The position numbers were made by a program, and so were the translations under genes. This document shows positions 1-64,000 of a stretch of DNA of 64,000 nucleotides, piece by piece (positions within the stretch are counted from its first letter, which is position 1; each line of letters opens with the position of its first letter). The notes under the pieces are model-generated. The model was given only the letters and a program-made list of their open reading frames with translations, did not search any database and was not told the DNA's origin. Source of the stretch: Streptomyces sp. Edi2 (GTDB lineage: Bacteria > Actinomycetota > Actinomycetes > Streptomycetales > Streptomycetaceae). The stretch spans positions 4,985,501 to 5,049,500 of the forward strand of contig NZ_JBEJGX010000003.1 in the NCBI RefSeq assembly GCF_040253635.1. The letters run 5' to 3'.

Positions 1-1149
1 CGTGCGCGCTACGACATGGTGGCGATGGACCCGCGCGGCGTGGCCCACAGCCAGCCGGTCGAGTGCCTGAGCAACAAACAGATGGACCGCTACACCCAGA
101 TCGACCAGACCCCGGACTCACCGGCCGAGGTCAACAAGCTCACCACCGCCTACCGCGACTTCGCCAAGGGCTGTGTGTCCCGCTCCGGCAAGCTGCTCTC
201 GCACATCTCCACCGTCGAGGCCGCCCGCGACATGGACGTACTGCGCGCCGTACTGGGCGACAAGAAACTCAACTACGTCGGTGCGTCCTACGGCACCTTC
301 CTCGGCGCGACCTACGCCGGCCTCTACCCCTCCCGCGTCGGCCGGATGGTCCTCGACGGCGCGATGAACCCGGAGCTCGACTCCCGCGCCACCAACGTCC
401 AGCAGACCGCCGGCTTCAACACCGCCTTCACGGCGTTCGCCGAGGAATGCACCAAGCACAAGGACTGCCCCCTCGGCACCAAGAGCACCGAGGACGCAGC
501 CAAGCAGCTCTCCGCCCTCTTCAAAAAGCTGGACGCCCACCCGGCGGCCACAGGCGAGGACCGGAAGCTCACCGAATCCCTCGCCACCACCGGCGTCATC
601 GCCGCCATGTACGACCAGCGCGCCTGGCCCCTCCTGCGCGAATATCTCGCCCAGGCCAAGGCCGGCAACGGCCGGGGGCTGCTCGCCTTCTCCGACAGCT
701 ACTACGAGCGCAAGCCGAACGGCTTCTACAGCAACCAGATGTACGCCAACCCCGCTGTCAACTGCCTCGACCTCGCGCCTGCCTTCGCCGGCCCCGCCCA
801 GGTCCGCGCCGCCCTGCCCAGCTTCCGCAAGGCCTCCCCGGTCTTCGGCGACGCCTTCGCCTGGGCCGCCCTGAACTGCGCCTACTGGCCGGTCAAGCCC
901 ACCGGCACAGCCCACCGCATCGAGGCCAAGGGCGCCGCCCCGATCCTCGTCGTCGGCACCACCCGCGACCCGGCCACCCCCTACAGCTGGGCCCAGGCCC
1001 TCGCCTCCCAGCTCTCCAGCGCCACCCTCCTCACCTACGACGGCGACGGCCACACCGCCTACGGTCGCGGCAGCAAGTGCATCGACTCCACGATCGACGC
1101 CTACCTCCTCCACGGCACCGTCCCCCCGAAGAACAAGCACTGCAAGTGA
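1..1149 (+). CDS. Alpha/beta hydrolase of the tripeptidyl aminopeptidase (TAP/SlpD-like) family, 5'-truncated
   Basis: The window starts inside this gene; 382 codons to the stop are visible in frame 1. The protein is an alpha/beta hydrolase of the Streptomyces tripeptidyl aminopeptidase group, normally secreted or lipid-anchored enzymes that trim N-terminal tripeptides. The nucleophile elbow GASYGTFLG supplies the catalytic Ser, TTRDPATPY near the C-terminus is the usual Asp region and GDGHTAYG the catalytic His, followed by the short cysteine-containing tail (SKCIDS...KHCK) typical of the TAP-like C-terminal domain. The signal peptide and the first part of the fold lie off the left edge. Family assignment is firm; the exact peptide specificity is inferred from the family only. 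Confidence 0.9.
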   Translation, partial: RARYDMVAMDPRGVAHSQPVECLSNKQMDRYTQIDQTPDSPAEVNKLTTAYRDFAKGCVSRSGKLLSHISTVEAARDMDVLRAVLGDKKLNYVGASYGTFLGATYAGLYPSRVGRMVLDGAMNPELDSRATNVQQTAGFNTAFTAFAEECTKHKDCPLGTKSTEDAAKQLSALFKKLDAHPAATGEDRKLTESLATTGVIAAMYDQRAWPLLREYLAQAKAGNGRGLLAFSDSYYERKPNGFYSNQMYANPAVNCLDLAPAFAGPAQVRAALPSFRKASPVFGDAFAWAALNCAYWPVKPTGTAHRIEAKGAAPILVVGTTRDPATPYSWAQALASQLSSATLLTYDGDGHTAYGRGSKCIDSTIDAYLLHGTVPPKNKHCK

Positions 1150-1252
1150 CCCACCTCACACCTCTCCACCCCTCTCCCCGCCCACCCCTGACCAGCTCCT
1201 AAACCGGTTACAGAGCACCCCTCCGCCATGTGTAGACTGGACCGCGCACCAC

Positions 1253-1326
1253 GCCGCCTTAGCTCAGTTGGCCAGAGCAACGCACTCGTAATGCGTAGGT
1301 CTCGGGTTCGAATCCCGAAGGCGGCT
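1253..1326 (+). tRNA. tRNA-Thr (anticodon CGT)
   Basis: A complete cloverleaf can be drawn: the 7-bp acceptor stem pairs 1253-1259 with 1319-1325, the anticodon stem is ACGCA/TGCGT around the loop CTCGTAA with anticodon CGT at 1287-1289, and the T arm contains GGTTCGAATCC. The discriminator is T1326; CCA is not encoded. Its 3' part, from the anticodon loop onward, is repeated exactly at 26472-26514, so it is the attachment site of the adjacent element, and the intact tRNA is a hybrid of a chromosomal 5' part and an element-supplied 3' part. Confidence 0.97.
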
Positions 1327-1327
1327 C
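1285..1327 (+). repeat. attL core: 43-bp direct repeat within the tRNA 3' part
   Basis: Identical over 43 bp to 26472-26514. It starts in the anticodon loop and ends one base past the discriminator. Beyond it the two copies differ by one base and then share a further 16 bp leading into near-identical terminators. Integration therefore restores a complete tRNA at the left end. Confidence 0.95.
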
Positions 1328-1331
1328 AGTA

Positions 1332-1368
1332 AAAAGGCCAGGTCGCACAGCCCGTGACCTGGCCTTTT
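1332..1368 (+). terminator. Rho-independent terminator after tRNA-Thr (element copy)
   Basis: An AAAAGGCCAGGTC arm pairs with GACCTGGCCTTTT across an 11-nt loop and ends in a T-run. It terminates the tRNA transcript from the left. A second, slightly different version of the hairpin lies just past attR (26519-26555), so the element brings its own replacement terminator. Confidence 0.9.
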
Positions 1369-1420
1369 GCGTTGCTCGGGGCATGACGTGTCGCGCCGCC
1401 GCAGTGTCGCGAGATGGCTT

Positions 1421-1440
1421 GCGTGAGCGATGCGTGAGCG
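1421..1440. repeat. Putative integrase or excisionase arm sites at left end
   Basis: GCGTGAGCG occurs at 1421-1429 and again at 1432-1440. The 12-mer GATGCGTGAGCG (1429-1440) recurs in the same orientation at 26344-26355 near the right end. Matching motifs roughly 100 bp inside both att cores resemble arm-type binding sites of tyrosine integrases or Xis. The repeats are seen; the role is inferred. Confidence 0.45.
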
Positions 1441-1455
1441 GGGGCGCTCAGAGAC

Positions 1456-3114
1456 CTACTTCTTGGGCTTCCGGAGCTCGGCCTTCTTGTCGGCCTTGGG
1501 CCGGGCTTTCGCCTTGTTCTTCCGCTTGCCGCCCTTGCCCTTGCCGGGGGTCTTCGCCGCGGCGTTCTTGGCCTTCTCCTTCTTCGCGGCCTTGCGGGCC
1601 GCCTTCTTCGCCTCGGCCTTGCGTTGAAGCGGGACCAGCCTCGCCGTCGCCTCGGCGGCGCTCTTGCCGACCTGGGGCAGGACGCTCTGGTAGATGTCCC
1701 GCGTGATGCGGGTGTCGCTGTGTCCGAGCGTGTCCGACACGATCTTGATGTCGATGTCGGCGGCCAGCATGAGGGTGGCCGCGCCATGACGCAGATCGTG
1801 CAGCCGGATCGGTGGGAGGCCGGAGGCGGCGACGAGGCGCTCGAAGAGGTCGGTCACCTTGCCCGGGTGGAGCCAGGAGCCGTCTTCCTGAGTGAAGACG
1901 TGGCCGGTCTCGACCCAGGCCGAGCCCCACTCCGCGCGGTCCGCTTCCTGCCGCTCGCGGTGCCGCTTGAGGACGTTGACGGTGTCGTCGTCGAGTGCGA
2001 CCACGCGATAGCCGCTGTCCGTCTTGGGATCGGACGCCTCGATCTCCCATCCGTCCTGCACGAGTTGGGAGGAGACGGTGAGGGAGTGGGTGTCGAGGCT
2101 CGTCTCCGACCACGGCTGCCCGCATGCCTCGCCACGGCGCAGGCCGCGGAAGGCGATCAGATGCCACATCGCGTACAGCCGGTCCTCGGCGACGAAGTCG
2201 AGGAAGGTGCCGGTCTGCTGGGGCGTCCAGACCATCACCGGCGACGGCTTCTCGCCCGTCTGCTCCCACTTGGCAACCCGCTCGTCCGTCCACACGAGCG
2301 CCTTCGGCTTGCGTACGGGATCGATCTCGACGTGTGCGGCCGGGTTGAACGTGATGATCTGCTGCCCGATCGCGTCGTTCAGGGCCGCGCGAAGAGTGGC
2401 CTTGACGTGCTGACGCGTGGCGGGGCCAGTGATGCGACGGAAGCGCGGCATCTCGTCGATCGCGGCCTTCATCGCCTTGCGACGGGCACGGTTCTCCACG
2501 CCCTTCCACGGTACGGTCGCCAGCTCCTCGATCGCGGCTCGCCGCTGGGCGTTGTCCTCCAGGATCTGGGCGTTGGCGTCGCGGATGTCCGTGAACATCT
2601 CGCTGAGGTGGCTGACGCGCAGCCGGTCCAGCCGCCGGTTTCCGATGCGCGGCTTCAAGTGCACGCGAATGTCGGTCTCGTAGCGGTTGAGGCCGGACTT
2701 GCGTATGCGCTTACCGGCCAGCCACCGGTCGAGCCACTCGCTCACCGTCAGGCTGCCGATGAGGTCCTGGCCGGCGTTCAGGCGCCGCCTCGTCTCCTCG
2801 ACCTCAGGCAGAGGCGACCGCTCGCGGCTGACCTCGGCCAGCATCTCGGCGATGAGTTCTGTGCCCTCGGGGTCGTCCGACTCGGCCAGCCCGAGGAGAG
2901 CGCGGACGTGGTCGAGGTCGGCCTGGGCCGACTTGAGGCTGCCGTACCCGCCACGGGCGAACGAGCGTCGACTGCCGTCCTCACGGGTCGAGAGCTCCTG
3001 GCGTATGGAGTAGGTGCAGTGGTTCCTGCTGTTGCGCTTGGGGCAGGAGGTGCCGAGTTCCTTGCCGGTCTTCGGGTCGCGGCAGGAGCAGCGGCGATAG
3101 GTGGAGCCCTTCAA
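1456..3114 (-). CDS. int: Tyrosine site-specific integrase with lysine-rich C-terminal tail
   Basis: 552-aa phage/ICE-type tyrosine recombinase that would integrate and excise the element at tRNA-Thr. An N-terminal Cys-containing region resembles the AP2-like arm-binding domain, followed by a SAM-like core-binding domain (about residues 120-290) and the catalytic domain with FRGLRRGE (about residue 325), HDLRHG (about 439), LGH, and the nucleophile Tyr in DIYQS (about 473). After about residue 490 comes an unusual 60-residue Lys/Ala-rich tail with repeats such as KKAARKAAKKEKAK, resembling histone H1-like or HupS tails. The TTG start overlaps the stop of the upstream regulator gene (TTGA), so the two are probably translationally coupled. 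Confidence 0.95.
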   Translation of the reverse strand: MKGSTYRRCSCRDPKTGKELGTSCPKRNSRNHCTYSIRQELSTREDGSRRSFARGGYGSLKSAQADLDHVRALLGLAESDDPEGTELIAEMLAEVSRERSPLPEVEETRRRLNAGQDLIGSLTVSEWLDRWLAGKRIRKSGLNRYETDIRVHLKPRIGNRRLDRLRVSHLSEMFTDIRDANAQILEDNAQRRAAIEELATVPWKGVENRARRKAMKAAIDEMPRFRRITGPATRQHVKATLRAALNDAIGQQIITFNPAAHVEIDPVRKPKALVWTDERVAKWEQTGEKPSPVMVWTPQQTGTFLDFVAEDRLYAMWHLIAFRGLRRGEACGQPWSETSLDTHSLTVSSQLVQDGWEIEASDPKTDSGYRVVALDDDTVNVLKRHRERQEADRAEWGSAWVETGHVFTQEDGSWLHPGKVTDLFERLVAASGLPPIRLHDLRHGAATLMLAADIDIKIVSDTLGHSDTRITRDIYQSVLPQVGKSAAEATARLVPLQRKAEAKKAARKAAKKEKAKNAAAKTPGKGKGGKRKNKAKARPKADKKAELRKPKK

Positions 3115-3812
3115 AGATCATTCTCCTCGGTGATATCGGGATCGCTCCCGGGGGAATCGATTGCGGCGGCAACGTCGGGCCACAGGAAGGGAGGCGTGAC
3201 GCCCTCTTCCCGGATGAAGGCGCGGATCCTGCGCAGACGGTTCGCGGCGCCGTCGGCCGCCTCGGCGGCACGAGCCTGAGCGCGGAGGCCCTCGGCCTTT
3301 CGGTCGGCGTTCGGGGCGGTCTCGGCGTGGTAGCGCGCGTACTCCTCATCGCGTCGCGCGCTCTGCAGTTGCTCCTCGGCGGCGTGGTGGGCGCGGAAGT
3401 AGCGGAGCATGTCGTCGTCCACGCCGAGGTCCGTCTCCTCCCCGGTGAACCAGCGCAGGGCGTTCACGGGGGAGGTGGGGTGCTGAAGCGGGAGCCGCTG
3501 CACACCGTCGACGTAGCCGACGGGATAGATGAGGCAGATGGGCGGGGTGTTCAGCACCTCGGCCAACACCATGACGTCGACCAAGGGCAGGTTGGAGCGG
3601 CGTCCGGACTCCATGTTGGCGATCACGTTGCGGGGGATCGAGTGGCCGATCTCCTCGCACTTGTCGGCCAAGTCCTGCGCGCTCCACCCCAGTTCCTTCC
3701 GCCGTCTGCGGACCTCGTCGGCCACGGTGGCCATGACCTGGTCCACCCACTCAAGGACGTCGTCCTCGTCGTCGGCCTTCTCGTATCCATGGTCGCTACG
3801 GCGTTGTGTCAT
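3111..3812 (-). CDS. XRE-family transcriptional regulator
   Basis: 233-aa protein with an N-terminal Cro/C1-type helix-turn-helix (about residues 20-80: VRRRRKELGWSAQDLADKC ... IANMESGRR) and a C-terminal half rich in Arg, Glu and Ala (QSARRDEEYARYHAE ... ADRKAEGLRAQ) that looks coiled-coil and may dimerise. It lies directly upstream of, and overlaps, the integrase gene, and is divergent from the excisionase-like gene. That position suggests it keeps integration and excision genes under control, as phage-like repressors do. A dyad TTAG-N5-CTAA sits just ahead of its start and is a candidate operator. The ATG at 3812 is supported by the start of the conserved protein. Confidence 0.85.
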   Translation of the reverse strand: MTQRRSDHGYEKADDEDDVLEWVDQVMATVADEVRRRRKELGWSAQDLADKCEEIGHSIPRNVIANMESGRRSNLPLVDVMVLAEVLNTPPICLIYPVGYVDGVQRLPLQHPTSPVNALRWFTGEETDLGVDDDMLRYFRAHHAAEEQLQSARRDEEYARYHAETAPNADRKAEGLRAQARAAEAADGAANRLRRIRAFIREEGVTPPFLWPDVAAAIDSPGSDPDITEENDL

Positions 3813-3821
3813 GCAGACACA

Positions 3822-3834
3822 TTAGCTCGCCTAA
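3822..3834. promoter_or_regulatory. Candidate operator between XRE regulator and excisionase-like gene
   Basis: The dyad TTAG-CTCGC-CTAA lies in the 50-90 bp divergent region between the two genes, where an autoregulatory repressor would bind. The dyad is visible; binding is inferred. Confidence 0.35.
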
Positions 3835-3906
3835 CGTTGATTTCGTGACCTGGAGACGGGCGCGATGGTCGCGTTCGCCGAGGGCTCAGTCGTGGATGGA
3901 GCGCGC

Positions 3907-4137
3907 ATGCGCGAGAACGAAGCTGGTGGGCGAGCGAAGGGGATGAGCCGCGAGGAGCTTCTGGAGCTTCCCGCCGCCGTTGACCTGGAGACAGGCAACC
4001 GAGCTTTGGGGCTGGGGCGGAGCAAGGGATACGAGCTCGCCAAGCGTGATCAGTACCCGTGCAAGGTGCTGCGACTCGGCAATGCCTACCGGGTGGTGAC
4101 GGCGGACCTGTTGGCCCTGCTGGGACTGGCAGCGTGA
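3907..4137 (+). CDS. Small helix-turn-helix protein, excisionase-like
   Basis: 76 aa if started at ATG 3907, which has GGAG five bases upstream; starts at 3865 or 3943 in the same frame cannot be excluded. The core (LPAAVDLETGNRALGLGRSK followed by GYELAKRDQYPCKVL and LGNAYRV) has the layout of the MerR/excisionase-type winged HTH found in actinomycete element Xis proteins: a helix-turn-helix, the YELAKR recognition helix and a short wing ending in 'LGNAYRV'. It probably bends DNA for excision or regulates the genes downstream. It is the first gene of the rightward set, divergent from the XRE regulator. Confidence 0.75.
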   Translation: MRENEAGGRAKGMSREELLELPAAVDLETGNRALGLGRSKGYELAKRDQYPCKVLRLGNAYRVVTADLLALLGLAA

Positions 4138-4260
4138 AGCAGCTGGTGCGTAGCAGGCGCTTCTGCGCTGAGCTGACACAGAAGCGCTGGACTGTGGCAT
4201 GGCGTGGACGTACTGTCCGTGGTCGCTCGCGGTGCCGAGACGCCCGCGAGAAGGGGGAGA

Positions 4261-4286
4261 GCCTCCGGCGGTGCAACGCCGGAGGC
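4261..4286 (+). promoter_or_regulatory. Perfect stem-loop in the leader of the DUF3631 gene
   Basis: GCCTCCGGCG-GTGCAA-CGCCGGAGGC forms a 10-bp stem with a 6-nt loop, 85 bp upstream of the DUF3631 start. There is no T-run after it. It may be an attenuator or a weak terminator between the excisionase-like and DUF3631 genes. An alternative reading is that the DUF3631 frame extends upstream through it (open from 4059), but that extension is Arg-rich and has no good start. Confidence 0.4.
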
Positions 4287-4370
4287 CCCAAGGCTCCCCA
4301 GCAATCCCATGAGAACCGACCCGGCGACAGGGGCGTGCAAGCCCGACACCGCCAGACGAGGAGCCGCCCA

Positions 4371-5681
4371 GTGCAACCCGAGAACCCCGAGTCCTATTCC
4401 GCCTCCGCCCGAGCGGCCTGGCCCGCGACGGCCATCCCCGGCCAGCCCGGCGCCCACGTACGTGCCGCGCAGGCTGAAAGCGCCGCGGCGGACCCGAGCG
4501 AGGGTGCGGTCGGACGCAGCGCCGACGAGGCGGATGCGGCGAGCGGGCTGGAGGCCATACCCGATGCGGAGCCGACGTCCGGCTCGAAGCTACTGGATGA
4601 ACTGCACTCCCAAATCGCCCAGTTCGTGATCCTGCCCTCGTCGGAGGCGCTGGACGCGATCACTTTGTGGGTAGCGGCGACGCATCTCCAGCCCGCGTGG
4701 CAGCACGCCCCGCGTCTGGCGGTGGTGGGGCCGGCCAAGCGCTGCGGCAAGTCGCGGCTGCTGGACGTGCTGACCGAGACGGTCCACGAGCCGATGTTGA
4801 CCATCAACACCACACCGGCGGCCATCTTCCGCTCGATCAATGAGGAGGAGCCGCCGACGCTGCTGGTGGACGAGGCCGACACCATCTTCGGCCCGAAGGT
4901 GGCGGAGAAGAACGAGGAGACGCGTGGCCTGCTCAACGCCGGTCATCAGCGCGGCCGGTACGTCACCCGGGTCGTCGGCAACGACCACACCCCGCACAAG
5001 TTCGCTACCTTCGCCATGGCGGCCATCGCGGGAATCGGTGACCTGCCTGACACGGTCATGGACCGTTCGGTGGTGATCCGCATGCGGCGGCGGGCCGAGG
5101 GCGAGAAGGTCCGGCCCTTCCGCTCCCGCCGCGATATCCCCGCCCTGCACGAGATACGCGACCGCATCCACGCGTGGGCCAGGCCGCTGCTGGAGGAGGC
5201 CGCGAACCTGGAGCCGGACATGCCGGTTGAAGACCGCGCCGCCGACACGTGGGAGCCCCTGGTGATCGTCGCCGATCTGGCAGGCGGTCGCTGGCCCCGG
5301 CTGGCGCGGGTCGCCTGCGTGCGGATGGTCAATGCCGAAGTGGCGGCCGAGGAGGACCACCCCAGTGGTGCACGAATCCTCGCCGACATCCGCCGGGTCT
5401 TCTTCGCCCAGCGTGAGGTGGACAGCCTGTCCACAGGGGACCTCCTCCACCACCTGCGCCAAGACGCCGAAGCCCCGTGGGCGGAGCGGGGACGTGACGG
5501 CCTAACGGCCCGAGAGCTCAGCAGGATGCTGCGCGACTTCGACATTCGGCCCGGCAACGTGCGCATGGCCGACGGAAGGCAGCTCAAGGGCTACATGCGC
5601 AACAAGTTCCTCGACGCGTGGCGGCGCTACTGCCCCACCGTGCACCCGGTCGACGCCGGTCCTACGCCCAGCTCGGGCTGA
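4371..5681 (+). CDS. DUF3631-domain P-loop ATPase
   Basis: 436 aa from GTG 4371, preceded by GAGGAG at a good distance. The conserved part has a Walker A VVGPAKRCGKSRL (about residue 120), Walker B PTLLVDEADTIFG, and a downstream arginine-rich segment with DRSVVIRMRRR. These are hallmarks of the DUF3631 family of P-loop ATPases found on actinomycete plasmids, phages and integrated elements, often next to or fused with primase/helicase functions. The first 70 residues are low-complexity Ala/Ser/Pro. A role in element replication or maintenance is likely from context but not proven. It precedes the iteron-like region 5710-6041. Confidence 0.85.
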   Translation: MQPENPESYSASARAAWPATAIPGQPGAHVRAAQAESAAADPSEGAVGRSADEADAASGLEAIPDAEPTSGSKLLDELHSQIAQFVILPSSEALDAITLWVAATHLQPAWQHAPRLAVVGPAKRCGKSRLLDVLTETVHEPMLTINTTPAAIFRSINEEEPPTLLVDEADTIFGPKVAEKNEETRGLLNAGHQRGRYVTRVVGNDHTPHKFATFAMAAIAGIGDLPDTVMDRSVVIRMRRRAEGEKVRPFRSRRDIPALHEIRDRIHAWARPLLEEAANLEPDMPVEDRAADTWEPLVIVADLAGGRWPRLARVACVRMVNAEVAAEEDHPSGARILADIRRVFFAQREVDSLSTGDLLHHLRQDAEAPWAERGRDGLTARELSRMLRDFDIRPGNVRMADGRQLKGYMRNKFLDAWRRYCPTVHPVDAGPTPSSG

Positions 5682-5709
5682 GCCCCGCCCCTCCGGTTGC
5701 CGTCCTTGC

Positions 5710-6041
5710 CGTCCCTGCCGTGATCCCGCAGGTCAAACGGCATGTCGGTAAGACGGCAGCCGGGCTCAAGACGGCAACGCGATCACCAATGGCGCGGTGA
5801 CCGCCAGGACGTCTCCCACATCCGTCTCGTGCCGTCCTAAGCGTCCCCGCCGTATCGCCGCAGGTCACAGGAGCTTCGGCCAAGACGGAAGACGGATCCG
5901 CCCCGTCCACCGCCACCCGCATGCTCCAACCCGAGGGCGGCGGTGCCGCAATACGTCGGCACCGCCGCCGAGACGGAACGCCAGCACCTGTGCCGCACCT
6001 GCTCTGACCTGCGGTTTCAACGGCCAAGACGGCCAAGACGG
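5710..6041 (+). repeat. Iteron-like region: repeated 47-bp units and AAGACGG motifs
   Basis: The 389-bp gap between the DUF3631 and DUF2637 genes is packed with repeats. Two 47-bp copies, 5710-5756 and 5842-5888, share CGTCCC, CCGCAGGTCA, a 14-nt spacer and AAGACGG. The heptamer AAGACGG occurs six times on the plus strand, starting at 5750, 5768, 5882, 5889, 6026 and 6035, with pairs spaced 18, 7 and 9 bp. No convincing gene lies here. Such directed iterons suit a replication origin or a cis-acting transfer locus; which one cannot be decided from sequence alone. Confidence 0.6.
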
Positions 6042-6070
6042 ACCACGCCACCACCACAGGAGAACCCCGC

Positions 6071-6925
6071 TTGACCACCCTCGCACCACCCGCCGACCGC
6101 ACCGATCAGGAGACCGGTGGGAGCCGCACTCCTAAGCCAGGAGGGCAGCAGGTGATGACCAAACAGACCGCCGAGCAGTATGCGCTCGTCGCGGCGGGAA
6201 CCGTCATCGTCGCCCTGACCGCCGGTGGGTTCTGGCTCTCCTACGCGCACCTCGCCGAGGTCGCCGGGCAGCACGGGCTCAAGAGTTCCCCCGTACGCCA
6301 ATGGGCCTGGCCCGCGACGTTGGATGCGTTCATCGTCGCGGGGGAGTTGCTGATGCTCCGCGCGGGCCTGCGGCGGCTCACCGATGGGTGGGCCATCGCC
6401 CTCACGGCCACTGGGTCGGTCGGTTCCATCGCGCTGAACGTAGCCGGGGTCAGCGGAGCCGGCGGGCCCGGAGCGAAGCCCCTGCTCGACTATGTGGTCG
6501 CTGCCGTGCCCCCGACCGCCGCGCTGCTGGCGTTCGGCGTCCTGATGCGGCAGATCCACCAGCTGGTCGACCGGCCGATCGGCCGAATGGGGCCGGCGTT
6601 GGTTGAGGGGCCGGAGTCAGCGACCAATGCTGCTGTCCGCGCTACGGAGTCACCGGCTGGCAGTTCCGCGCGGTCGCCGAAACCTCAGCTCCGCGAACCG
6701 GACAGCAAACCACGTGGGGGCCGCCCAGCTGGGGCCACGGTCGACGAACTCGTGGAGATCGGTCGGATCGCCGCTGCAGAGCAGGGCAAAGCCACCCGAG
6801 ACATTGTCCAAAAGGCCATACGGGCCAAGGGACTGACGGTCAGCGGGGAACGGCTGACCGAGGTGATGGAAGTCCTTCGACGCGAGCTCGAAGCCGCTTC
6901 CGGCACCGGTCCCGATAGGGACTGA
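6071..6925 (+). CDS. DUF2637 membrane protein (SpdB-like), with C-terminal DNA-binding-like region
   Basis: 284 aa, starting at TTG 6071 behind AGGAGA. After a short N-terminus come four hydrophobic stretches (about residues 38-58, 80-98, 107-128 and 138-158) with the family's conserved core RQWAWPATLDAFIVAGE. DUF2637 proteins are common on Streptomyces conjugative plasmids and integrated elements, where related Spd proteins help plasmid spread through mycelium. The soluble C-terminus (about 200-284) is hydrophilic and ends in helices (DELVEIGRIAAAEQGKATRD) resembling a helix-turn-helix. Membrane location and family are well supported; a transfer-related role is inferred from its place just before the mobilization genes. 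Confidence 0.85.
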   Translation: MTTLAPPADRTDQETGGSRTPKPGGQQVMTKQTAEQYALVAAGTVIVALTAGGFWLSYAHLAEVAGQHGLKSSPVRQWAWPATLDAFIVAGELLMLRAGLRRLTDGWAIALTATGSVGSIALNVAGVSGAGGPGAKPLLDYVVAAVPPTAALLAFGVLMRQIHQLVDRPIGRMGPALVEGPESATNAAVRATESPAGSSARSPKPQLREPDSKPRGGRPAGATVDELVEIGRIAAAEQGKATRDIVQKAIRAKGLTVSGERLTEVMEVLRRELEAASGTGPDRD

Positions 6926-6956
6926 CCGCTCGCCCCATGGGGTGGCCGGAACCCTT

Positions 6957-7020
6957 CCGGTCACCCCGCCACCGGTCACCGCCCCCTCACCGCCTGGTCA
7001 TCCACACCTGTGGAGGGGGC
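6957..7020. other. Candidate oriT upstream of mobC-relaxase
   Basis: The gap before the mobilization genes holds a 9-bp direct repeat CCGGTCACC (6957-6965, 6972-6980), inverted arms GCCCCCTC (6981-6988) and GAGGGGGC (7013-7020), and an overlapping hairpin TCCACA-CC-TGTGGA (7001-7014). Nested inverted repeats next to a mobC-relaxase pair are the usual form of an origin of transfer. Structure is seen; nic location and function are inferred. Confidence 0.45.
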
Positions 7021-7095
7021 AGTGGACCGCCTGGACTCTGCCTGCCCTTCCTCGTCAGCCCGCCTGCCCCACTCGCATCTTCCGGAGAACCACCC

Positions 7096-7830
7096 ATGAC
7101 GCACGACCCACACCACGCCGAGGCCACTCACAACGAGCCACGGCTGCTGACGAAGTCCCCTGGAGCGATGGGCCTTTTGCGGCGGGCATTCGGATGGATT
7201 GCCCCTGGCGGAGCCAGTAGTACCCCGAGTCCGACTCAAGGCCGGCCTTCGGGGATCTCCGCCCCAGGGGTGGCGGAGACGGCCCAGCGCCAGGGGGCGC
7301 CGGGCCAGGAGGGTGGGGCCGAGGGCGGCCCCGACCCGGACACACTCCACGCAGTCCAACGTGAGACCCTTCGCTCCGCCCGTGCCGCCGAGACCGCCAT
7401 CGGCGAGCCCGTCGTGAAGAGCGCCCAGCCCACGATCCGTCGCTTCGGCGGCAACAAGCGCACCGTCCGCGTCGGCCCGCTGCGGTTCACCGACGACGAG
7501 CACGCCGGCCTTCAGGAGGCTGCTGCCGAGCACGGCTACAAGGGCGAGTCCGGCTTCGCCGCCGATGTCGTCCTGGCCTTCATCGCAGGCCGGTTCACCG
7601 CCAACCTGCCCCTGTCCGAGGATCGCCGCCGCACGCACATGTTCCGCGCCCAGGTCCTGCGTCAGCTCAACCGCATCGGCGTCAACGTCAACCAGATCGC
7701 CCGTGCCCTCAACAGTGACCTCACCCCACCCGACATACGCCACCGCCTCGACGAACTCCACCACCTGCTGGAACTGATAGCCGAGGCCCTGCGCCAGCCA
7801 GCCGACCCGGGGGAGGGCCTTGCCGCATGA
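7096..7830 (+). CDS. MobC-like relaxosome accessory protein
   Basis: 244 aa from ATG 7096 with GGAGAA upstream. The first 110 residues are low-complexity Gly/Pro/Ala. The conserved part begins at about residue 120 (NKRTVRVGPLRFTDDEHAGL), a ribbon-helix-helix-type DNA-binding region, and ends in the MobC signature LNRIGVNVNQIARALN. MobC proteins bind the origin of transfer and help the relaxase open DNA at nic. Its stop overlaps the relaxase start by ATGA, as expected for partners made in fixed ratio. A candidate oriT lies just upstream. Confidence 0.85.
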   Translation: MTHDPHHAEATHNEPRLLTKSPGAMGLLRRAFGWIAPGGASSTPSPTQGRPSGISAPGVAETAQRQGAPGQEGGAEGGPDPDTLHAVQRETLRSARAAETAIGEPVVKSAQPTIRRFGGNKRTVRVGPLRFTDDEHAGLQEAAAEHGYKGESGFAADVVLAFIAGRFTANLPLSEDRRRTHMFRAQVLRQLNRIGVNVNQIARALNSDLTPPDIRHRLDELHHLLELIAEALRQPADPGEGLAA

Positions 7831-9542
7831 TCGCCGCCATCAAAGCGCCCGGCGCCAACACCCGTGGCCTGCTTGCCTACCTCTACGGCCGGGGGACCCA
7901 CGACGAACACTTCGATCCGCACATCGTGGCGGGCTTCGCGATGCTCGGCATGCCCGATCCCGGCCGCGATGAGATGGCCACCCTCACCGAACTCGCCCGC
8001 CACCTCGACGAGCCCGTACGCCTGCGCAACAGCGAGTTCGGCAAGCCTGTCACCGACCACGTCTGGCACTGCCCCGTCCGTGCCGCACCCGAAGACCGCT
8101 ACCTCTCCGATGCCGAATGGGGCGAGATCGCCCAGCGCATCGTCGCCGCGGCCGGCATCGCCCCTGCCGGTGATGACCTGGCCTGCCGCTGGATCGCCGT
8201 ACGCCACGCAGACGACCACATCCACATCCTCGCCACCGCCGTCCGCGAAGACGGCCGCCGCCCCAAACTCCACGACAGCGGCATCCGCGTCGGCGACGCA
8301 TGCCGCGAGATCGAGAAGGACTACGGTCTGCGCCGCCTGGAGAAGGGCGACCGCACCAACACCCGACGCCCCACCCAGGCCGAAATGCACAAAGCCCAGC
8401 GCCTCGGCTGGGAACAGACCAGCAAGGACTGGCTCCAGGACCGCATCCGCGCCGCTATCCCCCACGCCACAAGCGCCGAGGAACTCCTCGCCTACCTCGA
8501 AGCCGAGGGCATCCGAGTCAAGGCCAAGCGGGGACCGTCTGGCGACCTCCTCGGCTACGCAGTCGGACGCCCCGGCGATCTCAATAAGGACGACGAACAG
8601 ATCTTCCACCCCGGCGGAAAGATCGCCCCTGACCTCTCCCTTCCCAAGATCAAGGCCCGCCTCGAATCCAGCCAGCCCGAAGAGCACCCCACCGCCCGCC
8701 GCACCCAGCCCAGCACCCCCTGGCACCAGGCCACCGACGCCCTCGACGCCCTCCACACCGACCTCGCCGACGACACGCGAGCCCAGGCACACATCACCGC
8801 CCTCGGTGAACTGATCGAAGCCACCGCCCAGACAGCGCCCACCGACCTGCGCGCTGAACTTCAAGCCGCCTCGAAGGCGTTCGCACGGGCCCAGCGCTCC
8901 CAGATCCGGGCAGAAGACCGAGCCGCCCACACTCTGCGCAACGCGGCCCGCGACATCGCCCACACCGCCACCGGCCCCGACGGCAGCGCCCTCGCCGTCC
9001 TGGTCGCAGCCCTCGTCTGGGCCGCAATCGTCGCGGGACGCTGGCACGAGGCCAAGGGCCACGCCCACCAAGCCGACGCCGCTCGCCAAGCCCTCCAGCA
9101 CCTTCAGAGCGCCGCCGACCACGCCCTCAGCCCGGAACTCACAGACCTCGCGCAACGCCAGCCGAAGGAGGAGACCCGCCGCACCCTGGCCAGCGACGTG
9201 CGAGCCGCCATCCCCGAGCACGCCGAGCGGATCCTCGCCGACACCGGCTGGCCGGCCCTCGCCACCGTCCTCGCCGACACCGAAGCCCGCGGCCACAAAC
9301 CCCACCAACTCCTCAAGGAAGCAGCCGCCCAACGCGAACTGGCCACCGCTCGCCAACCCGCCCGAGTCCTGATCACTCGCATCCAGCACAGCGGACGCAA
9401 CCCCACCCCCAACCGCCGCGCCGCAGCAGCCCGCCTCCGCACCACCACCGCGGTCCCGCACCCGCCCCTCGGGCCCGACTTCGCCCAGCCAACGGCGGCA
9501 ACTACAGCACCGGCCGAGCAGCATCGCCGCCCGCGCCGGTAA
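7827..9542 (+). CDS. MOB-family relaxase / mobilization nuclease
   Basis: 571 aa, ATG overlapping the mobC stop. The N-terminal 200 residues form the relaxase: a Tyr-containing motif I (LLAYLYG, about residues 15-21), which would carry the 5'-phosphotyrosyl link, and the metal-binding three-His motif III HADDHIHI (about 128-135). The C-terminal half is long, Ala/Arg/His-rich and helical with a short hydrophobic stretch (ALAVLVAALVWAAIVAG, about 390-406), perhaps for coupling or membrane contact. It should nick the element at oriT and lead one strand into a recipient. A perfect hairpin terminator follows. Confidence 0.9.
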   Translation: MIAAIKAPGANTRGLLAYLYGRGTHDEHFDPHIVAGFAMLGMPDPGRDEMATLTELARHLDEPVRLRNSEFGKPVTDHVWHCPVRAAPEDRYLSDAEWGEIAQRIVAAAGIAPAGDDLACRWIAVRHADDHIHILATAVREDGRRPKLHDSGIRVGDACREIEKDYGLRRLEKGDRTNTRRPTQAEMHKAQRLGWEQTSKDWLQDRIRAAIPHATSAEELLAYLEAEGIRVKAKRGPSGDLLGYAVGRPGDLNKDDEQIFHPGGKIAPDLSLPKIKARLESSQPEEHPTARRTQPSTPWHQATDALDALHTDLADDTRAQAHITALGELIEATAQTAPTDLRAELQAASKAFARAQRSQIRAEDRAAHTLRNAARDIAHTATGPDGSALAVLVAALVWAAIVAGRWHEAKGHAHQADAARQALQHLQSAADHALSPELTDLAQRQPKEETRRTLASDVRAAIPEHAERILADTGWPALATVLADTEARGHKPHQLLKEAAAQRELATARQPARVLITRIQHSGRNPTPNRRAAAARLRTTTAVPHPPLGPDFAQPTAATTAPAEQHRRPRR

Positions 9543-9555
9543 CTGCCCAACACGC

Positions 9556-9592
9556 CGCTGCGCGACCGTGGCTCCACTACGGTCGCGCAGCG
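9556..9592 (+). terminator. Terminator after the relaxase gene
   Basis: CGCTGCGCGACCGT pairs perfectly with ACGGTCGCGCAGCG across a 9-nt loop, 13 bp after the relaxase stop. No T-run follows, as is common in Streptomyces. It ends the mobilization operon. Confidence 0.75.
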
Positions 9593-9753
9593 AACGGTTG
9601 GACGTGCGCTCGGTGAATCGCTCCCTGCTGGGATCGGGGCGGTAGGGGCTGTGGTCTTCCCCTGGGCCCACTGGCCGGGCAGCGTCGTGCCGTGGCTGAA
9701 ATGCGCTCCCACCAGGGCGATTGTCAGTGCCGTATGCGAGGGTCGCTATCTGT

Positions 9754-9777
9754 GAGCCGACGCATCGTCGGCGGCTC
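9754..9777. promoter_or_regulatory. Inverted-repeat region upstream of the toxin operon
   Basis: GAGCCG (9754-9759) and CGGCTC (9772-9777) flank a smaller dyad GCCGACG-CAT-CGTCGGC. It lies about 40-65 bp ahead of the WXG100-like gene, a likely promoter/operator position. Function is inferred. Confidence 0.3.
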
Positions 9778-9817
9778 GCGACGAGTTACGAGTACACGGC
9801 CAAGGGGGAGGCACAGC

Positions 9818-10135
9818 ATGGCTGGCGACGGCTTCGACGTAGACACCGACCAACTCAAGTCCGCCGCTCCAACGTTCCACCGGGAGTCTGTTGCCATGGA
9901 ACGGGCGACGGCCAAGCTTCGCCATGCGCTCGACGGGCTGGGGGAGCCCTGGGGTGGTGACGAGCAGGGCAAGAAGTTCGAGCACGTCTACGCCCCGCAC
10001 CGGGCGCAGATCGCGAAGGCAGCCGGGGCCCTGGGCAAGGGCTTGTCCAGCATCACCAAGGCCATGAACGACATGGCCGCCAACCACGAAGACGCCGACC
10101 ACTCGGCCAAGTCCGGCTTTGAGGGTGGTAAGTGA
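9818..10135 (+). CDS. WXG100-like type VII secretion protein
   Basis: 105 aa, ATG 9818 behind GGGGGAGG. It is the size of an ESAT-6/WXG100 protein: two predicted amphipathic helices joined by a turn with W-G-G (PWGGDEQGKKF, about residue 45), the second helix with many Ala/Lys. WXG100 proteins are exported as helical hairpins by ESX/type VII systems and often accompany LXG/WXG-type toxins as chaperone-like partners. Its TGATG junction with the next gene, the nuclease toxin, makes co-export likely. An ESX locus lies at the right end of this window. The YxxxD/E export signal is not obvious. Confidence 0.75.
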   Translation: MAGDGFDVDTDQLKSAAPTFHRESVAMERATAKLRHALDGLGEPWGGDEQGKKFEHVYAPHRAQIAKAAGALGKGLSSITKAMNDMAANHEDADHSAKSGFEGGK

Positions 10136-11442
10136 TGGGCGCTGCCGACAAGGCCAAGGAGGTCGTCCAGGACCTGACCGGCATGTGGTGGCCGGAGGGC
10201 GACGAGGACGAACTCCGGGAGGCCGCCCGGGCTTGGCGCACCTTCGCCGACGACGTCGAGGACTGTACGGCCGCCTGCCACAAGAAGGCCCAGGACGTCA
10301 TCGACAACAACAAGGGCAAGTCGATCGAGGCGTTCGGGGAGTTCTGGCGCAAATACCACGGCGGCGGCAAGGGCTACCTCGACGACGTGGCCACCGCCGC
10401 CCGCGACATGGCCAAGGCCCTGGACAAGTACGCCGACCAGGTAGCCGAGGCCAAAAAGAAGATCGAGCACGAGCTGGAGATCGCCGGCGCGGTCCTGGTC
10501 GCGGGAGCCGCGCTGGCCGTCTTCACAGGCGGCATCAGCGGAGCCGCGGCGGCCGGTGCCAGCGAGGCGATCGTCGCCGCAGCGAGTACGGCGGGCATCG
10601 CCGTCTCCGCCACCGTCGCCGAGATCGCCGGAACGGTCCTCGCCACCGCCGCCATCGGCGGCATCGAAGCCATCACCGTCGACGTGGTCGTCGCCCAGGG
10701 CGGCCGCAACCTCCTCGGCGACCAGAAAGGCATCAACCTGGCTGAGATCAAGGACGCCGGAGTCAGCGGGGTCTTGCTGGGGGGCGCCCTGGGCGGCGCA
10801 GGCCGCGCGGCGAAGGCTGCCGGCGACGCCGGTGGCTTCAAGAACGCCTTCGGCAAGATGAAGCTGGATGGCTTGGGCAACTTCAAGAACCCGCTGCGCG
10901 ACTTCGAGATATCGCTGCCCAACTTGGGGGGCCCGCGCTTTGCGATGGCCGGCGAGGGGCCTGTCGGTCCGACCGGCCAGCCGCTGATGCGCAGCGCCGA
11001 GCGCGGCGGAGGGGGAGGCCGGGCACCTCAAAAGCCAATTCCGCCGTATGCCAAGCCGCTGGACAGCATGGGCCGAGCCACCGGCGTCGAAACGAGGATC
11101 ACGCAAGACATGCTCGACACCGGCACCAAGGCATCCCGGCGGATGCAGCCCCCGGGCTGGGGAGGCGAACCGGCTGGTCACACGCGCGGACACCTCCTGG
11201 CCCGATCACTCGGGGGAGACGGCCGCTCTGAGGCCAACATCGTGATCATGCACAAGACGGCGAACAACGAGGTGATGGAAAAGCTCGAAGAGCAAATCTA
11301 TGAAACCGTGAAGCAGCGCGGGAGCGTGGAATATTCAGCGGCACCTGCCTACGCCAATCCAGGCGACATAATTCCTACGGGCGTGCACGTCAGGGCCATT
11401 GGGCCTGGCCTGCACATCGACCAGACCATCATCAACAAGTAG
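10135..11442 (+). CDS. Polymorphic toxin with WXG-like N-terminus and DNA/RNA non-specific endonuclease C-terminus
   Basis: 435 aa from ATG 10135 (GTG 10132 is possible), overlapping the stop of the WXG100-like gene. Residues 1-110 are helical with W and Lys-rich segments like the export domain of type VII effectors. Residues 120-230 are Ala/Gly-rich and hydrophobic. Residues 320-435 form a nuclease of the NucA-like 'DNA/RNA non-specific endonuclease' type, with the histidine motif GHTRGHLLARSLGG followed by N and H residues (SEANIVIMHKTANNEV). The C-terminal coding region is visibly less GC-rich than the front half, suggesting a swapped toxin module. The following gene is its likely immunity protein, and a remnant of this gene's middle part lies at 12177-12335. 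Confidence 0.85.
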   Translation: MGAADKAKEVVQDLTGMWWPEGDEDELREAARAWRTFADDVEDCTAACHKKAQDVIDNNKGKSIEAFGEFWRKYHGGGKGYLDDVATAARDMAKALDKYADQVAEAKKKIEHELEIAGAVLVAGAALAVFTGGISGAAAAGASEAIVAAASTAGIAVSATVAEIAGTVLATAAIGGIEAITVDVVVAQGGRNLLGDQKGINLAEIKDAGVSGVLLGGALGGAGRAAKAAGDAGGFKNAFGKMKLDGLGNFKNPLRDFEISLPNLGGPRFAMAGEGPVGPTGQPLMRSAERGGGGGRAPQKPIPPYAKPLDSMGRATGVETRITQDMLDTGTKASRRMQPPGWGGEPAGHTRGHLLARSLGGDGRSEANIVIMHKTANNEVMEKLEEQIYETVKQRGSVEYSAAPAYANPGDIIPTGVHVRAIGPGLHIDQTIINK

Positions 11443-11448
11443 GCGGCC

Positions 11449-11979
11449 ATGACTGATCTCGAACTCTTGGCATCGTTTCGCGCAACTGGTGAAGCGGGGC
11501 CGGTCATCAATGACTGGAAGGCCGCCGAGGAGGCCCTGAGCACCGCCTTTCCGCCTGCGTTCAAAACGTTTCTCGAAGCATTTGGCGGCGCGAAGTTCGA
11601 CGACTTTCTGCGTGTGTATCGGGCAGGTGCCGAGAACGAGTACGCCGACCTGGTGGCGAACACGGTCACGGCGCGGCACACCATGGAGGTGACGCGGGAC
11701 ACGATCCGGGAACTGCTGGCAGAGCGGGGTGTGAAACCCGCGCAGCTGATCTGCTGGGGCGGCACGGACAACGCGGACATGTGCTTCCTGATCCCGCACG
11801 AGGACCCCGAGCAGTGGGCCGTCCTCACCGTCATCGGCCGTGGCAGGGAGTACGACCTGTACGAAGGTCCGGTGGAGAGCTATCTGCTGCGGATCCTCCG
11901 GGGCGACATCGTGAGCGAGGTCTTCCCGGACGACTTCCCCGACGAGGAACCGGGCTACGAGCGCAACCCGTGGATCTAG
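11449..11979 (+). CDS. SMI1/KNR4 (SUKH) family immunity protein
   Basis: 176 aa starting 6 bp after the toxin stop. The pattern of an early helical part with 'AEEALSTAFPPAFKTFLEAFGG' style residues (11522-11587), then Trp-Gly and a Glu/Asp-rich end (SEVFPDDFPDEEPG), fits the SUKH/SMI1-KNR4 superfamily, the most common immunity proteins of bacterial contact toxins. It should neutralise the upstream nuclease in the cytoplasm of the producer. Codon use is less GC-rich than the element's backbone, like the toxin tail it pairs with. A perfect 36-bp palindrome follows. Confidence 0.8.
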   Translation: MTDLELLASFRATGEAGPVINDWKAAEEALSTAFPPAFKTFLEAFGGAKFDDFLRVYRAGAENEYADLVANTVTARHTMEVTRDTIRELLAERGVKPAQLICWGGTDNADMCFLIPHEDPEQWAVLTVIGRGREYDLYEGPVESYLLRILRGDIVSEVFPDDFPDEEPGYERNPWI

Positions 11980-11993
11980 CGGGTGCAGCAACG

Positions 11994-12029
11994 CGCCTCC
12001 GATCCGGGCACGTGCCCGGATCGGAGGCG
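11994..12029. terminator. Perfect 36-bp palindrome after the immunity gene
   Basis: CGCCTCCGATCCGGGCAC is followed directly by its exact reverse complement (centre between 12011 and 12012), 14 bp after the immunity stop. It would form a very strong hairpin and is most simply a terminator, although the lack of a spacer or T-run also allows a protein-binding or recombination site. Confidence 0.65.
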
Positions 12030-12176
12030 TCGTGGTCTTCGCCGCAACCCGCGACGAGCGCAACCGCTTCGCGGTCAAGCACCGAACGGCATCCGAACCG
12101 CCGTCCTCCTCGGCGGAGAAGTGGGCCGGCTGGCCCAATTTCTTGCGAATTTCAGTCCGTTGCCAAGGAGGTCCAG

Positions 12177-12475
12177 TGGAGTCTTGCTGGGGGGTGCCCT
12201 GGGCGGCGCGGGCCGCACGGCGAAGGCTGTAGGCGACGCCGGTGGCTTCAAGAACGCCTTCGGCAAGATGAAGCTGGATGGCTTGGGCAACTTCAAGAAC
12301 CCGCTCGCGACTTCGAGATATCACCGCCCAACTTGGGGGTTCGGCACAGAAGGCATGATGGTGGTACCGCCGCCCCGAGCCCATGCCCTGGTTTAAGGGA
12401 TGAGGCCGAGCGCCTCCGTGGATCTGACCGGGTAGGGGGCGGACCGAATGCAGTGCTGATGCACCGGCCATGACC
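12177..12475 (+). pseudogene. Orphan remnant of the toxin gene (decayed C-terminal cassette)
   Basis: 12177-12335 is nearly identical to 10764-10925, the part of the toxin gene just before its nuclease domain (encoding GVLLGGALGGAGR through FKNAFGKMKLDGLGNFKNPL). One base is missing relative to the full gene (CCGCTGCGCGAC became CCGCTCGCGAC near 12305), shifting the frame, and the sequence after it no longer matches the nuclease domain. There is no start codon with a ribosome site. This is the layout of orphan toxin-tip cassettes downstream of polymorphic toxins, here already broken. Confidence 0.75.
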
Positions 12476-12531
12476 GCATGCCGCGGTCATGGCTGGTGGG
12501 CGCTCTGCGATTGGTCACTGTGTGGCGGGAG

Positions 12532-13104
12532 TCATCCGTTGGCCGTCGCGGATCCGTCTGACTCCCGCCATTCATGATCCAGGACCGAGTACGTGATCGA
12601 GTCCCTCCAGGCTCCTCGTACGAACACGTGCTCCCGAATGCGGCCTTCCTCCGTCATGCCAGCGCGTAGCAGGGTCTTGGCAGAGGCGGGGTTCAGCGGT
12701 GCGCGAGCGGCCCAGATGCGGTGCAGGCCAAGGTGGTTGAAGCCGAGGGCGCACATCAGGTGAACGGTTTCGGTGCCCAGGCCCGCCCCCCATGTGTGGG
12801 GGCGCAGGGCAAAGCCGATGGTGGCGGCTTTCTGGGCGTGCGGGTCGAGCGCCAGGCGGGCGAAGCCCACCAGGTCCCTTTCCTCCTGGCGGACCACACC
12901 GAGGGCGTATTCGGTGCGGGGGTCCTCCCCGGAGGAGGCGATGGAGCGGGCGACGATCTCCCCGACCTGTTCACGGGTTCGGGGTTCGAAGCTCAGGTGG
13001 CGGGTGGCCTCGGCGTCGCCGTAGATGGCGTGTACGGCGTCCACGTCGTCGCTGGTGAGTTCGCGCAACTGGAGCCGGGGGCCTGCGATGTCGACCGGGT
13101 GCAT
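12532..13104 (-). CDS. GNAT-family N-acetyltransferase (RimJ/RimL type)
   Basis: 190 aa from ATG 13104. The sequence starts with LRELTSDDVDAVHAIYGD, contains the acetyl-CoA-binding motif region IGFALRPHTWGAGLGTETV (the R/Q-x-x-G-x-G/A loop as RPHTWGAGLG), and continues with the LGLHRIWAARAPLNPASAKTLLRAGM helix-strand block found in RimJ/RimL-like acetyltransferases (written here as positions 12660-12730). It likely acetylates an amino group on a protein N-terminus or small molecule. It lies 26 bp downstream of the regulator on the same strand, so the two may be co-transcribed. Substrate is unknown. Confidence 0.85.
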   Translation of the reverse strand: MHPVDIAGPRLQLRELTSDDVDAVHAIYGDAEATRHLSFEPRTREQVGEIVARSIASSGEDPRTEYALGVVRQEERDLVGFARLALDPHAQKAATIGFALRPHTWGAGLGTETVHLMCALGFNHLGLHRIWAARAPLNPASAKTLLRAGMTEEGRIREHVFVRGAWRDSITYSVLDHEWRESDGSATANG

Positions 13105-13130
13105 GGTGGGGACCCTACTCGCGGGCAGTG

Positions 13131-14570
13131 TTATCTGGGCAGGGCGGCGACGGGGGCCGCGGTGAACGCCTCGATTTCCTCCCGTGTCGTGCGAGCCTCG
13201 GGTGCGGTGAGCCACCGGGGATCACGCAGCGCGGTGTGGACCTGCCGCACCGAGGCAACGATGCCGTTGATGCGCTGACCGGCGGACAGGTCGAGAACGG
13301 GCCGCATGGCCTCGTCGACACCGTCGAGGCTTCCGGCGTGGATGCGGGCGAGGGCAAGGTCGGTGTGGGCGCCGGCCTGGTCGCCGAAAGCCCACTCTTC
13401 AGGTTCCGCTTGGCGGTAGGCGGCGACGGCCGCTTCGGCCTGTTGTTGTGCCTCGGGGGCGTCTGGGAGCCAAGCGGTGGCGTCGGCGGCGTAGTAGAGC
13501 TGGCGTGGTACGGGGAAGGTCATGATGCCGCCGAACTCGTCCAGGTCGTCGGAGGACGCCGCGTCGCGGGCCCGTTCAGCTTCTGCGAGGGATTCCCGTA
13601 CGGCTGCCACATCGCCGAGTGCGGCTCCGGCACGGGCTTGCAAGCAAGACAGCCATACGGCGCTGGTGCCGGTTACGCCTGCCACCTGGGAGATGCCGAG
13701 GGCAGCGTATTTGGAGGCTTCCTGGTGTCGGCCGTCCCAGTAGGCGATCAGGGATTGCAGGCCGCGGACCCAGGCGCGCATGGCGTGGTGGTCGGCGTTG
13801 TCCGCACAGACGTAGGCGGTCCGGGCCTGTGTCATCGCGGATCGCGGATCGCCGAGGTCGTGGCTGGCCTTGGCGAGCATGCCGGAGGTGATGGCGGAGA
13901 GCAGGTACAAATCGCGGGCCTGGGCGGGTCGGACGCGCCCGTGTTCGAGGAAGTGGAAGGATAGGTCCTGGACTTCGACGAGGTCGCCGAGGAGGGGGGC
14001 CAGCGGCAGCCGCGGATAAGCGGCGGCTAGACGACGTACCTCCTGGTGGAGCTCGTCCAGGGTCTCGGGGCCTACGGCGCTGCCTTCTGCCATCGCGCTG
14101 AAGCGGAATGCACGACGAGCTGCCATGGCGACCTGCCTCTCTAACGTGTCCCGGCCGACGCTGTCGCCTGGAACGGGTCTGCTGGTGAACTCGATGCCGT
14201 CGAAGCCGCTGTCCCCTTCACGGGGGTCGAGCGAGGATGAGGGCGGCTGTGTCGGCATGACGAGCCGAAGCCGCTGGCCGGCCTCGATTGTGGCGCCGCT
14301 CTCGTCGGCCGGGCCGAGCAGGACATCGACGGGGTATCGGAACATCGCCTCCAGAACCCGGCACAGAGCCGGGTAGGGGCGGGTCTTCACCTCGCCCCCG
14401 TACCACCGCTCAAACTGCCGCTTCGACAGCGTCAGGCCGACAAGCGTCGGATCACGATCCTGTTCGGCGAGTTCGTTGGCCGTGCGCTCGAAGTGAAGCT
14501 TGAAGGTCTCGAACACCTGCCAGTGGCGTCTGGTGATCAATGTCCGTAGAAGAGTGGGCCTTTGAGCCAT
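13131..14570 (-). CDS. Putative transcriptional regulator with helical-repeat (TPR-like) C-terminus
   Basis: 479 aa from ATG 14570, preceded by GGGGGATTG. The first 100 residues (LTLSKRQFERWYGGEVKTRP) look like the DNA-binding region of a Streptomyces family in which a short HTH-like segment is followed by a long helical domain. From about residue 150 to 470 the protein is a string of Ala/Leu-rich helices resembling tetratricopeptide repeats (AYVCADNADHHAMRAWVRGL, LQARAGAALGDVAAVRESLA). Such proteins often act as small-molecule- or peptide-responsive regulators. It is divergent from the ATP-binding protein and glycan operon, a natural target. Confidence 0.7.
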   Translation of the reverse strand: MAQRPTLLRTLITRRHWQVFETFKLHFERTANELAEQDRDPTLVGLTLSKRQFERWYGGEVKTRPYPALCRVLEAMFRYPVDVLLGPADESGATIEAGQRLRLVMPTQPPSSSLDPREGDSGFDGIEFTSRPVPGDSVGRDTLERQVAMAARRAFRFSAMAEGSAVGPETLDELHQEVRRLAAAYPRLPLAPLLGDLVEVQDLSFHFLEHGRVRPAQARDLYLLSAITSGMLAKASHDLGDPRSAMTQARTAYVCADNADHHAMRAWVRGLQSLIAYWDGRHQEASKYAALGISQVAGVTGTSAVWLSCLQARAGAALGDVAAVRESLAEAERARDAASSDDLDEFGGIMTFPVPRQLYYAADATAWLPDAPEAQQQAEAAVAAYRQAEPEEWAFGDQAGAHTDLALARIHAGSLDGVDEAMRPVLDLSAGQRINGIVASVRQVHTALRDPRWLTAPEARTTREEIEAFTAAPVAALPR

Positions 14571-14815
14571 CAATCCCCCGATGGGTTCCGGTCGGCTCGT
14601 CAGGTCGACGGTAGCCCCGCAACGCCGCCATCGGGAGTGAGAGCTGCTGTGTGCGAGGAGATGACGGTGGAGACGGCGGCATCGTGACGGTACCCATGTC
14701 GTCGACCTTGCCAAGACCGAATCAGACGTCGGCGCTCATGTCGTGGTGAGGCGTGCCGCTTGGCCGTCAGGCTCGATGCCCGCCCTGAACGCGAGCGACG
14801 AGGTGGTGTTCCACC

Positions 14816-15325
14816 GTGCCAGCAGCAGGAGACAGCACGACGCAGCGACAGGCAGATCCCCGTACCGAAACCCCGAGCGCGGAGGCGACATGGAGCAGCA
14901 GTGGCCTGCCGCTGTGGCACGAGCGGACCTTCCCTCACCGTGACTCGTCCGTGAGTGAGGCGCGGAAGTTCGCCGTCGAAGCTCTGTCGGCCTGGGGAGT
15001 CTGGGACCGACTGGAGGACGTGTGTCTGTGCCTGTCAGAGGTCGCCGCCAACGCGCTCGTACATGCGAGTCCGCCCCGCTTCGGGTTCCGGGCACGGCTG
15101 ACCATCAGTGGCCCGGTGGTTCGGCTGGAGGTTCACGACCAGGGGGCGGGCCGGCCGCATCGAAAGCATCCGAGCCTCGACGACACCTCGGGCCGCGGCC
15201 TGCTCCTGGTGGACGAGCTGTCCGACGAGTGGGGCGTGGACGACCAGCCCGGCAACGGCAAGACCGTCTGGCTCACCTTCAAGATCACTGCGCCTGGCCC
15301 TCGCACGCCCAAACGCCAGCTCTGA
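14816..15325 (+). CDS. HATPase_c ATP-binding protein (anti-sigma-factor-kinase-like)
   Basis: 169 aa if begun at GTG 14816; the conserved domain starts near residue 35, so a later start is possible. It is a single GHKL ATPase domain: N box LSEVAANALVHA, G1 box VHDQGAG, and G2 box GRGLLLVDEL. Small proteins of this type are abundant in Streptomyces and resemble RsbW/SpoIIAB anti-sigma kinases, without a histidine-kinase dimerisation domain. It heads the rightward operon that continues with the UDP-galactopyranose-mutase-like gene 58 bp downstream. Partner sigma factor or anti-anti-sigma protein is not in this window. Confidence 0.8.
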   Translation: MPAAGDSTTQRQADPRTETPSAEATWSSSGLPLWHERTFPHRDSSVSEARKFAVEALSAWGVWDRLEDVCLCLSEVAANALVHASPPRFGFRARLTISGPVVRLEVHDQGAGRPHRKHPSLDDTSGRGLLLVDELSDEWGVDDQPGNGKTVWLTFKITAPGPRTPKRQL

Positions 15326-15383
15326 CCAGGGTGCCACCACCCGCCAACGCCGTGCTCGAACTCCCCTACAGAAAGAGGAATTC

Positions 15384-16802
15384 ATGCCCAAGTCCCGATA
15401 TCCCTTACATTCCGGCCGCATCGTCATCCTCGGTGCCGGCCCCTGCGGACTGGCGTGCGCGAGCGAGCTGGACCGGCTCGGCCACCGCAACTGGACCCTG
15501 CTGGAGGCGTCGCCCACCGTCGGAGGGCTGGCGTCATCCGTGGTCGATCGTGCCGGCTTCACCTGGGACCTGGGCGGCCATGTGGTCTTCTCCCACTTTG
15601 GGGAGTTCGACCGACTCCTGGGCGAGCTCTTCGCTCCGCATGAGCTGCTGCACCACGACCGGTCGTCATACATCCGATTCCGCGACCGCTGGGTGCCCTA
15701 CCCCTTCCAGCAGCACCTCCACTGCTTGCCGCAGGCCGACGCCGAAGCGTGCCTGGTGTCGCTGACCCACGCCTGCCAACAGCGCGAACAGACCCTGCCA
15801 ACCGACACGGACTTCGCGACGTGGCTACAGGCCCAGTACGGAAGCGGCCTCGTCGAGCGCTTCTTCGCCCCGTACAACACCAAGGTCTGGGCGATCTCAC
15901 CGGAGAAGATGAGCGCGGGCTGGGTCGCGGAGCGAGTGGCACCGGTCGACCTCGACGAGATCCTGGCAGCCTTCTACGGCGTCAAAGCCCCCGCACCGAA
16001 GTGGGGGCCGAACTCCACGTTCGCCTTCCCCTCCATCGGGGGAACTGGAGAGATCTGGCGACGACTGGGCGCCCGCCTGGGCAACCGGGTCCGCACCCGA
16101 GCCCCAGCCACGTCGATCGATCCGGGCGCCTGCCTCGTGCGACTGGAGAGCGGTGAGGCGGTGCCTTTCGACCAGGTCGTGGCAACCCTGCCCCTGGACC
16201 GGCTCGCCGCCATGACGACGACGAGCCCACCCGACGTACGGGAGGCGGCCCGCCGGCTGAAGCACACCACCGTCGCCATGGTCGGCCTCGGATACCGAGC
16301 CCCCACCCTGGACGAGCGGTCATGGTTCTACTTCCCAGAGGACGATGTGCCCTTCTACCGCGCCACCAACTTCAGCAAGTACGCGCCTGCCAACGTTTCC
16401 GGCGCCGACACCACCGCCTTCAGCTCATGGATGACGGAGATCTCCGTGATGCCCGGGACTCGGGTCAACCAGCGCGCCCTGGTGAAAGCCGCCGATGCTG
16501 CGCTGCGGCGACATCGCCTGGTTCCCGGGCTGGCCGAGCTGGCCACCGCCCATGTGGAGATGATCCCGTACGCCTACCCGATCCCCACTCTGGACCGGGA
16601 CGAGGCGCTGGCGTTGACGGTGCCGTGGCTGGAAGACCAAGCGATCTACCCTCGCGGCAGGTTCGGCACCTGGCGGTACGAGATCGGCAATATGGACCAC
16701 GCGGTGAAGATGGGCGTCGATATCGCCCGCCGTCTGGTCACGGGGGCCACTGAGGAGCTTCTCAGCAGCCAGGACGCGGTTCCTGCCGGGAGCCGCTCAT
16801 GA
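15384..16802 (+). CDS. FAD-dependent UDP-galactopyranose mutase homologue (eukaryote-like type)
   Basis: 472 aa, ATG 15384 after AAAGAGGAA. A Rossmann FAD motif opens the protein (IVILGAGPCGLACASEL, about residues 13-29), with VGGLASS following. The middle and C-terminal motifs YNTKVWAISPEKMSAGW, KWGPNSTFAFPSIGGTG and FYFPEDDVPFYRATNFSKY closely resemble those I know from fungal and protozoal UDP-galactopyranose mutases. Those enzymes use reduced FAD to ring-contract UDP-galactopyranose to UDP-galactofuranose. Followed by two glycosyltransferases, a sugar-nucleotide role fits well. Protoporphyrinogen-oxidase-like or amine oxidase annotation would be the generic alternative. Substrate is inferred. 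Confidence 0.75.
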   Translation: MPKSRYPLHSGRIVILGAGPCGLACASELDRLGHRNWTLLEASPTVGGLASSVVDRAGFTWDLGGHVVFSHFGEFDRLLGELFAPHELLHHDRSSYIRFRDRWVPYPFQQHLHCLPQADAEACLVSLTHACQQREQTLPTDTDFATWLQAQYGSGLVERFFAPYNTKVWAISPEKMSAGWVAERVAPVDLDEILAAFYGVKAPAPKWGPNSTFAFPSIGGTGEIWRRLGARLGNRVRTRAPATSIDPGACLVRLESGEAVPFDQVVATLPLDRLAAMTTTSPPDVREAARRLKHTTVAMVGLGYRAPTLDERSWFYFPEDDVPFYRATNFSKYAPANVSGADTTAFSSWMTEISVMPGTRVNQRALVKAADAALRRHRLVPGLAELATAHVEMIPYAYPIPTLDRDEALALTVPWLEDQAIYPRGRFGTWRYEIGNMDHAVKMGVDIARRLVTGATEELLSSQDAVPAGSRS

Positions 16803-17884
16803 CCCCCACCACGACGACGTCCGTCGCCTTCGCCGGACACGTCTTCGATGTCGAGGTGGACCAGGACTTCGCCGTCGAACAGCGCACCCACCTGCACAGC
16901 TTCATCCCCGAGGCCGCTCTGGCCCCACCCTGTGGTCGGCTGACCAGCATCCGTATCCGCCACAACCGTGAGCTGTTCGCAGACCGGACAGCCCGCCTCA
17001 AGACGGTGCAAAGCCGGTGCGTCGAGCCATTCCGCGGTGAGCCGTACCTGCGGTCGCGGGTGGGTGACGTGGACTGGTGGCGCCCTCATCCCCGCTCGCA
17101 CCTGCCCCAGGACCATCTCTACGCCCACGACTCCACCGGGCGCCTGCACATCGTTCTCCACCCTGATGCACATCGCGGAGAGCGCTATCTGCTGCGCATC
17201 ATCCGGGAAGTCGCGATGCGGTGCGGCGAAGACCGGGGCTGGACCGCGTTCCATGCCGCCGCGGCGTCCATCGACGGAAACGGGGTGCTCATCGCCGGAC
17301 CGACCACAGCCGGCAAGACCACCGTGCTCGCCGCTCTCGCCTGCCACCGCCGAGCGGACCTGGTGGCCTCCGATCGTGCGATGCTCACGCAGAACGCGGC
17401 CGACGTCATCGGTGTCCCACTGTCCATCCGCATCGCGGGAGGCACACTGTCGGCTCTGACGCCGCGCGAGGCCCTGCCACCGCACCGGGTGCTCCCTCGC
17501 ACGTTCGGTACGGATCAGAAGGCGAGCTGCACCCCGCGGGATTTCGCCGCCGCCTTCGCGGCCCAGGTCCGCGAGGGTGCTCCACTGCGGCTCGTGCTTC
17601 TGCCCCGGCTTCGCGACGATGACTCCCCGCTCAGCATCCAGGGGCTGCACGGCGAAACCGCCCGTGCCGAGTTGGCCGCCGCGTGCTGCACCCCGGATGA
17701 CGAGGACTGGCTCCATCCGTGGCTCGCGTGCCAGAGCCGGTCGGTGGAGGGACTGCGCGCTCAGGCCGATCAGGTACTGGACGAGTTGGCGGCGAAAGTC
17801 CCGGTGTTCAGGGTCACCGCCGGCGTGCGTACTCCCCACTTGCTGGAACGCCTCGCCGACACCATCGCCAGGAGGCTCTCGTGA
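16799..17884 (+). CDS. P-loop protein resembling HPr kinase/PqqD-associated kinases
   Basis: 361 aa; ATG overlaps the upstream stop (ATGA). The N-terminal 150 residues are of unknown fold. A P-loop GPTTAGKTT lies near residue 167 within FHAAAASIDGNGVLIAGP, the arrangement seen in HPr-kinase-like C-terminal domains that occur in peptide and glycan clusters, with SDRAML after it in the Walker B-like area. It could phosphorylate a sugar, protein or peptide intermediate; nothing in the sequence fixes the substrate. It is locked by overlaps into the operon between the mutase-like enzyme and a small nucleotide kinase. Confidence 0.65.
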   Translation: MTPTTTTSVAFAGHVFDVEVDQDFAVEQRTHLHSFIPEAALAPPCGRLTSIRIRHNRELFADRTARLKTVQSRCVEPFRGEPYLRSRVGDVDWWRPHPRSHLPQDHLYAHDSTGRLHIVLHPDAHRGERYLLRIIREVAMRCGEDRGWTAFHAAAASIDGNGVLIAGPTTAGKTTVLAALACHRRADLVASDRAMLTQNAADVIGVPLSIRIAGGTLSALTPREALPPHRVLPRTFGTDQKASCTPRDFAAAFAAQVREGAPLRLVLLPRLRDDDSPLSIQGLHGETARAELAAACCTPDDEDWLHPWLACQSRSVEGLRAQADQVLDELAAKVPVFRVTAGVRTPHLLERLADTIARRLS

Positions 17885-18456
17885 TACCGAAACGCATCGC
17901 CGTTGTAGGTCCCGTGGCCTCTGGAAAATCGACCATCGCCGCCGAGATCGCCGGTCACACGGGACTGCCTCACCTGGACCTCGACAACCTGTTCTGGGGA
18001 GCCGGCTGGACGCCCGTCAACGCCGTGACCTTCCAGAAGCGGGCCAGGGACACACTCAGCGCAGAGACCTGGATCGCCGACGGCAACTACGGCGGCCCTG
18101 TCGGCGAGATGCTGCTGGGCCATGCCGAGCTGGCGATCTGGCTCGACCTCCCCCTGCGCACCTGCCTGCCCCGGCTGCTCAAGCGCTCATTACGGCGAGC
18201 CGCCCGTGGCGAGGAGCTGTTCGCCGGCAACCGGGAGACCTTCCGGCATCTGCTCGCCCGTGACTCGATTCTCCTCTGGGGCCCGGCCCATCATCGCCAG
18301 CACCGCCGTCGCTGGCACCATCACCTCGGCCCCAACAAGCCCCATGAGCTGCCCGTGCTGCACCTCACCAGATCCACGGCAGTTGCACCCGCACTCCGAG
18401 CCATGAGTCTGCTGCCCGCAGCTGCGAGGGTGGTGGCACCGTGCCGCACACCGTGA
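17881..18456 (+). CDS. Small P-loop kinase (adenylate-kinase/FlaR-like)
   Basis: 191 aa from GTG 17881, overlapping the upstream stop by GTGA. The P-loop GPVASGKST is at residues 10-18, followed by HLDLDNLFWGAGW and WIADGNYGG, the pattern of the topology-modulation/FlaR-like adenylate-kinase-related family. The C-terminus is Arg/His-rich. Such proteins bind and may phosphorylate nucleotides; their physiological role is mostly unknown. Its end overlaps the glycosyltransferase start by 16 bp. Confidence 0.75.
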   Translation: MIPKRIAVVGPVASGKSTIAAEIAGHTGLPHLDLDNLFWGAGWTPVNAVTFQKRARDTLSAETWIADGNYGGPVGEMLLGHAELAIWLDLPLRTCLPRLLKRSLRRAARGEELFAGNRETFRHLLARDSILLWGPAHHRQHRRRWHHHLGPNKPHELPVLHLTRSTAVAPALRAMSLLPAAARVVAPCRTP

Positions 18457-19475
18457 TCGCCTCAGCCGTCCGCGTCCCCTGGCACAGCCACCATGGGGGC
18501 TACGACCGGCTCCTTGACTACCTGCCGGAAGCCGAGCGCATCACCGCGCCACGGGGAATCACCGGCCAGAAGATCGCCACTGCCGCCCATCACTGGCTTC
18601 GCCGCCGCTGCCCCCTGCCGTTCTACCCGGCCGAACACTTCGCCACGGATGCACGTGTCCTCGCCAGACGCGGGCCTGCCCACATCCTCTACGGCGACGA
18701 GCAGTTCTGGCTCTCCCGCCACCGACCGGGCCCCACCGCCGTCACCTATCACCAGCCACCCGCACACCTGGCCTGCTTCATGCAGGCCACGAACTGGCGG
18801 CGGCTCGCCGCTCACGCAAGCCAGATCATCGCCCTCGCCCCCGACCAGTTGGCGTTCTTTGCCAGCCACCTGTCCGAGGAGCGCGTGCACCTGATCCCGC
18901 ACGGCATCGACACCGTTGCCTTTACGTCGGCAGGAGTCCCGGAGCCCAGTGCCCGGCCACTGCTCCTGACCGTGGGCTGGTGGCTGCGCGATTGGGACGT
19001 CCTGGACACGGTCCACGACCAGCTCCATCGACGGCACGGCAACGACATTGAGCTCGCCGTCGTCACCCGTCAGGCCGACCGGCGCACCTGGCACCCGGCC
19101 GTGCGCGTGCTGGAAGGAATCAGCGAACTCACCCTCACCCAGCTCTACCGCCAGGCCACGGCCGTCTTCCTCCCCCTGACGGACGCAACCGCCAACAATG
19201 CCCTCCTGGAAGCCCTGGCCTGCGGAACCCCGGTAGTCGCCACCGACACCGGCGGCATCTCGTACTACACGGGCCACGGCTCGGCCGCCTTGCTCACACC
19301 GCCCGGTGACGCAGCTGCCGCCGCCGAAGCCGTCGAAACCCTCCTCGGCGAACTCGGAACCGCCGCCCACGCTGCACGACGTGCCGCAGCCCGGGAGCGC
19401 GCCGAGCTCTTCGCCTGGCCGCGCATCGCCGATCAAGTTCGCTCCGTCTACCGCCTGCTGGAGCACGAACGATGA
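18441..19475 (+). CDS. GT4-type glycosyltransferase
   Basis: 344 aa from GTG 18441. It has the GT-B layout of family 4 enzymes: an N-terminal half with HSHHGGYDR, a linker IPHGIDT (about residue 154), and a C-terminal donor-binding half with FLPLTDATANNALLEALACG followed by PVVATDTGGISYY, where the E of NALLEAL is the conserved acceptor-side glutamate of the EX7E-like motif. It likely transfers a sugar from a nucleotide donor in the cytoplasm. Its place between the mutase-like enzyme and a membrane GT2 suggests that the operon makes a surface glycan. Confidence 0.85.
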   Translation: MPHTVIASAVRVPWHSHHGGYDRLLDYLPEAERITAPRGITGQKIATAAHHWLRRRCPLPFYPAEHFATDARVLARRGPAHILYGDEQFWLSRHRPGPTAVTYHQPPAHLACFMQATNWRRLAAHASQIIALAPDQLAFFASHLSEERVHLIPHGIDTVAFTSAGVPEPSARPLLLTVGWWLRDWDVLDTVHDQLHRRHGNDIELAVVTRQADRRTWHPAVRVLEGISELTLTQLYRQATAVFLPLTDATANNALLEALACGTPVVATDTGGISYYTGHGSAALLTPPGDAAAAAEAVETLLGELGTAAHAARRAAARERAELFAWPRIADQVRSVYRLLEHER

Positions 19476-21064
19476 TGCTGGCCGAACTGTGGCTCCACTA
19501 CGCCGTTCCCGTCCTGCTCGCGCTCCTGCTGGCCCGCGGGCTCTGGGCACTCGTCGCAGTCGAACTCTGTGCCCGTTGGCTGCTGGACAACGCACGCCGA
19601 GACCCCGTCTCGGCCGACGAGGACCGGCCCTGGCTGGTGGTCCTGCTGCCCATGCTCCGCGAACAAACCCTTGCCCCCGAGACGATCGCCGCCTTCACGG
19701 CCCTCGACTACCCACGAGAACGTGCAGTGGTCGTCGCCATCACCACCGAACGAGAAGAGAACGCCCGTCGGCGCGACCGTGGTCGCCTTCGGGCACTGGC
19801 GGACACCAGCTGCCTCACCGAGGTGCAACTGCGCGGGATGTTCCCCCGCGCCCGCTGCGGCGACGTCGCCCGGGAGGTCAATGCCGCTCCCAGAGAGAAG
19901 CGCCTCCCCCTTCTCGCCGAGCTGTACGACGCAGAGCCCACGACACACGAAACCGTCGCCTCCCTTGCCGAAGACCAGCGAGCCGTCGGACTGCGTCTGG
20001 TACACCTGCACCAACCTGATACCGGCGGGCGCAAGGCCGGACAGCTCAACCACGCGGTCGATTGCCTCGACGAGATCCTCAGCCCCCTCGGCTGGCACGA
20101 CGAGCACGACGCAGATGACACCTTCTGCTGCATCTACGACGCCGACGCCACCCCGGACGTCCGTACGCTGACCGCCTTCGCCGAGACAGCTACTCGCCAC
20201 AGAGCCCTCACCGGCCGGCCACCGGCCCTGATCCAACAGCAGCGCCTGCCACTGCTCGGCCGACGCCCCTTTCCGTCTGGCGCCACCGGCCTGTTCCTGG
20301 CGGGGGAATGGCTGTACCAGCTCCGCCGCTCACTCGGCATCGAACTCGCACGAGTCCGCCTGACGCACTGGCTCACCACCACCCAAGTCCCACGCCTCGT
20401 AAGGATGCTGCTGCGGCCCATGATCTACGGCGTCGGCTGTGGCATGACCGTCCACCTGCCGACCGTACGAACCCTCGGTGGCTTCCCCGAACCGATGGAG
20501 GATCTCGGCACCGGCCACCGCCTCTCCCTCCTCGGAGCCGACATCGCACCCGCCACCGTCGCCGTCCTGGATGAGCCCTATACCGAGCCACGCGGCCTGA
20601 CCAACCTCCACGCCCTCGCCTTCCACACGTCAGCCCGACCGGACCGCCATGCGAAGGCCGTCGCTCACCTGCCGAGCGCTCCCACCCGCATCGGCAAGGC
20701 GCTCCTGGTACTCCGGGAATGGGCCGACGAAGCCGCCTGGGTCGCCGGCGCCCCGCTGATCGCGGCCGCAATCGTCTCCGCCTGGTGGGCCGGTCCGCTG
20801 TGGTCCGCGCTTGCCCTCACGGGTGTCCTGCTGCATGGCCCTGTCCTGACCGCCCGACTCATCGGGCTGGCCCCTGCCCTCCATGCCGCGGTCGTATCCC
20901 CAACCGGCCGCATCGCTGCTGCCCCATGCCCTACACCTGGCCGCCGAGCAGGCTTGATCGCAAGCAGCCCCGCCCAACCGTTCATCCGTCTCGTCGGCCC
21001 CTGGCGGATGATCTTCCGCCGCATCACCGGACACGCGACCACCTTCGGCAAGACTGAGCGCTGA
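19472..21064 (+). CDS. Membrane-bound GT2-type glycosyltransferase
   Basis: 530 aa, ATGA overlap with the GT4 gene. An N-terminal membrane helix (about residues 8-32) is followed by a GT-A domain: PWLVVLLPMLREQTL, the donor-binding CCIYDADATPD with its DxD-like aspartates (about residue 222-232), and an acceptor region MEDLGTGHRLSLLG similar to the ED motif. Hydrophobic segments at about 430-475 probably anchor the C-terminus. It resembles processive or lipid-linked GT2 enzymes that work at the inner membrane face. Together with the preceding genes it points to synthesis of a cell-surface or lipid-linked glycan; the sugar is not known. Confidence 0.85.
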   Translation: MMLAELWLHYAVPVLLALLLARGLWALVAVELCARWLLDNARRDPVSADEDRPWLVVLLPMLREQTLAPETIAAFTALDYPRERAVVVAITTEREENARRRDRGRLRALADTSCLTEVQLRGMFPRARCGDVAREVNAAPREKRLPLLAELYDAEPTTHETVASLAEDQRAVGLRLVHLHQPDTGGRKAGQLNHAVDCLDEILSPLGWHDEHDADDTFCCIYDADATPDVRTLTAFAETATRHRALTGRPPALIQQQRLPLLGRRPFPSGATGLFLAGEWLYQLRRSLGIELARVRLTHWLTTTQVPRLVRMLLRPMIYGVGCGMTVHLPTVRTLGGFPEPMEDLGTGHRLSLLGADIAPATVAVLDEPYTEPRGLTNLHALAFHTSARPDRHAKAVAHLPSAPTRIGKALLVLREWADEAAWVAGAPLIAAAIVSAWWAGPLWSALALTGVLLHGPVLTARLIGLAPALHAAVVSPTGRIAAAPCPTPGRRAGLIASSPAQPFIRLVGPWRMIFRRITGHATTFGKTER

Positions 21065-21102
21065 AGCACCACCCAATCCACCTCAGGAAGTTGGACCAGC
21101 AA

Positions 21103-21585
21103 GTGACTGAATCCGCCACCCCCGCAATTCGCACCTCCGCCAAAGCCGTTGTCCTCCACGACGACCAGATCCTCCTCATGCGTGCCGTCTGGGAGGACCA
21201 GGAGTGCTACTTCCTCCCTGGAGGCGGCCAACACCCCGGAGAGAGTCTCGGCGACGCCGTCGCCCGCGAAGTCGACGAGGAAACCGGCCTGACCGTCACC
21301 GTCGAGCGGCTGCTGTGGCTCCGTGAATACATCGGCGCCAACCACGACCACCCCGAAAGCGAAGCCGACACCCACCGCATTGAAGCGATCTTCCTGTGCA
21401 CCCCCACCAGCGATCCCGGCCAGCTCGGCGGCCATGCCCAGGACGAGGTGCAGACCGGCCTGGAATGGGTACCGCTGGGCAAAGTCCCTGCCCTCAACCT
21501 GCTGCCACGGGCCATCCGCCAGCCAATCGCCTCCCTCCCGGAGGCGCCTAAGCCCCCCGGCACCTACCTCGGCGATGTCGCCTGA
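21103..21585 (+). CDS. NUDIX hydrolase
   Basis: 160 aa from GTG 21103 (TTG 21091 is an alternative just after AGGAAG). A clear Nudix box runs from GGGQHPGESLGDAV to REVDEETGL, matching GX5EX7REUXEEXGU with all metal-binding Glu residues. Nudix enzymes cleave nucleoside diphosphates linked to another group. In this operon it may remove or control a nucleotide-sugar or nucleotide by-product. Its end overlaps the next gene by 11 bp. Confidence 0.9.
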   Translation: MTESATPAIRTSAKAVVLHDDQILLMRAVWEDQECYFLPGGGQHPGESLGDAVAREVDEETGLTVTVERLLWLREYIGANHDHPESEADTHRIEAIFLCTPTSDPGQLGGHAQDEVQTGLEWVPLGKVPALNLLPRAIRQPIASLPEAPKPPGTYLGDVA

Positions 21586-22378
21586 CAGCGCTATGGACGG
21601 TATCGACGGCCGCGTCCCACCCAGCGCCCGCGAGATCACCACCGGCCAGGCCAACCGCGTCTGGTCGGTGGAAGGACCGACGCCGTACATCCTCAAGCAC
21701 TACGGCGACCCGAGCCGTGCTGCCAATGAAGCCGCCGCTCTCCGGCTCCTGACCAGCCACCGTGCCCCATGCCCACAGCTGCTCGCCGCGTCCAGCGGCA
21801 GCAGCACCCCTCCATGGACCGCACAGGCCGCACTACACGCGAAGCCTGTGCCCATCGACCGGTTCCTGGCAGACCTCGCCGAACCGCTGGCCGCCATCCA
21901 CCGCATCCCCGGCACACACTTCGGCCGCCTCGTCGGCGCTCGTCAACACCACAGCTGGACCGACTACCTCCACGATCGCCTGCGCACGTACGCGGCTGCT
22001 ACCCCAGCCCTACGCGCCGTGGCCCGACACCTCCACCAAGTAGTCGACGCCAGCGATAACGCGATCCAGCCAGTGCTGCTCCATCACGACCTGCAGCCGA
22101 GCCACCTCCTGCGCGAACCCGCTGGCCCCCCACTGCTCATCGACTGGGAGCTGGCTATTTTCGGGGACCATCGGTCCGATCTCGCTCGCCTCGCCGTACG
22201 CCTCGACCTCGACGACCCCACACCCGTGCTCGCTCTTGTCAGCCGGCCCGACGCCACAGCCGAAGGCCGACTCCATCTGTACTGGCGCATCCACCTGCTC
22301 GCCGACGCTGCGCTGAGCACGGACCGCGCCGTATGGGAACGGGCAGCCGGGAGGTTACTTGGATTGAGCGTCACGTAG
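21575..22378 (+). CDS. Aminoglycoside phosphotransferase (APH)-fold kinase
   Basis: 267 aa from ATG 21575, inside the end of the Nudix gene. The kinase signatures are present: a Lys in ILKHYG of the N-lobe, the catalytic loop HHDLQPSHLL (about residue 168-177), and the metal-binding IDWELAIFGD, which takes the place of DFG. APH-fold enzymes phosphorylate hydroxyls of antibiotics, sugars, choline or similar small molecules. As the last gene of a glycan operon it more likely phosphorylates a sugar or polar acceptor than confers resistance, but the sequence does not decide this. Confidence 0.85.
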   Translation: MSPDSAMDGIDGRVPPSAREITTGQANRVWSVEGPTPYILKHYGDPSRAANEAAALRLLTSHRAPCPQLLAASSGSSTPPWTAQAALHAKPVPIDRFLADLAEPLAAIHRIPGTHFGRLVGARQHHSWTDYLHDRLRTYAAATPALRAVARHLHQVVDASDNAIQPVLLHHDLQPSHLLREPAGPPLLIDWELAIFGDHRSDLARLAVRLDLDDPTPVLALVSRPDATAEGRLHLYWRIHLLADAALSTDRAVWERAAGRLLGLSVT

Positions 22379-22783
22379 CTGCTGGCGACTGCCGAGCCTC
22401 TAGTGCTGCTGGTGAACTCTGGGGCGATGAGCTACAAGAGCAGATCACTGGCGGGCGCCCGGGGGCAGGTCGCGGGGAACGGCTTCGCAACGGGACCAAC
22501 TCGGGGAGACGGACACGGTCTCAACCCCTGCGGATCTTCGCTATGAAGTGGGTGGACTCGCGGAAGCGAGTGTGTGCCTCGGGGCGGTCGTTTGTGAAGG
22601 GCACTTCACCCCGATCCGTACTGCAGGCCGCATCTCCCATGGTCAAGACACCGGACCTTAGCCTCTTGGCACGCCCGCTCTGCAATCCCCAGGCTCGCGT
22701 CCCGTACAGCGTCTCCCCCTCGCGCTGTCAGTGGCGGGGAATACGGTTTCGGTACGAGCGTTCGATCTGCGGGGGAGGGCTAC
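22379..22783. other. Non-coding gap of about 400 bp, no gene recognised
   Basis: Open frames here lack ribosome sites and family resemblance, and base composition is lower in GC than the preceding operon. It separates the glycan operon from the right-end cargo and must hold the promoter of the zinc-ribbon gene; I see no clear promoter or repeat. Confidence 0.5.
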
Positions 22784-24028
22784 ATGGCGACAGAACGAAA
22801 GTGCCCTGAGTGCAGGGTCAGGGACAGTGCCAATCGGATGGGGAAGCCTGGCAGATGTTTCGACTGTGTTGACAATCGATACCGGCAACTTGGCTGGAAC
22901 CCCAGTGAGCCGTACGTCTCCCCGGAGCAGGCGCGTCAGTGCGTGTGCATCGAATGTGGTCAGCCCGATCTGATCACCTACGCCGAGATCCGCAGCAAGA
23001 ACAGCCGCTACTGCGCCTGGTGCTCGTGCCGTCAGATGTACGAACACGGCCTTGTGAGCGAGCCTTCGAAGTGGGACATCACAGTAGAGCAAGCGGTGCA
23101 GATCGTCCTGGGGAACGACTTCCTCGCCCGTGGCCCGGCGGGTGAGGTGTTGGATGTCGTTGGGCTCACTTGTCAGATGGAGCACGTGTGGTCGCTTGTC
23201 GCAGTGGAGTGCATTGTGTGCGGCACGCCCACCAGGCGGAGCGTATCCATGAGTCTGAGCAGCCGTAGCGAGCCCCGATTTAGTCGGTGTTCGCACTGCT
23301 TCGCGCTGCCCCTGGCCCCATGGCAAGACGAGTTCTTTGAGGCTCACGGGCTCGTGCGTGACCACGACGGGTATGCCCGTCTCGGTGAGCGAGTTGCAGC
23401 CCGTTGCATGGACTGCGGGACTGAGCGCAGGATCTCGATCTCCGAACTCAAGAGCGGTGTTGCTCCTTGCCTCAACTGCGCTGAAGCAACCGATCCGGAT
23501 GCCGTACACATCGTCTACGTGATGCGCTTTCCAGGATTCAGTGCCCGCAAGGTTGGCATCACCAGCACCGAAGTGCGGCACGACAGGATTGCCTCTCACC
23601 TGGCACAGGGCGGGATTCTGCTTGATCAGCATGAGGTACCGAACAGGGAAGCCGCCCGGACGGTGGAGGACTTCGTACTGCGTGCCGTGCGGGACTTTCC
23701 GAGCGGCTGCACAGCCCGGGATTTCCCTCAGGGAGGCTTCACGGAGACGTGGAGTGATGACGGCCCCGACATAGATCTCGGCAACGTCATCGGGAAGCTA
23801 ACCGCGAAAGCGGCACCTGGCTTCGATCGGCTGAGGAAGCTCACAGCCTACTTCGAGAGCGAGCCGGCGACCATCGAGGAACTGGTTGAATTCCGGCATA
23901 TCGAGACCATTGAGGTCGATGGGGCCGAGGTGCACCAGCTCGGTTTCAGCGAGCCCTTGGAACAGGTCCTGCGTAAGATTCGAGCCCGCAGGGCAGCGCG
24001 AGCTGCTGAAGCGACCGAAGCCGAGTAA
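22784..24028 (+). CDS. Multi-zinc-ribbon protein with GIY-YIG-like C-terminal domain
   Basis: 414 aa, ATG 22784 behind GGGGGAGGG. Four paired CxxC knuckles are visible: Cys 7/10 with 25/28, 55/58 with 77/80, 143/146 with 169/172, and 208/211 with 229/232, spaced like treble-clef zinc ribbons. Residues about 243-345 begin VHIVYVMRFPG and continue to ARKVGITST and an Arg-containing helix, which resembles a GIY-YIG nuclease core (the GIY and YIG elements as VYV and VGI), with EDFVLRAV carrying a possible catalytic Glu. Composition is clearly less GC-rich than the flanking genes. I do not recognise the whole architecture. A DNA- or RNA-cleaving defence or mobility role is conjecture, favoured by its place at the cargo end. 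Confidence 0.7.
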   Translation: MATERKCPECRVRDSANRMGKPGRCFDCVDNRYRQLGWNPSEPYVSPEQARQCVCIECGQPDLITYAEIRSKNSRYCAWCSCRQMYEHGLVSEPSKWDITVEQAVQIVLGNDFLARGPAGEVLDVVGLTCQMEHVWSLVAVECIVCGTPTRRSVSMSLSSRSEPRFSRCSHCFALPLAPWQDEFFEAHGLVRDHDGYARLGERVAARCMDCGTERRISISELKSGVAPCLNCAEATDPDAVHIVYVMRFPGFSARKVGITSTEVRHDRIASHLAQGGILLDQHEVPNREAARTVEDFVLRAVRDFPSGCTARDFPQGGFTETWSDDGPDIDLGNVIGKLTAKAAPGFDRLRKLTAYFESEPATIEELVEFRHIETIEVDGAEVHQLGFSEPLEQVLRKIRARRAARAAEATEAE

Positions 24029-24160
24029 GGGTGCGGTGCCTGCAGATGCGGCGCAGACGAGTTCGTCATCGTCGGCGGCCGTGATGGCGGGTTCGACGCG
24101 TTACGGGCACGGAGCTTGGCCGAGATGGCGTGCGGTGGTCTGGACTGCGAGCGCCCAGCC

Positions 24161-26212
24161 TCAGACCGCAGAGTCGTCAAATCTTGTGATCCATGGCAGG
24201 CGAGCTGGCGCATGCCTCCGCAGGGTCCGATCCGCCGGCACGAACCCGTGGACGAGTTCGAAGGGGGGAGCGCTCTTCAAACGGTGGCAGTCTCCAGCGA
24301 GAACTTCGGCGAAAGCAAGCAACTTGCGACGGGCTGGGCCCTCAAGCTGGTGAGCTGCGACCTTGGCGCCGTCGCTGATCAGCTTCGTGGTGTTGAGCAA
24401 CTCGTTCTTGGCAGCTGGATCACCGTGTGCGAGGGCAGGCGACAAGCGGTCCCGTTCTCCGACTACGTGGGCGGCAGCCAAGCAGAGAACGGTTGAAGCT
24501 GCTGCCTCGGAGGGCTCTCCCGCGTTGGTCATGGCATTTGCCAGCAGAGGGAGAGCAGAGGAGGGGAGGGGATCGACTATCTCCCCGAGGGATTCCTCGA
24601 CTTGGAGCCCTGCATCTGTTCCCATACGGTCCACGCACAGCGGTGGCTGGTCAGAAGAGGTCTGACGTAGTTCCCAGCGCTCTACGCTGGGGTCCGCTAC
24701 AGCGGCCCTGAGAATGGCGCGGCATGCCTCTCTCAGTGTCTCAATGGAGATGTCGGGCACGTCCAACTGCACGAGATTGCCCTGGCGTCGGATGTCCAGC
24801 ACCGGGAATCTGGCTTCTCCAGCTGCCTGGAGTATGGAGAGGTCTCGGCCGACGTAGTTCGAGTCTTCCGCACCCCAAATGATGAGTGGTGCGTTCTGCG
24901 CGTACGCCACGGCGACTCCGTGCTCGAACCCGTGGCAGATGGTGCGAGCGCGGATTGCTGCGTCCAGTACCTGCTCCAGATCGGCTGGGTGTCCGCCTAG
25001 GAGGAGCGTGCTGTTGACGGGGTCCCAGCGGAAGTCCTCGTGGGCGTTCGCGTTGCGCCATTCGGGGCGGATTGTCGAAGCCAGGAGCTGGCACAGCGGA
25101 TGACCGTCTTCAGCTGCCAGCAGGTCCCGTACGGTCGCGAGTGAGGCCCCTTGCGGAGCCGCCCTGCCCAGCAGTTCCAAGACCACAATGGCCGTGCGCT
25201 TGACATCACTTTCCAGCACAGCCCGGTGCAGGTCCATGACCGCACGTGCCCTCTCTTCCTGGTGCTCCGCACGGTTGTAGGCATCGTGGTAGGCGATCTG
25301 TCCGCGATGGGAGGACAGCATCTCTGGCTCACGATCGACGTGCCGTGCCATCACCGAACATGTCCGTTCCGGTTCTGACTTCAGATGGGACGCCACCAGA
25401 TCACGTGCCAGGAGGGCGGCGCGGTGGGCCACCAAGGGACGGTCGGACAGCGCAAGGACGGCGAGGTGATGGAGCAGTTTCACCGTCAGCGGTAGCGAGT
25501 CATCGATCAGATGCCTCATGCTCTGGCGTAGCCGACGATCGAGTGTTTTTGGGGCCTTTGCCCAAGCGGCCAGCAAACGGGCCCGTGACGCCACACCCGA
25601 GCCGGGACTCAGTTGCTCGGCCGATACCCCCAGCGATCGCTGATAGACGTCCTCGTCGGGAAGGCTGGCGTGATCAGTACTGGCGGCAGCCTCCAGAGCC
25701 TGTCCAGTTGCTTGGGCACCGAGAGAATGCCTCCGTACTGCAGACCAAGCGGACTCCGCCCATCCCTCCTCCAGACAGGCGAACAGTGCTTGGGCCTCGC
25801 TCCGATTCGCTCGCGCCAGGTCAGCCGCCAACCGTCGCTCGACCGCGCTGGTGCGGGACGGACTGAACCGGGAGACCTCATCTGCCACAGTGCCCAAGGC
25901 GACTACCGACGCGCGGAGCCGCCCCAACAATTCTGGAAGCTGTTTCCCGACGCTCCGGCCAGAAGCGGTTCGCAGGCGCAGGATCTCGGCAACTATCTCG
26001 TCGGTCTCCCGCTGAAGCCTCGGCAGGTCAGCGTCCCTCAACACTGACTTCCACTGCGCGCGGGTCACCGCCACGAAGGCAACATCCTGCTGTCCCGTGG
26101 TCTGCTCAGGAGGCGCGGAGAGACTCAGTTTTCGGATCACTGCTTGCGCAGCGGCACATGACTCTCGCTCGACCGTGCCCAGTTGGTCGGGAAGAGATAC
26201 GTCCACCGGCAC
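24161..26212 (-). CDS. Large protein of unknown family with HEPN-type RX4H motif
   Basis: 683 aa, predominantly helical, not recognised as a known family. In the middle lies IRPEWRNANAHEDFRWD, in which Arg386-Asn-Ala-Asn-Ala-His391 matches the RNX3H catalytic motif of HEPN ribonucleases, including the common trailing acidic and aromatic residues. Upstream helices (VLELLGRAAPQGASLATVRD) could be the packing helices of that fold. Residues 1-120 are Arg/Glu-rich and may be coiled-coil. It converges on the zinc-ribbon/GIY-YIG-like gene with a 130-bp gap and is the last gene before attR, the usual place for acquired defence cargo. The motif is seen; a ribonuclease function is inference. Confidence 0.65.
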   Translation of the reverse strand: MPVDVSLPDQLGTVERESCAAAQAVIRKLSLSAPPEQTTGQQDVAFVAVTRAQWKSVLRDADLPRLQRETDEIVAEILRLRTASGRSVGKQLPELLGRLRASVVALGTVADEVSRFSPSRTSAVERRLAADLARANRSEAQALFACLEEGWAESAWSAVRRHSLGAQATGQALEAAASTDHASLPDEDVYQRSLGVSAEQLSPGSGVASRARLLAAWAKAPKTLDRRLRQSMRHLIDDSLPLTVKLLHHLAVLALSDRPLVAHRAALLARDLVASHLKSEPERTCSVMARHVDREPEMLSSHRGQIAYHDAYNRAEHQEERARAVMDLHRAVLESDVKRTAIVVLELLGRAAPQGASLATVRDLLAAEDGHPLCQLLASTIRPEWRNANAHEDFRWDPVNSTLLLGGHPADLEQVLDAAIRARTICHGFEHGVAVAYAQNAPLIIWGAEDSNYVGRDLSILQAAGEARFPVLDIRRQGNLVQLDVPDISIETLREACRAILRAAVADPSVERWELRQTSSDQPPLCVDRMGTDAGLQVEESLGEIVDPLPSSALPLLANAMTNAGEPSEAAASTVLCLAAAHVVGERDRLSPALAHGDPAAKNELLNTTKLISDGAKVAAHQLEGPARRKLLAFAEVLAGDCHRLKSAPPFELVHGFVPADRTLRRHAPARLPWITRFDDSAV

Positions 26213-26343
26213 AGGATGACACCGGCGCCCTGCCTGAAGCCTGTTGTTTTCCTCGCGCCCATTTATGCCCGCACATGTCGACGATGCTGGAACCTGGTGC
26301 GGGGCCGCCGACCGTGCTGGTCAGGTCCACGGTCTGCGTGCGC

Positions 26344-26355
26344 GATGCGTGAGCG
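26344..26355. repeat. Putative arm site at right end (copy of 1429-1440)
   Basis: GATGCGTGAGCG is identical and in the same orientation as at 1429-1440, 116 bp inside attR. See the left-end copy for interpretation. Confidence 0.4.
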
Positions 26356-26471
26356 GATGGCATGGCACAGGCCGCCACGGGATGGACTGCTCATCGAGCT
26401 GTACGCCGCTGATCAGGCGAAATCGAACCGCTGAGCATAGTTCGGCACCCCCCGTCACGATCCCGCACCCC

Positions 26472-26514
26472 CTCGTAATGCGTAGGTCTCGGGTTCGAAT
26501 CCCGAAGGCGGCTC
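26472..26514 (+). repeat. attR core: 43-bp direct repeat of the tRNA-Thr 3' part
   Basis: An exact copy of 1285-1327. No acceptor 5' arm or D arm lies upstream, so this is only a tRNA fragment. It marks the right end of the element; what follows is chromosome. Confidence 0.95.
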
Positions 26515-26518
26515 CGTA

Positions 26519-26555
26519 AAAAGGCCAGGTCAGATTCCGTCTGACCTGGCCTTTT
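26519..26555 (+). terminator. Original tRNA-Thr terminator, displaced to the right of attR
   Basis: AAAAGGCCAGGTCAG and CTGACCTGGCCTTTT form a stem of about 15 bp with a short loop and T-run. Its arms match those of 1332-1368 while its loop differs, which fits one copy being chromosomal and one element-borne. Confidence 0.85.
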
Positions 26556-27236
26556 GTGCTGGGCTTCTGGTGGGGCCTCGGGTTGGGGTCCGGCGTTGGG
26601 GCCTGGGGGGTGTGAGGGGGTGCCTGAAGCCAGGTGTTCCGCTGTCCTGGGCCCCAGTCTTCAGGCCTCTCTGAACTGCGGAAATGTGGTTGAAGGGTTT
26701 CGCCGGTTTCCTGCTGATGCCGAATCTCTGGCTCAGGTGACCAGGTGACCAGGTCACCAGGTGACGCCGAGCAGATGGTGGCCCTGGTGGGACGTCGATG
26801 CCCTGAACTGTGCGGTGACCAGGTCCGCAACGTCGCAGTGTGAACTCCGCCGTTGAGGTGCGTGGCCACCAAGTGGCACGTGTTGATGCGAGCTGACCGG
26901 GGCCGCCCGTCCCACCCGGCGTGCCAGGCCTGACCAACCTGGTGAGACGCGCAACCAGGCCCCGGCACGCCTGGTGGGACGGGCGCGTGTCTGCTGCGCG
27001 AAAGCGGTCCTGATGTCCACTTCGACGTCACGGAGGTGCCGGGGACGTCGGCACGGAGAGGTACGCCTACGGCACGGCGGTGGTGATCGCCCCGAAGCAG
27101 TGATGCCTGGCGCGGTTGGGCAGCAGGACGATCACACGCGTCACACGCTGCTCAGCCGTGCCGCATGGCGCTGGTCGGAATCGCACTCCCAAGGTGGAAC
27201 CCCTTCTCATTCTCGCGGGCAGTGCCCCGGAGAGCC
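26556..27236. other. Non-coding gap of about 680 bp with short repeats
   Basis: No gene with a ribosome site is visible. It holds four tandem 8-mers of type AGGTGACC (26735-26766) and an imperfect inverted repeat of about 22 bp (26906-26927 against 26962-26983, sharing CCCGTCCCACC and GGCGTGCC). The ABC permease gene ends at its right edge, so no promoter for it is needed here. Confidence 0.5.
26735..26766. repeat. Tandem 8-bp repeat, four units
   Basis: AGGTGACC occurs twice, then AGGTCACC, then AGGTGACG, head to tail with an 8-bp period in a non-coding region beside attR. Units are partly self-complementary (GGTGACC). Slippage products or a protein-binding array are both possible. Confidence 0.7.
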
Positions 27237-28688
27237 TCACTCGGAGCGGGCCACCTGCGAGGGGTGTACGCGCATGACGAGCAGTCCGGGGACGATGACT
27301 CCCAGCAGCCCCAGGCCGGCGCAGCCGAGGGCCACCTGTGCCAATACGCCCCACGGCAGGAGGGTCAGTAGATCCGCCGTCGGCAGGGCCAGTCGTGTGG
27401 CGAGCCCGGCGAGGGACACGGCCACCACTACGGCTGCGGCGCTGAGCCCGCTGAGCACGACGACCGCGGACTCCCAGCCGAGCATGCGCAGCAGCTGGCC
27501 GCGCGTGCTTCCGGTGAGCCGCAGGACCGCGAACTCCTGCCGGCGTCGTCGCGTTGCGAGCAGCAAGGTGTTCAGTATGCCGATTCCGGAGAACGCAATG
27601 AGGGGGACCATCAGGATGCGCAGGCCCACAGCATTGCGCTCTTGCCGCTTGTCGGCTCGCGCATGCTGCAGCCGCGTTTCTTTGACGGCAGGTTCCTTCG
27701 CTGTGGTCAGGGCTGCCGGCCCTGTGCTCCGGCTCGGCACCGACACCACATTCGGCCTGGAATCCATCTCCTGCGACACGGAGTTGCCGCACAGCAGCAT
27801 CGCGCTGAGGCCTGCTGCGATGAGCACCGGGCCGGCCATGGCGGCCACGCGGCGTGTGGCCGCTGCACTGTTCGCCGCCGCCAGCGTGCCTGTGTAACGG
27901 GAGAACAACCGCCCGGGTACGGCGCTCAGCGCGGCGATGGGGCGCACGAGGAGCGGGATGAGCAGCCATATGGACAGGATCAGCAGCAGGCACAGCGCCA
28001 TGGCGCCGTTGATCGCCTCGTGCGGGCCGTTCCGGCGCCCGTACCAGTCCCAGGACGCCCAGGCGAGCCCGATCACGACGAGCGCGCCGATGGCGCGCCC
28101 GGTCGGCATCGCGCGCCGCTCCACCTCGGCCTCGCGCAGGGCGGCGATCGGCGAGATCCGCATCGGGCCGTTCGTTGCGGCCCACGCGGCCAGTACGGCG
28201 ATGCCCGTTGTACACAACACGCCTGCGGTGAAGCCCGGCAGGGACAGGCCACCTGAGGGACCGGGCTCCAAAATGTCGTTGCGGATGAGCCAGGACAGCG
28301 CGGGTCCGGCCGCGGCCAGGCCGATGCCCGCGCCTGCCGTAGCTCCGCCGAGAGAGATCACCAAGGCCTCGCCCACGATCTCCAGCCGCAGTTGCCGGGA
28401 CGTGGCCCCGATGGTCCGCAGGGCCCCGATCTCACGGCGGCGCTGCTGCACCACCAGGGACATCGTGTTGACGACCAGCAGCCAGGCGGTCAGCCCGGAC
28501 GTGCCGCCCACAAGGCCCAGCAACGACCCGGCCGACTTCTCGGCACCGCTGTCGGCGCTCACTTGGTGCACCCGGTCCAGTACCGTCGTCAGAGTGGTGA
28601 CCAGCGCCGAACTCATCACTACCACCACGAGCACTCCGGCGTACTGCCACAGCCGGGTGCGCAGGGAACCCATCAGGAGGGAGAACAC
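27237..28688 (-). CDS. ABC transporter permease, FtsX/MacB family
   Basis: 483 aa from GTG 28688, two bases after the ATPase stop. Hydrophobic segments lie near residues 17-36, then FtsX-type blocks, each with several membrane helices, near residues 55-200 ([20 protein letters not shown], with the classic '[14 protein letters not shown]' cytoplasmic motif) and near 370-480 ([20 protein letters not shown]). Both repeats therefore carry the signature of MacB/FtsX permeases, which use ATP to extract or export peptides or lipids rather than form a channel. It pairs with the ATPase upstream. The neighbouring two-component system probably controls it, as in peptide-antibiotic resistance modules. 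Confidence 0.88.
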
Positions 28689-28690
28689 CG

Positions 28691-29470
28691 TCAGACCTCC
28701 AGAGCGGCCATGCGAGCCGCGATGGTCTCGGCGGTGACCTCGGCTCCGGTGAGGCGGTCCACGAGCCGGCCGTCGGCGAGTACCAGCACCTCGTCCGCCC
28801 AGGCAGCCGCCTGCGGGTCGTGCGTCACCATGACCACGGTGGTGCCCCGGGCGTCGACCGCTTTCCGCAGCAGGTTGAGCACTTCACGGCCCGAGGCCCG
28901 GTCCAGGGCGCCGGTCGGCTCGTCCGCGAAGACCACCTCAGGGTGGGTGACCAGCGCCCGGGCCAAGGCGGCGCGCTGCTGCTGACCGCCCGATAACTCG
29001 GCCGGTCTGCGATGGTGCTTGTCCAACAAGCTCACATCGGCGAGGAGTTCCTCCAGTTGGTGCGGTTCCGGCCGGCGGCCCGCCAGCCGCAGCGGCAGCG
29101 CCACGTTGGCGGCGACGGTCAGAGCAGGGACCAGGTGGAAGTCCTGGAAGACGAACCCGATGCGGTCCCGCCGCAGTAGCGTCAACTGCCGCTCGGAGAG
29201 CCCGGCGAGCTCCTGCCCGGCCAGCGTCACCGAGCCGGAGGACGGCCGCTCCAGGCCCGCTGCACAGTGCAGCAGCGTGGACTTCCCGGAGCCCGACGGG
29301 CCCATCACGGCCGTGAAAGAGCCGCCGGGGATGGTGTGGTTGATGCCGTGCAGGGCGGTGACCGTGTGCCGGCCCCGTCCGTGCGCTTTCTGCAGGGACC
29401 GCAGGGCGACGGCGGGATTCCTGCCGGGCCCGTGCTTGTGGACGGCGTGGGGCGGCTGCATTGTCTTCAT
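28691..29470 (-). CDS. ABC transporter ATP-binding protein (MacB/LolD type)
   Basis: 259 aa from ATG 29470; GTG 29497 and ATG 29461 are alternatives, and none has a strong ribosome site. All ABC motifs are intact: Walker [11 protein letters not shown]-loop [10 protein letters not shown], signature LSGGQQQR, Walker [13 protein letters not shown], and the H-loop VMVTHDP. The sequence is of the LolD/MacB ATPase class that drives FtsX-type permeases, matching the next gene. Divergent from the histidine kinase gene, with a shared 136-bp promoter region, so co-regulation by the response regulator is likely. Confidence 0.92.
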
Positions 29471-29606
29471 GGGTCGAGTCAAGCTTTCCCGGGGCACGAT
29501 GTCGGTGGAGCGAGCTGGACGGCCGGGGTAGAGCGCGGTCTACCTTTGCTCCGCTCTTCTGCCGGTGCAGGGTGAAGAGACGGCCGCGAGGGCGGGTGGG
29601 GGACGG

Positions 29607-30890
29607 ATGGATGTCCGGCAGCAGTACGAGGCGGCATGCGGACGATTACGCATCGCGAGCGCGCGGCTGGCCCGGTCGGTGCTCTATCTGGTGGGCGGCT
29701 TCCCCGTGGGGCTGTTGTGGCTGATCTGCTGCGCGGTTCTGCTGGGGCTGGGTGTGGCGACAGCGCTGTTCCTCGTGGGCATCCCGCTGATCGCCGCCGG
29801 GCTGCTGTCGGGCATCCCGCTGGGTGCGGTCGAGCGGGCCCGGCTGCGGATGTTCACCGGCACCGCCGTTCCCTCACCACACGCCCCGGCCTCCGGCCGC
29901 AGGCCGCGCGCCTGGCTCCGGCAGCGGTCGACCGAGCCCGCGACCTGGTGGGAGCTGGCCTACGCGGTGGCCCACTGCGCGCTGTCGATCTGCGACTTCG
30001 TCCTGGTGACGGGAAGCCTGACGCTGTCCCTGGCACTGCTCGCCGCACCGCTTCTGCGCCGCTTCACCCCGGACGGTCAGGTGCACATGGCGGTCTTCCA
30101 GGCGTACTCGGATGCTCAGGCCTTCGTGTTGGTGCTGTGCGGCACCGTCCTGCTCACCCTGACATATCTGACGCTGACCAGGTACGCAGCCGTCCGTGCC
30201 CGACTGGCCACGAGTGTGCTGACGAAACGCCGCAATGCTGCCGGAGCCGATCAGGACGAACGCATCGGCCACCTTGTCCGGTCCAGGGCCCGCATCCTGG
30301 ACGCCTACGACGCGGAGCGCCGCCGGATCGAGCGCGATCTGCACGACGGTGCCCAGCAGCGTCTCACCGGCCTGATCATGACGCTCGGTCTCGCGCGGCT
30401 GGAGCTCCCCGGGGGCGACAGCGCCGTCCGTGAACTCGTCGACAAGGCTGCCGAGGAGGCGCGGACGACCCTCCAGGAACTCCGGGAACTCGTCCACGGC
30501 ATCTATCCCGCGACGCTCACCGACCGGGGCCTGTCCGCCGCTCTGGTCGAACTCGCCGAAGATGCCGTCCTGCCGGTGGAGACCGATGTCGCGCTGGCCG
30601 AGCGTCCGCCGGAGGCCGTGGAGGCAGCGACGTACTTCGTGGCCTGCGAGGCGATGGCCAACGTCACCAAGCACAGCGCTGCCACCGAAGGCCGGCTGTC
30701 GCTGCGCCGCACGGGCACCGGGCTCGTTCTGGAGGTGCGCGACAATGGCGTCGGTGGCGCCGACGCAGAGTCCGGGACCGGTCTGCTGGGGCTCGCGGAC
30801 CGGGTCGCGGTCTTCGGCGGAACCGTTCATCTGTCGAGCCCGGTCGGTGGACCGACCCTCTTGCATGTGGAGATTCCATGCGGATCGTGA
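29607..30890 (+). CDS. NarL-type sensor histidine kinase
   Basis: 427 aa from ATG 29607. An N-terminal membrane part contains about four helices: a pair at about 27-73 with little outside loop (LYLVGGFPVGLLWLICCAVL), then further ones near 120-155 and 185-210. The HisKA_3 phosphoacceptor is in ERDLHDGAQQR (His about 246), followed by a HATPase with N box CEAMANVTKHS, G1 DNGVGGAD, and G2 GTGLLGLADR. With little extracellular sequence it may sense within the membrane or through the ABC exporter, as Bce-like or LiaS-like kinases do. It overlaps the regulator gene by 13 bp. Confidence 0.92.
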   Translation: MDVRQQYEAACGRLRIASARLARSVLYLVGGFPVGLLWLICCAVLLGLGVATALFLVGIPLIAAGLLSGIPLGAVERARLRMFTGTAVPSPHAPASGRRPRAWLRQRSTEPATWWELAYAVAHCALSICDFVLVTGSLTLSLALLAAPLLRRFTPDGQVHMAVFQAYSDAQAFVLVLCGTVLLTLTYLTLTRYAAVRARLATSVLTKRRNAAGADQDERIGHLVRSRARILDAYDAERRRIERDLHDGAQQRLTGLIMTLGLARLELPGGDSAVRELVDKAAEEARTTLQELRELVHGIYPATLTDRGLSAALVELAEDAVLPVETDVALAERPPEAVEAATYFVACEAMANVTKHSAATEGRLSLRRTGTGLVLEVRDNGVGGADAESGTGLLGLADRVAVFGGTVHLSSPVGGPTLLHVEIPCGS

Positions 30891-31522
30891 TGGCGGAGGA
30901 TTCCTCCCTGCTCAGGGAGGGCCTGGTACAGATCCTCAGCAAATTCGGCCATCACGTCGTCGCCGCGGTCGACAATGCGCCTTCCCTCATCGCCGCGGTG
31001 CGGGAACACCGTCCCGATCTCGCCCTGGTGGACGTGCGACTGCCGCCGGGCTTCAAGGACGAAGGCCTGCGCGCGGCCATCGCCCTGCGCGCGGAGAGCC
31101 CCGGCCTCGGCGTGCTGGTGCTCTCGCAGTACCTGAACGCGGACTACGCGGCGGAATTGCTGGAGAAGAATTCCTCCGGAGTGGGATACCTGCTCAAGGA
31201 CCGGGTCGGCGATATCCCGGAATTCCTCGGCTCGGTGCAGCGGGTGGCCGACGGCGAGACCGTCATTGACACGGAAATCGTCCGCCGGCTGCTGGGTCGT
31301 CGCAGGGGACAGTCCTCGGTGCAGAGCCTGACGCGGCGGGAGAAGGAGGTCCTTGCGCTGATGGCGGAAGGCCGTTCCAACGCCTCCATCGCGAACTCCC
31401 TGTCCGTCAGCCAGGCAGCGGTGTCGAAACACATCGGGAACATCTTCCACAAGCTCGGCCTGCCCGAGAGCGGCACCGACCACCGGCGCGTCCTGGCAGT
31501 TCTGGCCTACCTGCGGCAGTGA
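30878..31522 (+). CDS. NarL/LuxR-family response regulator
   Basis: 214 aa from ATG 30878. The receiver domain has the acidic pocket (MRIVMAEDSSLLREGL), the phosphoacceptor Asp in LALVDVRLPPG (about residue 52), Ser/Thr in VLVLSQY, and Lys in YLLKDRV. The C-terminal LuxR helix-turn-helix reads LTRREKEVLALMAEGRSN and ends SKHIGNIFHKLGL. It is the output partner of the kinase just upstream and probably activates the divergent ABC exporter and perhaps the small secreted peptide gene 358 bp downstream. Confidence 0.95.
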   Translation: MRIVMAEDSSLLREGLVQILSKFGHHVVAAVDNAPSLIAAVREHRPDLALVDVRLPPGFKDEGLRAAIALRAESPGLGVLVLSQYLNADYAAELLEKNSSGVGYLLKDRVGDIPEFLGSVQRVADGETVIDTEIVRRLLGRRRGQSSVQSLTRREKEVLALMAEGRSNASIANSLSVSQAAVSKHIGNIFHKLGLPESGTDHRRVLAVLAYLRQ

Positions 31523-31880
31523 CATCAGCGCGGACCGGTGCCAACCGTGGCCGTCGGCTCCGGCCCGCCCTCCCCGAGCTGTGCACGGCGGAGTGCCGCG
31601 TACAGACCGGCCCGTCAGGCAGGAACCGAAGCCGTACGCAGTGACGGGCCGTCGGGCGGTGTTGTGCGTCGTCGTTCCGGAACCTGGCCGTCGGGGCTGT
31701 GACCAGCATGCATATGCAGGCTTGCGGGCAATCCTTCTCGTTTCCTTCTGATCGGCTTTCGGCTCAGGACGTGTGGGCGCTGAGCCGACGGAAGGGCGTT
31801 CGAAAGCGGCTGGGGCTGAACTGTTCTCGTCTCGGGGGCAACCCTGGCGAAGCGAAGAGCCGCGGATGAAGGAGAGAGCG
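31523..31880. other. Non-coding gap of about 360 bp upstream of the small secreted peptide gene
   Basis: No gene recognised. It must hold the promoter of the peptide gene; no clear -10/-35 pair or terminator was found by eye. The final 20 bp carry a strong ribosome-binding site (AAGGAG). Confidence 0.45.
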
Positions 31881-32084
31881 ATGATGAAGGCCCGGATCGT
31901 GACCCGCTCGGTGCTCGGCCTGGCCGCCGGGGCGGTGGCGGTGCTGACGGCGGTCGTGCCGGCCGGGGCCGCCGTCTCAGCTCCCGGTGACACCCACGGG
32001 GACGTGGCCCTGACCGTCACGGGCACGGGCACGGGTGACATCCACGGGGGCACGACCGTCTCCTCGGACGACACCCACTGGTGA
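31881..32084 (+). CDS. Small secreted peptide with DTH/DIH motifs
   Basis: 67 aa from ATG 31881, with AAGGAG seven bases upstream. Residues 1-31 are a Sec-type signal peptide: basic MMKARIVTR, then hydrophobic LGLAAGAVAVLTAVV, then PAGAA-V as a likely cleavage site. The mature peptide of about 35 residues is Gly/Thr/Asp-rich and repeats a D-T/I-H element three times (GDTHGD, GDIHGG, DDTHW at the very end) with no cysteine. No known family is recognised. His/Asp spacing could bind metal. It sits between the two-component system and the biosynthetic cluster; it could be a signal, a substrate of the exporter, or unrelated. Confidence 0.7.
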   Translation: MMKARIVTRSVLGLAAGAVAVLTAVVPAGAAVSAPGDTHGDVALTVTGTGTGDIHGGTTVSSDDTHW

Positions 32085-32167
32085 GACAGGGAATCGGTGA
32101 GGGGCGGCAACGGGCCCTGTGGGGCCCGGCCTCGCCCTCCCACTGGGCCGTCGCAGGGCGGAGTCAG

Positions 32168-32209
32168 GCGTCACGCACGTTCACCGCCGAAGCGTCACGC
32201 ACGTTCACC
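32168..32209 (+). promoter_or_regulatory. Tandem 18-bp repeat ahead of the aminotransferase-like gene
   Basis: GCGTCACGCACGTTCACC occurs exactly at 32168-32185 and 32192-32209 (24-bp period, about two helical turns), ending 32 bp before the start codon at 32242. The spacing places both copies on one DNA face, as expected of an operator for a dimeric regulator such as the LuxR protein encoded downstream. The repeat is seen; binding is inferred. Confidence 0.55.
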
Positions 32210-32241
32210 CCGAAGGTTTCCTCCAGCAGGAGCACCCCGCC

Positions 32242-33417
32242 ATGCCGTCTCACGCCCGAGCTCTCGGTGAAGTTCCTGGCTCCTCCTCCCCTTTCGACCG
32301 TGTGGAAGAGCTGTTGCGCGGCTCCGGGCACGCGGCTCCGATCGGCTTGCACCGGGGCAGGACCGTCTTCGGGCCCTGCGCCCGGGCCCGCACCCGGGGC
32401 AGCGGGGAGTTCGGGTTCGCCGCCGACGCGCACGCTCCGCCCGGCGGCGTTCCTGCGCTGCGGGCGGCACTCGCCCAAGCTGCTACTGCCCGGCGGCAGA
32501 GTGCCGTACGCCCCGAACAGGTTCTGGTCACCAGGGGTGCCACGCACGCCCTCGCCGCCGCGCTGCACGCGATCCTGCGGGAGGGCGATGAGGTCCTGGT
32601 GCTCTCACCGCAGTGGCTGTTCGCCAACGGACTGATCCGGGCGGCCGGCGGAGTGCCCCGCGAGGTGCCGGTCTTCCTGGAGCTCGGCGCGGCCCGCGGA
32701 TTCGACTTCGCCGGGGTCGTCGAGAGGGCAGTGGCACCCGGGACCCGCGCGATCTACTTCAACAGCCCCAACAACCCGACCGGTTACCGGCTCGACGGCG
32801 GCCGGCTCGGTGCGCTCGCGGATCTGGCCGAGCGGCACGACCTGTGGCTGATCGCCGACAACACCTACGAGAGCTACGACTTCACCAGGGAGGGCTTCCT
32901 CGACATCGGGGCCGTCGGTGCGACGGCGGCGCGCGCCTTCTCCCTGCACAGCTTCAGCACGACGTATGCGATGCCGGGCGCCGGGGTGGGCTGCCTGATC
33001 TCCCCGCCGGGGCTGACGGAGCCGCCGGCCAAGTGGTCGCAGTGCGCGCTCCGTTCCGTCTCCACCCCGGCGCAGCTGGCCGTGTACGAGGCGCTGCGTA
33101 CGCCGCGCGAAGAGCTCGACCGGCGCCGGGACCACGCTGCCGCGGCCGGGTGGCTTGCCGATTCGACGCTGGAGGTACCGCACACGAAGCCGTCCGGCGG
33201 GCTGTACACCTTCCTCGATCTGAGCGCCTGGGGGGACGGCGAGCGGTTCGTTCACCGGTGCGCCGAGCTCGGTGTCGGCCTGGCCCCGGGCCGGGGCTTC
33301 GGGGCGCACTGCGGCAAGGGGGCCCGTCTCTGCTTCACCGCCGAGCCACCGCAGCGGGTGGCCGAGGCGATCGAACGCATCAACAAGATCTACGGGGAAG
33401 GCTTCGATGAGCACTGA
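32242..33417 (+). CDS. Aminotransferase class I/II-fold protein lacking the PLP lysine
   Basis: 391 aa from ATG 32242 (CAGGAG upstream); the same frame opens earlier at 32119 through the operator-like repeats and is not preferred. It has the fold-type I landmarks: VLVTRGATHALAAALHAILR, NSPNNPTGYRL with the conserved Asn, LIADNTYESYDF, and a C-terminal ARLCFTAEP resembling the substrate-carboxylate Arg region. At the normal SFSKTYAMPG site, however, the sequence is SFSTTYAMPG: Thr240 (codon ACG at 32959) replaces the Schiff-base lysine. It therefore cannot form the usual internal aldimine. It may use pre-formed PMP, act as a binding protein, or be a partner subunit. The downstream luxR gene overlaps its stop. 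Confidence 0.85.
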   Translation: MPSHARALGEVPGSSSPFDRVEELLRGSGHAAPIGLHRGRTVFGPCARARTRGSGEFGFAADAHAPPGGVPALRAALAQAATARRQSAVRPEQVLVTRGATHALAAALHAILREGDEVLVLSPQWLFANGLIRAAGGVPREVPVFLELGAARGFDFAGVVERAVAPGTRAIYFNSPNNPTGYRLDGGRLGALADLAERHDLWLIADNTYESYDFTREGFLDIGAVGATAARAFSLHSFSTTYAMPGAGVGCLISPPGLTEPPAKWSQCALRSVSTPAQLAVYEALRTPREELDRRRDHAAAAGWLADSTLEVPHTKPSGGLYTFLDLSAWGDGERFVHRCAELGVGLAPGRGFGAHCGKGARLCFTAEPPQRVAEAIERINKIYGEGFDEH

Positions 33418-33976
33418 GACGATCACCCTCGAACGCCCGGGAACCGGTGCGCCGGCCTTTCGCGCCGGCGTTCACGCGATGCGCACGGCGATCTGTGACG
33501 GCCGGCCACTCGTCTTGATGGGTCTGACGCACCTGCTGACCACCCAGTCCCCCTGCGAGGTCGTCTTCACCTCGGCCGATTCCTTTCCCGGCCCCGGGGC
33601 CGGGATCGACGTGCTGCTCGTGGAGGACACCTTGGCCCAGGCCGTGCCGGCGGGGCCGGCGTGGTGCGGGAGCGCGCCGGAAGTCGTCGTGGTGCGGGCC
33701 GAGGCGACCCCGGACCAGGTGCTGCGGCAGGTGTGCGAGGCCGTGGACCGCCGCACGCCGGTGCCCGGGGCCGGCCGTTCGGCGCCCGGGCTGTCGCCGC
33801 GCGAGCAGCAGGTGCTCCGGTTCATCGCCTCCGGGATGACCCACGGCCAGGTGGCCCGGCGGATAGGAATCAGCCCGCACACCGTCGACACGTACGTCAA
33901 GCGGGTGCGGTCCAAGTTCGGCATCGGCAACAAGGCGGAACTCACCCGCGTCGCGCTCGGCCTCCACCCCCTGTGA
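33407..33976 (+). CDS. LuxR-family transcriptional regulator without a clear receiver
   Basis: 189 aa from ATG 33407, overlapping the upstream stop by 11 bp. The C-terminal LuxR helix-turn-helix is well formed: LSPREQQVLRFIASGMTHG, then VARRIGISPHTVDTYVKRV and RSKFGIGNKAEL. The N-terminal part (CDGRPLVLMGLTHLLTTQSP ... VLLVEDTLAQAVPAGPAWCG) looks like a receiver domain that has lost its acidic pocket and phosphoacceptor Asp, so activity is probably controlled by a ligand or level rather than by phosphorylation. It is the likely pathway-specific regulator of the cluster and the candidate binder of the 24-bp-period repeats. Confidence 0.85.
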   Translation: MSTETITLERPGTGAPAFRAGVHAMRTAICDGRPLVLMGLTHLLTTQSPCEVVFTSADSFPGPGAGIDVLLVEDTLAQAVPAGPAWCGSAPEVVVVRAEATPDQVLRQVCEAVDRRTPVPGAGRSAPGLSPREQQVLRFIASGMTHGQVARRIGISPHTVDTYVKRVRSKFGIGNKAELTRVALGLHPL

Positions 33977-33992
33977 AGCCCCGTCCCGTACC

Positions 33993-34021
33993 CCGCCCCG
34001 GCACGACATCGTCCGGGGCGG
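33993..34021. terminator. Bidirectional terminator between convergent genes
   Basis: CCGCCCCGG and CCGGGGCGG form a 9-bp GC stem with an 11-nt loop between the ends of the luxR gene (33976) and the minus-strand operon (34056). Confidence 0.6.
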
Positions 34022-34055
34022 CCCACGGCTGCCCGCACAAGGGCCAAGGGGTCGG

Positions 34056-34538
34056 TCAGTGGTAGTGGCGCATGATGTCGGTGGCCCAGTCGGGCTGGGT
34101 GGTGGGGCCCTGGGGGCCGAACTCGGCCATGTAGGGCTTGATGTCGAGGACGGGGGTGCCGTCGACGGCGTCCAGGCCCTGGACGTGCAGGTCGAGGCCG
34201 TCGGCCTTGAGGAGGCGGCAGCGGGAGACGCCGATCCGGTTGGGGCGGTTCTTGCCGCGCTGGGCGAAGATGCCGACCAGGGGCCAGTCGGTGTTGCCGC
34301 GCGGGTGCCGGGCCCCGGTCTGGATCTTGTCGGTGGGGACGCGGTCGAAGTGGTAGACGACTTCCAGGTGGGAGAAGGTGTCCAGGCCCGCCACCGCCTC
34401 CGGGCCGTACTGGCCGGCGTCCAGGCGGATGATCGCCGTCTCCTTGCCCCAGTCGTCGTCGCGGACCTCCGTCCGGCCGCCGACCACCCGGCCCACCGGC
34501 ACCGAAACCACCGTGGCAGGAGTGCTGTTCTCGGGCAT
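34056..34538 (-). CDS. TrmO/TsaA-like S-adenosylmethionine-dependent protein (copy 1)
   Basis: 160 aa from ATG 34538. The family hallmarks are all present: FSHLEVVYHFDRV, HPRGN, PLVGIFAQRGKNRPN, IGVSRCRLL and the near-invariant GTPVLDIKPY. Classical TrmO methylates N6 of t6A37 in tRNA using SAM bound to a beta-barrel. A second copy, similar over much of its length, sits in the same operon at 40340-40834. Neither looks like a housekeeping tRNA enzyme by context, so they are more likely recruited SAM-dependent enzymes of the pathway. It is the last gene of the ten-gene minus-strand operon. Confidence 0.85.
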   Translation of the reverse strand: MPENSTPATVVSVPVGRVVGGRTEVRDDDWGKETAIIRLDAGQYGPEAVAGLDTFSHLEVVYHFDRVPTDKIQTGARHPRGNTDWPLVGIFAQRGKNRPNRIGVSRCRLLKADGLDLHVQGLDAVDGTPVLDIKPYMAEFGPQGPTTQPDWATDIMRHYH

Positions 34539-34584
34539 GTGCAGTGCCTTTCGTTCAAAGGGTCGGTCAGTCAGTCGAGTTGGC

Positions 34585-35925
34585 CTACCGTACCGATGGC
34601 CTGGGGGGCGTCGGTATGCGTACGTCGGTATGCGGTACGCCGGAATGCGGCATGGCGGCCTGCGGTACGTCCGTGCCGTGCCAGAAGCGGTCCAGCCGCT
34701 CGCGGAGCCGGTCCAGCAACGCCCTCAACTCGGTGTGATCGGCGGCGGAGCCGTAGACCGTGCCGATCGCCCCGGTCGTGCCCCGGCGCCAGTCGGTGTG
34801 CCAGTGGGCGGGAGGGGAGACGTCGACAAGGTCGACGCCGGGCAGTTCCCCGAGGTCGTCGAGGAGCGCGGGCGGGCCGGGCCGGAGCGGGCCGACGGGC
34901 GGGACGAGCAGGTACTGGAAGGTCACCCGGTCCCCGTACAACCGGGCGGGGTCCGGGGAGGTGACGGGCAGGCCCAGAGCCAGGCGGAGAGCAGCCGCCA
35001 CCATGTCGTAGCCGGTGCGGCGCTGCACGATCTCGGCGACGAATCCGCCCAGCCGCCCGTTGACCTCGATGATCCTCGGCCCGTCCGGGGTGAGCTTGAC
35101 CTCGGTGTGGGTGATGCCGTGCCGGATGCCGAGGGCCCGCACCGCCGCCTGTTCCAGGCGCACGATCTCGGCGGCGAGGGCAGGGGGGACGGGGGCCGGC
35201 AGCACATGGCCGGTCTCCCGGAACGGCGGGACCAGCGGCGGCTTTCCGTTGATTGCCGCGGTCTGCGGCTCGCCGTCGACGACCAGCGACTCCACCGAGA
35301 CGTAGTCGGCCCAGCCGGGGCCGGTCCGCGCGGGGTCGCCGGGCAGGAACTCCTCCAGAACGAAGTCACGGTTGCCACCCTCGGCGAACTCCGCCAGCCG
35401 CGCGCGGCACTCGTCGGCCGAGGTGACCAGGCAGGTGTCCACGCTGCCCGCGCTGTGCCGGGGCTTGAGCACGGCCGGCGCCCCGACCCGGGCGAGCGCG
35501 GCGGCGGCCTCGTCCGGGTGGCGCAGCGGGACGCAACCGGTGCGCTGGACGCCGGCTTCCCCCAGCGCCCGTCGTTGCACGTACTTGTCCGTCAGGGCCT
35601 CCGCGGTGGCGCGGGAGTGGAAAGGCACCCCGCAGTGCGCGGCCACCGCCGCTGTGAGGCGCAGCCGGTACTCGCTGAAGGTGAGGACGCCCGCGGGGTC
35701 CAGGCGCCCGGCGAGGCGGCACACCTCCGCCTCGCCGAGTCCGGTGATGTCGACGACCTCGGCGTGCCCCGCGACCTGCGCCAACTCGGCCGCCGACGCC
35801 GGGTTTTCCGCCTCGGACAGGAAGATCACCCGGCACAGACCGCGCGCCGCCGAGAGGATGCGCAGCGGACCGGCGGAGCCCCGGTCATGGACGACCAGGA
35901 GGGCAGGCAGGGCGGAGTGTGCCAT
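34585..35925 (-). CDS. ATP-grasp ligase
   Basis: 446 aa from ATG 35925, 11 bp after the methyltransferase stop. N-terminal Rossmann-like domain (ALLVVHDRGSAGPLRILSAA), then a central ATP-grasp with TDKYVQRRALGEAGV, VLKPRHSAGSVDT (Lys of the phosphate clamp) and FVLEEFLPG, and the metal site PRIIEVNGRLGG (about residue 300). Carboxylate-amine ligases of this class join amino acids into dipeptides or amides through an acyl phosphate. In a cluster with an adenylation domain and a carrier protein but no condensation domain, this enzyme is the best candidate for forming the amide bond. The longer open frame to 36087 is antisense-like low-complexity sequence. Confidence 0.9.
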   Translation of the reverse strand: MAHSALPALLVVHDRGSAGPLRILSAARGLCRVIFLSEAENPASAAELAQVAGHAEVVDITGLGEAEVCRLAGRLDPAGVLTFSEYRLRLTAAVAAHCGVPFHSRATAEALTDKYVQRRALGEAGVQRTGCVPLRHPDEAAAALARVGAPAVLKPRHSAGSVDTCLVTSADECRARLAEFAEGGNRDFVLEEFLPGDPARTGPGWADYVSVESLVVDGEPQTAAINGKPPLVPPFRETGHVLPAPVPPALAAEIVRLEQAAVRALGIRHGITHTEVKLTPDGPRIIEVNGRLGGFVAEIVQRRTGYDMVAAALRLALGLPVTSPDPARLYGDRVTFQYLLVPPVGPLRPGPPALLDDLGELPGVDLVDVSPPAHWHTDWRRGTTGAIGTVYGSAADHTELRALLDRLRERLDRFWHGTDVPQAAMPHSGVPHTDVRIPTPPRPSVR

Positions 35926-35936
35926 GGCAGCCTCCG

Positions 35937-36698
35937 TCAGGCCCGGCGGGCGGTGATGTTGAGCCGTACGTAGTCGACGACCGGCTCGGGGAGGCGGGCG
36001 GCGACCTCGCGGACGAAGTGATCGTGGTCGGACTCGGGGAGCTTGTCGAGGTGGGAGCCGAGGACCACGGTCGCCAGGTAGCTCCACAGCTGCTCGCCGG
36101 GCTCCAGCCGGGCCGGGTCGGGCAGCAGATTGACCTCGATGCCGGTGAACCCGGCGTCCTTCAGGCGCTCGGTGGTCTCCTCGACACCTGCGAAGTACCA
36201 GACCCGGTCCTGGTCATCGGTCTCGTCCGACTTCTTGCCCAGTACCTCATCCACGGCTGCGTTGATCCGCGCGACATTGCCCTGGCCGCCGCACTCGGCA
36301 ACGAACTGGCCGCCCGGTCGCAGGTGCCGGGCCAGGTTGGTGAAGAGCGCCGCGTGATCGGTGATCCAGTGGAAGGTGGCCACGCTGGTGATGGCGTCGA
36401 CCTGGCCGGATACCGGCAGGGGCTTGGTCAGGTCGGCCTGGACGACCTCGACCCGGTCGGACCGGTCGGCCAGCTTGGTGCGCAGCTGGTCGAGCATGCG
36501 ACGGGAGCCGTCGACGCCGATCACCCGGCCGTCCGGCACCAGGTCGAGCAACGCGGCCGTGTCGCGGCCCGTGCCGCAGCCGGCGTCCAGGACGGTTTCG
36601 CCACCCTTCAGACGCAGCCGGCCCAGGGTGCGCTTGCCCCACTGCTGGTGCGGCAGGGGAAGCGCGTCGTATGTCTTGGCGTCCCATTCACGAGGCAC
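35937..36698 (-). CDS. Class I SAM-dependent methyltransferase
   Basis: 253 aa from GTG 36698, overlapping the upstream stop by 11 bp. Motif I VLDAGCGTGRDT (about residue 38), post-I VIGVDGSRRML with Asp, motif II DAITSVATFHWI and LRPGGQFVAE place it in the UbiE/trans-aconitate-methyltransferase-like class I family. It would methylate a small molecule O, N or C. Pairing with a HemN-like radical SAM protein in one operon is notable, because such pairs build cyclopropanes in some known pathways. Substrate is not known. Confidence 0.9.
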   Translation of the reverse strand: MPREWDAKTYDALPLPHQQWGKRTLGRLRLKGGETVLDAGCGTGRDTAALLDLVPDGRVIGVDGSRRMLDQLRTKLADRSDRVEVVQADLTKPLPVSGQVDAITSVATFHWITDHAALFTNLARHLRPGGQFVAECGGQGNVARINAAVDEVLGKKSDETDDQDRVWYFAGVEETTERLKDAGFTGIEVNLLPDPARLEPGEQLWSYLATVVLGSHLDKLPESDHDHFVREVAARLPEPVVDYVRLNITARRA

Positions 36699-37743
36699 GG
36701 CACTGCTCCTTCGTATTGTTCATGCGGTCGTTCTCGGTGTGCGGTACGGGAACCGGGGTGCCGTCCAGGACCAGCCGGATCTCGATCGGGTGTGCGTCCC
36801 TGACCAGCCGCAGGGCATCCCCTTCGGCAAACCAGCGGCGTATGGTGCCGGCCGCCGCATCGCCCGCCTGTGCCGGGTCGGCGGGCAGCAACTGGACGAG
36901 GATGTTGCGCAACCCTGCGGGTACGTCAGGGGCGGCGGAGTACGGGCCGCGCAGGTCGATACGGCCGGAGGCGTGCACGGACGCCGACGCCTCACCGGCG
37001 GTGGCGGCCCGCGGGTCGGCGAAGCTCAGGGCCTCCGCCGCCAACGCGGCCAGGAAGTACTCCTGGGCACTCGGCGCGAGGTCGGCGCCGAACAGCTGCT
37101 TGGGCTGGTCGGACTCGGCGTGCACGCCGTCGGCCTCGGCGAGGACGTGGGTGCCGACCTCCCACCTCACATGGGCGGTACGCCGCCTGACGGCCGTGAA
37201 CCGCTCCGCGCCGGCCGGGGCGGGACGGCTGAGGAGGTGCACGTCCTGGGCGGTCTGCACGACGGCCTTGATGTCGCCCGGTTCTTCCAGGGTGTGATGC
37301 GCGCTGTCCCGTGCCCGGGCCGCCGCGACCGACCGCCGGGCCTGCCCGGTCAAGACACCACCGTCGAGACGTATCCCGTACGAGAGCCTGACGGAGCCGT
37401 CCGCTGCGAACTCGGCGCAGGGCAGCACCTCCAGGAGCTCCGGGCCGCACCCCTCACGGGACAGCTCGGTGACCACGCTGTCCGCCACGGAAGCCCCCAG
37501 GGCCACCAGCAGCGACCCGACCGGATCGAGGAAGTCGCCGGTGCCGGACCCGTACCGCTGGTCGATACCGAAGGCCCGGGCCACTCGGGTGGATCCGAGC
37601 CGCATCGGTTCGGTGCGCACCCGGCAGTGGCCGGCCGCCACGGTCCTGGCCGCCACGCCGACGCTCAGCTGTGCCTCCCAGGAGTCCTCCCCGATCTGCT
37701 CGGCCAGGGTCTGCCGGGCTCGTAGATCGACGCCGTTCAGCAT
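36688..37743 (-). CDS. Tandem OsmC-like domain protein lacking the peroxidatic cysteines
   Basis: 351 aa; ATG 37743 overlaps the upstream stop (TGATG) behind GGAGGTGA. Two OsmC/Ohr-like modules can be traced: residues about 1-165 with TGDFLDPVGSLLVALGASVA, and about 165-345 with FGADLAPSAQEYFLAALAAE. In OsmC proteins this helix carries the catalytic Cys (pattern LLAALASC); here the positions are Ser and Glu, so peroxidase activity is not expected. I infer a divergent binding or lyase function. The double-module layout is unusual. The assignment rests on the helix motif and general layout, so it is less certain than its neighbours. Confidence 0.6.
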   Translation of the reverse strand: MLNGVDLRARQTLAEQIGEDSWEAQLSVGVAARTVAAGHCRVRTEPMRLGSTRVARAFGIDQRYGSGTGDFLDPVGSLLVALGASVADSVVTELSREGCGPELLEVLPCAEFAADGSVRLSYGIRLDGGVLTGQARRSVAAARARDSAHHTLEEPGDIKAVVQTAQDVHLLSRPAPAGAERFTAVRRRTAHVRWEVGTHVLAEADGVHAESDQPKQLFGADLAPSAQEYFLAALAAEALSFADPRAATAGEASASVHASGRIDLRGPYSAAPDVPAGLRNILVQLLPADPAQAGDAAAGTIRRWFAEGDALRLVRDAHPIEIRLVLDGTPVPVPHTENDRMNNTKEQCRAS

Positions 37744-38792
37744 CACGTGTCACCTCCGTTGCTCTGCTCGAGGGCTGCGTCCAGGGCCCGCCTGAGCCGG
37801 CCGGCCAGGGCGTCACTGCCGGTGATGCCCACCGACAGGCGCACCAGTTGCCGGGTGATGCCCGCTTCCCGGCGGACCCGCTCGCTCAGGTGGGCGTGGC
37901 TGGTGTGGGCGGGCAGCCGGGCGGTGCCGGCGAGCGGTGTACCGTCGCCGTTGCAGGCGGCCAGGATGCCGGACAGGTCGCGGATCTCCGGTACGACCTC
38001 GAAGGACAGCAGTCCGCCGAAGCCCTGGTGGGTTTCCAGGGCCCACGGCGCCTCGTCGAATGACGGCCGGTGCACTGCCCGTACGGCAGGGTGCGCGCGC
38101 AGGGTCCCGGCTACTCGCTCGGCGCCTTCCCGCTGGGCGGACAGCCGCAGTTGCAGCGTGGCCAGGGAGCGTTCCAGCAGGTGGGCGGCCCAGTCGTGCA
38201 CCTCGCCGCCGAGCCGCGCGCACTGTTCGGCGATGCGTGGCAGATACCGGTCCAGGCCGGTGACCAGGGCGGCGCCGACGTCCCCCCAGCCGTCGAGACA
38301 GGGCGCCGTGTCCTCGATGACGATCACGGCGCCGGACTCCAGGGGCCGCAGTTCGGCGGGGGACAGCGCGGTGTTGTCCACGACCAGCAGCAGGTCGTTC
38401 ATCTGGGCGTGGGTGGCGATCTCGTTGAGCGGGGCGGGCCGCATCAGCGGGTCGCTCAGGGACGGTGTGTACACGACCTGGGTTTCGGGCCGTACGGAGG
38501 CGATGACGGCGTCCGGGTCGGTGCAGTCGACGAAGGTCACCGTGCGTCCCAGGCCGGTGAGTTCCCGGGTCAGGACGCCGCGCAGCGGGTCGCAGACCTG
38601 GTCGGAGGCGATGAGGTGACCGCCCGGGTTGGTCAGGGCGAGCAGCGTGCCCGTGGTGGCGGCCACGGCTCCGGGCACGAGCAGCGCGGAGTCGGCGCCG
38701 TGCAGGGCGGCGAAGGCGTCCTCGACCCGGCGGACCGGACCGTGGGCCGGGGACGCGGGGGCGGTCGCGGGTGCGGTCTGCAGCACGGTCAC
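37743..38792 (-). CDS. Cystathionine gamma-synthase-fold protein lacking the PLP lysine
   Basis: 349 aa from GTG 38792, overlapping the radical SAM stop (GTGA). The fold is the Cys/Met-metabolism PLP family: FAALHGADSALLVPGAVAAT corresponds to the early LEGA..AL.F.SG region, and VDNTALSPAELRPLESGA aligns without gaps to the VDNTFATP..QRPLELGA motif. Continuing that alignment, the invariant SATKYLGGHSD reads DTAPCLDGWGD, so Pro164 (codon CCC, 38301-38303 on the plus strand) replaces the PLP lysine. The N-terminus also lacks about 50 residues that normally include the YSR phosphate-binding motif. It is either a pseudoenzyme or has a new chemistry. It is the second lysine-less PLP fold in this cluster. 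Confidence 0.85.
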   Translation of the reverse strand: MTVLQTAPATAPASPAHGPVRRVEDAFAALHGADSALLVPGAVAATTGTLLALTNPGGHLIASDQVCDPLRGVLTRELTGLGRTVTFVDCTDPDAVIASVRPETQVVYTPSLSDPLMRPAPLNEIATHAQMNDLLLVVDNTALSPAELRPLESGAVIVIEDTAPCLDGWGDVGAALVTGLDRYLPRIAEQCARLGGEVHDWAAHLLERSLATLQLRLSAQREGAERVAGTLRAHPAVRAVHRPSFDEAPWALETHQGFGGLLSFEVVPEIRDLSGILAACNGDGTPLAGTARLPAHTSHAHLSERVRREAGITRQLVRLSVGITGSDALAGRLRRALDAALEQSNGGDT

Positions 38793-40258
38793 CGCCGGCA
38801 CACGGGCGCGTCGGACAGGCCGATGCGCTGGTGGAAGTAGTGGAAGATGATCTCCTCGTGCAGGGCCTCGCCGTCCAGGGTCGGACTGAGGGCGGTGCCG
38901 TCGTGGACCTTCTCGACCAGTCCGCGCTCCAGCAGCTCGGCGAACGCGGAGGCGAAGGGCTCCGTCTCCAGCAGGTCGGCGCCGAAGCGCTCCTGGTAGC
39001 GGGCCAGGACGATCGGCTGGTTGGCCTTGAAGTTGAAGCCGAGGGCGGTGCCGATGGCCTTGTGGCCACTGAGCCGGCGGCCGAAGTTGAGCGGCAGGCC
39101 CTCGTTGTTCTGCATGAACGACACGTACTTGCTGATGTCGGTGATGTTGTGCGTCTGAAGGAACTCCTCCTGGTCCCCGGTGAGCCAGCCGTAGGCCCCG
39201 GGGCCGTAGGCGATCATGGTGTTGTAGTGCTCCCACTTGTTCTTCGAGGTCTGCGGGATGTTGCCGCCCTCGTAGGTGTCCGGGCGGCTCCACCAGCCGC
39301 AGGGGCTGGGGTAGTAGCCCTGTTCCAGCAGGACCTCGACGGCCTCCTGGCGCATCGCGTACGTGGAGTCCAGGCCCGGGAAGCGGCCCTCGTTGATGAG
39401 CCGTTCGCGCACCGCGGGGTTGTTCCAGACCGCGCGGTTGCCGATGCCCATCTCCTCCCGGTCGGCGTTGCGCAGCCGGTAGATGGTGATGGTGGGAACG
39501 CCGAGGCCGGTGAGGATTTCCATGTCGCGGCGTACCGACTCCGGGGTCTGGTACGGCAGGCCGAACATCATGTCGACGTTGAAGGGGCAGCCGGTGGCGA
39601 GCAGGTTCTCGACGGCCTCGATCGACTGGGCCGCGGAGTGACGGCGCTTGGTGAAGTCGTTCACCTCGTCCTGCAGTGACTGCACACCGAGGCTGAACCG
39701 GTTGAAGCCCAGCTCACGTGCGGTCTCCAGGTGGTGGCGCTGGAAGTTCTCCGGGTTGCCCTCGATGTTGAACTCGATGCCGTCGGCCAGTTCGTAGTTC
39801 TCCCTGACGTGCTCGACCAGCGGCTTGATGAAGTCGGGGCTGTTGAGCAGCAGGGCCGCGGTGCCGCCGCCGATGTAGAAGGACTCGATGCGGGCCCGGG
39901 GTATCCAGTCGTAGCGGTCCAGGTAGCGGCGGGACTCCTCGATCAGCAGGTCGGACCACAGGCGCAGAGCGCCGTCCTCCTTGCCGCGGGGCACGAGCCG
40001 TTTGACGTAGTTGCAGAAATGACAGATGTAGTTGCAGAGCGGCAGGTGAAAGTACAGGTGCGCCGGGTGGCCCGCGCCCGGGAACGCGCCGTACTCTGCG
40101 GCGAGTTCGTCACTGCCGAGCCGGTCACCCTCGTTCGAGGTGACGTTGATGTTGTACTCGTCGCGGGGGATCTGAAGCTGCGGGTTGCGGTCGAGAAGGC
40201 GGCCGAGGTTGAGTTCGAGATCGGCCGTGGTGCCGCCGGTGCTGGTGGGGAGGGACAT
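38789..40258 (-). CDS. HemN-like radical SAM enzyme
   Basis: 489 aa from ATG 40258, with AAGGAG at the right distance. The iron-sulfur motif CNYICHFC (CxxxCxxC, about residues 76-83) is followed by SFYIGGGTAALL, the SAM-binding GGGT of coproporphyrinogen-oxidase-like enzymes, then FNIEGNPENF and FSLGVQSLQ, and a C-terminal HemN-type wing region. The family includes oxygen-independent CPO and many pathway enzymes: class C methylases, cyclopropanases and C-C-forming enzymes. Here it sits in a biosynthetic operon beside a class I methyltransferase, so a tailoring role is likely. True HemN would be expected among haem genes. Confidence 0.9.
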   Translation of the reverse strand: MSLPTSTGGTTADLELNLGRLLDRNPQLQIPRDEYNINVTSNEGDRLGSDELAAEYGAFPGAGHPAHLYFHLPLCNYICHFCNYVKRLVPRGKEDGALRLWSDLLIEESRRYLDRYDWIPRARIESFYIGGGTAALLLNSPDFIKPLVEHVRENYELADGIEFNIEGNPENFQRHHLETARELGFNRFSLGVQSLQDEVNDFTKRRHSAAQSIEAVENLLATGCPFNVDMMFGLPYQTPESVRRDMEILTGLGVPTITIYRLRNADREEMGIGNRAVWNNPAVRERLINEGRFPGLDSTYAMRQEAVEVLLEQGYYPSPCGWWSRPDTYEGGNIPQTSKNKWEHYNTMIAYGPGAYGWLTGDQEEFLQTHNITDISKYVSFMQNNEGLPLNFGRRLSGHKAIGTALGFNFKANQPIVLARYQERFGADLLETEPFASAFAELLERGLVEKVHDGTALSPTLDGEALHEEIIFHYFHQRIGLSDAPVCRR

Positions 40259-40339
40259 GTGACTCCTTGATGGTGGAGGGCCCGGGGTGGCTTGTGGCCG
40301 GACCGGGTGTGAGGAGTGGCACGAGGACTGTGTGCGTCG

Positions 40340-40834
40340 TCAGAGGCTGTAGTAGCGGGACATCGCCGCGTGCAGCCAGGCCGGCTCGCGGACCGTTTCC
40401 GCCTCCGGGCGGAAGAGCCGCTGGTACGGCTTGATGTCGAGGACCGGCGTGCCGTCCAGCGCGTCAAGTGCCCGTACGTGCAGGGTCATGCCGTCGACGC
40501 GGACCAGTTCGCAGCGCGAGACGCCGAGCCGGTTGGGGCGTTCCTTGAGCCGTTGGGCGAGGATGCCGAGCCGGGGCAGGTCGGTGCGGCCCCGGGGGTG
40601 GCAGTCGCCGGTGACGGCCGCGGTCTCGGGGACCAGATGGAAGTGAAAGACGATTTCGAGGTGTGAGAACTGCTCCAGGCCGGTCACGGCCTCGGGCCGC
40701 AGCCGCTCGGGGTCCAGCTCGATGACCGAGCTGACACCGCCCCAGCGGTCGTGTTCGGGCACGCTGCGGGGCGAGCGGACGACGCCGATGGGGTGGACGA
40801 CGTACGAGGGTGAGGTCCCGCGGGTCTCCTGCAT
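40340..40834 (-). CDS. TrmO/TsaA-like S-adenosylmethionine-dependent protein (copy 2)
   Basis: 164 aa from ATG 40834, chosen because CGGAG lies upstream; ATG 40867 is an alternative. It shares FSHLEIVFHFHLV, HPRGRTDLPRLGILAQR, ERPNRLGVSRCEL and GTPVLDIKPY with the copy at 34056-34538; about half the residues in the central block are the same by eye. Two paralogues in one operon suggest two successive SAM-dependent steps, or a heteromer, in the pathway. It lies between the PCP-thioesterase and radical SAM genes. Confidence 0.85.
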   Translation of the reverse strand: MQETRGTSPSYVVHPIGVVRSPRSVPEHDRWGGVSSVIELDPERLRPEAVTGLEQFSHLEIVFHFHLVPETAAVTGDCHPRGRTDLPRLGILAQRLKERPNRLGVSRCELVRVDGMTLHVRALDALDGTPVLDIKPYQRLFRPEAETVREPAWLHAAMSRYYSL

Positions 40835-40877
40835 GGGTACTCCGTTCCGGTGGCGGCGGTCATCCATGGGGCGGCCG

Positions 40878-41954
40878 TCAGGGGGTCAGGGCGGCCGCAG
40901 ACCTCGCGTCGAGCTGTTCGCGCAGCCGGCGGCCCAGGACCTCGACCTGGCCGGGCTCGACCATCGTGAAGTGGTCGCCCGGGACGTCGACGACGGCGGC
41001 TTGCTCCGCCACCTCGCTCCAGCCCAGGTCGTCGGGGAGCGTGCCGCCGTCCAGGGAGCGGTCGGTGACACGGAAGACGGTGACGGGGCCGTCGTAGGGC
41101 TTGATCTCGTAGGCCGCCAGGGCGTCCAGGTTGTACTGATACATGTCGATCATGCGGAGCAGCCGGTCGGCGTCGAAGTCGGCGGGCATGGTGCCGGCCT
41201 TGACGGCCCGTTCCACCAGGACCTGCGCCCGGGTGCCGGGGTCCAGCCCGCGCAGCCAGTCGACGTCCAGCTCCAGTTTGAGCCCGCGCCACAGCAGGGC
41301 GCGCAGCGCGAAGTCCGGATCCCCGCTGGGCTCGACCGTGATGCGGGTGTCCAGCAGGCCGACGAGTCCGACACGCTCACCGCGCTCTTCGAGACGGCGG
41401 GCGATCTCGTAGGCAAGCAGCCCGCCCATCGAGTAGCCGATCAGGTTCCATGCGGCACCCTCGGGGTGGACGGTCCGCAGCTGCTCGATGAAGTGCTCGG
41501 AGATCTCCTCGAGCGAGGAGAGAGGTTCCTCCCCGGGCAGCAGACCGAGCGACTGTACGGCCCAGAAGGGCTGGTCGAGGCCCATGGCACGGGCGATGGG
41601 CGGGTAGAGCAGCACGGTTCCTGACACCGGCGGCAGGGCGTACACCGGGCTGCCGCCCGCGCCCTGCTGGACGCGGACCAACTGGCCCTGCCGGTCGGCC
41701 ACGCCACCGCGGATGATCTCGGCGAGTTCGGCGACCGTGGCCGCGGAGAGCAGGTCCGCGGCGGTCAGGTCGACCTGGAAGAGCCTGCGCACCTCCACCG
41801 TCAGTTTGATGGCGAGCAGCGAGTGGCCGCCGAGCGAAAAGAAGTCGTCGTGGATGCCGACGTCGTCACGGCCCAGCAACCGGCGCCACAGGTCCGCCAG
41901 TTGGAGTTCCACGCCGTCGCGGCCGAGGACGCTGGTGTTTTCGGGGTGGGTCAT
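40878..41954 (-). CDS. Peptidyl carrier protein-thioesterase didomain
   Basis: 358 aa from ATG 41954 (GAGGGAG upstream). Residues 1-85 form a carrier protein with DDFFSLGGHSLLAIKL; Ser45 of GGHS takes phosphopantetheine. Residues about 105-350 form an NRPS-type thioesterase with the nucleophile in GYSMGGLLAYEI and a catalytic His in PGDHFTMVEPG. This is the C-terminal end of an NRPS module, detached from its adenylation partner (44196-45686), with no condensation domain anywhere in the cluster. It would hold the activated amino acid for tailoring and release it by hydrolysis, cyclisation or transfer. Confidence 0.92.
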   Translation of the reverse strand: MTHPENTSVLGRDGVELQLADLWRRLLGRDDVGIHDDFFSLGGHSLLAIKLTVEVRRLFQVDLTAADLLSAATVAELAEIIRGGVADRQGQLVRVQQGAGGSPVYALPPVSGTVLLYPPIARAMGLDQPFWAVQSLGLLPGEEPLSSLEEISEHFIEQLRTVHPEGAAWNLIGYSMGGLLAYEIARRLEERGERVGLVGLLDTRITVEPSGDPDFALRALLWRGLKLELDVDWLRGLDPGTRAQVLVERAVKAGTMPADFDADRLLRMIDMYQYNLDALAAYEIKPYDGPVTVFRVTDRSLDGGTLPDDLGWSEVAEQAAVVDVPGDHFTMVEPGQVEVLGRRLREQLDARSAAALTP

Positions 41955-42000
41955 CGTCTCCCTCGTCTGACATGTCGTAGGGGATGTGCGCACGGACCGT

Positions 42001-43230
42001 TCAGGTGGCGGTCGCGGCGGCTGCCCGGGCCCCGGCCATGCGGCCCTCGGCCCAGCGCACCGCCGGTGCCATCGCCAGCCCTCCGGCCAGGAACACCGCG
42101 CCCAGGACCAGCCAGCCGGACGTGCCCCAGTCGATGAGGAGCAGGGTCAGCGAGACCGGGCCGAACATCTGGACAGCCGCGATCCCGGTGTTGAACAGGC
42201 CCTGGTACTGGCCCTGTTTGTCCGCCGGGGCAAGCTCGTAGCCGATCACCCAGGAACCGGCGGACTGGATCATCTCGCCGTACACATGGAGTGCCGCGGC
42301 CACCGCCAGCGCAGCCGTCGCCGCCACCGGGCCACGCCCGGCCGACAGGGCGAAGGCCGCGCAGCACCCGAGCAGCGCCAGTCCGGCGATGCGGAAGGCG
42401 CGGACGGCGGAGCGCAGTCCGTCGATCTTCTTGGTGAGGGGGACCTGCAGGCCGACGACGGCGAGGGTGTTGAGGAGCAGCAGGACAGCGGTGAGCGCGG
42501 GCGGCGCTCCGGTGTGGAGCGCGATCCACAGCGGGAGGATCACTTCCAGGATCGGGATGTGCAACAGCATCACCATGTTCAGCGCGGCGAGCAGCGCGTA
42601 CGGGGTGTCGCGCAGCACCGCGAGCCGCGGTTCGCCCGGCGTGCGACGGGACGCGGGCGGTGCGGCCGGCAGCCGCAGGAACAGCAGACCGCAGCCCACG
42701 AAGCTCAACGCGTTGAGAAGAAAGGTGAGCCGGTAGGCCGTTCCGGTGTCCCATAGCAGGGCCAGACCGCCGAGCCCGGCGCCGGCCGAGACGCCCACAT
42801 TGGTGACGACGCGGATCTTGGCACGTACGCGGACGAGATTGTCGGCGTTCAGCACGGCCGGGATCAGCGCCTGCCGGGCCGCGTGGGCGCCGCGTTCGAA
42901 CAGGGCGTACAGGAAGGCGATCACGACGAACCCGGGGAAGGAGCCGGTCGTCAGGTACGCGCTGGTGGCGAGACCCGCGAGGGCGAGGAGCGCCGCCGCG
43001 GTGCCGCGCGGGCCCCTGCGGTCGGCGAGGTGGCCGAAGGGGACGCCCGCGAACAGGCCCGCGATGCCGGCGATGGTCAGGCCGAGGCCGAGCTGGGACG
43101 GGCTGAAGCCCACGATCCGGGTGAAGTAGAGGGCGGAACAGGTCAGGAAGGCGCCATTTCCCAGGGAATTGACGAGTGTGCCGAGAATGAGGGTGCGGCC
43201 GGGGCCGTCTTCGATGAGGCGGGACGTCAT
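42001..43230 (-). CDS. MFS transporter
   Basis: 409 aa from ATG 43230. About twelve hydrophobic segments, with the MFS loop motif GHLADRRGPRG between helices 2 and 3 (about residues 70-80) and further short Arg-rich cytoplasmic loops. Major facilitator proteins of this size in biosynthetic clusters normally export the product by proton antiport and give self-resistance. It overlaps the stop of the hydrolase gene by ATGA and is followed, 46 bp on, by the PCP-thioesterase. Confidence 0.9.
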   Translation of the reverse strand: MTSRLIEDGPGRTLILGTLVNSLGNGAFLTCSALYFTRIVGFSPSQLGLGLTIAGIAGLFAGVPFGHLADRRGPRGTAAALLALAGLATSAYLTTGSFPGFVVIAFLYALFERGAHAARQALIPAVLNADNLVRVRAKIRVVTNVGVSAGAGLGGLALLWDTGTAYRLTFLLNALSFVGCGLLFLRLPAAPPASRRTPGEPRLAVLRDTPYALLAALNMVMLLHIPILEVILPLWIALHTGAPPALTAVLLLLNTLAVVGLQVPLTKKIDGLRSAVRAFRIAGLALLGCCAAFALSAGRGPVAATAALAVAAALHVYGEMIQSAGSWVIGYELAPADKQGQYQGLFNTGIAAVQMFGPVSLTLLLIDWGTSGWLVLGAVFLAGGLAMAPAVRWAEGRMAGARAAAATAT

Positions 43231-43997
43231 GCGGATTTTTCCTTCGCACCGTTTCCGTTTCCGGAAAGCCCGGCGAACTGGTCCCGATAGAATTCGCGCA
43301 TCACGGACGCGATCTCCTCCGTATTGCGGTAGCAGTCGGCATGCGATCCCCGGACGGTTTCCAGCCGGAGCATTCCGCCGCTCCGGCCGGAGAGGCGTTC
43401 GCGTTCACCGGCCAGGATGTTGCCGCTGTCGGCGCCGGCCAGCACCAGCACCGGGATGCCGAGCCGTTCCAGCAGGTCCGGCAGGTGCCCGAAGTCGTAG
43501 GTCCAGCGCAGCAGACTGCCCTCGGCCCACTCGTCGGCCACGTGCAGCGCGGGGTGCGCGTCGAAGGACTGGTCGATCACCACCAGGCTCCGTACCCGGG
43601 ACGCGCCCCAGGTGACCGCGGAGACCGCCACCACCAGCCCGCCGTACGAGTACCCGACGAGGTGCAGCTCGTCCGGGAGGATGTCGGCGATGCGATGGAC
43701 GTCGGCGGAGAAGTCGAGTACCGAGTAGCCCCAGTCCGGCCGGTGGCTGTCGCCGTGGGCACGCAGCGAGGGGTGGACGGCGACGGAACCGGCCGGGCAC
43801 AGGGCGTCGCCGACGGGCCGCAGCTGGCTTTTGTCGCCGCCGAACCCGTGGAGCAGGAGCATGCTGCCCGGAGCGCCGCCGGCCCGGGGGAGCCCGGGAA
43901 CGGCGTCGTAGTCAAGCAGTTCGACGCCGCTGCCGTGTCCCGCCAGGGCCGGTGCGGGCAGAACGCGGTCTTCCGGTCCGGCAAAGCTCATTGACAT
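43227..43997 (-). CDS. Alpha/beta hydrolase, possibly a type II thioesterase or proofreading hydrolase
   Basis: 256 aa from ATG 43997 (AAGGGGG upstream; ATG 43991 is six bases on). LLLHGFGGDKSQ gives the oxyanion-hole region, GYSYGGLVVAVSA the nucleophile Ser, and SHADCYRN the catalytic His. It is the first gene of the minus-strand operon and is divergent from the adenylation gene, 198 bp apart. A stand-alone hydrolase next to a split NRPS suggests an editing thioesterase, ester cleavage or lactone opening; the sequence does not choose among these. Confidence 0.85.
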   Translation of the reverse strand: MSMSFAGPEDRVLPAPALAGHGSGVELLDYDAVPGLPRAGGAPGSMLLLHGFGGDKSQLRPVGDALCPAGSVAVHPSLRAHGDSHRPDWGYSVLDFSADVHRIADILPDELHLVGYSYGGLVVAVSAVTWGASRVRSLVVIDQSFDAHPALHVADEWAEGSLLRWTYDFGHLPDLLERLGIPVLVLAGADSGNILAGERERLSGRSGGMLRLETVRGSHADCYRNTEEIASVMREFYRDQFAGLSGNGNGAKEKSA

Positions 43998-44195
43998 CAA
44001 CCCCCTTGAGGAAAGCCGAGGTCGCTGCCCGGCCACACCAGATTCCAATTCGGTCGTGGGAAAGGTCAATGCCGGTCACTGTCCCCGGATTCTGGTACGT
44101 GACATCAGGAGTGAAGGGGAGTGAATATCTGTGGTGGGTGCCGGAATTCCGGTCGGCCCGGTCTTCGGTCCGCCGGCAGAACTGGAGGGATTTCC
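43998..44195. promoter_or_regulatory. Divergent promoter region of the biosynthetic cluster
   Basis: This 198-bp gap must drive both the leftward ten-gene operon and the rightward adenylation gene. GTACGTGAC near 44096 loosely resembles part of the repeat at 32168-32209 (reverse complement GTGCGTGAC), but the match is too short to be sure. No clear -10/-35 was seen. Confidence 0.35.
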
Positions 44196-45686
44196 ATGGG
44201 AGTCGGACTCATCCACCAGGCCGTCGCGCACCGGGCCCGGACGGCGCCGGAAGCTCCGGCGGTGGTGGACGGCACCGTACGGCTCGACTACGCCACCCTC
44301 GACGCGGCGGCGGACGCCTGGGCGGCCCGGCTGGCAGCGGCCGGGGCAGCGCCGGGCACACTGGTCCCCGTCCTGCTCCCGCGCTCGGCCCGCTTGTACG
44401 TCGCGCTGCTCGCGGTCCTCAAGTGCGGTGCCGGGTATGCCGCCCTGGACCCCAGGTGGCCGCAGGAGCGGATCGACTCCGTGCTCCGGCAGCTGGGCGG
44501 CCCCGTGCTGGTGACCGACCTCGACAGCCTGCCCGGGTGGCCCGTGTGGCAGCCCCCGGGCGACTTCGCCGCCCCGGGCGGCCCGGGTGCGTTCCACGCG
44601 TACGACGGGCCGTCCGACGCTCCGGCCACGGTCTTCTTCACGTCCGGCACCAGCGGCACACCCAAAGGCGTGGTGTCCCCGCACGCGGCCACCACACGGC
44701 TGTTCACCGCGGACGGGCCCCTCGCCTTCGGCCCCGGCACCGTCATGATGCAGGCGGCCCCGTCGGCCTGGGATGCCTTCTCCCTGGAGCTGTGGGGGAT
44801 GCTCACCACCGGCGGTACCTGTGTCACCGCCTCGGAGGACTACCTCCTCCCGGACACCCTGCGGGAACTGATCGACACCTGTGCGGTCGACAGTGCCTGG
44901 CTCACCGCCTCCCTGTTCAATCTGTTCACCGAGATCGACCTGGACTGCTTCCGGGGCCTGCACAGCCTCTACATCGGCGGGGAGCGGCTGTCGACCGCGC
45001 ATGTGGACCGGTTCCTCGCCGCCCACCCCGACGTCCGGCTGGTCAACGGCTACGGCCCGGTGGAGAGCTGCGTGTTCGCCACCGTGCACCCCGTCACCGC
45101 GCAGGACTGCCGGGCGGAGCTCGGCGTCCCCATCGGCCGTCCGGTACCCGGCACCGGAGTGCACATCCTGGACGAGGACGGGCGGGAGTGCCCGCCCGGA
45201 GGCGTGGGCGAGCTGTGCGTCAGCGGCGCCGGCCTGGCACACGGCTACCTCGGCGATCCGGCCCTGACAGCCGCTCGCTTCCACGAGAGCCGGCCGGGCG
45301 GCACCCGCCTCTACCGGACCGGCGACCAGGGCCTGAGGGACACCGACGGCGTCTTCCACTTCACCGGGCGAACCGACCGCCAGGTCAAGATCCGCGGCTA
45401 TCGCATCGAGCCGGAGGAGATCGAGGCCCACGCGGCCCGGCTCCCCGGGATCACGCACTGTGTGGCCGTCCCCGTGCCCGGCCAGCTGGGCAACTACGAC
45501 CGCCTCGCGCTGTTCTACACCTCCTCCGACGAGGCCCCCGAGGACCCCGCGCTGCTGCGCCGTTCCCTGGGCCAACAGCTGCCCGCGCACGCGGTGCCGG
45601 ACGTCGTACGGCGCGTGCACCGGCTGCCGGTGACGGCCAACGGAAAGGTCGACCGATCCGAGCTGCTGGCCACGCTCACCGGCTGA
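44196..45686 (+). CDS. Stand-alone NRPS adenylation domain
   Basis: 496 aa from ATG 44196 (TGGAGGGA upstream). All core motifs are present: A3 FFTSGTSGTPKGV, A5 VNGYGPVES, A7 YRTGDQG, A8 GRTDRQVKIRGYRIE and A10 NGKVDR with its catalytic Lys. No carrier or condensation domain follows, so it must load the separate PCP of 40878-41954. Reading the pocket by eye from WDAFSLELW, SAWLTASLF, LYIGGE and NGYGPVESCVF gives D-A-L-W-Y-G-G-V, closest to codes for valine or similar small branched amino acids; this is tentative. It converts an amino acid to its AMP ester at the expense of ATP. Confidence 0.93.
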   Translation: MGVGLIHQAVAHRARTAPEAPAVVDGTVRLDYATLDAAADAWAARLAAAGAAPGTLVPVLLPRSARLYVALLAVLKCGAGYAALDPRWPQERIDSVLRQLGGPVLVTDLDSLPGWPVWQPPGDFAAPGGPGAFHAYDGPSDAPATVFFTSGTSGTPKGVVSPHAATTRLFTADGPLAFGPGTVMMQAAPSAWDAFSLELWGMLTTGGTCVTASEDYLLPDTLRELIDTCAVDSAWLTASLFNLFTEIDLDCFRGLHSLYIGGERLSTAHVDRFLAAHPDVRLVNGYGPVESCVFATVHPVTAQDCRAELGVPIGRPVPGTGVHILDEDGRECPPGGVGELCVSGAGLAHGYLGDPALTAARFHESRPGGTRLYRTGDQGLRDTDGVFHFTGRTDRQVKIRGYRIEPEEIEAHAARLPGITHCVAVPVPGQLGNYDRLALFYTSSDEAPEDPALLRRSLGQQLPAHAVPDVVRRVHRLPVTANGKVDRSELLATLTG

Positions 45687-45737
45687 CCGCCGCGCCGGTC
45701 CCCCGTATCCAAGCCGAGCCGAGAAAGGCACCCTTCC

Positions 45738-46169
45738 ATGCCCGTCATCACCCTGCTGTCCCCCGACCCGAGCCCCGGCAGCCCCGTCCTGGCACAGATC
45801 GCCGGGGCAGTCACCGGGCTGCTGGGCATTCCCCCGCAGCACTGCTGGCTGACCTGGCAGCAGCTCGACGCCGATGCGGCGCACCGCCCCGAATGGGAGC
45901 GCGCCACCCTCCCGACCACGCCAGGGCGGCACGACACCGCCGCCCGCCCGTGTGCCCCGATCGGCTTCGTCACCTGCAAGGAAACCTACTCACGGGAGAC
46001 GGTGGGCCGGCTTCTGCGGCTGCTGCGCGACGAGCTGGCAACCGTGCTGGGAGTGCCGGGGGACGAGGTCTATCTCGCGGTGCGTCGGGCTGTGCCGGGT
46101 GAACTGCTGGTCAGGGGGGAGGTGTGGGCCGGGGACGAGCCGGCCTCCGTCCTGCGCCACCACCCCTGA
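45738..46169 (+). CDS. Small protein with Pro after Met, tautomerase-superfamily-like
   Basis: 143 aa from ATG 45738, 51 bp after the adenylation gene. The protein begins MPVITLLSPDPSPGSP, so removal of Met would leave an N-terminal Pro, the catalytic base of tautomerase-superfamily enzymes. The length fits two fused beta-alpha-beta units (LAQIAGAVTGLLGIPPQHCW and LLRLLRDELATVLGVPGDEV each look like the helix-strand of such a unit), as in cis-CaaD-like members. No other family is recognised. A role in keto-enol or dehydrohalogenation-like chemistry of the pathway is inference. It is convergent with the AfsR-like regulator. Confidence 0.65.
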   Translation: MPVITLLSPDPSPGSPVLAQIAGAVTGLLGIPPQHCWLTWQQLDADAAHRPEWERATLPTTPGRHDTAARPCAPIGFVTCKETYSRETVGRLLRLLRDELATVLGVPGDEVYLAVRRAVPGELLVRGEVWAGDEPASVLRHHP

Positions 46170-46213
46170 CTGATCCCCTCCCTGCGGGCCCCGTGTCCCG
46201 CCGCAGTCGCTGT

Positions 46214-49200
46214 TCAGCAGCGGTTCGGCTGAGGACCGTCGCTCCAAGCGGCGCTCGGGCCCCCGGCCTCCACCATCAGGTCCTCGGTGCGTTCCAGCCA
46301 TGACGTGGAGCCGAGCTCGGCGAACAGGTCGTGTGCCGCTTCCAGATGTGTGGCGGTCAGCTCGTAGTCGCTGCGTGTCAGGGCGATTTCGGCCAGCGCG
46401 TAACGCGATTTGGCCTCGATGACCCGCTCGCCCACCTGCCGCGACAGGTTCAGCGCACGGGCCAGCGTGTCGGCGGCGCTGTCCAGCCGCTTCTCCTGCC
46501 GGCGGACCGAGCCGAGCCCGTACAGCGCATACGCCTCGCCGATCCGGTCCCCGCTGCCCCGTACGATCCGCAGAACCTCCTGCAGCGCCTCCTGGGCCTG
46601 TCGCGGCTGCTCGACCGCGAGGTGGAGCTCGGCGAACCGCTGCAGTACCTGGGCCTGGACGCGACGGCAGTTCTCCTCCCGGGAGATGGTGAGGGCCTGT
46701 TCCAGGAGGGTGCGTGCCCGCTCGACGTTTCCCGAGGCCAGCCAGCAGCCGGCCAGGCTGCGCATGATGTGGGCTTCGCCGATCCGGTCGCCGACCAGCC
46801 TGGTGATCGCCAGTGCCTCGTCGTACTTCTCCCGCATGGCGGTGTCATCGCCGCGCACACTGTCCAGGTGGGCGGCATTGCGCAGCACCAGCGCGCGCCC
46901 GTGATCGTGCCCTTCCGCCTCGAACAGCTGCTGCGCCTTGCCGAAGCACTCGTCCGCCTGCTCCATGCGGGTCTGGAACATGTGCAGGGTCCCCAGGGAG
47001 TAGAGCATCGCGGCCTGGCCGATGCGGTTACCGGCCCGGGCCGATGCCTCGTGTGCCAGGCGCGTGGTCTCCTCCCAGTCGTCGAAATACCCCTTCGCCT
47101 CGAAGAGCGTGACGGAGGAGAGGGCAAGGTCCCAGCACAACTCGTCCATCCCGGCGGCGGCCGCCTGCCGGACAGCCGTCACCAGCGCCTGCCGTTCGCC
47201 GCTCAGCCAGGTCATCGGCTGCGGGACGGGTTCCACGTCCGTGGTCTCGGGCAGCCTCCAGCGCTTCGCGCTGCCGTGGATGACGGTGTAATCCCCGCCG
47301 TACTCCTCCCGGTGGGCCTCCTCGACCAGCGAGAGCCATCCGCCCAGCACCCTTGCCAGGGCAGCATCCTGTTCCTCCGGTGATTCGGTCGCGCACAGCT
47401 CCTCGCGCGCATAGGCACGCACCAGATCGTGGAAGCGGTAGCACGGCCGAAGCGAGCCGGGGTACTGAACGGTGTCCATGACCTGGGCCTCGACCAGGAG
47501 GTCAAGGATGTCCTCCGCCGAGGCGAAGTCGGTGTCCAACAGGGCTGCCGCGACCCAGGCCGGTGAGGCGGGCGCCTGGACCAGGGAGAACAACCGGAAC
47601 AGCCGCTGCGCCGACGGCGGAAGCGCCCGGTACGTCAGGCTGATGGTGGAGCGCAGTTCCAGGCCGCGGTAGCTCAGCTCGTCCAGGCGCCGACGCTCGT
47701 CCCGCAGGCGCTGGACCAGCCACTCGACCCGCCAGTGAGGGTGGGAGGCCAGCCGGGCGCCGGCGATCCGCAGCGCCAGCGGCAGTGCGTCGCACAGGTT
47801 CACCAGTTCAACAGCCGTGCCGAGTTCTGCCTGCACCCGCTCACGGCCGATGATGCCGGCCAGCAGCTCAAGGGCGTTGGCCATGTCGAACACCGTGAGA
47901 TCAATGCTGCGGACGCCGGGTACGCCCGCCAGCCGGGCCCGGCTCGTGATGATCACCGCACAGGTCGCACTTCCTGGCAGGAGCGGTGTCACCTGCTCCG
48001 CGCTGGTCACTCCGTCCAGGACCACCAGCACGCGGCTCTCCGCCAGCCTGCTGCGATACATCTCGGCCCGTTCCTGGGCATCGTCGGGAACCGCCTTGGC
48101 CGGTATCGTCAGCGCGCGGAGGAACCGGGCCAGCAGTGCCGCGATCTGTCCGTCGCCGGACGCGGTGTGCAGGTCGGCGTAGAGGTGGCCGTCGGGAAAG
48201 TGTTTGCTCACCTCGTAGGCTGCGCGTACGGCCAGGGCCGACTTGCCCACGCCCCCGGGGCCGGAGATGTCCACGATCGGAACGGCGTAACCCGGGGTCT
48301 CCGTCCGGAAGCAGGACTCCAGCAGATCCTTGATCTTGTCGAGTTCCGTGTGCCGCCCGGTGAAGTCTCCGATGCTCGCCGGTAGTTGACGTGGGATGAG
48401 GCGAAACCCGCTCTCCGGAACGTCCGGGGCGTCGGGCCGGGCCGAGGGGCGGAGGGGGACGCCTCTGTCCGGGGGAGGGGCAGGAAGATCGAGTGCCGGA
48501 GACTGCTTGAGAACCGCTTGCTCCAGGTCGCGGAGCTCCTGCCCCGGCTCGATGCCCATCTCCTCGGCGAGGGCCTTGCGCGCACGCCGGCACGCCTCCA
48601 GTGCCTCGGCCTGCCGCCCCGAGCGGTACAGCGCCAGAATGAGAAGCTCATAAAGGCGTTCGCGAAGGGGATGCTGACCGATCAGAGCCGTCAGTTCGGC
48701 ACAGACCTCCTGGTGCCTGGCGAGCAGGAGGTCGAGGCGGACCCGCTCCTCGAGAACGGTCAGGCGCGTGACATCGAGATGGGTGGCCGCATGCCGTAAA
48801 TGGTCGTTGGGCACGCCGTCCAGGGCGGGGCCGCGCCAGAGCTCCAGGGCCTTGTGCAGGGTTGCGGCCGCCTCCGTGATCCGGTCCGCCCGGGTGTCTT
48901 CCCGTGCTCTGGCGACCAGCCTGTCGAACTCCAGGCTGTCCACGCTGCCGGTGTCCATGTCGAGTACGTAGCCGGGGGCACGGGTCTTGATGGCTCCGGG
49001 CAGTCCGGCCCGGGCGAACTGCTTGCGGAGCGTCGAGACGGCGACCTGGATCTGGCCGCGTGCGGTGGTGGGAGGCGAGTCGCCCCACACTGCGTCGATC
49101 AGCTGCTCCGTGGATGCGGTGCGGTTGATGTTCAGTCCCAGCACCGCCAGGACCACTCGCTGACGCGGCCCGCCGAGGTCGAGCGAACGGCCTTCGTGGA

Positions 49201-49243
49201 CCAGCTCAACCGGCCCCAGTAGCCGAAGGATTATGTCGTCCAC
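46214..49243 (-). CDS. AfsR/SARP-type regulator (OmpR HTH-BTAD-NB-ARC-TPR)
   Basis: 1009 aa from GTG 49243, which puts the start directly at the HTH (IILRLLGPVEL); TTG 49276 and ATG 49267 are upstream alternatives. Order: OmpR-type winged HTH (1-95), BTAD activation domain (100-245), proline-rich linker, an NB-ARC/STAND ATPase with Walker A GPGGVGKSALAV (about 329) and Walker B VLVVLDGV, a winged-helix/arm region, and about six TPRs (750-990). Such AfsR-like proteins activate secondary metabolism by recruiting RNA polymerase; the ATPase and TPR parts gate activity by nucleotide and partner. It lies at the end of the cluster and is the likely global activator of it. Confidence 0.92.
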   Translation of the reverse strand: MDDIILRLLGPVELVHEGRSLDLGGPRQRVVLAVLGLNINRTASTEQLIDAVWGDSPPTTARGQIQVAVSTLRKQFARAGLPGAIKTRAPGYVLDMDTGSVDSLEFDRLVARAREDTRADRITEAAATLHKALELWRGPALDGVPNDHLRHAATHLDVTRLTVLEERVRLDLLLARHQEVCAELTALIGQHPLRERLYELLILALYRSGRQAEALEACRRARKALAEEMGIEPGQELRDLEQAVLKQSPALDLPAPPPDRGVPLRPSARPDAPDVPESGFRLIPRQLPASIGDFTGRHTELDKIKDLLESCFRTETPGYAVPIVDISGPGGVGKSALAVRAAYEVSKHFPDGHLYADLHTASGDGQIAALLARFLRALTIPAKAVPDDAQERAEMYRSRLAESRVLVVLDGVTSAEQVTPLLPGSATCAVIITSRARLAGVPGVRSIDLTVFDMANALELLAGIIGRERVQAELGTAVELVNLCDALPLALRIAGARLASHPHWRVEWLVQRLRDERRRLDELSYRGLELRSTISLTYRALPPSAQRLFRLFSLVQAPASPAWVAAALLDTDFASAEDILDLLVEAQVMDTVQYPGSLRPCYRFHDLVRAYAREELCATESPEEQDAALARVLGGWLSLVEEAHREEYGGDYTVIHGSAKRWRLPETTDVEPVPQPMTWLSGERQALVTAVRQAAAAGMDELCWDLALSSVTLFEAKGYFDDWEETTRLAHEASARAGNRIGQAAMLYSLGTLHMFQTRMEQADECFGKAQQLFEAEGHDHGRALVLRNAAHLDSVRGDDTAMREKYDEALAITRLVGDRIGEAHIMRSLAGCWLASGNVERARTLLEQALTISREENCRRVQAQVLQRFAELHLAVEQPRQAQEALQEVLRIVRGSGDRIGEAYALYGLGSVRRQEKRLDSAADTLARALNLSRQVGERVIEAKSRYALAEIALTRSDYELTATHLEAAHDLFAELGSTSWLERTEDLMVEAGGPSAAWSDGPQPNRC

Positions 49244-49970
49244 TTTTCCCCATCCCCGTACATGCATCGCGATCAAGGATCGGCACCGTAGCCCTCGGCC
49301 GGAGCTGGCCTCCGGATGATTGCCAGGAGTTTCCCGGTAAATGGCACACGGGTGGCCCGGTACCCGTATTTTCCCCGGCCGGGCGGTACAAGCTGCGTCG
49401 CGACAGGATCGACTCAGCGCATCAGGTTCTCAGGGCGGTGATCAGAACCCATGAGGGGTCGCCCGCCCGGCCCTTCAGGCCGGCTTCGGACAAGCCCCGT
49501 CGAAGCGCCGTCGGGCGGCAGGACGAACAGGTACCTCCGCAAGTGGGGGCATCGTCATGCCGGGCGGCGCCGGGCGACACCGCCCGGGGAGGCCGACGGA
49601 TCCGGGTGCGAGGTGGCCGGATATGGGGCTCGATTGTGCCCCGAACTGCAACTTCCCATGTCTGCCCCCGTTCCAGCGCGGGCGATGCCGCGCAGATACG
49701 CACACTCAAGCGCACGCCGGCCGGCGCGTGTGGTCAGGAAATGCCAGCCGGACCGAACGCGCGTCCATAATTGCACAGACGCGCAACGGGTGTGCATGGC
49801 GCAAAAACTCCCCCGACGCCCCCCACGCACGCACATGAACCGCGACCGCACGACGGAAGCACGCCGTCCGGCAGGCAAGCGCCGCGGGCCCGCACGGCCC
49901 GGCCCTGCCGACGGGCGCCCGCTGTATGCGGGAGGGGTACTTGACGAAAAGCAGACGGCATCGTGGGAGC
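49244..49970. other. Non-coding gap of about 730 bp, no gene recognised
   Basis: Several open frames run through, but none has a ribosome site or family resemblance and they overlap each other on both strands. The right part, near 49770-49810, is locally AT-richer. It should contain the promoters of the AfsR-like gene and of the gene at 49974. Confidence 0.5.
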
Positions 49971-49973
49971 GTG

Positions 49974-50475
49974 ATGGATACGGATCATTCGGTCGGTGCA
50001 TCGCCGCGCCAACGCCTGCGTGAGGCGCTGTTGCGCATCGGGGAGAGGGGAGACGTGCCCGAGGCCGGCCTCGGCGACGCGGTCGGAACCGCTTTGCGTG
50101 AGCCGGCCTTGGAGGTGCTGGGGGAGCGCTCCCGTGTCGAGCTGGTCACGGTCGGCGCTGAGGAGCACTCCTGGGGGCGGAGCGTCGGTCTTCGCCTCGC
50201 GGACTATGACGCAGGGCTGCCGGACCTGCTCTGGCGGGCAGGCGAGAGCGATCTTCCGTCTCAGGTGCAGGAGAGCGGTCCGACGCTGAGCCAGGAGGAG
50301 TGGGAGGCCGGACTGCTGGTCGCCAAGCTCGTGCTTATGGTGCTTGAGTCGGAGCCCGGGCCTGTGCCCGGATACTCGCCTGCGGCTGCGTGTTCCCGAC
50401 CAGGCGGCCGCCGCCTGGTTCTTCGGGTTCTCCTTGGTGTCCGTGCTGCTCACGCCCTCGTTAACCGGACGTTAG
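49974..50475 (+). pseudogene. Hypothetical protein gene with a probable frameshift near 50370
   Basis: ATG 49974 (GGGAG upstream) starts a frame encoding MDTDHSVGASPRQRLREALL and, further on, LSQEEWEAGLLVAKLVLMVL. Near 50370 the coding signal moves by +1: the new frame reads RLRLRVPDQAAAAWFFGFSL and ends in TAG at 50473-50475, with a much better G/C third-position pattern than the original frame, which runs on with rare codons. A single-base change around CCCGGATAC (50367-50375) would rejoin them. No family is recognised. It may be a sequencing error, or a true pseudogene in this already decayed stretch. Confidence 0.5.
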
Positions 50476-50563
50476 CAGTGCGGCAGCCGTGCGATAGCGG
50501 TCCCGGTCAGGGTGGGTGACGTACCGAGGAGACTGCGACACCGAACTGCCCCGGGGACCCGAA

Positions 50564-51067
50564 ATGAGCTCCAGCACCACTGTCCCAACGCTCGTCGCCG
50601 CACCCTGCGCGCTGTCGGCACGCGGAGCCCTTGAGGCAGTGTTCGGCCGGCTCATCAACGCGACTCCAACTGGTCCCGGTTCGCGAGTGGGGTGTGAAGA
50701 TCAGGCGTTGTGGGGTGGCTCCGGGAGACGGCTTGATCCGGGACCGCCGGGCCCCGGGAACGGCAAGCGGGACGGGCGTCGGCTCGTCGCCGGGAAGGCC
50801 ACCGCCGGGGCGTCGTCCGAGGAAGTGGCGACGGTGCTGTTCCTCAGCCCGCGCACGGTCGGCGCACAGCTGCGCAACGTCTACCGCAAACCGGGCCTTT
50901 CCTCGCGCCGCCGGCTGCGGGAGATGTCCCTGTATCCATCGGGCGCCATAGTGCGCAACCGTCCGGGCTCCGTAGTTTTCGGCGATGTGCCGGTGCCCTT
51001 CGGTGCGGCAACGTCGGTACCCGCCATCAGGGCGTCTGCCCCCGAGCAGGAAACACAGGCTCAATGA
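50564..51067 (+). pseudogene. Decayed LuxR-family regulator
   Basis: The frame from ATG 50564 ends in a recognisable LuxR-type helix-turn-helix: DGRRLVAGKATAGASSEEVA, then TVLFLSPRTVGAQLRNVYRK and GLSSRRRLREM (about 50775-50930). The usual 'L.G.S.R' geometry is damaged (KPG for KLG, and SSEEVA in place of N..IA). Upstream of it the sequence is low-complexity and does not resemble a receiver or ATPase domain. I read it as a fossil of a LuxR regulator gene rather than a working protein. Confidence 0.55.
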
Positions 51068-51204
51068 TCACACTTGCGGCTGCTCCACCGGGCAGCACGG
51101 AACTCGTGGCCGGGCAGGCGCGGGCGCGTGGGGCGGCGACCGGCTGCGACATCGCCGGCGTCCTCGGCGCGCACGCCGACGGCAACCAGCGGTTCAGCGG
51201 GTAG
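51064..51204 (+). CDS. Small ORF, 46 aa, uncertain
   Basis: The frame starts at ATG 51064, overlapping the end of the LuxR remnant, and stops 3 bp before the ATPase gene start. The product (MITLAAAPPGSTELVAGQAR ... ADGNQRFSG) has no recognised motif. It could be a leader for the ATPase gene or chance. Low confidence. Confidence 0.25.
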   Translation: MITLAAAPPGSTELVAGQARARGAATGCDIAGVLGAHADGNQRFSG

Positions 51205-51207
51205 ACG

Positions 51208-53256
51208 ATGCGGACACCTCCCCCACCCCTGCCGGTCGACTCGCACGGGGACGCGCTGGCGGCCCTGCGGAAAAGGGTGTTCACCGGCAGAACCGCCGAA
51301 CTGCGGCTGCTGCGGGAGCTGCTGCTCAGCGACCGCCGGGGCTGCTTCGTGGTGTGGCTGCACGGCATGGGTGGCATGGGCAAGAGCACCCTGCTGCGCC
51401 GGTTCGCGGACGAGGCGACGGCGCACGGCAGGACCGCCCGCTGGGTCGACATGCGGGGTACGGATCCGACGCCGGAGGCGTTCTTGGCCGCGCTGGAGGC
51501 GCAGGGCCCGCTGGAGGAGGCGCAGGTGCTGCTGGTCGACTCGGCGGAGTCGCTGGGCGCGCTGGAGCATTGGCTGCGCGACGAGTTCCTGCCGCGCATG
51601 CCCGCGCATGTGCTGGTCGCGGTCGGCGGCCGGCGGCCCCCGTCGGCCGAGTGGCGCACCGACGCGCAGTGGTGGCACGCGCTGCGCAGTGTGGAGCTGG
51701 ACGGCATGGACGACGCCGAGGCCGCGCAGCTGCTGCACCACCGGGACGTGGCCGGGCCGGCCGTCCCGGACCTCGTACGGGCCGCACACGGAATGCCGTT
51801 GGCCCTGGCGCTCTTCGCCGATGCGCGGGAGCGTGCCATGCGGGCCGGGGAGCCGTACCGCGGCTGGGAGTTGGGCGACTCTCCCGACGTGGTGCGCGAG
51901 CTCCTGCGACTGCTGCTGCGGGAGAGCCCCTCGCCGGACCGGGCCGACGCGCTCCGCGTGCTGGCGCTGGCCCGGGTGACCACCGAGGAACTGGTGCGGC
52001 ACACGCTGGAAGTTCCGGTGGCCGAGGCCCGGGCGCTGTGCGCCTGGCTGAGCGGACTGTCGTTCGTGCACAGCACCGCTGACGGCCTGGTCCCGCACGA
52101 ACTGGTGCGGGAAGCGCTGGTGGCCGATCTGCGCTGGCGCAGCATGGAGACGTACGAGCGCCTCTTACGCCGGCTGCACGCGCACCTGGCCGAGCGGCTG
52201 GCGGAGCGCGGGGGCGGCCGCTGGGTATTCGGTGCGGGGCTGGCCTACCTGGGCCGGACGAACCGGATCGCACGGGAGGCGGTGGACTGGCACGGCGCGG
52301 ACCGTCTGCAGCTGCGGGCTGCCCGTCCGGCGGACCTGGACGAGGTGCTGGCCGCGATCGAGAAGGAGCACGGCTGGGCGGCCGGCCGCCTGGCCCGCCA
52401 GTGGTGGAACCACCAGCCGGCGGCCTTCATCGTCGCGGAGGACGGCCGCCGCCGGATCACCGGCGTGCTCGTCGCGCCCTGCCTTGAGGCCGGTGCCACC
52501 GGGCTGCCCGACGATCCGGTGGCGCACGCCGCGCTGGAGCACGCGGCCGACCGGTCGCCGCTGCGGCGCGGTGAGCGGCTGCTGCTGGGGCGTTGGAGCA
52601 CCGGCGGCGCGGCGGTGGCCTGCGGCGCGTTGACCACACTGTGGGCGACCACGCCCGGCCTGGTGATGAGCTGGACGTGCACGGCGCAGGACCAGCGTGC
52701 GCTGTCGTCGCTGCTGGAGCTGTACGGGCAGCAGCGCACGACCCCGGTCGACGGCCCGGACGGCGAGCGGGTGTCGCCGTTCGTGCAGGACTGGCGCAGC
52801 GCACCCTTCGACCGCTGGGCCGCGGCGCTGCGTACCCGGCTGCTGGCCGACGAGCCCTCGGCGATCCCCGCGCCGGTCACCGACGGGGCGGCTCCCGTCA
52901 TGCCGTGGCCGCAGTTCGCGGATGCCGTCAAGCACGCCTACCGCAGCGCGCTGAACCCGCGGCAGCTCGCGGAGAGTACGCTGCTGGGGACCCGGCTGGT
53001 GGCACCCGGCGCGGACGCGGCGGCGCTGCGCACGGTGCTGACCGAGACCGTGACGCAGTTGCGTGCGCTGCCCGGACAGCGGCAGTTGGGCGACGTTCTG
53101 GAGATCACCTATCTGAACGGGCCGCGCAGCCAGCAGGCCGCGGCGAGCCGGGCGTCACTGTCCTTCAGCACCTACCGGCGCCGGCTGTCCGCCGCGCTGA
53201 CGAGGGCGGCGGAACTGCTGCGCGAGCGCGAGCTGTACGGGTCGGTACCGCGGTGA
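51208..53256 (+). CDS. STAND-like P-loop ATPase with C-terminal helix-turn-helix-like region
   Basis: 682 aa from ATG 51208. A P-loop LHGMGGMGKSTLL (about residues 51-63) and a Walker B VLLVDSAESLG lie in an NTPase domain that continues with winged-helix-like segments to about 330. The C-terminal 100 residues (LGDVLEITYLNGPRSQQAAA, followed by LSFSTYRRRLSAAL) resemble a sigma-region-4-like helix-turn-helix, as in several Streptomyces ATPase regulators. Such proteins probably act as nucleotide-switched transcription factors or signalling hubs. Target is unknown. It converges on the EccA-like gene with a gap of 276 bp. Confidence 0.75.
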   Translation: MRTPPPPLPVDSHGDALAALRKRVFTGRTAELRLLRELLLSDRRGCFVVWLHGMGGMGKSTLLRRFADEATAHGRTARWVDMRGTDPTPEAFLAALEAQGPLEEAQVLLVDSAESLGALEHWLRDEFLPRMPAHVLVAVGGRRPPSAEWRTDAQWWHALRSVELDGMDDAEAAQLLHHRDVAGPAVPDLVRAAHGMPLALALFADARERAMRAGEPYRGWELGDSPDVVRELLRLLLRESPSPDRADALRVLALARVTTEELVRHTLEVPVAEARALCAWLSGLSFVHSTADGLVPHELVREALVADLRWRSMETYERLLRRLHAHLAERLAERGGGRWVFGAGLAYLGRTNRIAREAVDWHGADRLQLRAARPADLDEVLAAIEKEHGWAAGRLARQWWNHQPAAFIVAEDGRRRITGVLVAPCLEAGATGLPDDPVAHAALEHAADRSPLRRGERLLLGRWSTGGAAVACGALTTLWATTPGLVMSWTCTAQDQRALSSLLELYGQQRTTPVDGPDGERVSPFVQDWRSAPFDRWAAALRTRLLADEPSAIPAPVTDGAAPVMPWPQFADAVKHAYRSALNPRQLAESTLLGTRLVAPGADAAALRTVLTETVTQLRALPGQRQLGDVLEITYLNGPRSQQAAASRASLSFSTYRRRLSAALTRAAELLRERELYGSVPR

Positions 53257-53532
53257 GGCCGCACCCGGCCCGGGGCGGGGCTGCGCGAACCGGTGAGCAG
53301 CGGCTGAACCGGCGCTGAGCAGGTTCGTCATCGGTCGGCGCGAACAGCAGGTCTCCGCGCACGGTCGGGCGGTCGACGATGCCGTCCCCTGGCGTGTGGC
53401 ACCACCGCGAACGCGGGCCCGCCGGACGAAGGCCGCGTTCACGTCCCCAAAATCCTCGTACGTGCGATCGCGGCCGGGGAATCGTTCCGGGGTCAGACGG
53501 CTCGGGGGCGCCCGTCAGGGGCCGGCCGGTGG

Positions 53533-56500
53533 TCACCCCGTCGTCAGCCGGGTCTCCTGGGGCAGGTCCGAGGGCAGCAGCAGCCGCAGGTCGTCCAGGC
53601 TGGGTGCGGCGATCGCCCCGATCCGGCGGGCCTGGCGCGTCATCATCGCCTCCAGCGTCTGCCGGGAGGTGCGGGCGTTGCCGAACGAGCGGTCGCGCGG
53701 CAGCCGGTCGAGGTAGGCGCGCAGCGCCTCCAGGGTCTCGGGCGCGCAGTCGTAGCCGGAGCCCGTCGCGTAGCGGCTCATGATCTCCACCAGCTCGTCG
53801 GTGGAGTAGTTCCCGAACTCCACCGTGCGCGCGAAGCGGGAGGCCAGGCCCGGGTTGGAGGCCAGGAAGCGGTGCATCTCCTCGGTGTATCCGGCGACGA
53901 TGACGACGATCTCGTCGCGGTGGTCCTCCATCAGCTTCAGCAGCGTGTCCACCGCCTCCCGGCCGAAGTCGGAGCCGGCGTTCTCCGGCGTGAGGGTGTA
54001 GGCCTCGTCGATGAACAGCACGCCGCCCAGGGCGCTGTCGAACGCCTCCTTGGTGAGCTGCGCGGTGTGGCCCACATAGCGGCCCACCAGATCGGCGCGG
54101 GCCACCTCCACGAGCCGGCCGGAGCTCAGCACCCCGAGGGAGTGCAGCAGGTCCGCGTAGAGCCGGGCGATGGTGGTCTTGCCGGTACCGGGCGGGCCGG
54201 AGAAGACCAGATGGTGGCTGATCTTCGGGACGGGCAGGCCCACGGCCTGCCGCTGCCGGGTGGCCGAGAGCAGGTTGACCAGGTCGGTGACCTCCTGCTT
54301 GACGGCGTGCAGGCCGATCATGGCGTCGAGTTCGGCCAGCAGCTCGGCGGAGCCGCGCCCGTCCGCGGCCTGGGCGGCCGCCGCCTGGTCCGCGACGTCC
54401 TCGGGCAGCAGGAGCGACAGGTCGGCCTCGGCCGGGTTGTCCAGCGAGCCGAGCCGGTACGCCTGCCGGTCCACCATCTCCTCGAACACCTGGCGTGCCG
54501 CACGGCCGTTGCCGAACCCGGCGTCGCGCGGCATCCGCTCGTAGTGCCGGGCGAGCGCGTCCAGGGTGCCCGGGTCCAGTGCGTAGCGGTGCGCCTCGCA
54601 CATGCTCTCGGTGATGGTCACCAGCTCGGCGACGGAGTAGTTGGCGAACTCGATGGTGCGGGTGAAGCGGGAGGCCAGACCGGGGTTGGAGGTCAGGAAC
54701 GAAGCGATCTCCTCGGTGTATCCGGCGACGATGACCACGACGTCCTCCCGGTGGTCCTCCATCAGCTTCAGCAGCGTGTCGATGGCCTCCCGGCCGAAGT
54801 CGGCACCGGAGCCCTTGCCGTCGGACAAGAGGGTGTACGCCTCGTCGACGAACAGCACGCCGCCGATGGCCTCGTTGAACGCCTCGGTGGTCTTGATGGC
54901 CGTACCGCCGATGACCTGGGCGACCAGATCGGCCCGGGAGACCTCCACCAGATGGCCGGAGGGCAGCACGCCCAGCTCGGCCAGGATGCCGCCGTAGAGC
55001 CGGGCCACGGTGGTCTTGCCGGTGCCGGGCGGGCCGGAGAAGACCAGGTGGCGGCTCATCGGCGGGGCCGGCATGCCGAGGCTGGCACGGCGCTGCGCGA
55101 GCTGGTTGAGGTTGATCAGGGTGCGCACCTGGTGCTTGACGTCGCCCAGCCCGATGAGCGACTCCAGCTCCGCCAACGGGCCCTGCGCCCGCTGCTGCCC
55201 CGACCCGCTGCCGGCCCCCTCGGCGGCGAGGTCGCCCGCGCTCTCGCCCCAGGAGTCCGGGGCGGTGTTGCCGCTGCTGTTGAGCCCCTCGACGGTGAGC
55301 CGCTCGGTGGCGCGGGTCTGCTTGAGCCCGGCGCCGCGGTTGTCCCGGACGGCGCAGTCGGTGAGGGTGACCTGCTCGGAGCTGTCGATCCGGGCGCCGT
55401 CGCCGGTGCTGCCGCTCAGCTGGCAGCCGTCGAGCGCCGCCCGGCCGCCGTTGGCGACCAGCAGGCCGTGCGCCCCGGAGCCGGTCACATGGGTGCGGCT
55501 CGCGGTCAACTCGCCGCCGCTGTCCACATGCAGGCCGGCCGCGTGGACGGCGTCGATCTCGCAGTCGCGTACCGTGCCCCGCCCCCCGGATCCGATGTGC
55601 ACGCCGGCCTGGCCGGTGGAGCGCAGCACGGTGTCGGCCAGCTCCGGCGCGCCGCCGCCCGCGATGTGCACGCCGGCGCCCTCGGAGCGCTCGACCGTGC
55701 AGCCGTGCAGCCGGCCGCGGCCGTCCTCCAGGACCTCCACTCCGTGGCCGCCGGCGCCGGTGATCCGGGCCTTGCTCAGCAGGGGGTTGGCGCCGGTGCG
55801 GATGGAGACGCCGACGCCGGACGCGTCCAGCACCTCCAGGCGGTCGAACTCCGCCGAGGAGTCCTCGGCCAGCAGGACGGCGGCCGTCTTGTCGGCGCAC
55901 TCGCGCACGGTGGTGCCGGTGAGCAGCGGGGCGCTGGACCCGGTCACCCGGATCGCGGCGACGGCGGCGGTGTCGAACCTGCAGCCTTCCAGGACGCCCC
56001 GGGAGCGCTCCGTCACCGCCAGCCCGTTGCCCTTGGTCCGCGCGGTACCGCAGCGCAGCAGCTCCGGGTCGGCGCCCTGGGCCAGCACGATGCCGGGGCC
56101 GCTGGTGTCGGTGACCGTGACCTCTTCCAGGATGGGCCGGGAGCCGCTGGTCACGTAGACGCCCACCGAGGTGTCGTGCGCGGTGGTGCGCACCACGCGG
56201 GTGGCGGACCGGCCCTCCAGGGCGATGGCCGGCTTCTCGGTGCCGGAGATATCGCAGTTCTCCACCCGGCCCTGCGCCTCGCCGTTGGCCAGCACGCCGT
56301 TGCCCTGCGCGCCCCGGATCCGGCAGTCGCGCACCGTGGTACGGGCCTGTTCGCCGAGGACGACGCCGGAGGTGCCCAGGTGCTCGATCAGGCAGTCGGC
56401 GACGACGCTGTCGGTGGGCGCGGTGTCCACCACGCCGGCGCCCTCCGGGTTGGAGACCCGGCAGTCGCGCATCGCCAGCGAGCCGGTCTCCCGGGCCAGG

Positions 56501-56847
56501 ACCGCGGTCCAGCCCGAACCCACCACGGTGCAGCCGTCCATGGCGACCTGGCCGCGCGGCGCGTCCACCACCGGCAGGTCCTCGCTGCCGCCGCGCAGCA
56601 TCAGGTCGGTGAGCATCACGGCGTCGGCCACCAGCACGACGGCGGTGCCGCGCGCCGGGCAGATCTCCACGCTGCCGCGCTCGCCGTCGGCGACGATGGT
56701 CACCCGGGTCTTGACGGTGAGGTTCTCCCGGTAGCGGCCGGGCTTGACGCGGATGACGGCTCCGGTGCGCGCCTGCGCCAGGGCCTCGCCGATCGTCCGG
56801 AAACCGTCCGTCCCGTCCGGGTCGACCCTGAGCAACTGCCGTGACAC
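53533..56847 (-). CDS. EccA-like protein: right-handed beta-helix fused to two AAA+ (CbbX-type) modules
   Basis: 1104 aa from GTG 56847 behind GAGGAGGT. Residues about 10-500 are a long series of 20-25-residue turns of the type 'VEGCRFDTAAVAAIRVTGSS', the pattern of a pectate-lyase-like beta-helix. Two CbbX/EccA-type AAA+ modules follow: Walker A GPPGTGKTTVARL (about 607) and GPPGTGKTTIARL (about 886), each with VLFVDEAYTL or VLFIDEAYTL as Walker B and an arginine-finger-like region. EccA ATPases support ESX secretion from the cytoplasm, possibly by remodelling substrates or partners. The beta-helix front end is unlike mycobacterial EccA, which has TPRs there. Confidence 0.85.
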   Translation of the reverse strand: MSRQLLRVDPDGTDGFRTIGEALAQARTGAVIRVKPGRYRENLTVKTRVTIVADGERGSVEICPARGTAVVLVADAVMLTDLMLRGGSEDLPVVDAPRGQVAMDGCTVVGSGWTAVLARETGSLAMRDCRVSNPEGAGVVDTAPTDSVVADCLIEHLGTSGVVLGEQARTTVRDCRIRGAQGNGVLANGEAQGRVENCDISGTEKPAIALEGRSATRVVRTTAHDTSVGVYVTSGSRPILEEVTVTDTSGPGIVLAQGADPELLRCGTARTKGNGLAVTERSRGVLEGCRFDTAAVAAIRVTGSSAPLLTGTTVRECADKTAAVLLAEDSSAEFDRLEVLDASGVGVSIRTGANPLLSKARITGAGGHGVEVLEDGRGRLHGCTVERSEGAGVHIAGGGAPELADTVLRSTGQAGVHIGSGGRGTVRDCEIDAVHAAGLHVDSGGELTASRTHVTGSGAHGLLVANGGRAALDGCQLSGSTGDGARIDSSEQVTLTDCAVRDNRGAGLKQTRATERLTVEGLNSSGNTAPDSWGESAGDLAAEGAGSGSGQQRAQGPLAELESLIGLGDVKHQVRTLINLNQLAQRRASLGMPAPPMSRHLVFSGPPGTGKTTVARLYGGILAELGVLPSGHLVEVSRADLVAQVIGGTAIKTTEAFNEAIGGVLFVDEAYTLLSDGKGSGADFGREAIDTLLKLMEDHREDVVVIVAGYTEEIASFLTSNPGLASRFTRTIEFANYSVAELVTITESMCEAHRYALDPGTLDALARHYERMPRDAGFGNGRAARQVFEEMVDRQAYRLGSLDNPAEADLSLLLPEDVADQAAAAQAADGRGSAELLAELDAMIGLHAVKQEVTDLVNLLSATRQRQAVGLPVPKISHHLVFSGPPGTGKTTIARLYADLLHSLGVLSSGRLVEVARADLVGRYVGHTAQLTKEAFDSALGGVLFIDEAYTLTPENAGSDFGREAVDTLLKLMEDHRDEIVVIVAGYTEEMHRFLASNPGLASRFARTVEFGNYSTDELVEIMSRYATGSGYDCAPETLEALRAYLDRLPRDRSFGNARTSRQTLEAMMTRQARRIGAIAAPSLDDLRLLLPSDLPQETRLTTG

Positions 56848-57044
56848 GCTGGGACCTCCTCGTTGTGGTGCTTGCCGGCCCCGGTGACCCGAGAATGTGG
56901 GGGCTGTGGTTGCGGTCAGAGGGACGCGCACGTGAGCAGGCTACGGGAACCCGGCCGCCATCAGCCAGGAATGACCGCGGAGTTGACGTCCTGCCGGGCC
57001 TCCCGCGCTGTCGAAGGCGGGTATGCGCCACGTACCATGCGCGC

Positions 57045-58277
57045 ATGCGACGCGCACTCTCTCACCGTCATCCGGTGGCACGGGCGGTGGCCGCCGCACT
57101 GCTGGCCGCGCTCTCGCTGGCCGCCGCGGCGGCGCCGGCCGCCGCCGGCGACATCCAACTGCCCACTGTCACCCCGGTGCTGCCCGCCGACGCGCCGTGC
57201 GCCAAGGCGTCGACCGACAAGGCCGAGAAGCAGCCATGGACCCGCCGGCCGCTCGGGCTGTCCCAGGCCTGGAAGCTCAGCGAGGGCGCCGGGGTGACCG
57301 TCGCGGTGGTGGACACCGGCGTCGGGACCGGCATCCCCGCGCTGTCCGGCCGGGTCGAGGCGGTCGGTGACGCGGGCGAGGACTGCGTGGGCCACGGCAG
57401 CTTCGCGGCGGGCCTGATCGCCGCCGCGCCCGGTGCGGGCGTGGGGGTGGCCGGGCTCGCGCCGCAGGCCCGGATCCTGGCGGTGCGCGGCACGGACACC
57501 CGGGGCGAGACGACGGCCGGCCGGCTCGCCGACGGCATCCGCACGGCGGCCGACCGGGGAGCCGGTGTCATCTACGTCGGGCAGGCGGTGGCCACCGGCA
57601 AGGACGAGCTGACCGCCGCCGTCGCGCACGCGGCCGAGCGGGGCGCCCTCGTCGTCGCCCCGGTCGTCCCGGACACCCTCCCGAAGGACAGCAACACCGG
57701 CAAGCCGGTGCAGCCCGCGCCCTGGTACTGGCCCGCGTCCGCGCCCGGAGTGCTCTCCGTCATGGACTACGGCCCCGACGGGCAGCGTCCGCAGGACGCC
57801 CCGCGGGCGCTCAACGCGGACCTGGCGGCCCCGGGCGACGCGGTGGTCAGTGTCGGGCCCAAGGGGGACGGCCACTACTTCGGCTCCGGCTCCTCGCTGG
57901 CAGCCGCGCATGTGGCAGGTGCCGCGGCCCTCGTCCGCGCCCGGCACCCGAAGATGACGGCCCAGGAGGTCGCCCGTCAGCTCACGGTGGCCGGCTACCC
58001 GGACGACCCGCCGCGGCTCGACCCGTACGCGGCACTCACGACGCTGCTCACCGACAAGCAGGGCACCGCACCCCGGCAGGCCGCGGCGCACGTCCCGGCG
58101 GCGGCGCCGAGCGGGCCGCAGAACCGTGCGCTGCTCATCGCCGGAGCGTGCGGCGGGCTGGTGCTGCTGGTGGCCGGCGGCGCCGTGGTGATCCCGCGGG
58201 GCCGGGCCAGGGGCTGGCGGCCGGCCGGGGCGCCCGAGGCCGGGCATCCGGCCCCCGCAAGCGCCGAGGGCCTGTAG
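57045..58277 (+). CDS. mycP: Mycosin (MycP-type) membrane-anchored subtilisin-like protease
   Basis: 410 aa from ATG 57045. Signal peptide (about 1-35: RRALSHRHP then an Ala/Leu-rich core), a linker with a conserved Cys, the S8 catalytic triad Asp90 (VAVVDTGV), His117 (CVGHGSF) and Ser about 283 (GSGSSLAAAHVAGAAAL), and a C-terminal membrane helix (about 362-385) with a short Arg-rich tail. That layout and its place beside EccA-like and EccC genes identify it as the ESX mycosin, a membrane-bound protease needed for stable type VII secretion. It is divergent from the EccA-like gene. Confidence 0.92.
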   Translation: MRRALSHRHPVARAVAAALLAALSLAAAAAPAAAGDIQLPTVTPVLPADAPCAKASTDKAEKQPWTRRPLGLSQAWKLSEGAGVTVAVVDTGVGTGIPALSGRVEAVGDAGEDCVGHGSFAAGLIAAAPGAGVGVAGLAPQARILAVRGTDTRGETTAGRLADGIRTAADRGAGVIYVGQAVATGKDELTAAVAHAAERGALVVAPVVPDTLPKDSNTGKPVQPAPWYWPASAPGVLSVMDYGPDGQRPQDAPRALNADLAAPGDAVVSVGPKGDGHYFGSGSSLAAAHVAGAAALVRARHPKMTAQEVARQLTVAGYPDDPPRLDPYAALTTLLTDKQGTAPRQAAAHVPAAAPSGPQNRALLIAGACGGLVLLVAGGAVVIPRGRARGWRPAGAPEAGHPAPASAEGL

Positions 58278-58581
58278 GTACGCCGCCCCGGCGGGCCGGT
58301 GAGGTGGCCGGCCGGTCTCCCGGCCGGCCCGCGGCAACCGGCCATGGCCCGCTCGGCCGTTGTTGTGCTCGCGCCTCGTTCCCCTTCGCTCCCGGCTCGT
58401 CGTCGTGGGCGCGCGCTGACCTCGTGCTGGATATGTCCTGACCTTGTGGTGAGCATCGTGATGTTCCAGCATTGCGCCCATCACGCCAGTGATGGCGCGC
58501 TTGCGCGCAGATCCTCCGTAGGACCGGGCGGTGCTTGTCCCGTCATGGTCGCTACGTTGTGACCGATACGGGAGAGAAGTC
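58278..58581. other. Non-coding gap of about 300 bp with a short inverted repeat
   Basis: No gene recognised. The inverted repeat CCATCAC-GCCA-GTGATGG (58478-58495) lies about 90 bp upstream of the small secreted protein gene, a plausible operator position. Confidence 0.4.
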
Positions 58582-58809
58582 ATGTTCAAGACCGCACTGG
58601 CCGCAAAGGCCGGTCTCGGCGTCCTCGCCACGGGAGCCCTGGTCCTCGCCATGGCGGGTCCGGCTTCCGCTGAGACCCGTCTCCTGCCCCACCACACGGC
58701 ATCCCTCCAGGAGTGCCAGACGCTCGGTAACCAGGCTGCCCAGCAGGGTTTGCTGACGGGGTTCGACTGTGTCGACAACGGTTTTGAGGTCATCATGTAC
58801 CCCTGGTGA
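58582..58809 (+). CDS. Small secreted protein with two cysteines
   Basis: 75 aa from ATG 58582, with GGAGAGAAG upstream. Residues 1-30 are a Sec signal peptide (MFKTALAAKAGLGVLATGAL, then a hydrophobic core to AGPASA). The mature part of about 45 residues has one Cys in LQECQTLGNQAAQQG and one in GFDCVDNG, probably forming a disulfide, and ends in FEVIMYPW. Short proteins like this are common in Streptomyces and usually of unknown function. It lies within the ESX region but has no ESX motif. A strong terminator follows. Confidence 0.75.
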   Translation: MFKTALAAKAGLGVLATGALVLAMAGPASAETRLLPHHTASLQECQTLGNQAAQQGLLTGFDCVDNGFEVIMYPW

Positions 58810-58846
58810 CCGGTTCGTTTCCTCACGACCGGTAAGACCGTGTCTT

Positions 58847-58877
58847 CCTCTGCCCCGGTGTCACGCCGGGGCAGAGG
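58847..58877. terminator. Strong bidirectional terminator
   Basis: CCTCTGCCCCGG pairs with CCGGGGCAGAGG over a 7-nt loop and is followed by TCTTTCC, between the convergent small secreted protein and DUF3152 genes. Confidence 0.9.
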
Positions 58878-58951
58878 TCTTTCCTGGATGGGTCGGTCAC
58901 GAGCCGGCGACCGAGGAAGCCGTGGGTTCTCGACCCGGCGGTTCCCGCCGG

Positions 58952-59710
58952 TCAGGCGACCGGCGGCCCCGTGAGATAGGTGCCGTGGCGGTCGTACGGC
59001 CACGGGTTCGGTACGCAGCCGTGCAGCCCCTTGATCTGCTGCATCATCACGGGAGCGGGCCGGCCCGGCGCGGGGCACGACGCGTGCCCGTGCCCGAGGA
59101 AGTGTCCCACTTCGTGGTTGATCGTCAGCGCGTGGTAGTCGGGCAGGCTGTGCTGGTAGTACGGGTTGGCCAGCAGCCAGCGCTTGATGTTGACCACCAC
59201 GTTCTTGCCGACGCGGCAGTTGACCTCACCCCCGGTGTCGAGGCCGCCTTGCCCGCAGATGCGGTCCACGGTGCCGGGCGTGGCGACGACCACGGTGAAG
59301 TCGTGTGCACCGCTGGTGACTTGCTGGAAGGAGGCCTCGCCACCGGCCGTCCAGCCGCGAGGATCGGCCAGGATCCGGTGCACCTCGTCCGAGAGCGCCT
59401 TCGGGGTCTGGGCCAGGTTGTTCTCCACCTTGACCTCGTAGTGGAAGAACCGGCCCGTGGCGCCGATCCGCTGTCCTGAGGCGGTCGCCATGCGGAATTC
59501 CCCGGGGCCGTTCGCCGGGTAGCGCGCGTCGGAGTCACCCGGCCCGGAATGGTGCTTTGAGACGAACCCGACGCCCAGGACCGCGGCGGCCAGCGTGATA
59601 CCGCACACCGCGAGCAACACGGAGCGCGACCGCGAACGCCGGCGCCCGTTGCCCTGCGACGGCGGGGCGGGTGACATCGATGACGTCCCGTCGGACCGCG
59701 GCTTGCTCAT
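58952..59710 (-). CDS. DUF3152 membrane-anchored metallopeptidase-like protein
   Basis: 252 aa from ATG 59710. An Arg/Ser-rich cytoplasmic start, one membrane helix (about 30-50), then an extracellular domain with the zinc-peptidase motif INHEVGHFLGHGH (HExxHxxGxxH, metzincin-like) and a downstream VMMQQIKGLHGC that could be a Met-turn. Cys pairs (RICGQ, VNCRV, ASCPA, HGCVP) may form disulfides. DUF3152 proteins are found in actinomycetes and are thought to be metalloproteases by this motif. It overlaps the upstream small frame by ATGA. Confidence 0.85.
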   Translation of the reverse strand: MSKPRSDGTSSMSPAPPSQGNGRRRSRSRSVLLAVCGITLAAAVLGVGFVSKHHSGPGDSDARYPANGPGEFRMATASGQRIGATGRFFHYEVKVENNLAQTPKALSDEVHRILADPRGWTAGGEASFQQVTSGAHDFTVVVATPGTVDRICGQGGLDTGGEVNCRVGKNVVVNIKRWLLANPYYQHSLPDYHALTINHEVGHFLGHGHASCPAPGRPAPVMMQQIKGLHGCVPNPWPYDRHGTYLTGPPVA

Positions 59711-59817
59711 CGGTTGCGTCCGGTGTCCGGTGTGCGGGCACTGCCGGCGTGCCAGGCCATGCGTCCGGGCGCCCCGTTGGTGCGGGTGACGCCGGTGTTG
59801 CCGTATTGCTCATTCAT
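59707..59817 (-). CDS. Small ORF coupled to the DUF3152 gene, uncertain
   Basis: 36 aa from ATG 59817 (or 41 from ATG 59832). Its stop overlaps the DUF3152 start by ATGA, the arrangement of true translational coupling. The product (MNEQYGNTGVTRTNGAPGRM ...) is short and basic with no recognised motif. It could be a leader peptide. Low confidence. Confidence 0.3.
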   Translation of the reverse strand: MNEQYGNTGVTRTNGAPGRMAWHAGSARTPDTGRNR

Positions 59818-59966
59818 CGTGCTCTGCCCCATCCGCAGAGGCCGCTTGAGCCTCCTGCGGTAAGTCAGATGCAGGCACAGCAGGAAAAGTTCACGGGGAA
59901 CCGCACCGGATCGTCGTGGCGCGTGGCCCGCGGCCCGGCGGGCGGCCCTCCCGCCGGGCGCGGCAC

Positions 59967-62900
59967 TCACTCCCCGTCGTCCACGAGTGCCGTCTGCACC
60001 TGGGTCGCCTTCCGGCGGACGACGTGGGTGGCACGTCCCGGCGCCATGGTGCGGCCCTTGATGTTGCCGATGAGGTAGCCCTCGGTCGGCGGGCAGGACA
60101 GCAGCAGGGCCGGGGTGTTGACCTCCTGGAGGCGCCGCATCAGATGCTCGGTCAGACCGCGGCTGGCGCCGGCCGCCGAGCGGGCGACCACCATGTGCAG
60201 CCCGACCTCGTAGCCGAGCGCGAGGTGCGAGAGCAGCGGGTCGAAGGGTGCGTTGCCGATGCCGGTGCCCAGCATGTCGTAGTCGTCGACGAGGATGAAC
60301 AGCCGCGGCCCCGTCCACCAGTCGCACAGCCGCATCCGGGCCGGGGTGATCTCCTCCCCCGGCAGCCGGGTGCGGACCGCGCGGGCGGCGCCGTCGACCA
60401 GGTCCTTGAGCGCGTCGATGGAGACGGCGTGCCCGAGGCGGTACTCGTCCGGGATCGCCTCGACCAGGTCGCGGCGGTAGTCGACCACCATGATCCGGGC
60501 CTCGGCCGGGGTATAGCGGTCCATGATGGCCTTGGCGGTCAGCCGCAGCATGTTCGTCTTGCCGCTCTCGGTGTCGCCCACCACGAACAGGTGGGGATTT
60601 TCGGCGAAGTCGTGCCAGACCACGGAGAGTTCGTTCTCCTCCAGGCCGATCGGCATCCGCATGTCGCCCTCCGGCGCGGGCAGCTGCCCGGCCGGCAGCC
60701 GGGTCGGCAGCATCCGCACCTGCGGGGTCTGCTGACCGGGCCAGCTCTCCTTGATGGCGGACACCAGGCCGGCCACCCCGTCGGCCAGGTCCTCGGCGCT
60801 CTCCATGCCGTCGATGCGGGGCAGCGCGCCCAGGTAGTGCAGCTTGCCCTCCCGGGTCAGTCCTCGGCCGGCCAGCCTCGGGACGGTCGAGGCGCGCCGG
60901 GTGTCGATCTCGGAGTCCATCGCGTCGCCCATCCGCAGCTCCAGGTGGGTGGCCGCCTGATCGCGCACGCCCGCGGAGAGTTCGACCCAGCGGGCCGTGG
61001 TGACGATGAGGTGCACGCCGTAGTTGAGGCCGCGGGCCGCGATTCCGTTGAACGTCTGGATGTAGCGGTCGAAGTCCGCCCGCACCGTGGACCAGCCGTC
61101 GATGACCAGGAACACGTCGCCGTAGTGCTGCTCGGGGAACTCCCCGGCGGCCCGGCGCCGGCGGAAGGTCGGCATCGAGTCGATGCCGTGCTCCAGGAAG
61201 AACCGCTCCCGCGCGCTCAGCAGCGAGGTGATCTCGGCGATCGTACGACCCACCCGCTCGCTCTCCAGCCGCGCCGCGACGCCGGCCGTGTGCGGCAGTC
61301 CGGACAGCGAGGCCAGCGTGCCGCCACCGAAGTCGAGGCAGAAGAACTGCACCTCGCGCGGGGTGTGGGTGACGGCGAGGGCGGTGAGGATGGTGCGCAC
61401 CAGGGTGCTCTTGCCGCTCTGCGGGCCGCCCGCGATGGCCACATGGCCGCCGGCCCCGGACAGGTCGACCGTCAGCAGGTCGCGCATCTGCTCGAAGGGC
61501 TTGTCGACGATGCCGATGGGCACGGTCAGCCGGCCGCGGCGCGGCCAGCCCACGGTCGTCAGCCCCAGCTCGGGGTCGGGGGTGAGCGGCGGCAGGATCT
61601 GGTCGAGGGTGGCGGGCCGGTCCAGCGGCGGCAGCCACACCTGGTGGGCGGGCGGGCCGGCGTCACGCAGCCGGTCCACGGCGACGGACAGCAGGGTGTC
61701 ACCGCTCTCTTCGTCCGGCTCCGGCTCGGGTTCCGGAAGGTCGGGCAGCTGGCGCGGCACCACGTAGCCGGAGGTCCACGGCACGGTCTGGCTGGCCACC
61801 CGGGCCTGGTTGGCGCTGGAGTGGCGCTCCTGGTACGGGCCGGAGACATAGGCGGCGCGGAAGCGGGTCAGCGCCTCCACCCCGGACTTGAGGTAGCCGC
61901 TGCCCGGCTGCGGCGGCAGCTGGTAGGCGTCCGGCACACCGAGCACGCCGCGGCTCTCCATGGCGGAGAAGGTGCGCAGCCCGATCCGGTAGGACAGATG
62001 GCTCTCCAGCTGGTGCATCCGGCCCTCGTCCAGCCGCTGCGAGGCGAGCAGCAGATGGACGCCGAGGCTGCGCCCGAGCCGCCCGATCATCACGAACAGC
62101 TCCATGAACTCCCGGTGCGCGGCCAGCAGCTCGCTGAACTCGTCGACAACGACGAACAGGCTGGGCAGCGGCTCCAGCGGGACGCCGGAGGCGCGCGCCT
62201 TCTCGTAGTCGAGCGCCGAGGTGTAGTTGCCCGCCGAGCGCAGCAACTCCTGGCGCCGCATCAATTCGCCGTGCAGCGCGTCCTGCATCCGGCCCACCAG
62301 CGCGGCCTCGCCGGCCAGGTTGGTGATGACGGCCGAGGTGTGCGGCAGCTCGTCCAGGCCGAGGAAGGTGGCGCCGCCCTTGAAGTCGACGAGGACGAAG
62401 TTGAGTGTCTCGGAAGAGTTGTTGAGCGCCAGCGCCAGCACCAGAGTCCGCAGCAGCTCGCTCTTGCCGGAGCCGGTGGCCCCGATGAGCATGCCGTGCG
62501 GCCCGGTGCCGCCCTGCGCCGACTCCTTGATGTCCAGCTCCACCGGGGCGCCGTCGGCGCTCACCGCGATCGGCACCCGCAGCCGGGCGGGGCCGGTGCT
62601 GCGCTGCCAATGGGCCTGCGGTTCATGGCGGGACAGGTCGGATATGCCCAGCAGCGTGGTCAACTCCAAGGTGGTGGACAGCGGTGCGGAGGTGTCGGCG
62701 CCCACCCCCATCCGGTACGGCGCGATCCGCTTGGCCAGTGCGGTGGAGCCGGTCGGCCCGAACCGGTCGGGACGGCCGAGCCGGGTGGTCTGCTCCTTGC
62801 GCTCGCGGTCGGTCCGCACCAGCGAGAAGTCGTCCTCGGACACGTCGAAGCGCAGCGTGACCCGGCCCGGCCGCCAGGTCAGCGCCCCGCTCAGGTCGAG

Positions 62901-63935
62901 GACCACGGTGTTGCGGAAGCCGGAGCTGTCCAGCCGGTGTCCGGAGGGGACGCTCCCGCCGTCCACCACGATCACGGTGAAGGGCTCCTCGCGCCCGGCG
63001 ACCGCGTCGGGGTCGAACGGCGGGCGCTCCAGGAACTCCGCGCCGAGCAGGTCCTCCAGCTCGTTGAAGGCGGAGACGAACATCCGGGCCGGGCCGGCGC
63101 CGTCGCTCTCCTGCGGGTGCAGGTTGTGCGGGAGCCACTTGACCCACTCCCACTCGGCGCGCCGCTCATCCGACACGCACAGCGCCACCCACACGTCGTC
63201 CGGCGCGTGGAAGGCCGCCAGCTGGGCGATCATGGCGCGGGCCAGGGAGCGCGTGCGCTCCTCGTCACCGCGCAGCAGCACCCGGGCCCAGGCGCGCAGA
63301 TAGATGGCGATGGGCTGCTCGGGCACGGTGGCGTAGGCCCGGATGAAGCTGCGCAGGGCATGCGCGGACAGCGGCTCCAGGTCCTCCACGGGGGTGGTGG
63401 CGTTCGGCGTCAGCCGCAGACCCAGCTGCTGGTCGCCCACGGCCACCCGGACCTCGCCGAAGTCCTCGTCCTGGGGGCGGCGTTCCCACAGCCGGGTGGT
63501 GCCCACCATCGACCACAGCGCGGCCGGTTCGGGGTGCCGCCAGGCCAGTGCCTTCTGCTGGTCGGACACCGCGGCCCGCACCTTGCGCCGGGTCTGGGTG
63601 AGGTAGCGCAGGTAGTCCCGGCGCTCGCCCTTGAGCCGCTGTTTGCGCTCACTGGACTTGCGCATCATCTGGCCGACCAGCATCGCGCCGGACGCCAGCA
63701 CCATCATGCCGATGGCCAGGTACATGAAGTGGCCCCCGGAGGAACCGGTCATGCCCGGCCGCATGAACATCAGCATCATGGAGACCGACATCATCGCCAT
63801 GGGCAGATAGGTCCACACGGCGGAGCTGTCCGGCACCACTTCGGGCAGTGTCGGCGGCTCCTGGAGGGTCAACTCCCCCTCGGGCATGTCCGGGCCGCGG
63901 CGGCGGGCCGGCCTGCGGAACAGAACCACACTCAA
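59967..63935 (-). CDS. eccC: EccC, type VII secretion ATPase (FtsK/SpoIIIE family)
   Basis: 1322 aa, starting at TTG 63935 (GAGGAG upstream) or GTG 63929. Two membrane helices near residues 40-60 and 68-88 are followed by a cytoplasmic stalk domain and three FtsK-like ATPase modules with P-loops GATGSGKSELL (about 487), GGPQSGKSTLV (about 838) and GDTESGKTNML (about 1122). Walker B-like acidic motifs read LFVVVDEFSELL in the first module and RLFILVDDYDML in the third. EccC is the motor and substrate receptor of ESX secretion, in the form with all modules fused. The upstream frame ends on its first codon (TTGA overlap). Confidence 0.97.
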   Translation of the reverse strand: MSVVLFRRPARRRGPDMPEGELTLQEPPTLPEVVPDSSAVWTYLPMAMMSVSMMLMFMRPGMTGSSGGHFMYLAIGMMVLASGAMLVGQMMRKSSERKQRLKGERRDYLRYLTQTRRKVRAAVSDQQKALAWRHPEPAALWSMVGTTRLWERRPQDEDFGEVRVAVGDQQLGLRLTPNATTPVEDLEPLSAHALRSFIRAYATVPEQPIAIYLRAWARVLLRGDEERTRSLARAMIAQLAAFHAPDDVWVALCVSDERRAEWEWVKWLPHNLHPQESDGAGPARMFVSAFNELEDLLGAEFLERPPFDPDAVAGREEPFTVIVVDGGSVPSGHRLDSSGFRNTVVLDLSGALTWRPGRVTLRFDVSEDDFSLVRTDRERKEQTTRLGRPDRFGPTGSTALAKRIAPYRMGVGADTSAPLSTTLELTTLLGISDLSRHEPQAHWQRSTGPARLRVPIAVSADGAPVELDIKESAQGGTGPHGMLIGATGSGKSELLRTLVLALALNNSSETLNFVLVDFKGGATFLGLDELPHTSAVITNLAGEAALVGRMQDALHGELMRRQELLRSAGNYTSALDYEKARASGVPLEPLPSLFVVVDEFSELLAAHREFMELFVMIGRLGRSLGVHLLLASQRLDEGRMHQLESHLSYRIGLRTFSAMESRGVLGVPDAYQLPPQPGSGYLKSGVEALTRFRAAYVSGPYQERHSSANQARVASQTVPWTSGYVVPRQLPDLPEPEPEPDEESGDTLLSVAVDRLRDAGPPAHQVWLPPLDRPATLDQILPPLTPDPELGLTTVGWPRRGRLTVPIGIVDKPFEQMRDLLTVDLSGAGGHVAIAGGPQSGKSTLVRTILTALAVTHTPREVQFFCLDFGGGTLASLSGLPHTAGVAARLESERVGRTIAEITSLLSARERFFLEHGIDSMPTFRRRRAAGEFPEQHYGDVFLVIDGWSTVRADFDRYIQTFNGIAARGLNYGVHLIVTTARWVELSAGVRDQAATHLELRMGDAMDSEIDTRRASTVPRLAGRGLTREGKLHYLGALPRIDGMESAEDLADGVAGLVSAIKESWPGQQTPQVRMLPTRLPAGQLPAPEGDMRMPIGLEENELSVVWHDFAENPHLFVVGDTESGKTNMLRLTAKAIMDRYTPAEARIMVVDYRRDLVEAIPDEYRLGHAVSIDALKDLVDGAARAVRTRLPGEEITPARMRLCDWWTGPRLFILVDDYDMLGTGIGNAPFDPLLSHLALGYEVGLHMVVARSAAGASRGLTEHLMRRLQEVNTPALLLSCPPTEGYLIGNIKGRTMAPGRATHVVRRKATQVQTALVDDGE

Positions 63936-64000
63936 CGGACGCTCTCCTCACGGGCAATGCTGCGCGGCACAAGGGCATCTTCGATGGCGGGAAAGGCCGT
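63932..64000 (-). CDS. 3' end of a gene entering from the right edge (probable ESX component)
   Basis: The minus-strand frame open from the window edge reads AFPAIEDALVPRSIAREESV and ends with the TGA at 63934-63932, overlapping the first codon of eccC. The tight overlap suggests the previous gene of the ESX operon. Only 22 residues are visible, too few to name it. Confidence 0.45.
   Translation of the reverse strand, partial: TAFPAIEDALVPRSIAREESVR

What the first reader, a model, noticed from the sequence alone, without database searches (positions are those of the whole stretch)
31881..46169. Candidate undescribed natural-product pathway built around inactive-looking PLP folds
A ten-gene minus-strand operon plus four flanking genes combine a split NRPS (adenylation domain, PCP-thioesterase, no condensation domain), an ATP-grasp ligase, a HemN-like radical SAM enzyme, a class I methyltransferase, two TrmO-like proteins, an OsmC-like tandem protein and two PLP-fold proteins lacking the catalytic lysine. 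Overlaps tie most of them together (GTGA, TGATG, ATGA). I know no characterised pathway with this set. It may modify a carrier-bound amino acid and join it to a second unit through the ATP-grasp enzyme.
Basis: partly seen in the sequence, partly recalled or inferred. Interest (0 to 1): 0.85.

Follow-up and report, generated by a model that had tools for sequence, protein, structure and literature searches.

The report
Split-NRPS cluster with radical SAM cassette
This stretch of an actinobacterial genome is a real, conserved small-molecule gene cluster whose core combines a radical enzyme, two tRNA-methylase-like proteins and a tautomerase, a set also found in clusters that appear to make modified peptides; its product is unknown.

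Summary
Ten minus-strand and four flanking genes lie where described, with the stated overlaps. A seven-gene block is kept in order in 14 distinct genomes (Streptomyces, Streptacidiphilus, Actinoplanes). A reciprocal search of 392 Streptomyces genomes with the OsmC-like protein returned the same eight genomes plus two informative outliers. Both PLP folds lack the catalytic lysine (14 of 14 and 5 of 5 orthologs) yet are under purifying selection. The interpretation needs correcting: the PLP folds are not the centre. The unassigned end gene (45738-46169) is a Pro1 tautomerase. With TrmO2 at the other end it is one ancestral gene split in two: they are fused in Streptacidiphilus, one Actinoplanes and five of six sister clusters. 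In those sister clusters no NRPS gene was found; they have a SPASM radical SAM gene and a conserved 46-53 aa peptide. So HemN-like + TrmO/tautomerase + methyltransferase + exporter looks like a portable cassette, serving a carrier-bound amino acid here and probably a ribosomal peptide there. The HemN-like protein keeps dual-SAM residues; six of eleven clusters have a SAM synthetase gene alongside. In one genome a PCP-condensation/A pair stands in for the ATP-grasp ligase, supporting amide formation. Chemistry and product remain inferred.

The parts
32242..33417 (+). Aminotransferase-fold protein, catalytic Lys replaced by Thr; found only in closest relatives
   Evidence: PF00155 E 3e-30; T in 5 of 5 orthologs; NCBIfam neighbours include GntC, VioD and a MocR-like regulator, all far below cut-off
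33407..33976 (+). LuxR-type regulator, overlaps the AT-like gene
   Evidence: PF00196 E 1.5e-15
34056..34538 (-). TrmO2, TrmO-like SAM-binding protein; C-terminal half of an ancestral tautomerase::TrmO protein
   Evidence: PF01980 91.8 bits; fused in L009, L020, L021, L036, L037, L038, L049
34585..35925 (-). ATP-grasp ligase, L-amino-acid ligase type
   Evidence: PF13535; best solved relative BacD E 1.4e-19
35937..36698 (-). Class I SAM methyltransferase
   Evidence: PF13649 E 5.6e-23; DAGxGTG motif in 12 of 12 window-type rows
36688..37743 (-). Tandem OsmC-fold protein without the OsmC cysteines (first column mostly Ser, second always Glu)
37743..38792 (-). Cys/Met-metabolism PLP-fold protein without catalytic Lys, phosphate Ser/Thr and N-terminal arm
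   Evidence: PF01053 E 1.6e-49 from profile position 56; alignments; start
38789..40258 (-). HemN-like radical SAM protein with dual-SAM residues
   Evidence: PF04055 E 1e-21; NocN residue mapping
40340..40867 (-). TrmO1, second TrmO-like protein
   Evidence: PF01980 92.4 bits; present in all 14 window-type clusters
40878..41993 (-). PCP-thioesterase
   Evidence: PF00550 and PF00975; GGHSLL Ser and GYSMGG Ser kept in 12 of 12 rows aligned
42001..43230 (-). MFS exporter
   Evidence: PF07690 E 1.4e-28
43227..43997 (-). alpha/beta hydrolase with nucleophile motif
   Evidence: PF00561; YSYG in 12 of 12 rows aligned
44196..45686 (+). Stand-alone adenylation domain, ten-residue code DALLYGGVFK
   Evidence: PF00501 E 2.5e-63; code read off
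45738..46169 (+). Tautomerase-superfamily protein (Pro1, invariant Cys80); N-terminal half of the tautomerase::TrmO protein
   Evidence: AF2 pLDDT 90; Foldseek top Cg10062/cis-CaaD E 5e-9; columns
46214..49276 (-). BTAD/NB-ARC/TPR (SARP-type) regulator, probable cluster regulator in closest relatives
   Evidence: PF03704 E 2e-41; 84-93% identical and adjacent in L003, L005, L024

Best explanation
A specialised-metabolite cluster that makes a small modified amino acid or dipeptide. Inferred order: (1) the stand-alone A domain activates an aliphatic (Val-like) amino acid and loads it on the PCP of PCP-TE; (2) the HemN-like enzyme, using two SAM, makes a SAM-derived methylene radical and transfers one carbon, as a SAM adduct, to the carrier-bound substrate; (3) the TrmO-like protein(s) hold the SAM end of that adduct while the tautomerase Pro1 does acid/base chemistry on the substrate end, so that S-adenosylhomocysteine leaves with methylation or ring closure (as C10Q does for C10P); the class I methyltransferase adds or resolves a further one-carbon step; (4) the CGS-like and OsmC-like proteins, without catalytic residues, act as scaffold or binding proteins; (5) TE releases the product, the ATP-grasp ligase joins it to a second amino acid, and MFS exports it. 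Shown: gene content, conservation, residue losses, fusion history, shared cassette. Inferred: every chemical step and the product.
For: Seven-gene block in the same order in 14 distinct genomes. Reciprocal test: the OsmC-like query hits 10 of 392 Streptomyces genomes, 8 being exactly those with window-type HemN. HemN-like keeps the three Cys and NocN Tyr34, Tyr96, Arg153, Asp196 and Arg230, with Ser225 as Thr, in 18 of 18 locus rows (residues named in PMC12871812 passages). SAM-adduct precedent: C10P/C10Q (PMC6050322 abstract and passages). Tautomerase and TrmO fused in L009, L049 and 5 of 6 sister clusters. HemN (119 rows) and TrmO-fusion (53 rows) homologs share 11 contig lengths against a shifted control of mean 0.12, max 2. 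A SAM synthetase gene lies beside the tautomerase gene in 6 of 11 distinct clusters with that flank read; the three of these genomes checked have one or two further copies. ATP-grasp replaced by PCP-C + A in L009. dN/dS 0.28-0.43 for the two pseudoenzymes.
Against: Characterised class C enzymes attack sp2 carbons (PMC12871812), and nothing in the window obviously makes one on a Val-like substrate. The adduct-resolving role of TrmO/tautomerase rests on fusion, co-occurrence and analogy only. A. flavus shows no tautomerase-half match genome-wide at E 1e-10 and no TrmO2 in its cluster, so that step is dispensable or different there. Position 128 is Phe in 14 of 118 more distant HemN rows. The window's own cluster has no extra metK. 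The A-domain call is a reading of ten residues with no reference table in a call. Whether the peptide in the sister clusters is modified at all is untested.
Confidence: 0.45

Rival explanations
1. The TrmO-like proteins are self-protection: the product hits translation and TrmO1/TrmO2 modify tRNA (as housekeeping TrmO does at A37) to protect the producer; HemN and the methyltransferase do the biosynthesis.
For: Both exceed the PF01980 cut-off; the genome has three further TrmO-like genes, one beside a gene that looks by eye like argininosuccinate synthase.
Against: TrmO2 was ancestrally fused to a tautomerase, and both TrmO proteins fall below the TIGR00104 equivalog cut-off, TrmO1 only just: 92.4 and 86.1 against 93.25. 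The same fusion serves sister clusters of different gene content.
Confidence: 0.13
2. The HemN-like enzyme works like HemN itself: the SAM-derived radical takes a hydrogen from the substrate for decarboxylation or desaturation, and the methylations are separate steps by TrmO/MT.
For: HemN (1olt) is the best solved relative by sequence. The revised HemN mechanism also uses a SAM-II methylene radical (PMC12871812 passage).
Against: Position 128 is Tyr as in NocN where the HemN alignment shows His, and 263 is Arg as in NocN. The best NCBIfam model is the ChuW/HutW methyltransferase, 135.7 bits against 94 for HemN, though far below its cut-off of 400.
Confidence: 0.22
3. CGS-like and OsmC-like still do sulfur chemistry, so the product contains sulfur delivered by them.
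For: The related pair in L041 and L042 keeps the lysine and, in part, the OsmC cysteines; 6 of 28 close OsmC-like rows keep the first Cys.
Against: Lys, the phosphate-binding Ser/Thr, the cofactor-stacking Tyr and the N-terminal arm are gone in the window type (roles of these residues recalled); the second OsmC Cys is Glu in 28 of 28.
Confidence: 0.1
4. A decaying or inactive cluster.
For: Several catalytic residues lost; a few orthologs show a stop codon inside the tblastn match (ATP-grasp of L022 and L008/L025, OsmC of L040, hydrolase of L049), not examined further.
Against: dN/dS 0.14-0.58 in 42 of 43 gene pairs, one pair 0.90 (taut vs L024); open frames in the window; block order conserved in 14 genomes.
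Confidence: 0.03

Closest known systems
C10P/C10Q two-component cyclopropanase of CC-1065 (PMC6050322, abstract and passages seen)
   Same: HemN-like radical SAM enzyme with a SAM-binding partner that resolves a SAM-substrate adduct
   Different: Partner there is a methyltransferase; here, by proposal, a TrmO-fold/tautomerase pair plus a class I methyltransferase; substrate carrier-bound or perhaps peptide-bound
NosN/NocN class C radical SAM methylases (PMC12871812, abstract and passages seen)
   Same: Dual-SAM residues conserved
   Different: Distant in sequence (E 5e-15); other substrate; no TrmO or tautomerase partner mentioned in the passages seen
Bacilysin-type L-amino-acid ligases (BacD, 3wnz)
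   Same: ATP-grasp ligase; residues 80-314 align
   Different: Rest of pathway unrelated; far below the BacD equivalog cut-off (60.5 of 850 bits)
SPASM radical SAM RiPP systems such as mycofactocin/PQQ maturases
   Same: The sister clusters pair a SPASM gene with a short conserved peptide
   Different: No relative of that peptide and no SPASM gene found in the window cluster; the NRPS genes take their place
CGS + tandem OsmC + A + PCP-TE clusters (L041, L042), for which I know no product
   Same: Adjacent CGS-OsmC pair with A and PCP-TE
   Different: Those keep the PLP lysine and OsmC cysteine(s); no HemN-like or TrmO hit within the 20 kb read

Membership tests
HemN-like dual-SAM / class C radical SAM methylases | CxxxCxxC cluster motif | tested here: met
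   C75, C79, C82; 18 of 18 loci rows and 118 of 118 protein rows
HemN-like dual-SAM / class C radical SAM methylases | Residues binding the second SAM (NocN Tyr34, Tyr96, Arg153, Asp196, Ser225) | tested here: met
   Y69, Y128, R187, D229 identical, T258 conservative, in 18 of 18 loci rows; Y128 is Phe in 14 of 118 protein rows
HemN-like dual-SAM / class C radical SAM methylases | Transfers a SAM-derived carbon to an sp2 carbon | not testable with these tools
   Needs purified enzyme and substrate
HemN-like dual-SAM / class C radical SAM methylases | Curated equivalog score (ChuW/HutW TIGR04107, cut-off 400) | tested here: not met
   135.7 bits: related to, not a member of, that equivalog
TrmO tRNA methyltransferase | TrmO_N domain over Pfam cut-off | tested here: met
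   91.8 and 92.4 against 26.8 bits
TrmO tRNA methyltransferase | TIGR00104 equivalog cut-off (93.25) | tested here: not met
   TrmO1 92.4 (just below), TrmO2 86.1
TrmO tRNA methyltransferase | Methylates t6A37 of tRNA | not testable with these tools
   -
Tautomerase superfamily | Fold and N-terminal Pro after Met | tested here: met
   Foldseek E 5e-9, prob 1.00; Pro at 2 in 42 of 44 rows; no Pfam hit for the window protein, one relative touches PF01361 weakly, E 0.037
Cystathionine gamma-synthase/lyase PLP family | Schiff-base lysine | tested here: not met
   P or L in 14 of 14; K in L041, L042
Cystathionine gamma-synthase/lyase PLP family | N-terminal arm and phosphate-binding Ser/Thr | tested here: not met
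   Profile match begins at position 56 of 381; SATK-type motif replaced
OsmC/Ohr peroxidases | Fold | tested here: met
   Foldseek prob 0.99 but E 7e-3; PF02566 on L009 ortholog E 3e-9
OsmC/Ohr peroxidases | Catalytic cysteines (here one column per repeat) | tested here: not met
   First-repeat column S 21, C 6, G 1 of 28; second-repeat column E 28 of 28
L-amino-acid ligases (BacD-like ATP-grasp) | ATP-grasp domain with ligase-type match | tested here: met
   activity not testable
Nonribosomal peptide synthetase | A domain, PCP with Ser, TE with Ser and His | tested here: met
Nonribosomal peptide synthetase | Condensation domain | tested here: not met
   None in 19 window proteins scanned; one in the L009 cluster; other clusters not scanned for it
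RiPP | Precursor peptide gene | tested here: not met
   Sister peptides find nothing in the window at E 0.05; an unrelated short peptide cannot be excluded

The most novel reading that the evidence does not exclude
HemN-like enzyme + tautomerase::TrmO is a new modular SAM-adduct system: a TrmO-fold protein has been turned from a tRNA methylase into the partner that holds and discharges a SAM-substrate adduct made by a dual-SAM radical enzyme, with a Pro1 tautomerase as its acid/base half. The same module is plugged into both ribosomal-peptide and split-NRPS pathways, the latter with two conserved pseudoenzymes (PLP-fold and OsmC-fold) as structural parts.
Probability: 0.33. Interest if true: 0.88.

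Novelty: new variant of a known kind. Interest (0 to 1): 0.7.

Why it matters
If right, it gives a testable function to TrmO-like and tautomerase genes that annotation calls tRNA methylase or hypothetical, may tie a family of HemN-like enzymes with relatives named from Bacillus, Burkholderia and Photorhabdus to secondary metabolism, and offers a clear case of a catalytic enzyme pair (CGS + OsmC) kept after losing its catalytic residues. The cluster is also a direct genome-mining target: heterologous expression should show a new C1-modified amino acid or dipeptide.

Tried and rejected
4'-thiothymidine cluster of Photorhabdus (PMC12691670, abstract and passages seen): its radical SAM gene thmA sits with a kinase and a triphosphatase gene, and HemN, TrmO and tautomerase do not occur in the text; dropped. 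Poly-cyclopropylglycine enzyme TvgB (PMC9062424, abstract and passages seen): a different kind of peptide-modifying radical SAM enzyme; dropped. Plasmid collection with HemN: no match at E 1e-40. Phylum-wide sample: 1 of 396, the window's own genome. Comparison with MIBiG was not possible. Contexts of the Bacillus, Burkholderia, Photorhabdus and Mesorhizobium HemN relatives could not be read (protein only), so whether they are RiPP- or NRPS-like is unknown. A claim that all 14 clusters have the tautomerase had to be dropped: A. flavus lacks it and the L004 contig ends before it. A first count of 6 of 10 for the SAM synthetase was mended to 6 of 11 (L049 has none). The loss of the first OsmC cysteine is not universal (6 of 28 keep Cys). 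Paper searches; in the rows listed I saw no cluster with TrmO/TsaA and radical SAM, nor CGS with OsmC, and (TsaA, radical SAM, gene cluster, methyltransferase together) found no paper; several listings were capped (20 of 261 and 20 of 7,246) and the library holds only open-licence PMC papers. In one search TrmO rows too short for both domains (67 of 120 listed) and one HemN row without a contig length were left out; the protein lists were capped at 120 of 177 and 120 of 2030.
Full report
Observation. Gene calling and Pfam give ten minus-strand genes from 43997 down to 34056 (alpha/beta hydrolase, MFS, PCP-TE, TrmO1, HemN-like radical SAM, CGS-like, OsmC-like, methyltransferase, ATP-grasp, TrmO2) and four plus-strand neighbours (aminotransferase-like, LuxR, A domain, tautomerase-like). 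The stated overlaps are in the sequence. The window lies in a 9.8 Mb genome.

Conservation. HemN-like loci were found in eight named genome records: six Streptomyces, Streptacidiphilus jiangxiensis and Actinoplanes flavus. Adding G-handle genomes and removing duplicates (G366 = L003, G343 = L008 = L025, G222 = L007, G854 = L009, judged by identical coordinates or contig lengths), I read 14 distinct clusters of the window type: window, L003-L010, L022, L023, L024, L040, L049. L049 is Actinoplanes ianthinogenes by its contig length. All 14 have A domain, hydrolase, MFS, PCP-TE, TrmO1, HemN-like, CGS-like, OsmC-like (fragmentary in L010) and MT. ATP-grasp is in 13 of 14 (not found in the 18 kb of L009). 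Tautomerase is in 12 of 14: L004 is truncated and A. flavus lacks it. The AT-like gene was seen only in the window, L003, L004, L005 and L024 (the L007 contig ends before its place). Frequency, own genome counted: 2 of 100 relatives, 10 of 392 Streptomyces (8 window-type, 2 sister-type), 9 of 394 in the family, 1 of 396 in the phylum, the own genome only; and 2 of 200 in the family of A. flavus, itself included. Samples overlap. Reciprocal test: the OsmC-like query hits 10 of 392, namely the eight window-type genomes plus two others, G166 and G295.

The two others. L041 and L042 have CGS, tandem OsmC, A domain and PCP-TE but no HemN-like or TrmO hit in the 20 kb read. Their CGS has a full N-terminal arm, the SATK lysine and the VYGG tyrosine; OsmC keeps the first Cys in both and the second in L041. 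So the window pair is a degenerate form of a pair that is intact elsewhere. It is nevertheless maintained: dN/dS against four orthologs is 0.28-0.37 for CGS-like and 0.31-0.43 for OsmC-like, against 0.14-0.15 for HemN-like (simple Nei-Gojobori, codon bias ignored). The lysine position is P or L in 14 of 14 CGS-like orthologs.

The cassette. Six sister clusters with HemN-like 55-61% identical to the window's (L020, L021, L036-L039) read: SPASM radical SAM, short peptide, HemN-like, hydrolase, MT, tautomerase::TrmO, MFS. None shows a hit to the window's A domain, PCP-TE, CGS-like, OsmC-like or ATP-grasp at E 1e-5 within about 20 kb. The SPASM match is open in five of six; in L020 it contains one stop, near its C-terminal end. 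Three of the six SPASM proteins were scanned: nearest to mycofactocin, PqqE, StsB and WgkB-type maturases, all far below their cut-offs. The peptide is 52-53 aa; the copies of L021, L036, L037 and L038 are 96-100% identical to that of L020, and L039 has a 46-aa relative, 51% identical over 33 residues. Tautomerase and TrmO are one protein in five of these six and in L009 and L049, and lie in separate frames in L039 and in the window type of Streptomyces; L040 keeps one TrmO2 next to the tautomerase and another at the far end. Contig lengths of HemN (119) and TrmO-fusion (53) homologs coincide 11 times, against mean 0.12 and max 2 in shifted controls; the matching HemN rows lie in several parts of the HemN tree (SH-aLRT support only, quick mode, midpoint root).

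Folds. The 143-aa end gene has no Pfam hit, but its AF2 model (pLDDT 90, 44 sequences) matches Cg10062, cis-CaaD, MIF and fused 4-OT structures; Pro2 is kept in 42 of 44 and Cys80 in 44 of 44. The OsmC-like model (pLDDT 83) matches OsmC/Ohr with prob 0.99 but E only 7e-3.

HemN-like. From the HMMER alignment to NocN and the residue list in PMC12871812 (passages), second-SAM ligands are kept. Tyr128 matches NocN, where the HemN alignment shows His; 14 of 118 more distant HemN-like rows have Phe there. In the C10P/C10Q precedent a HemN-like enzyme makes a SAM-substrate adduct and a SAM-binding partner expels SAH (PMC6050322). By analogy I propose TrmO/tautomerase as such a partner. In support, 6 of 11 distinct clusters whose flank beyond the tautomerase gene was read carry a SAM synthetase gene there (L003, L005, L008, L009 partial at the contig end, L022, L023; not window, L006, L024, L040, L049), and the three of these genomes that were checked have one or two further copies; the window's genome has one in all.

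Substrates. The A-domain signature read by motif alignment is DALLYGGVFK (position 5 varies: Y, V, L, H, F) in 12 orthologs, L004 lacking the last residue. I recall GGTFK-type endings as valine-like; no call tested this. ATP-grasp aligns to BacD. In L009 it was not found, and a PCP-condensation protein plus a second A domain stand after MT, so amide bond formation is the likely shared function.

Limits. No product, no MIBiG search, no enzymology; an sp2 acceptor carbon is not accounted for; the sister peptides are only presumed precursors.

Noticed in passing
L020:8486-8641, L021:8737-8892, L036:11131-11289, L037:10471-10626, L038:10403-10558, L039:8615-8752: Conserved 46-53 aa peptide with shared GAASA segment between a SPASM radical SAM gene and the HemN-like gene; looks like a RiPP class I could not name.
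   Followed up: partly
L041:5072-11832 and L042:7814-15550: CGS gene with intact lysine next to a tandem OsmC gene, A domain and PCP-TE; a B12-type radical SAM gene lies nearby in L041.
   Followed up: partly
window 32242-33976: Lysine-less aminotransferase fold overlapping a LuxR regulator gene; might be a ligand-sensing partner, like a split MocR regulator (speculation).
   Followed up: no
L022:1904-3112, L023:17673-18890, also L003, L005, L008, L009: SAM synthetase gene beside the tautomerase gene; a further copy elsewhere in the three genomes checked.
   Followed up: yes
L009:11172-14644: PCP-condensation protein and second A domain (code DFWQIGMVHK, recalled as Thr-like) where other clusters have the ATP-grasp ligase.
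   Followed up: partly
L028, L029, L030: Three further TrmO-like genes in the same genome, one beside an argininosuccinate-synthase-like gene, two beside proteins that look like regulators (neighbours named by eye).
   Followed up: no
window 1253-9542: tRNA-Thr followed by an integrase-like ORF and a relaxase-like ORF; may be an integrative element (judged by eye, untested).
   Followed up: no
window 53533-56931: 1132-aa protein with beta-helix repeats and two AAA domains.
   Followed up: no
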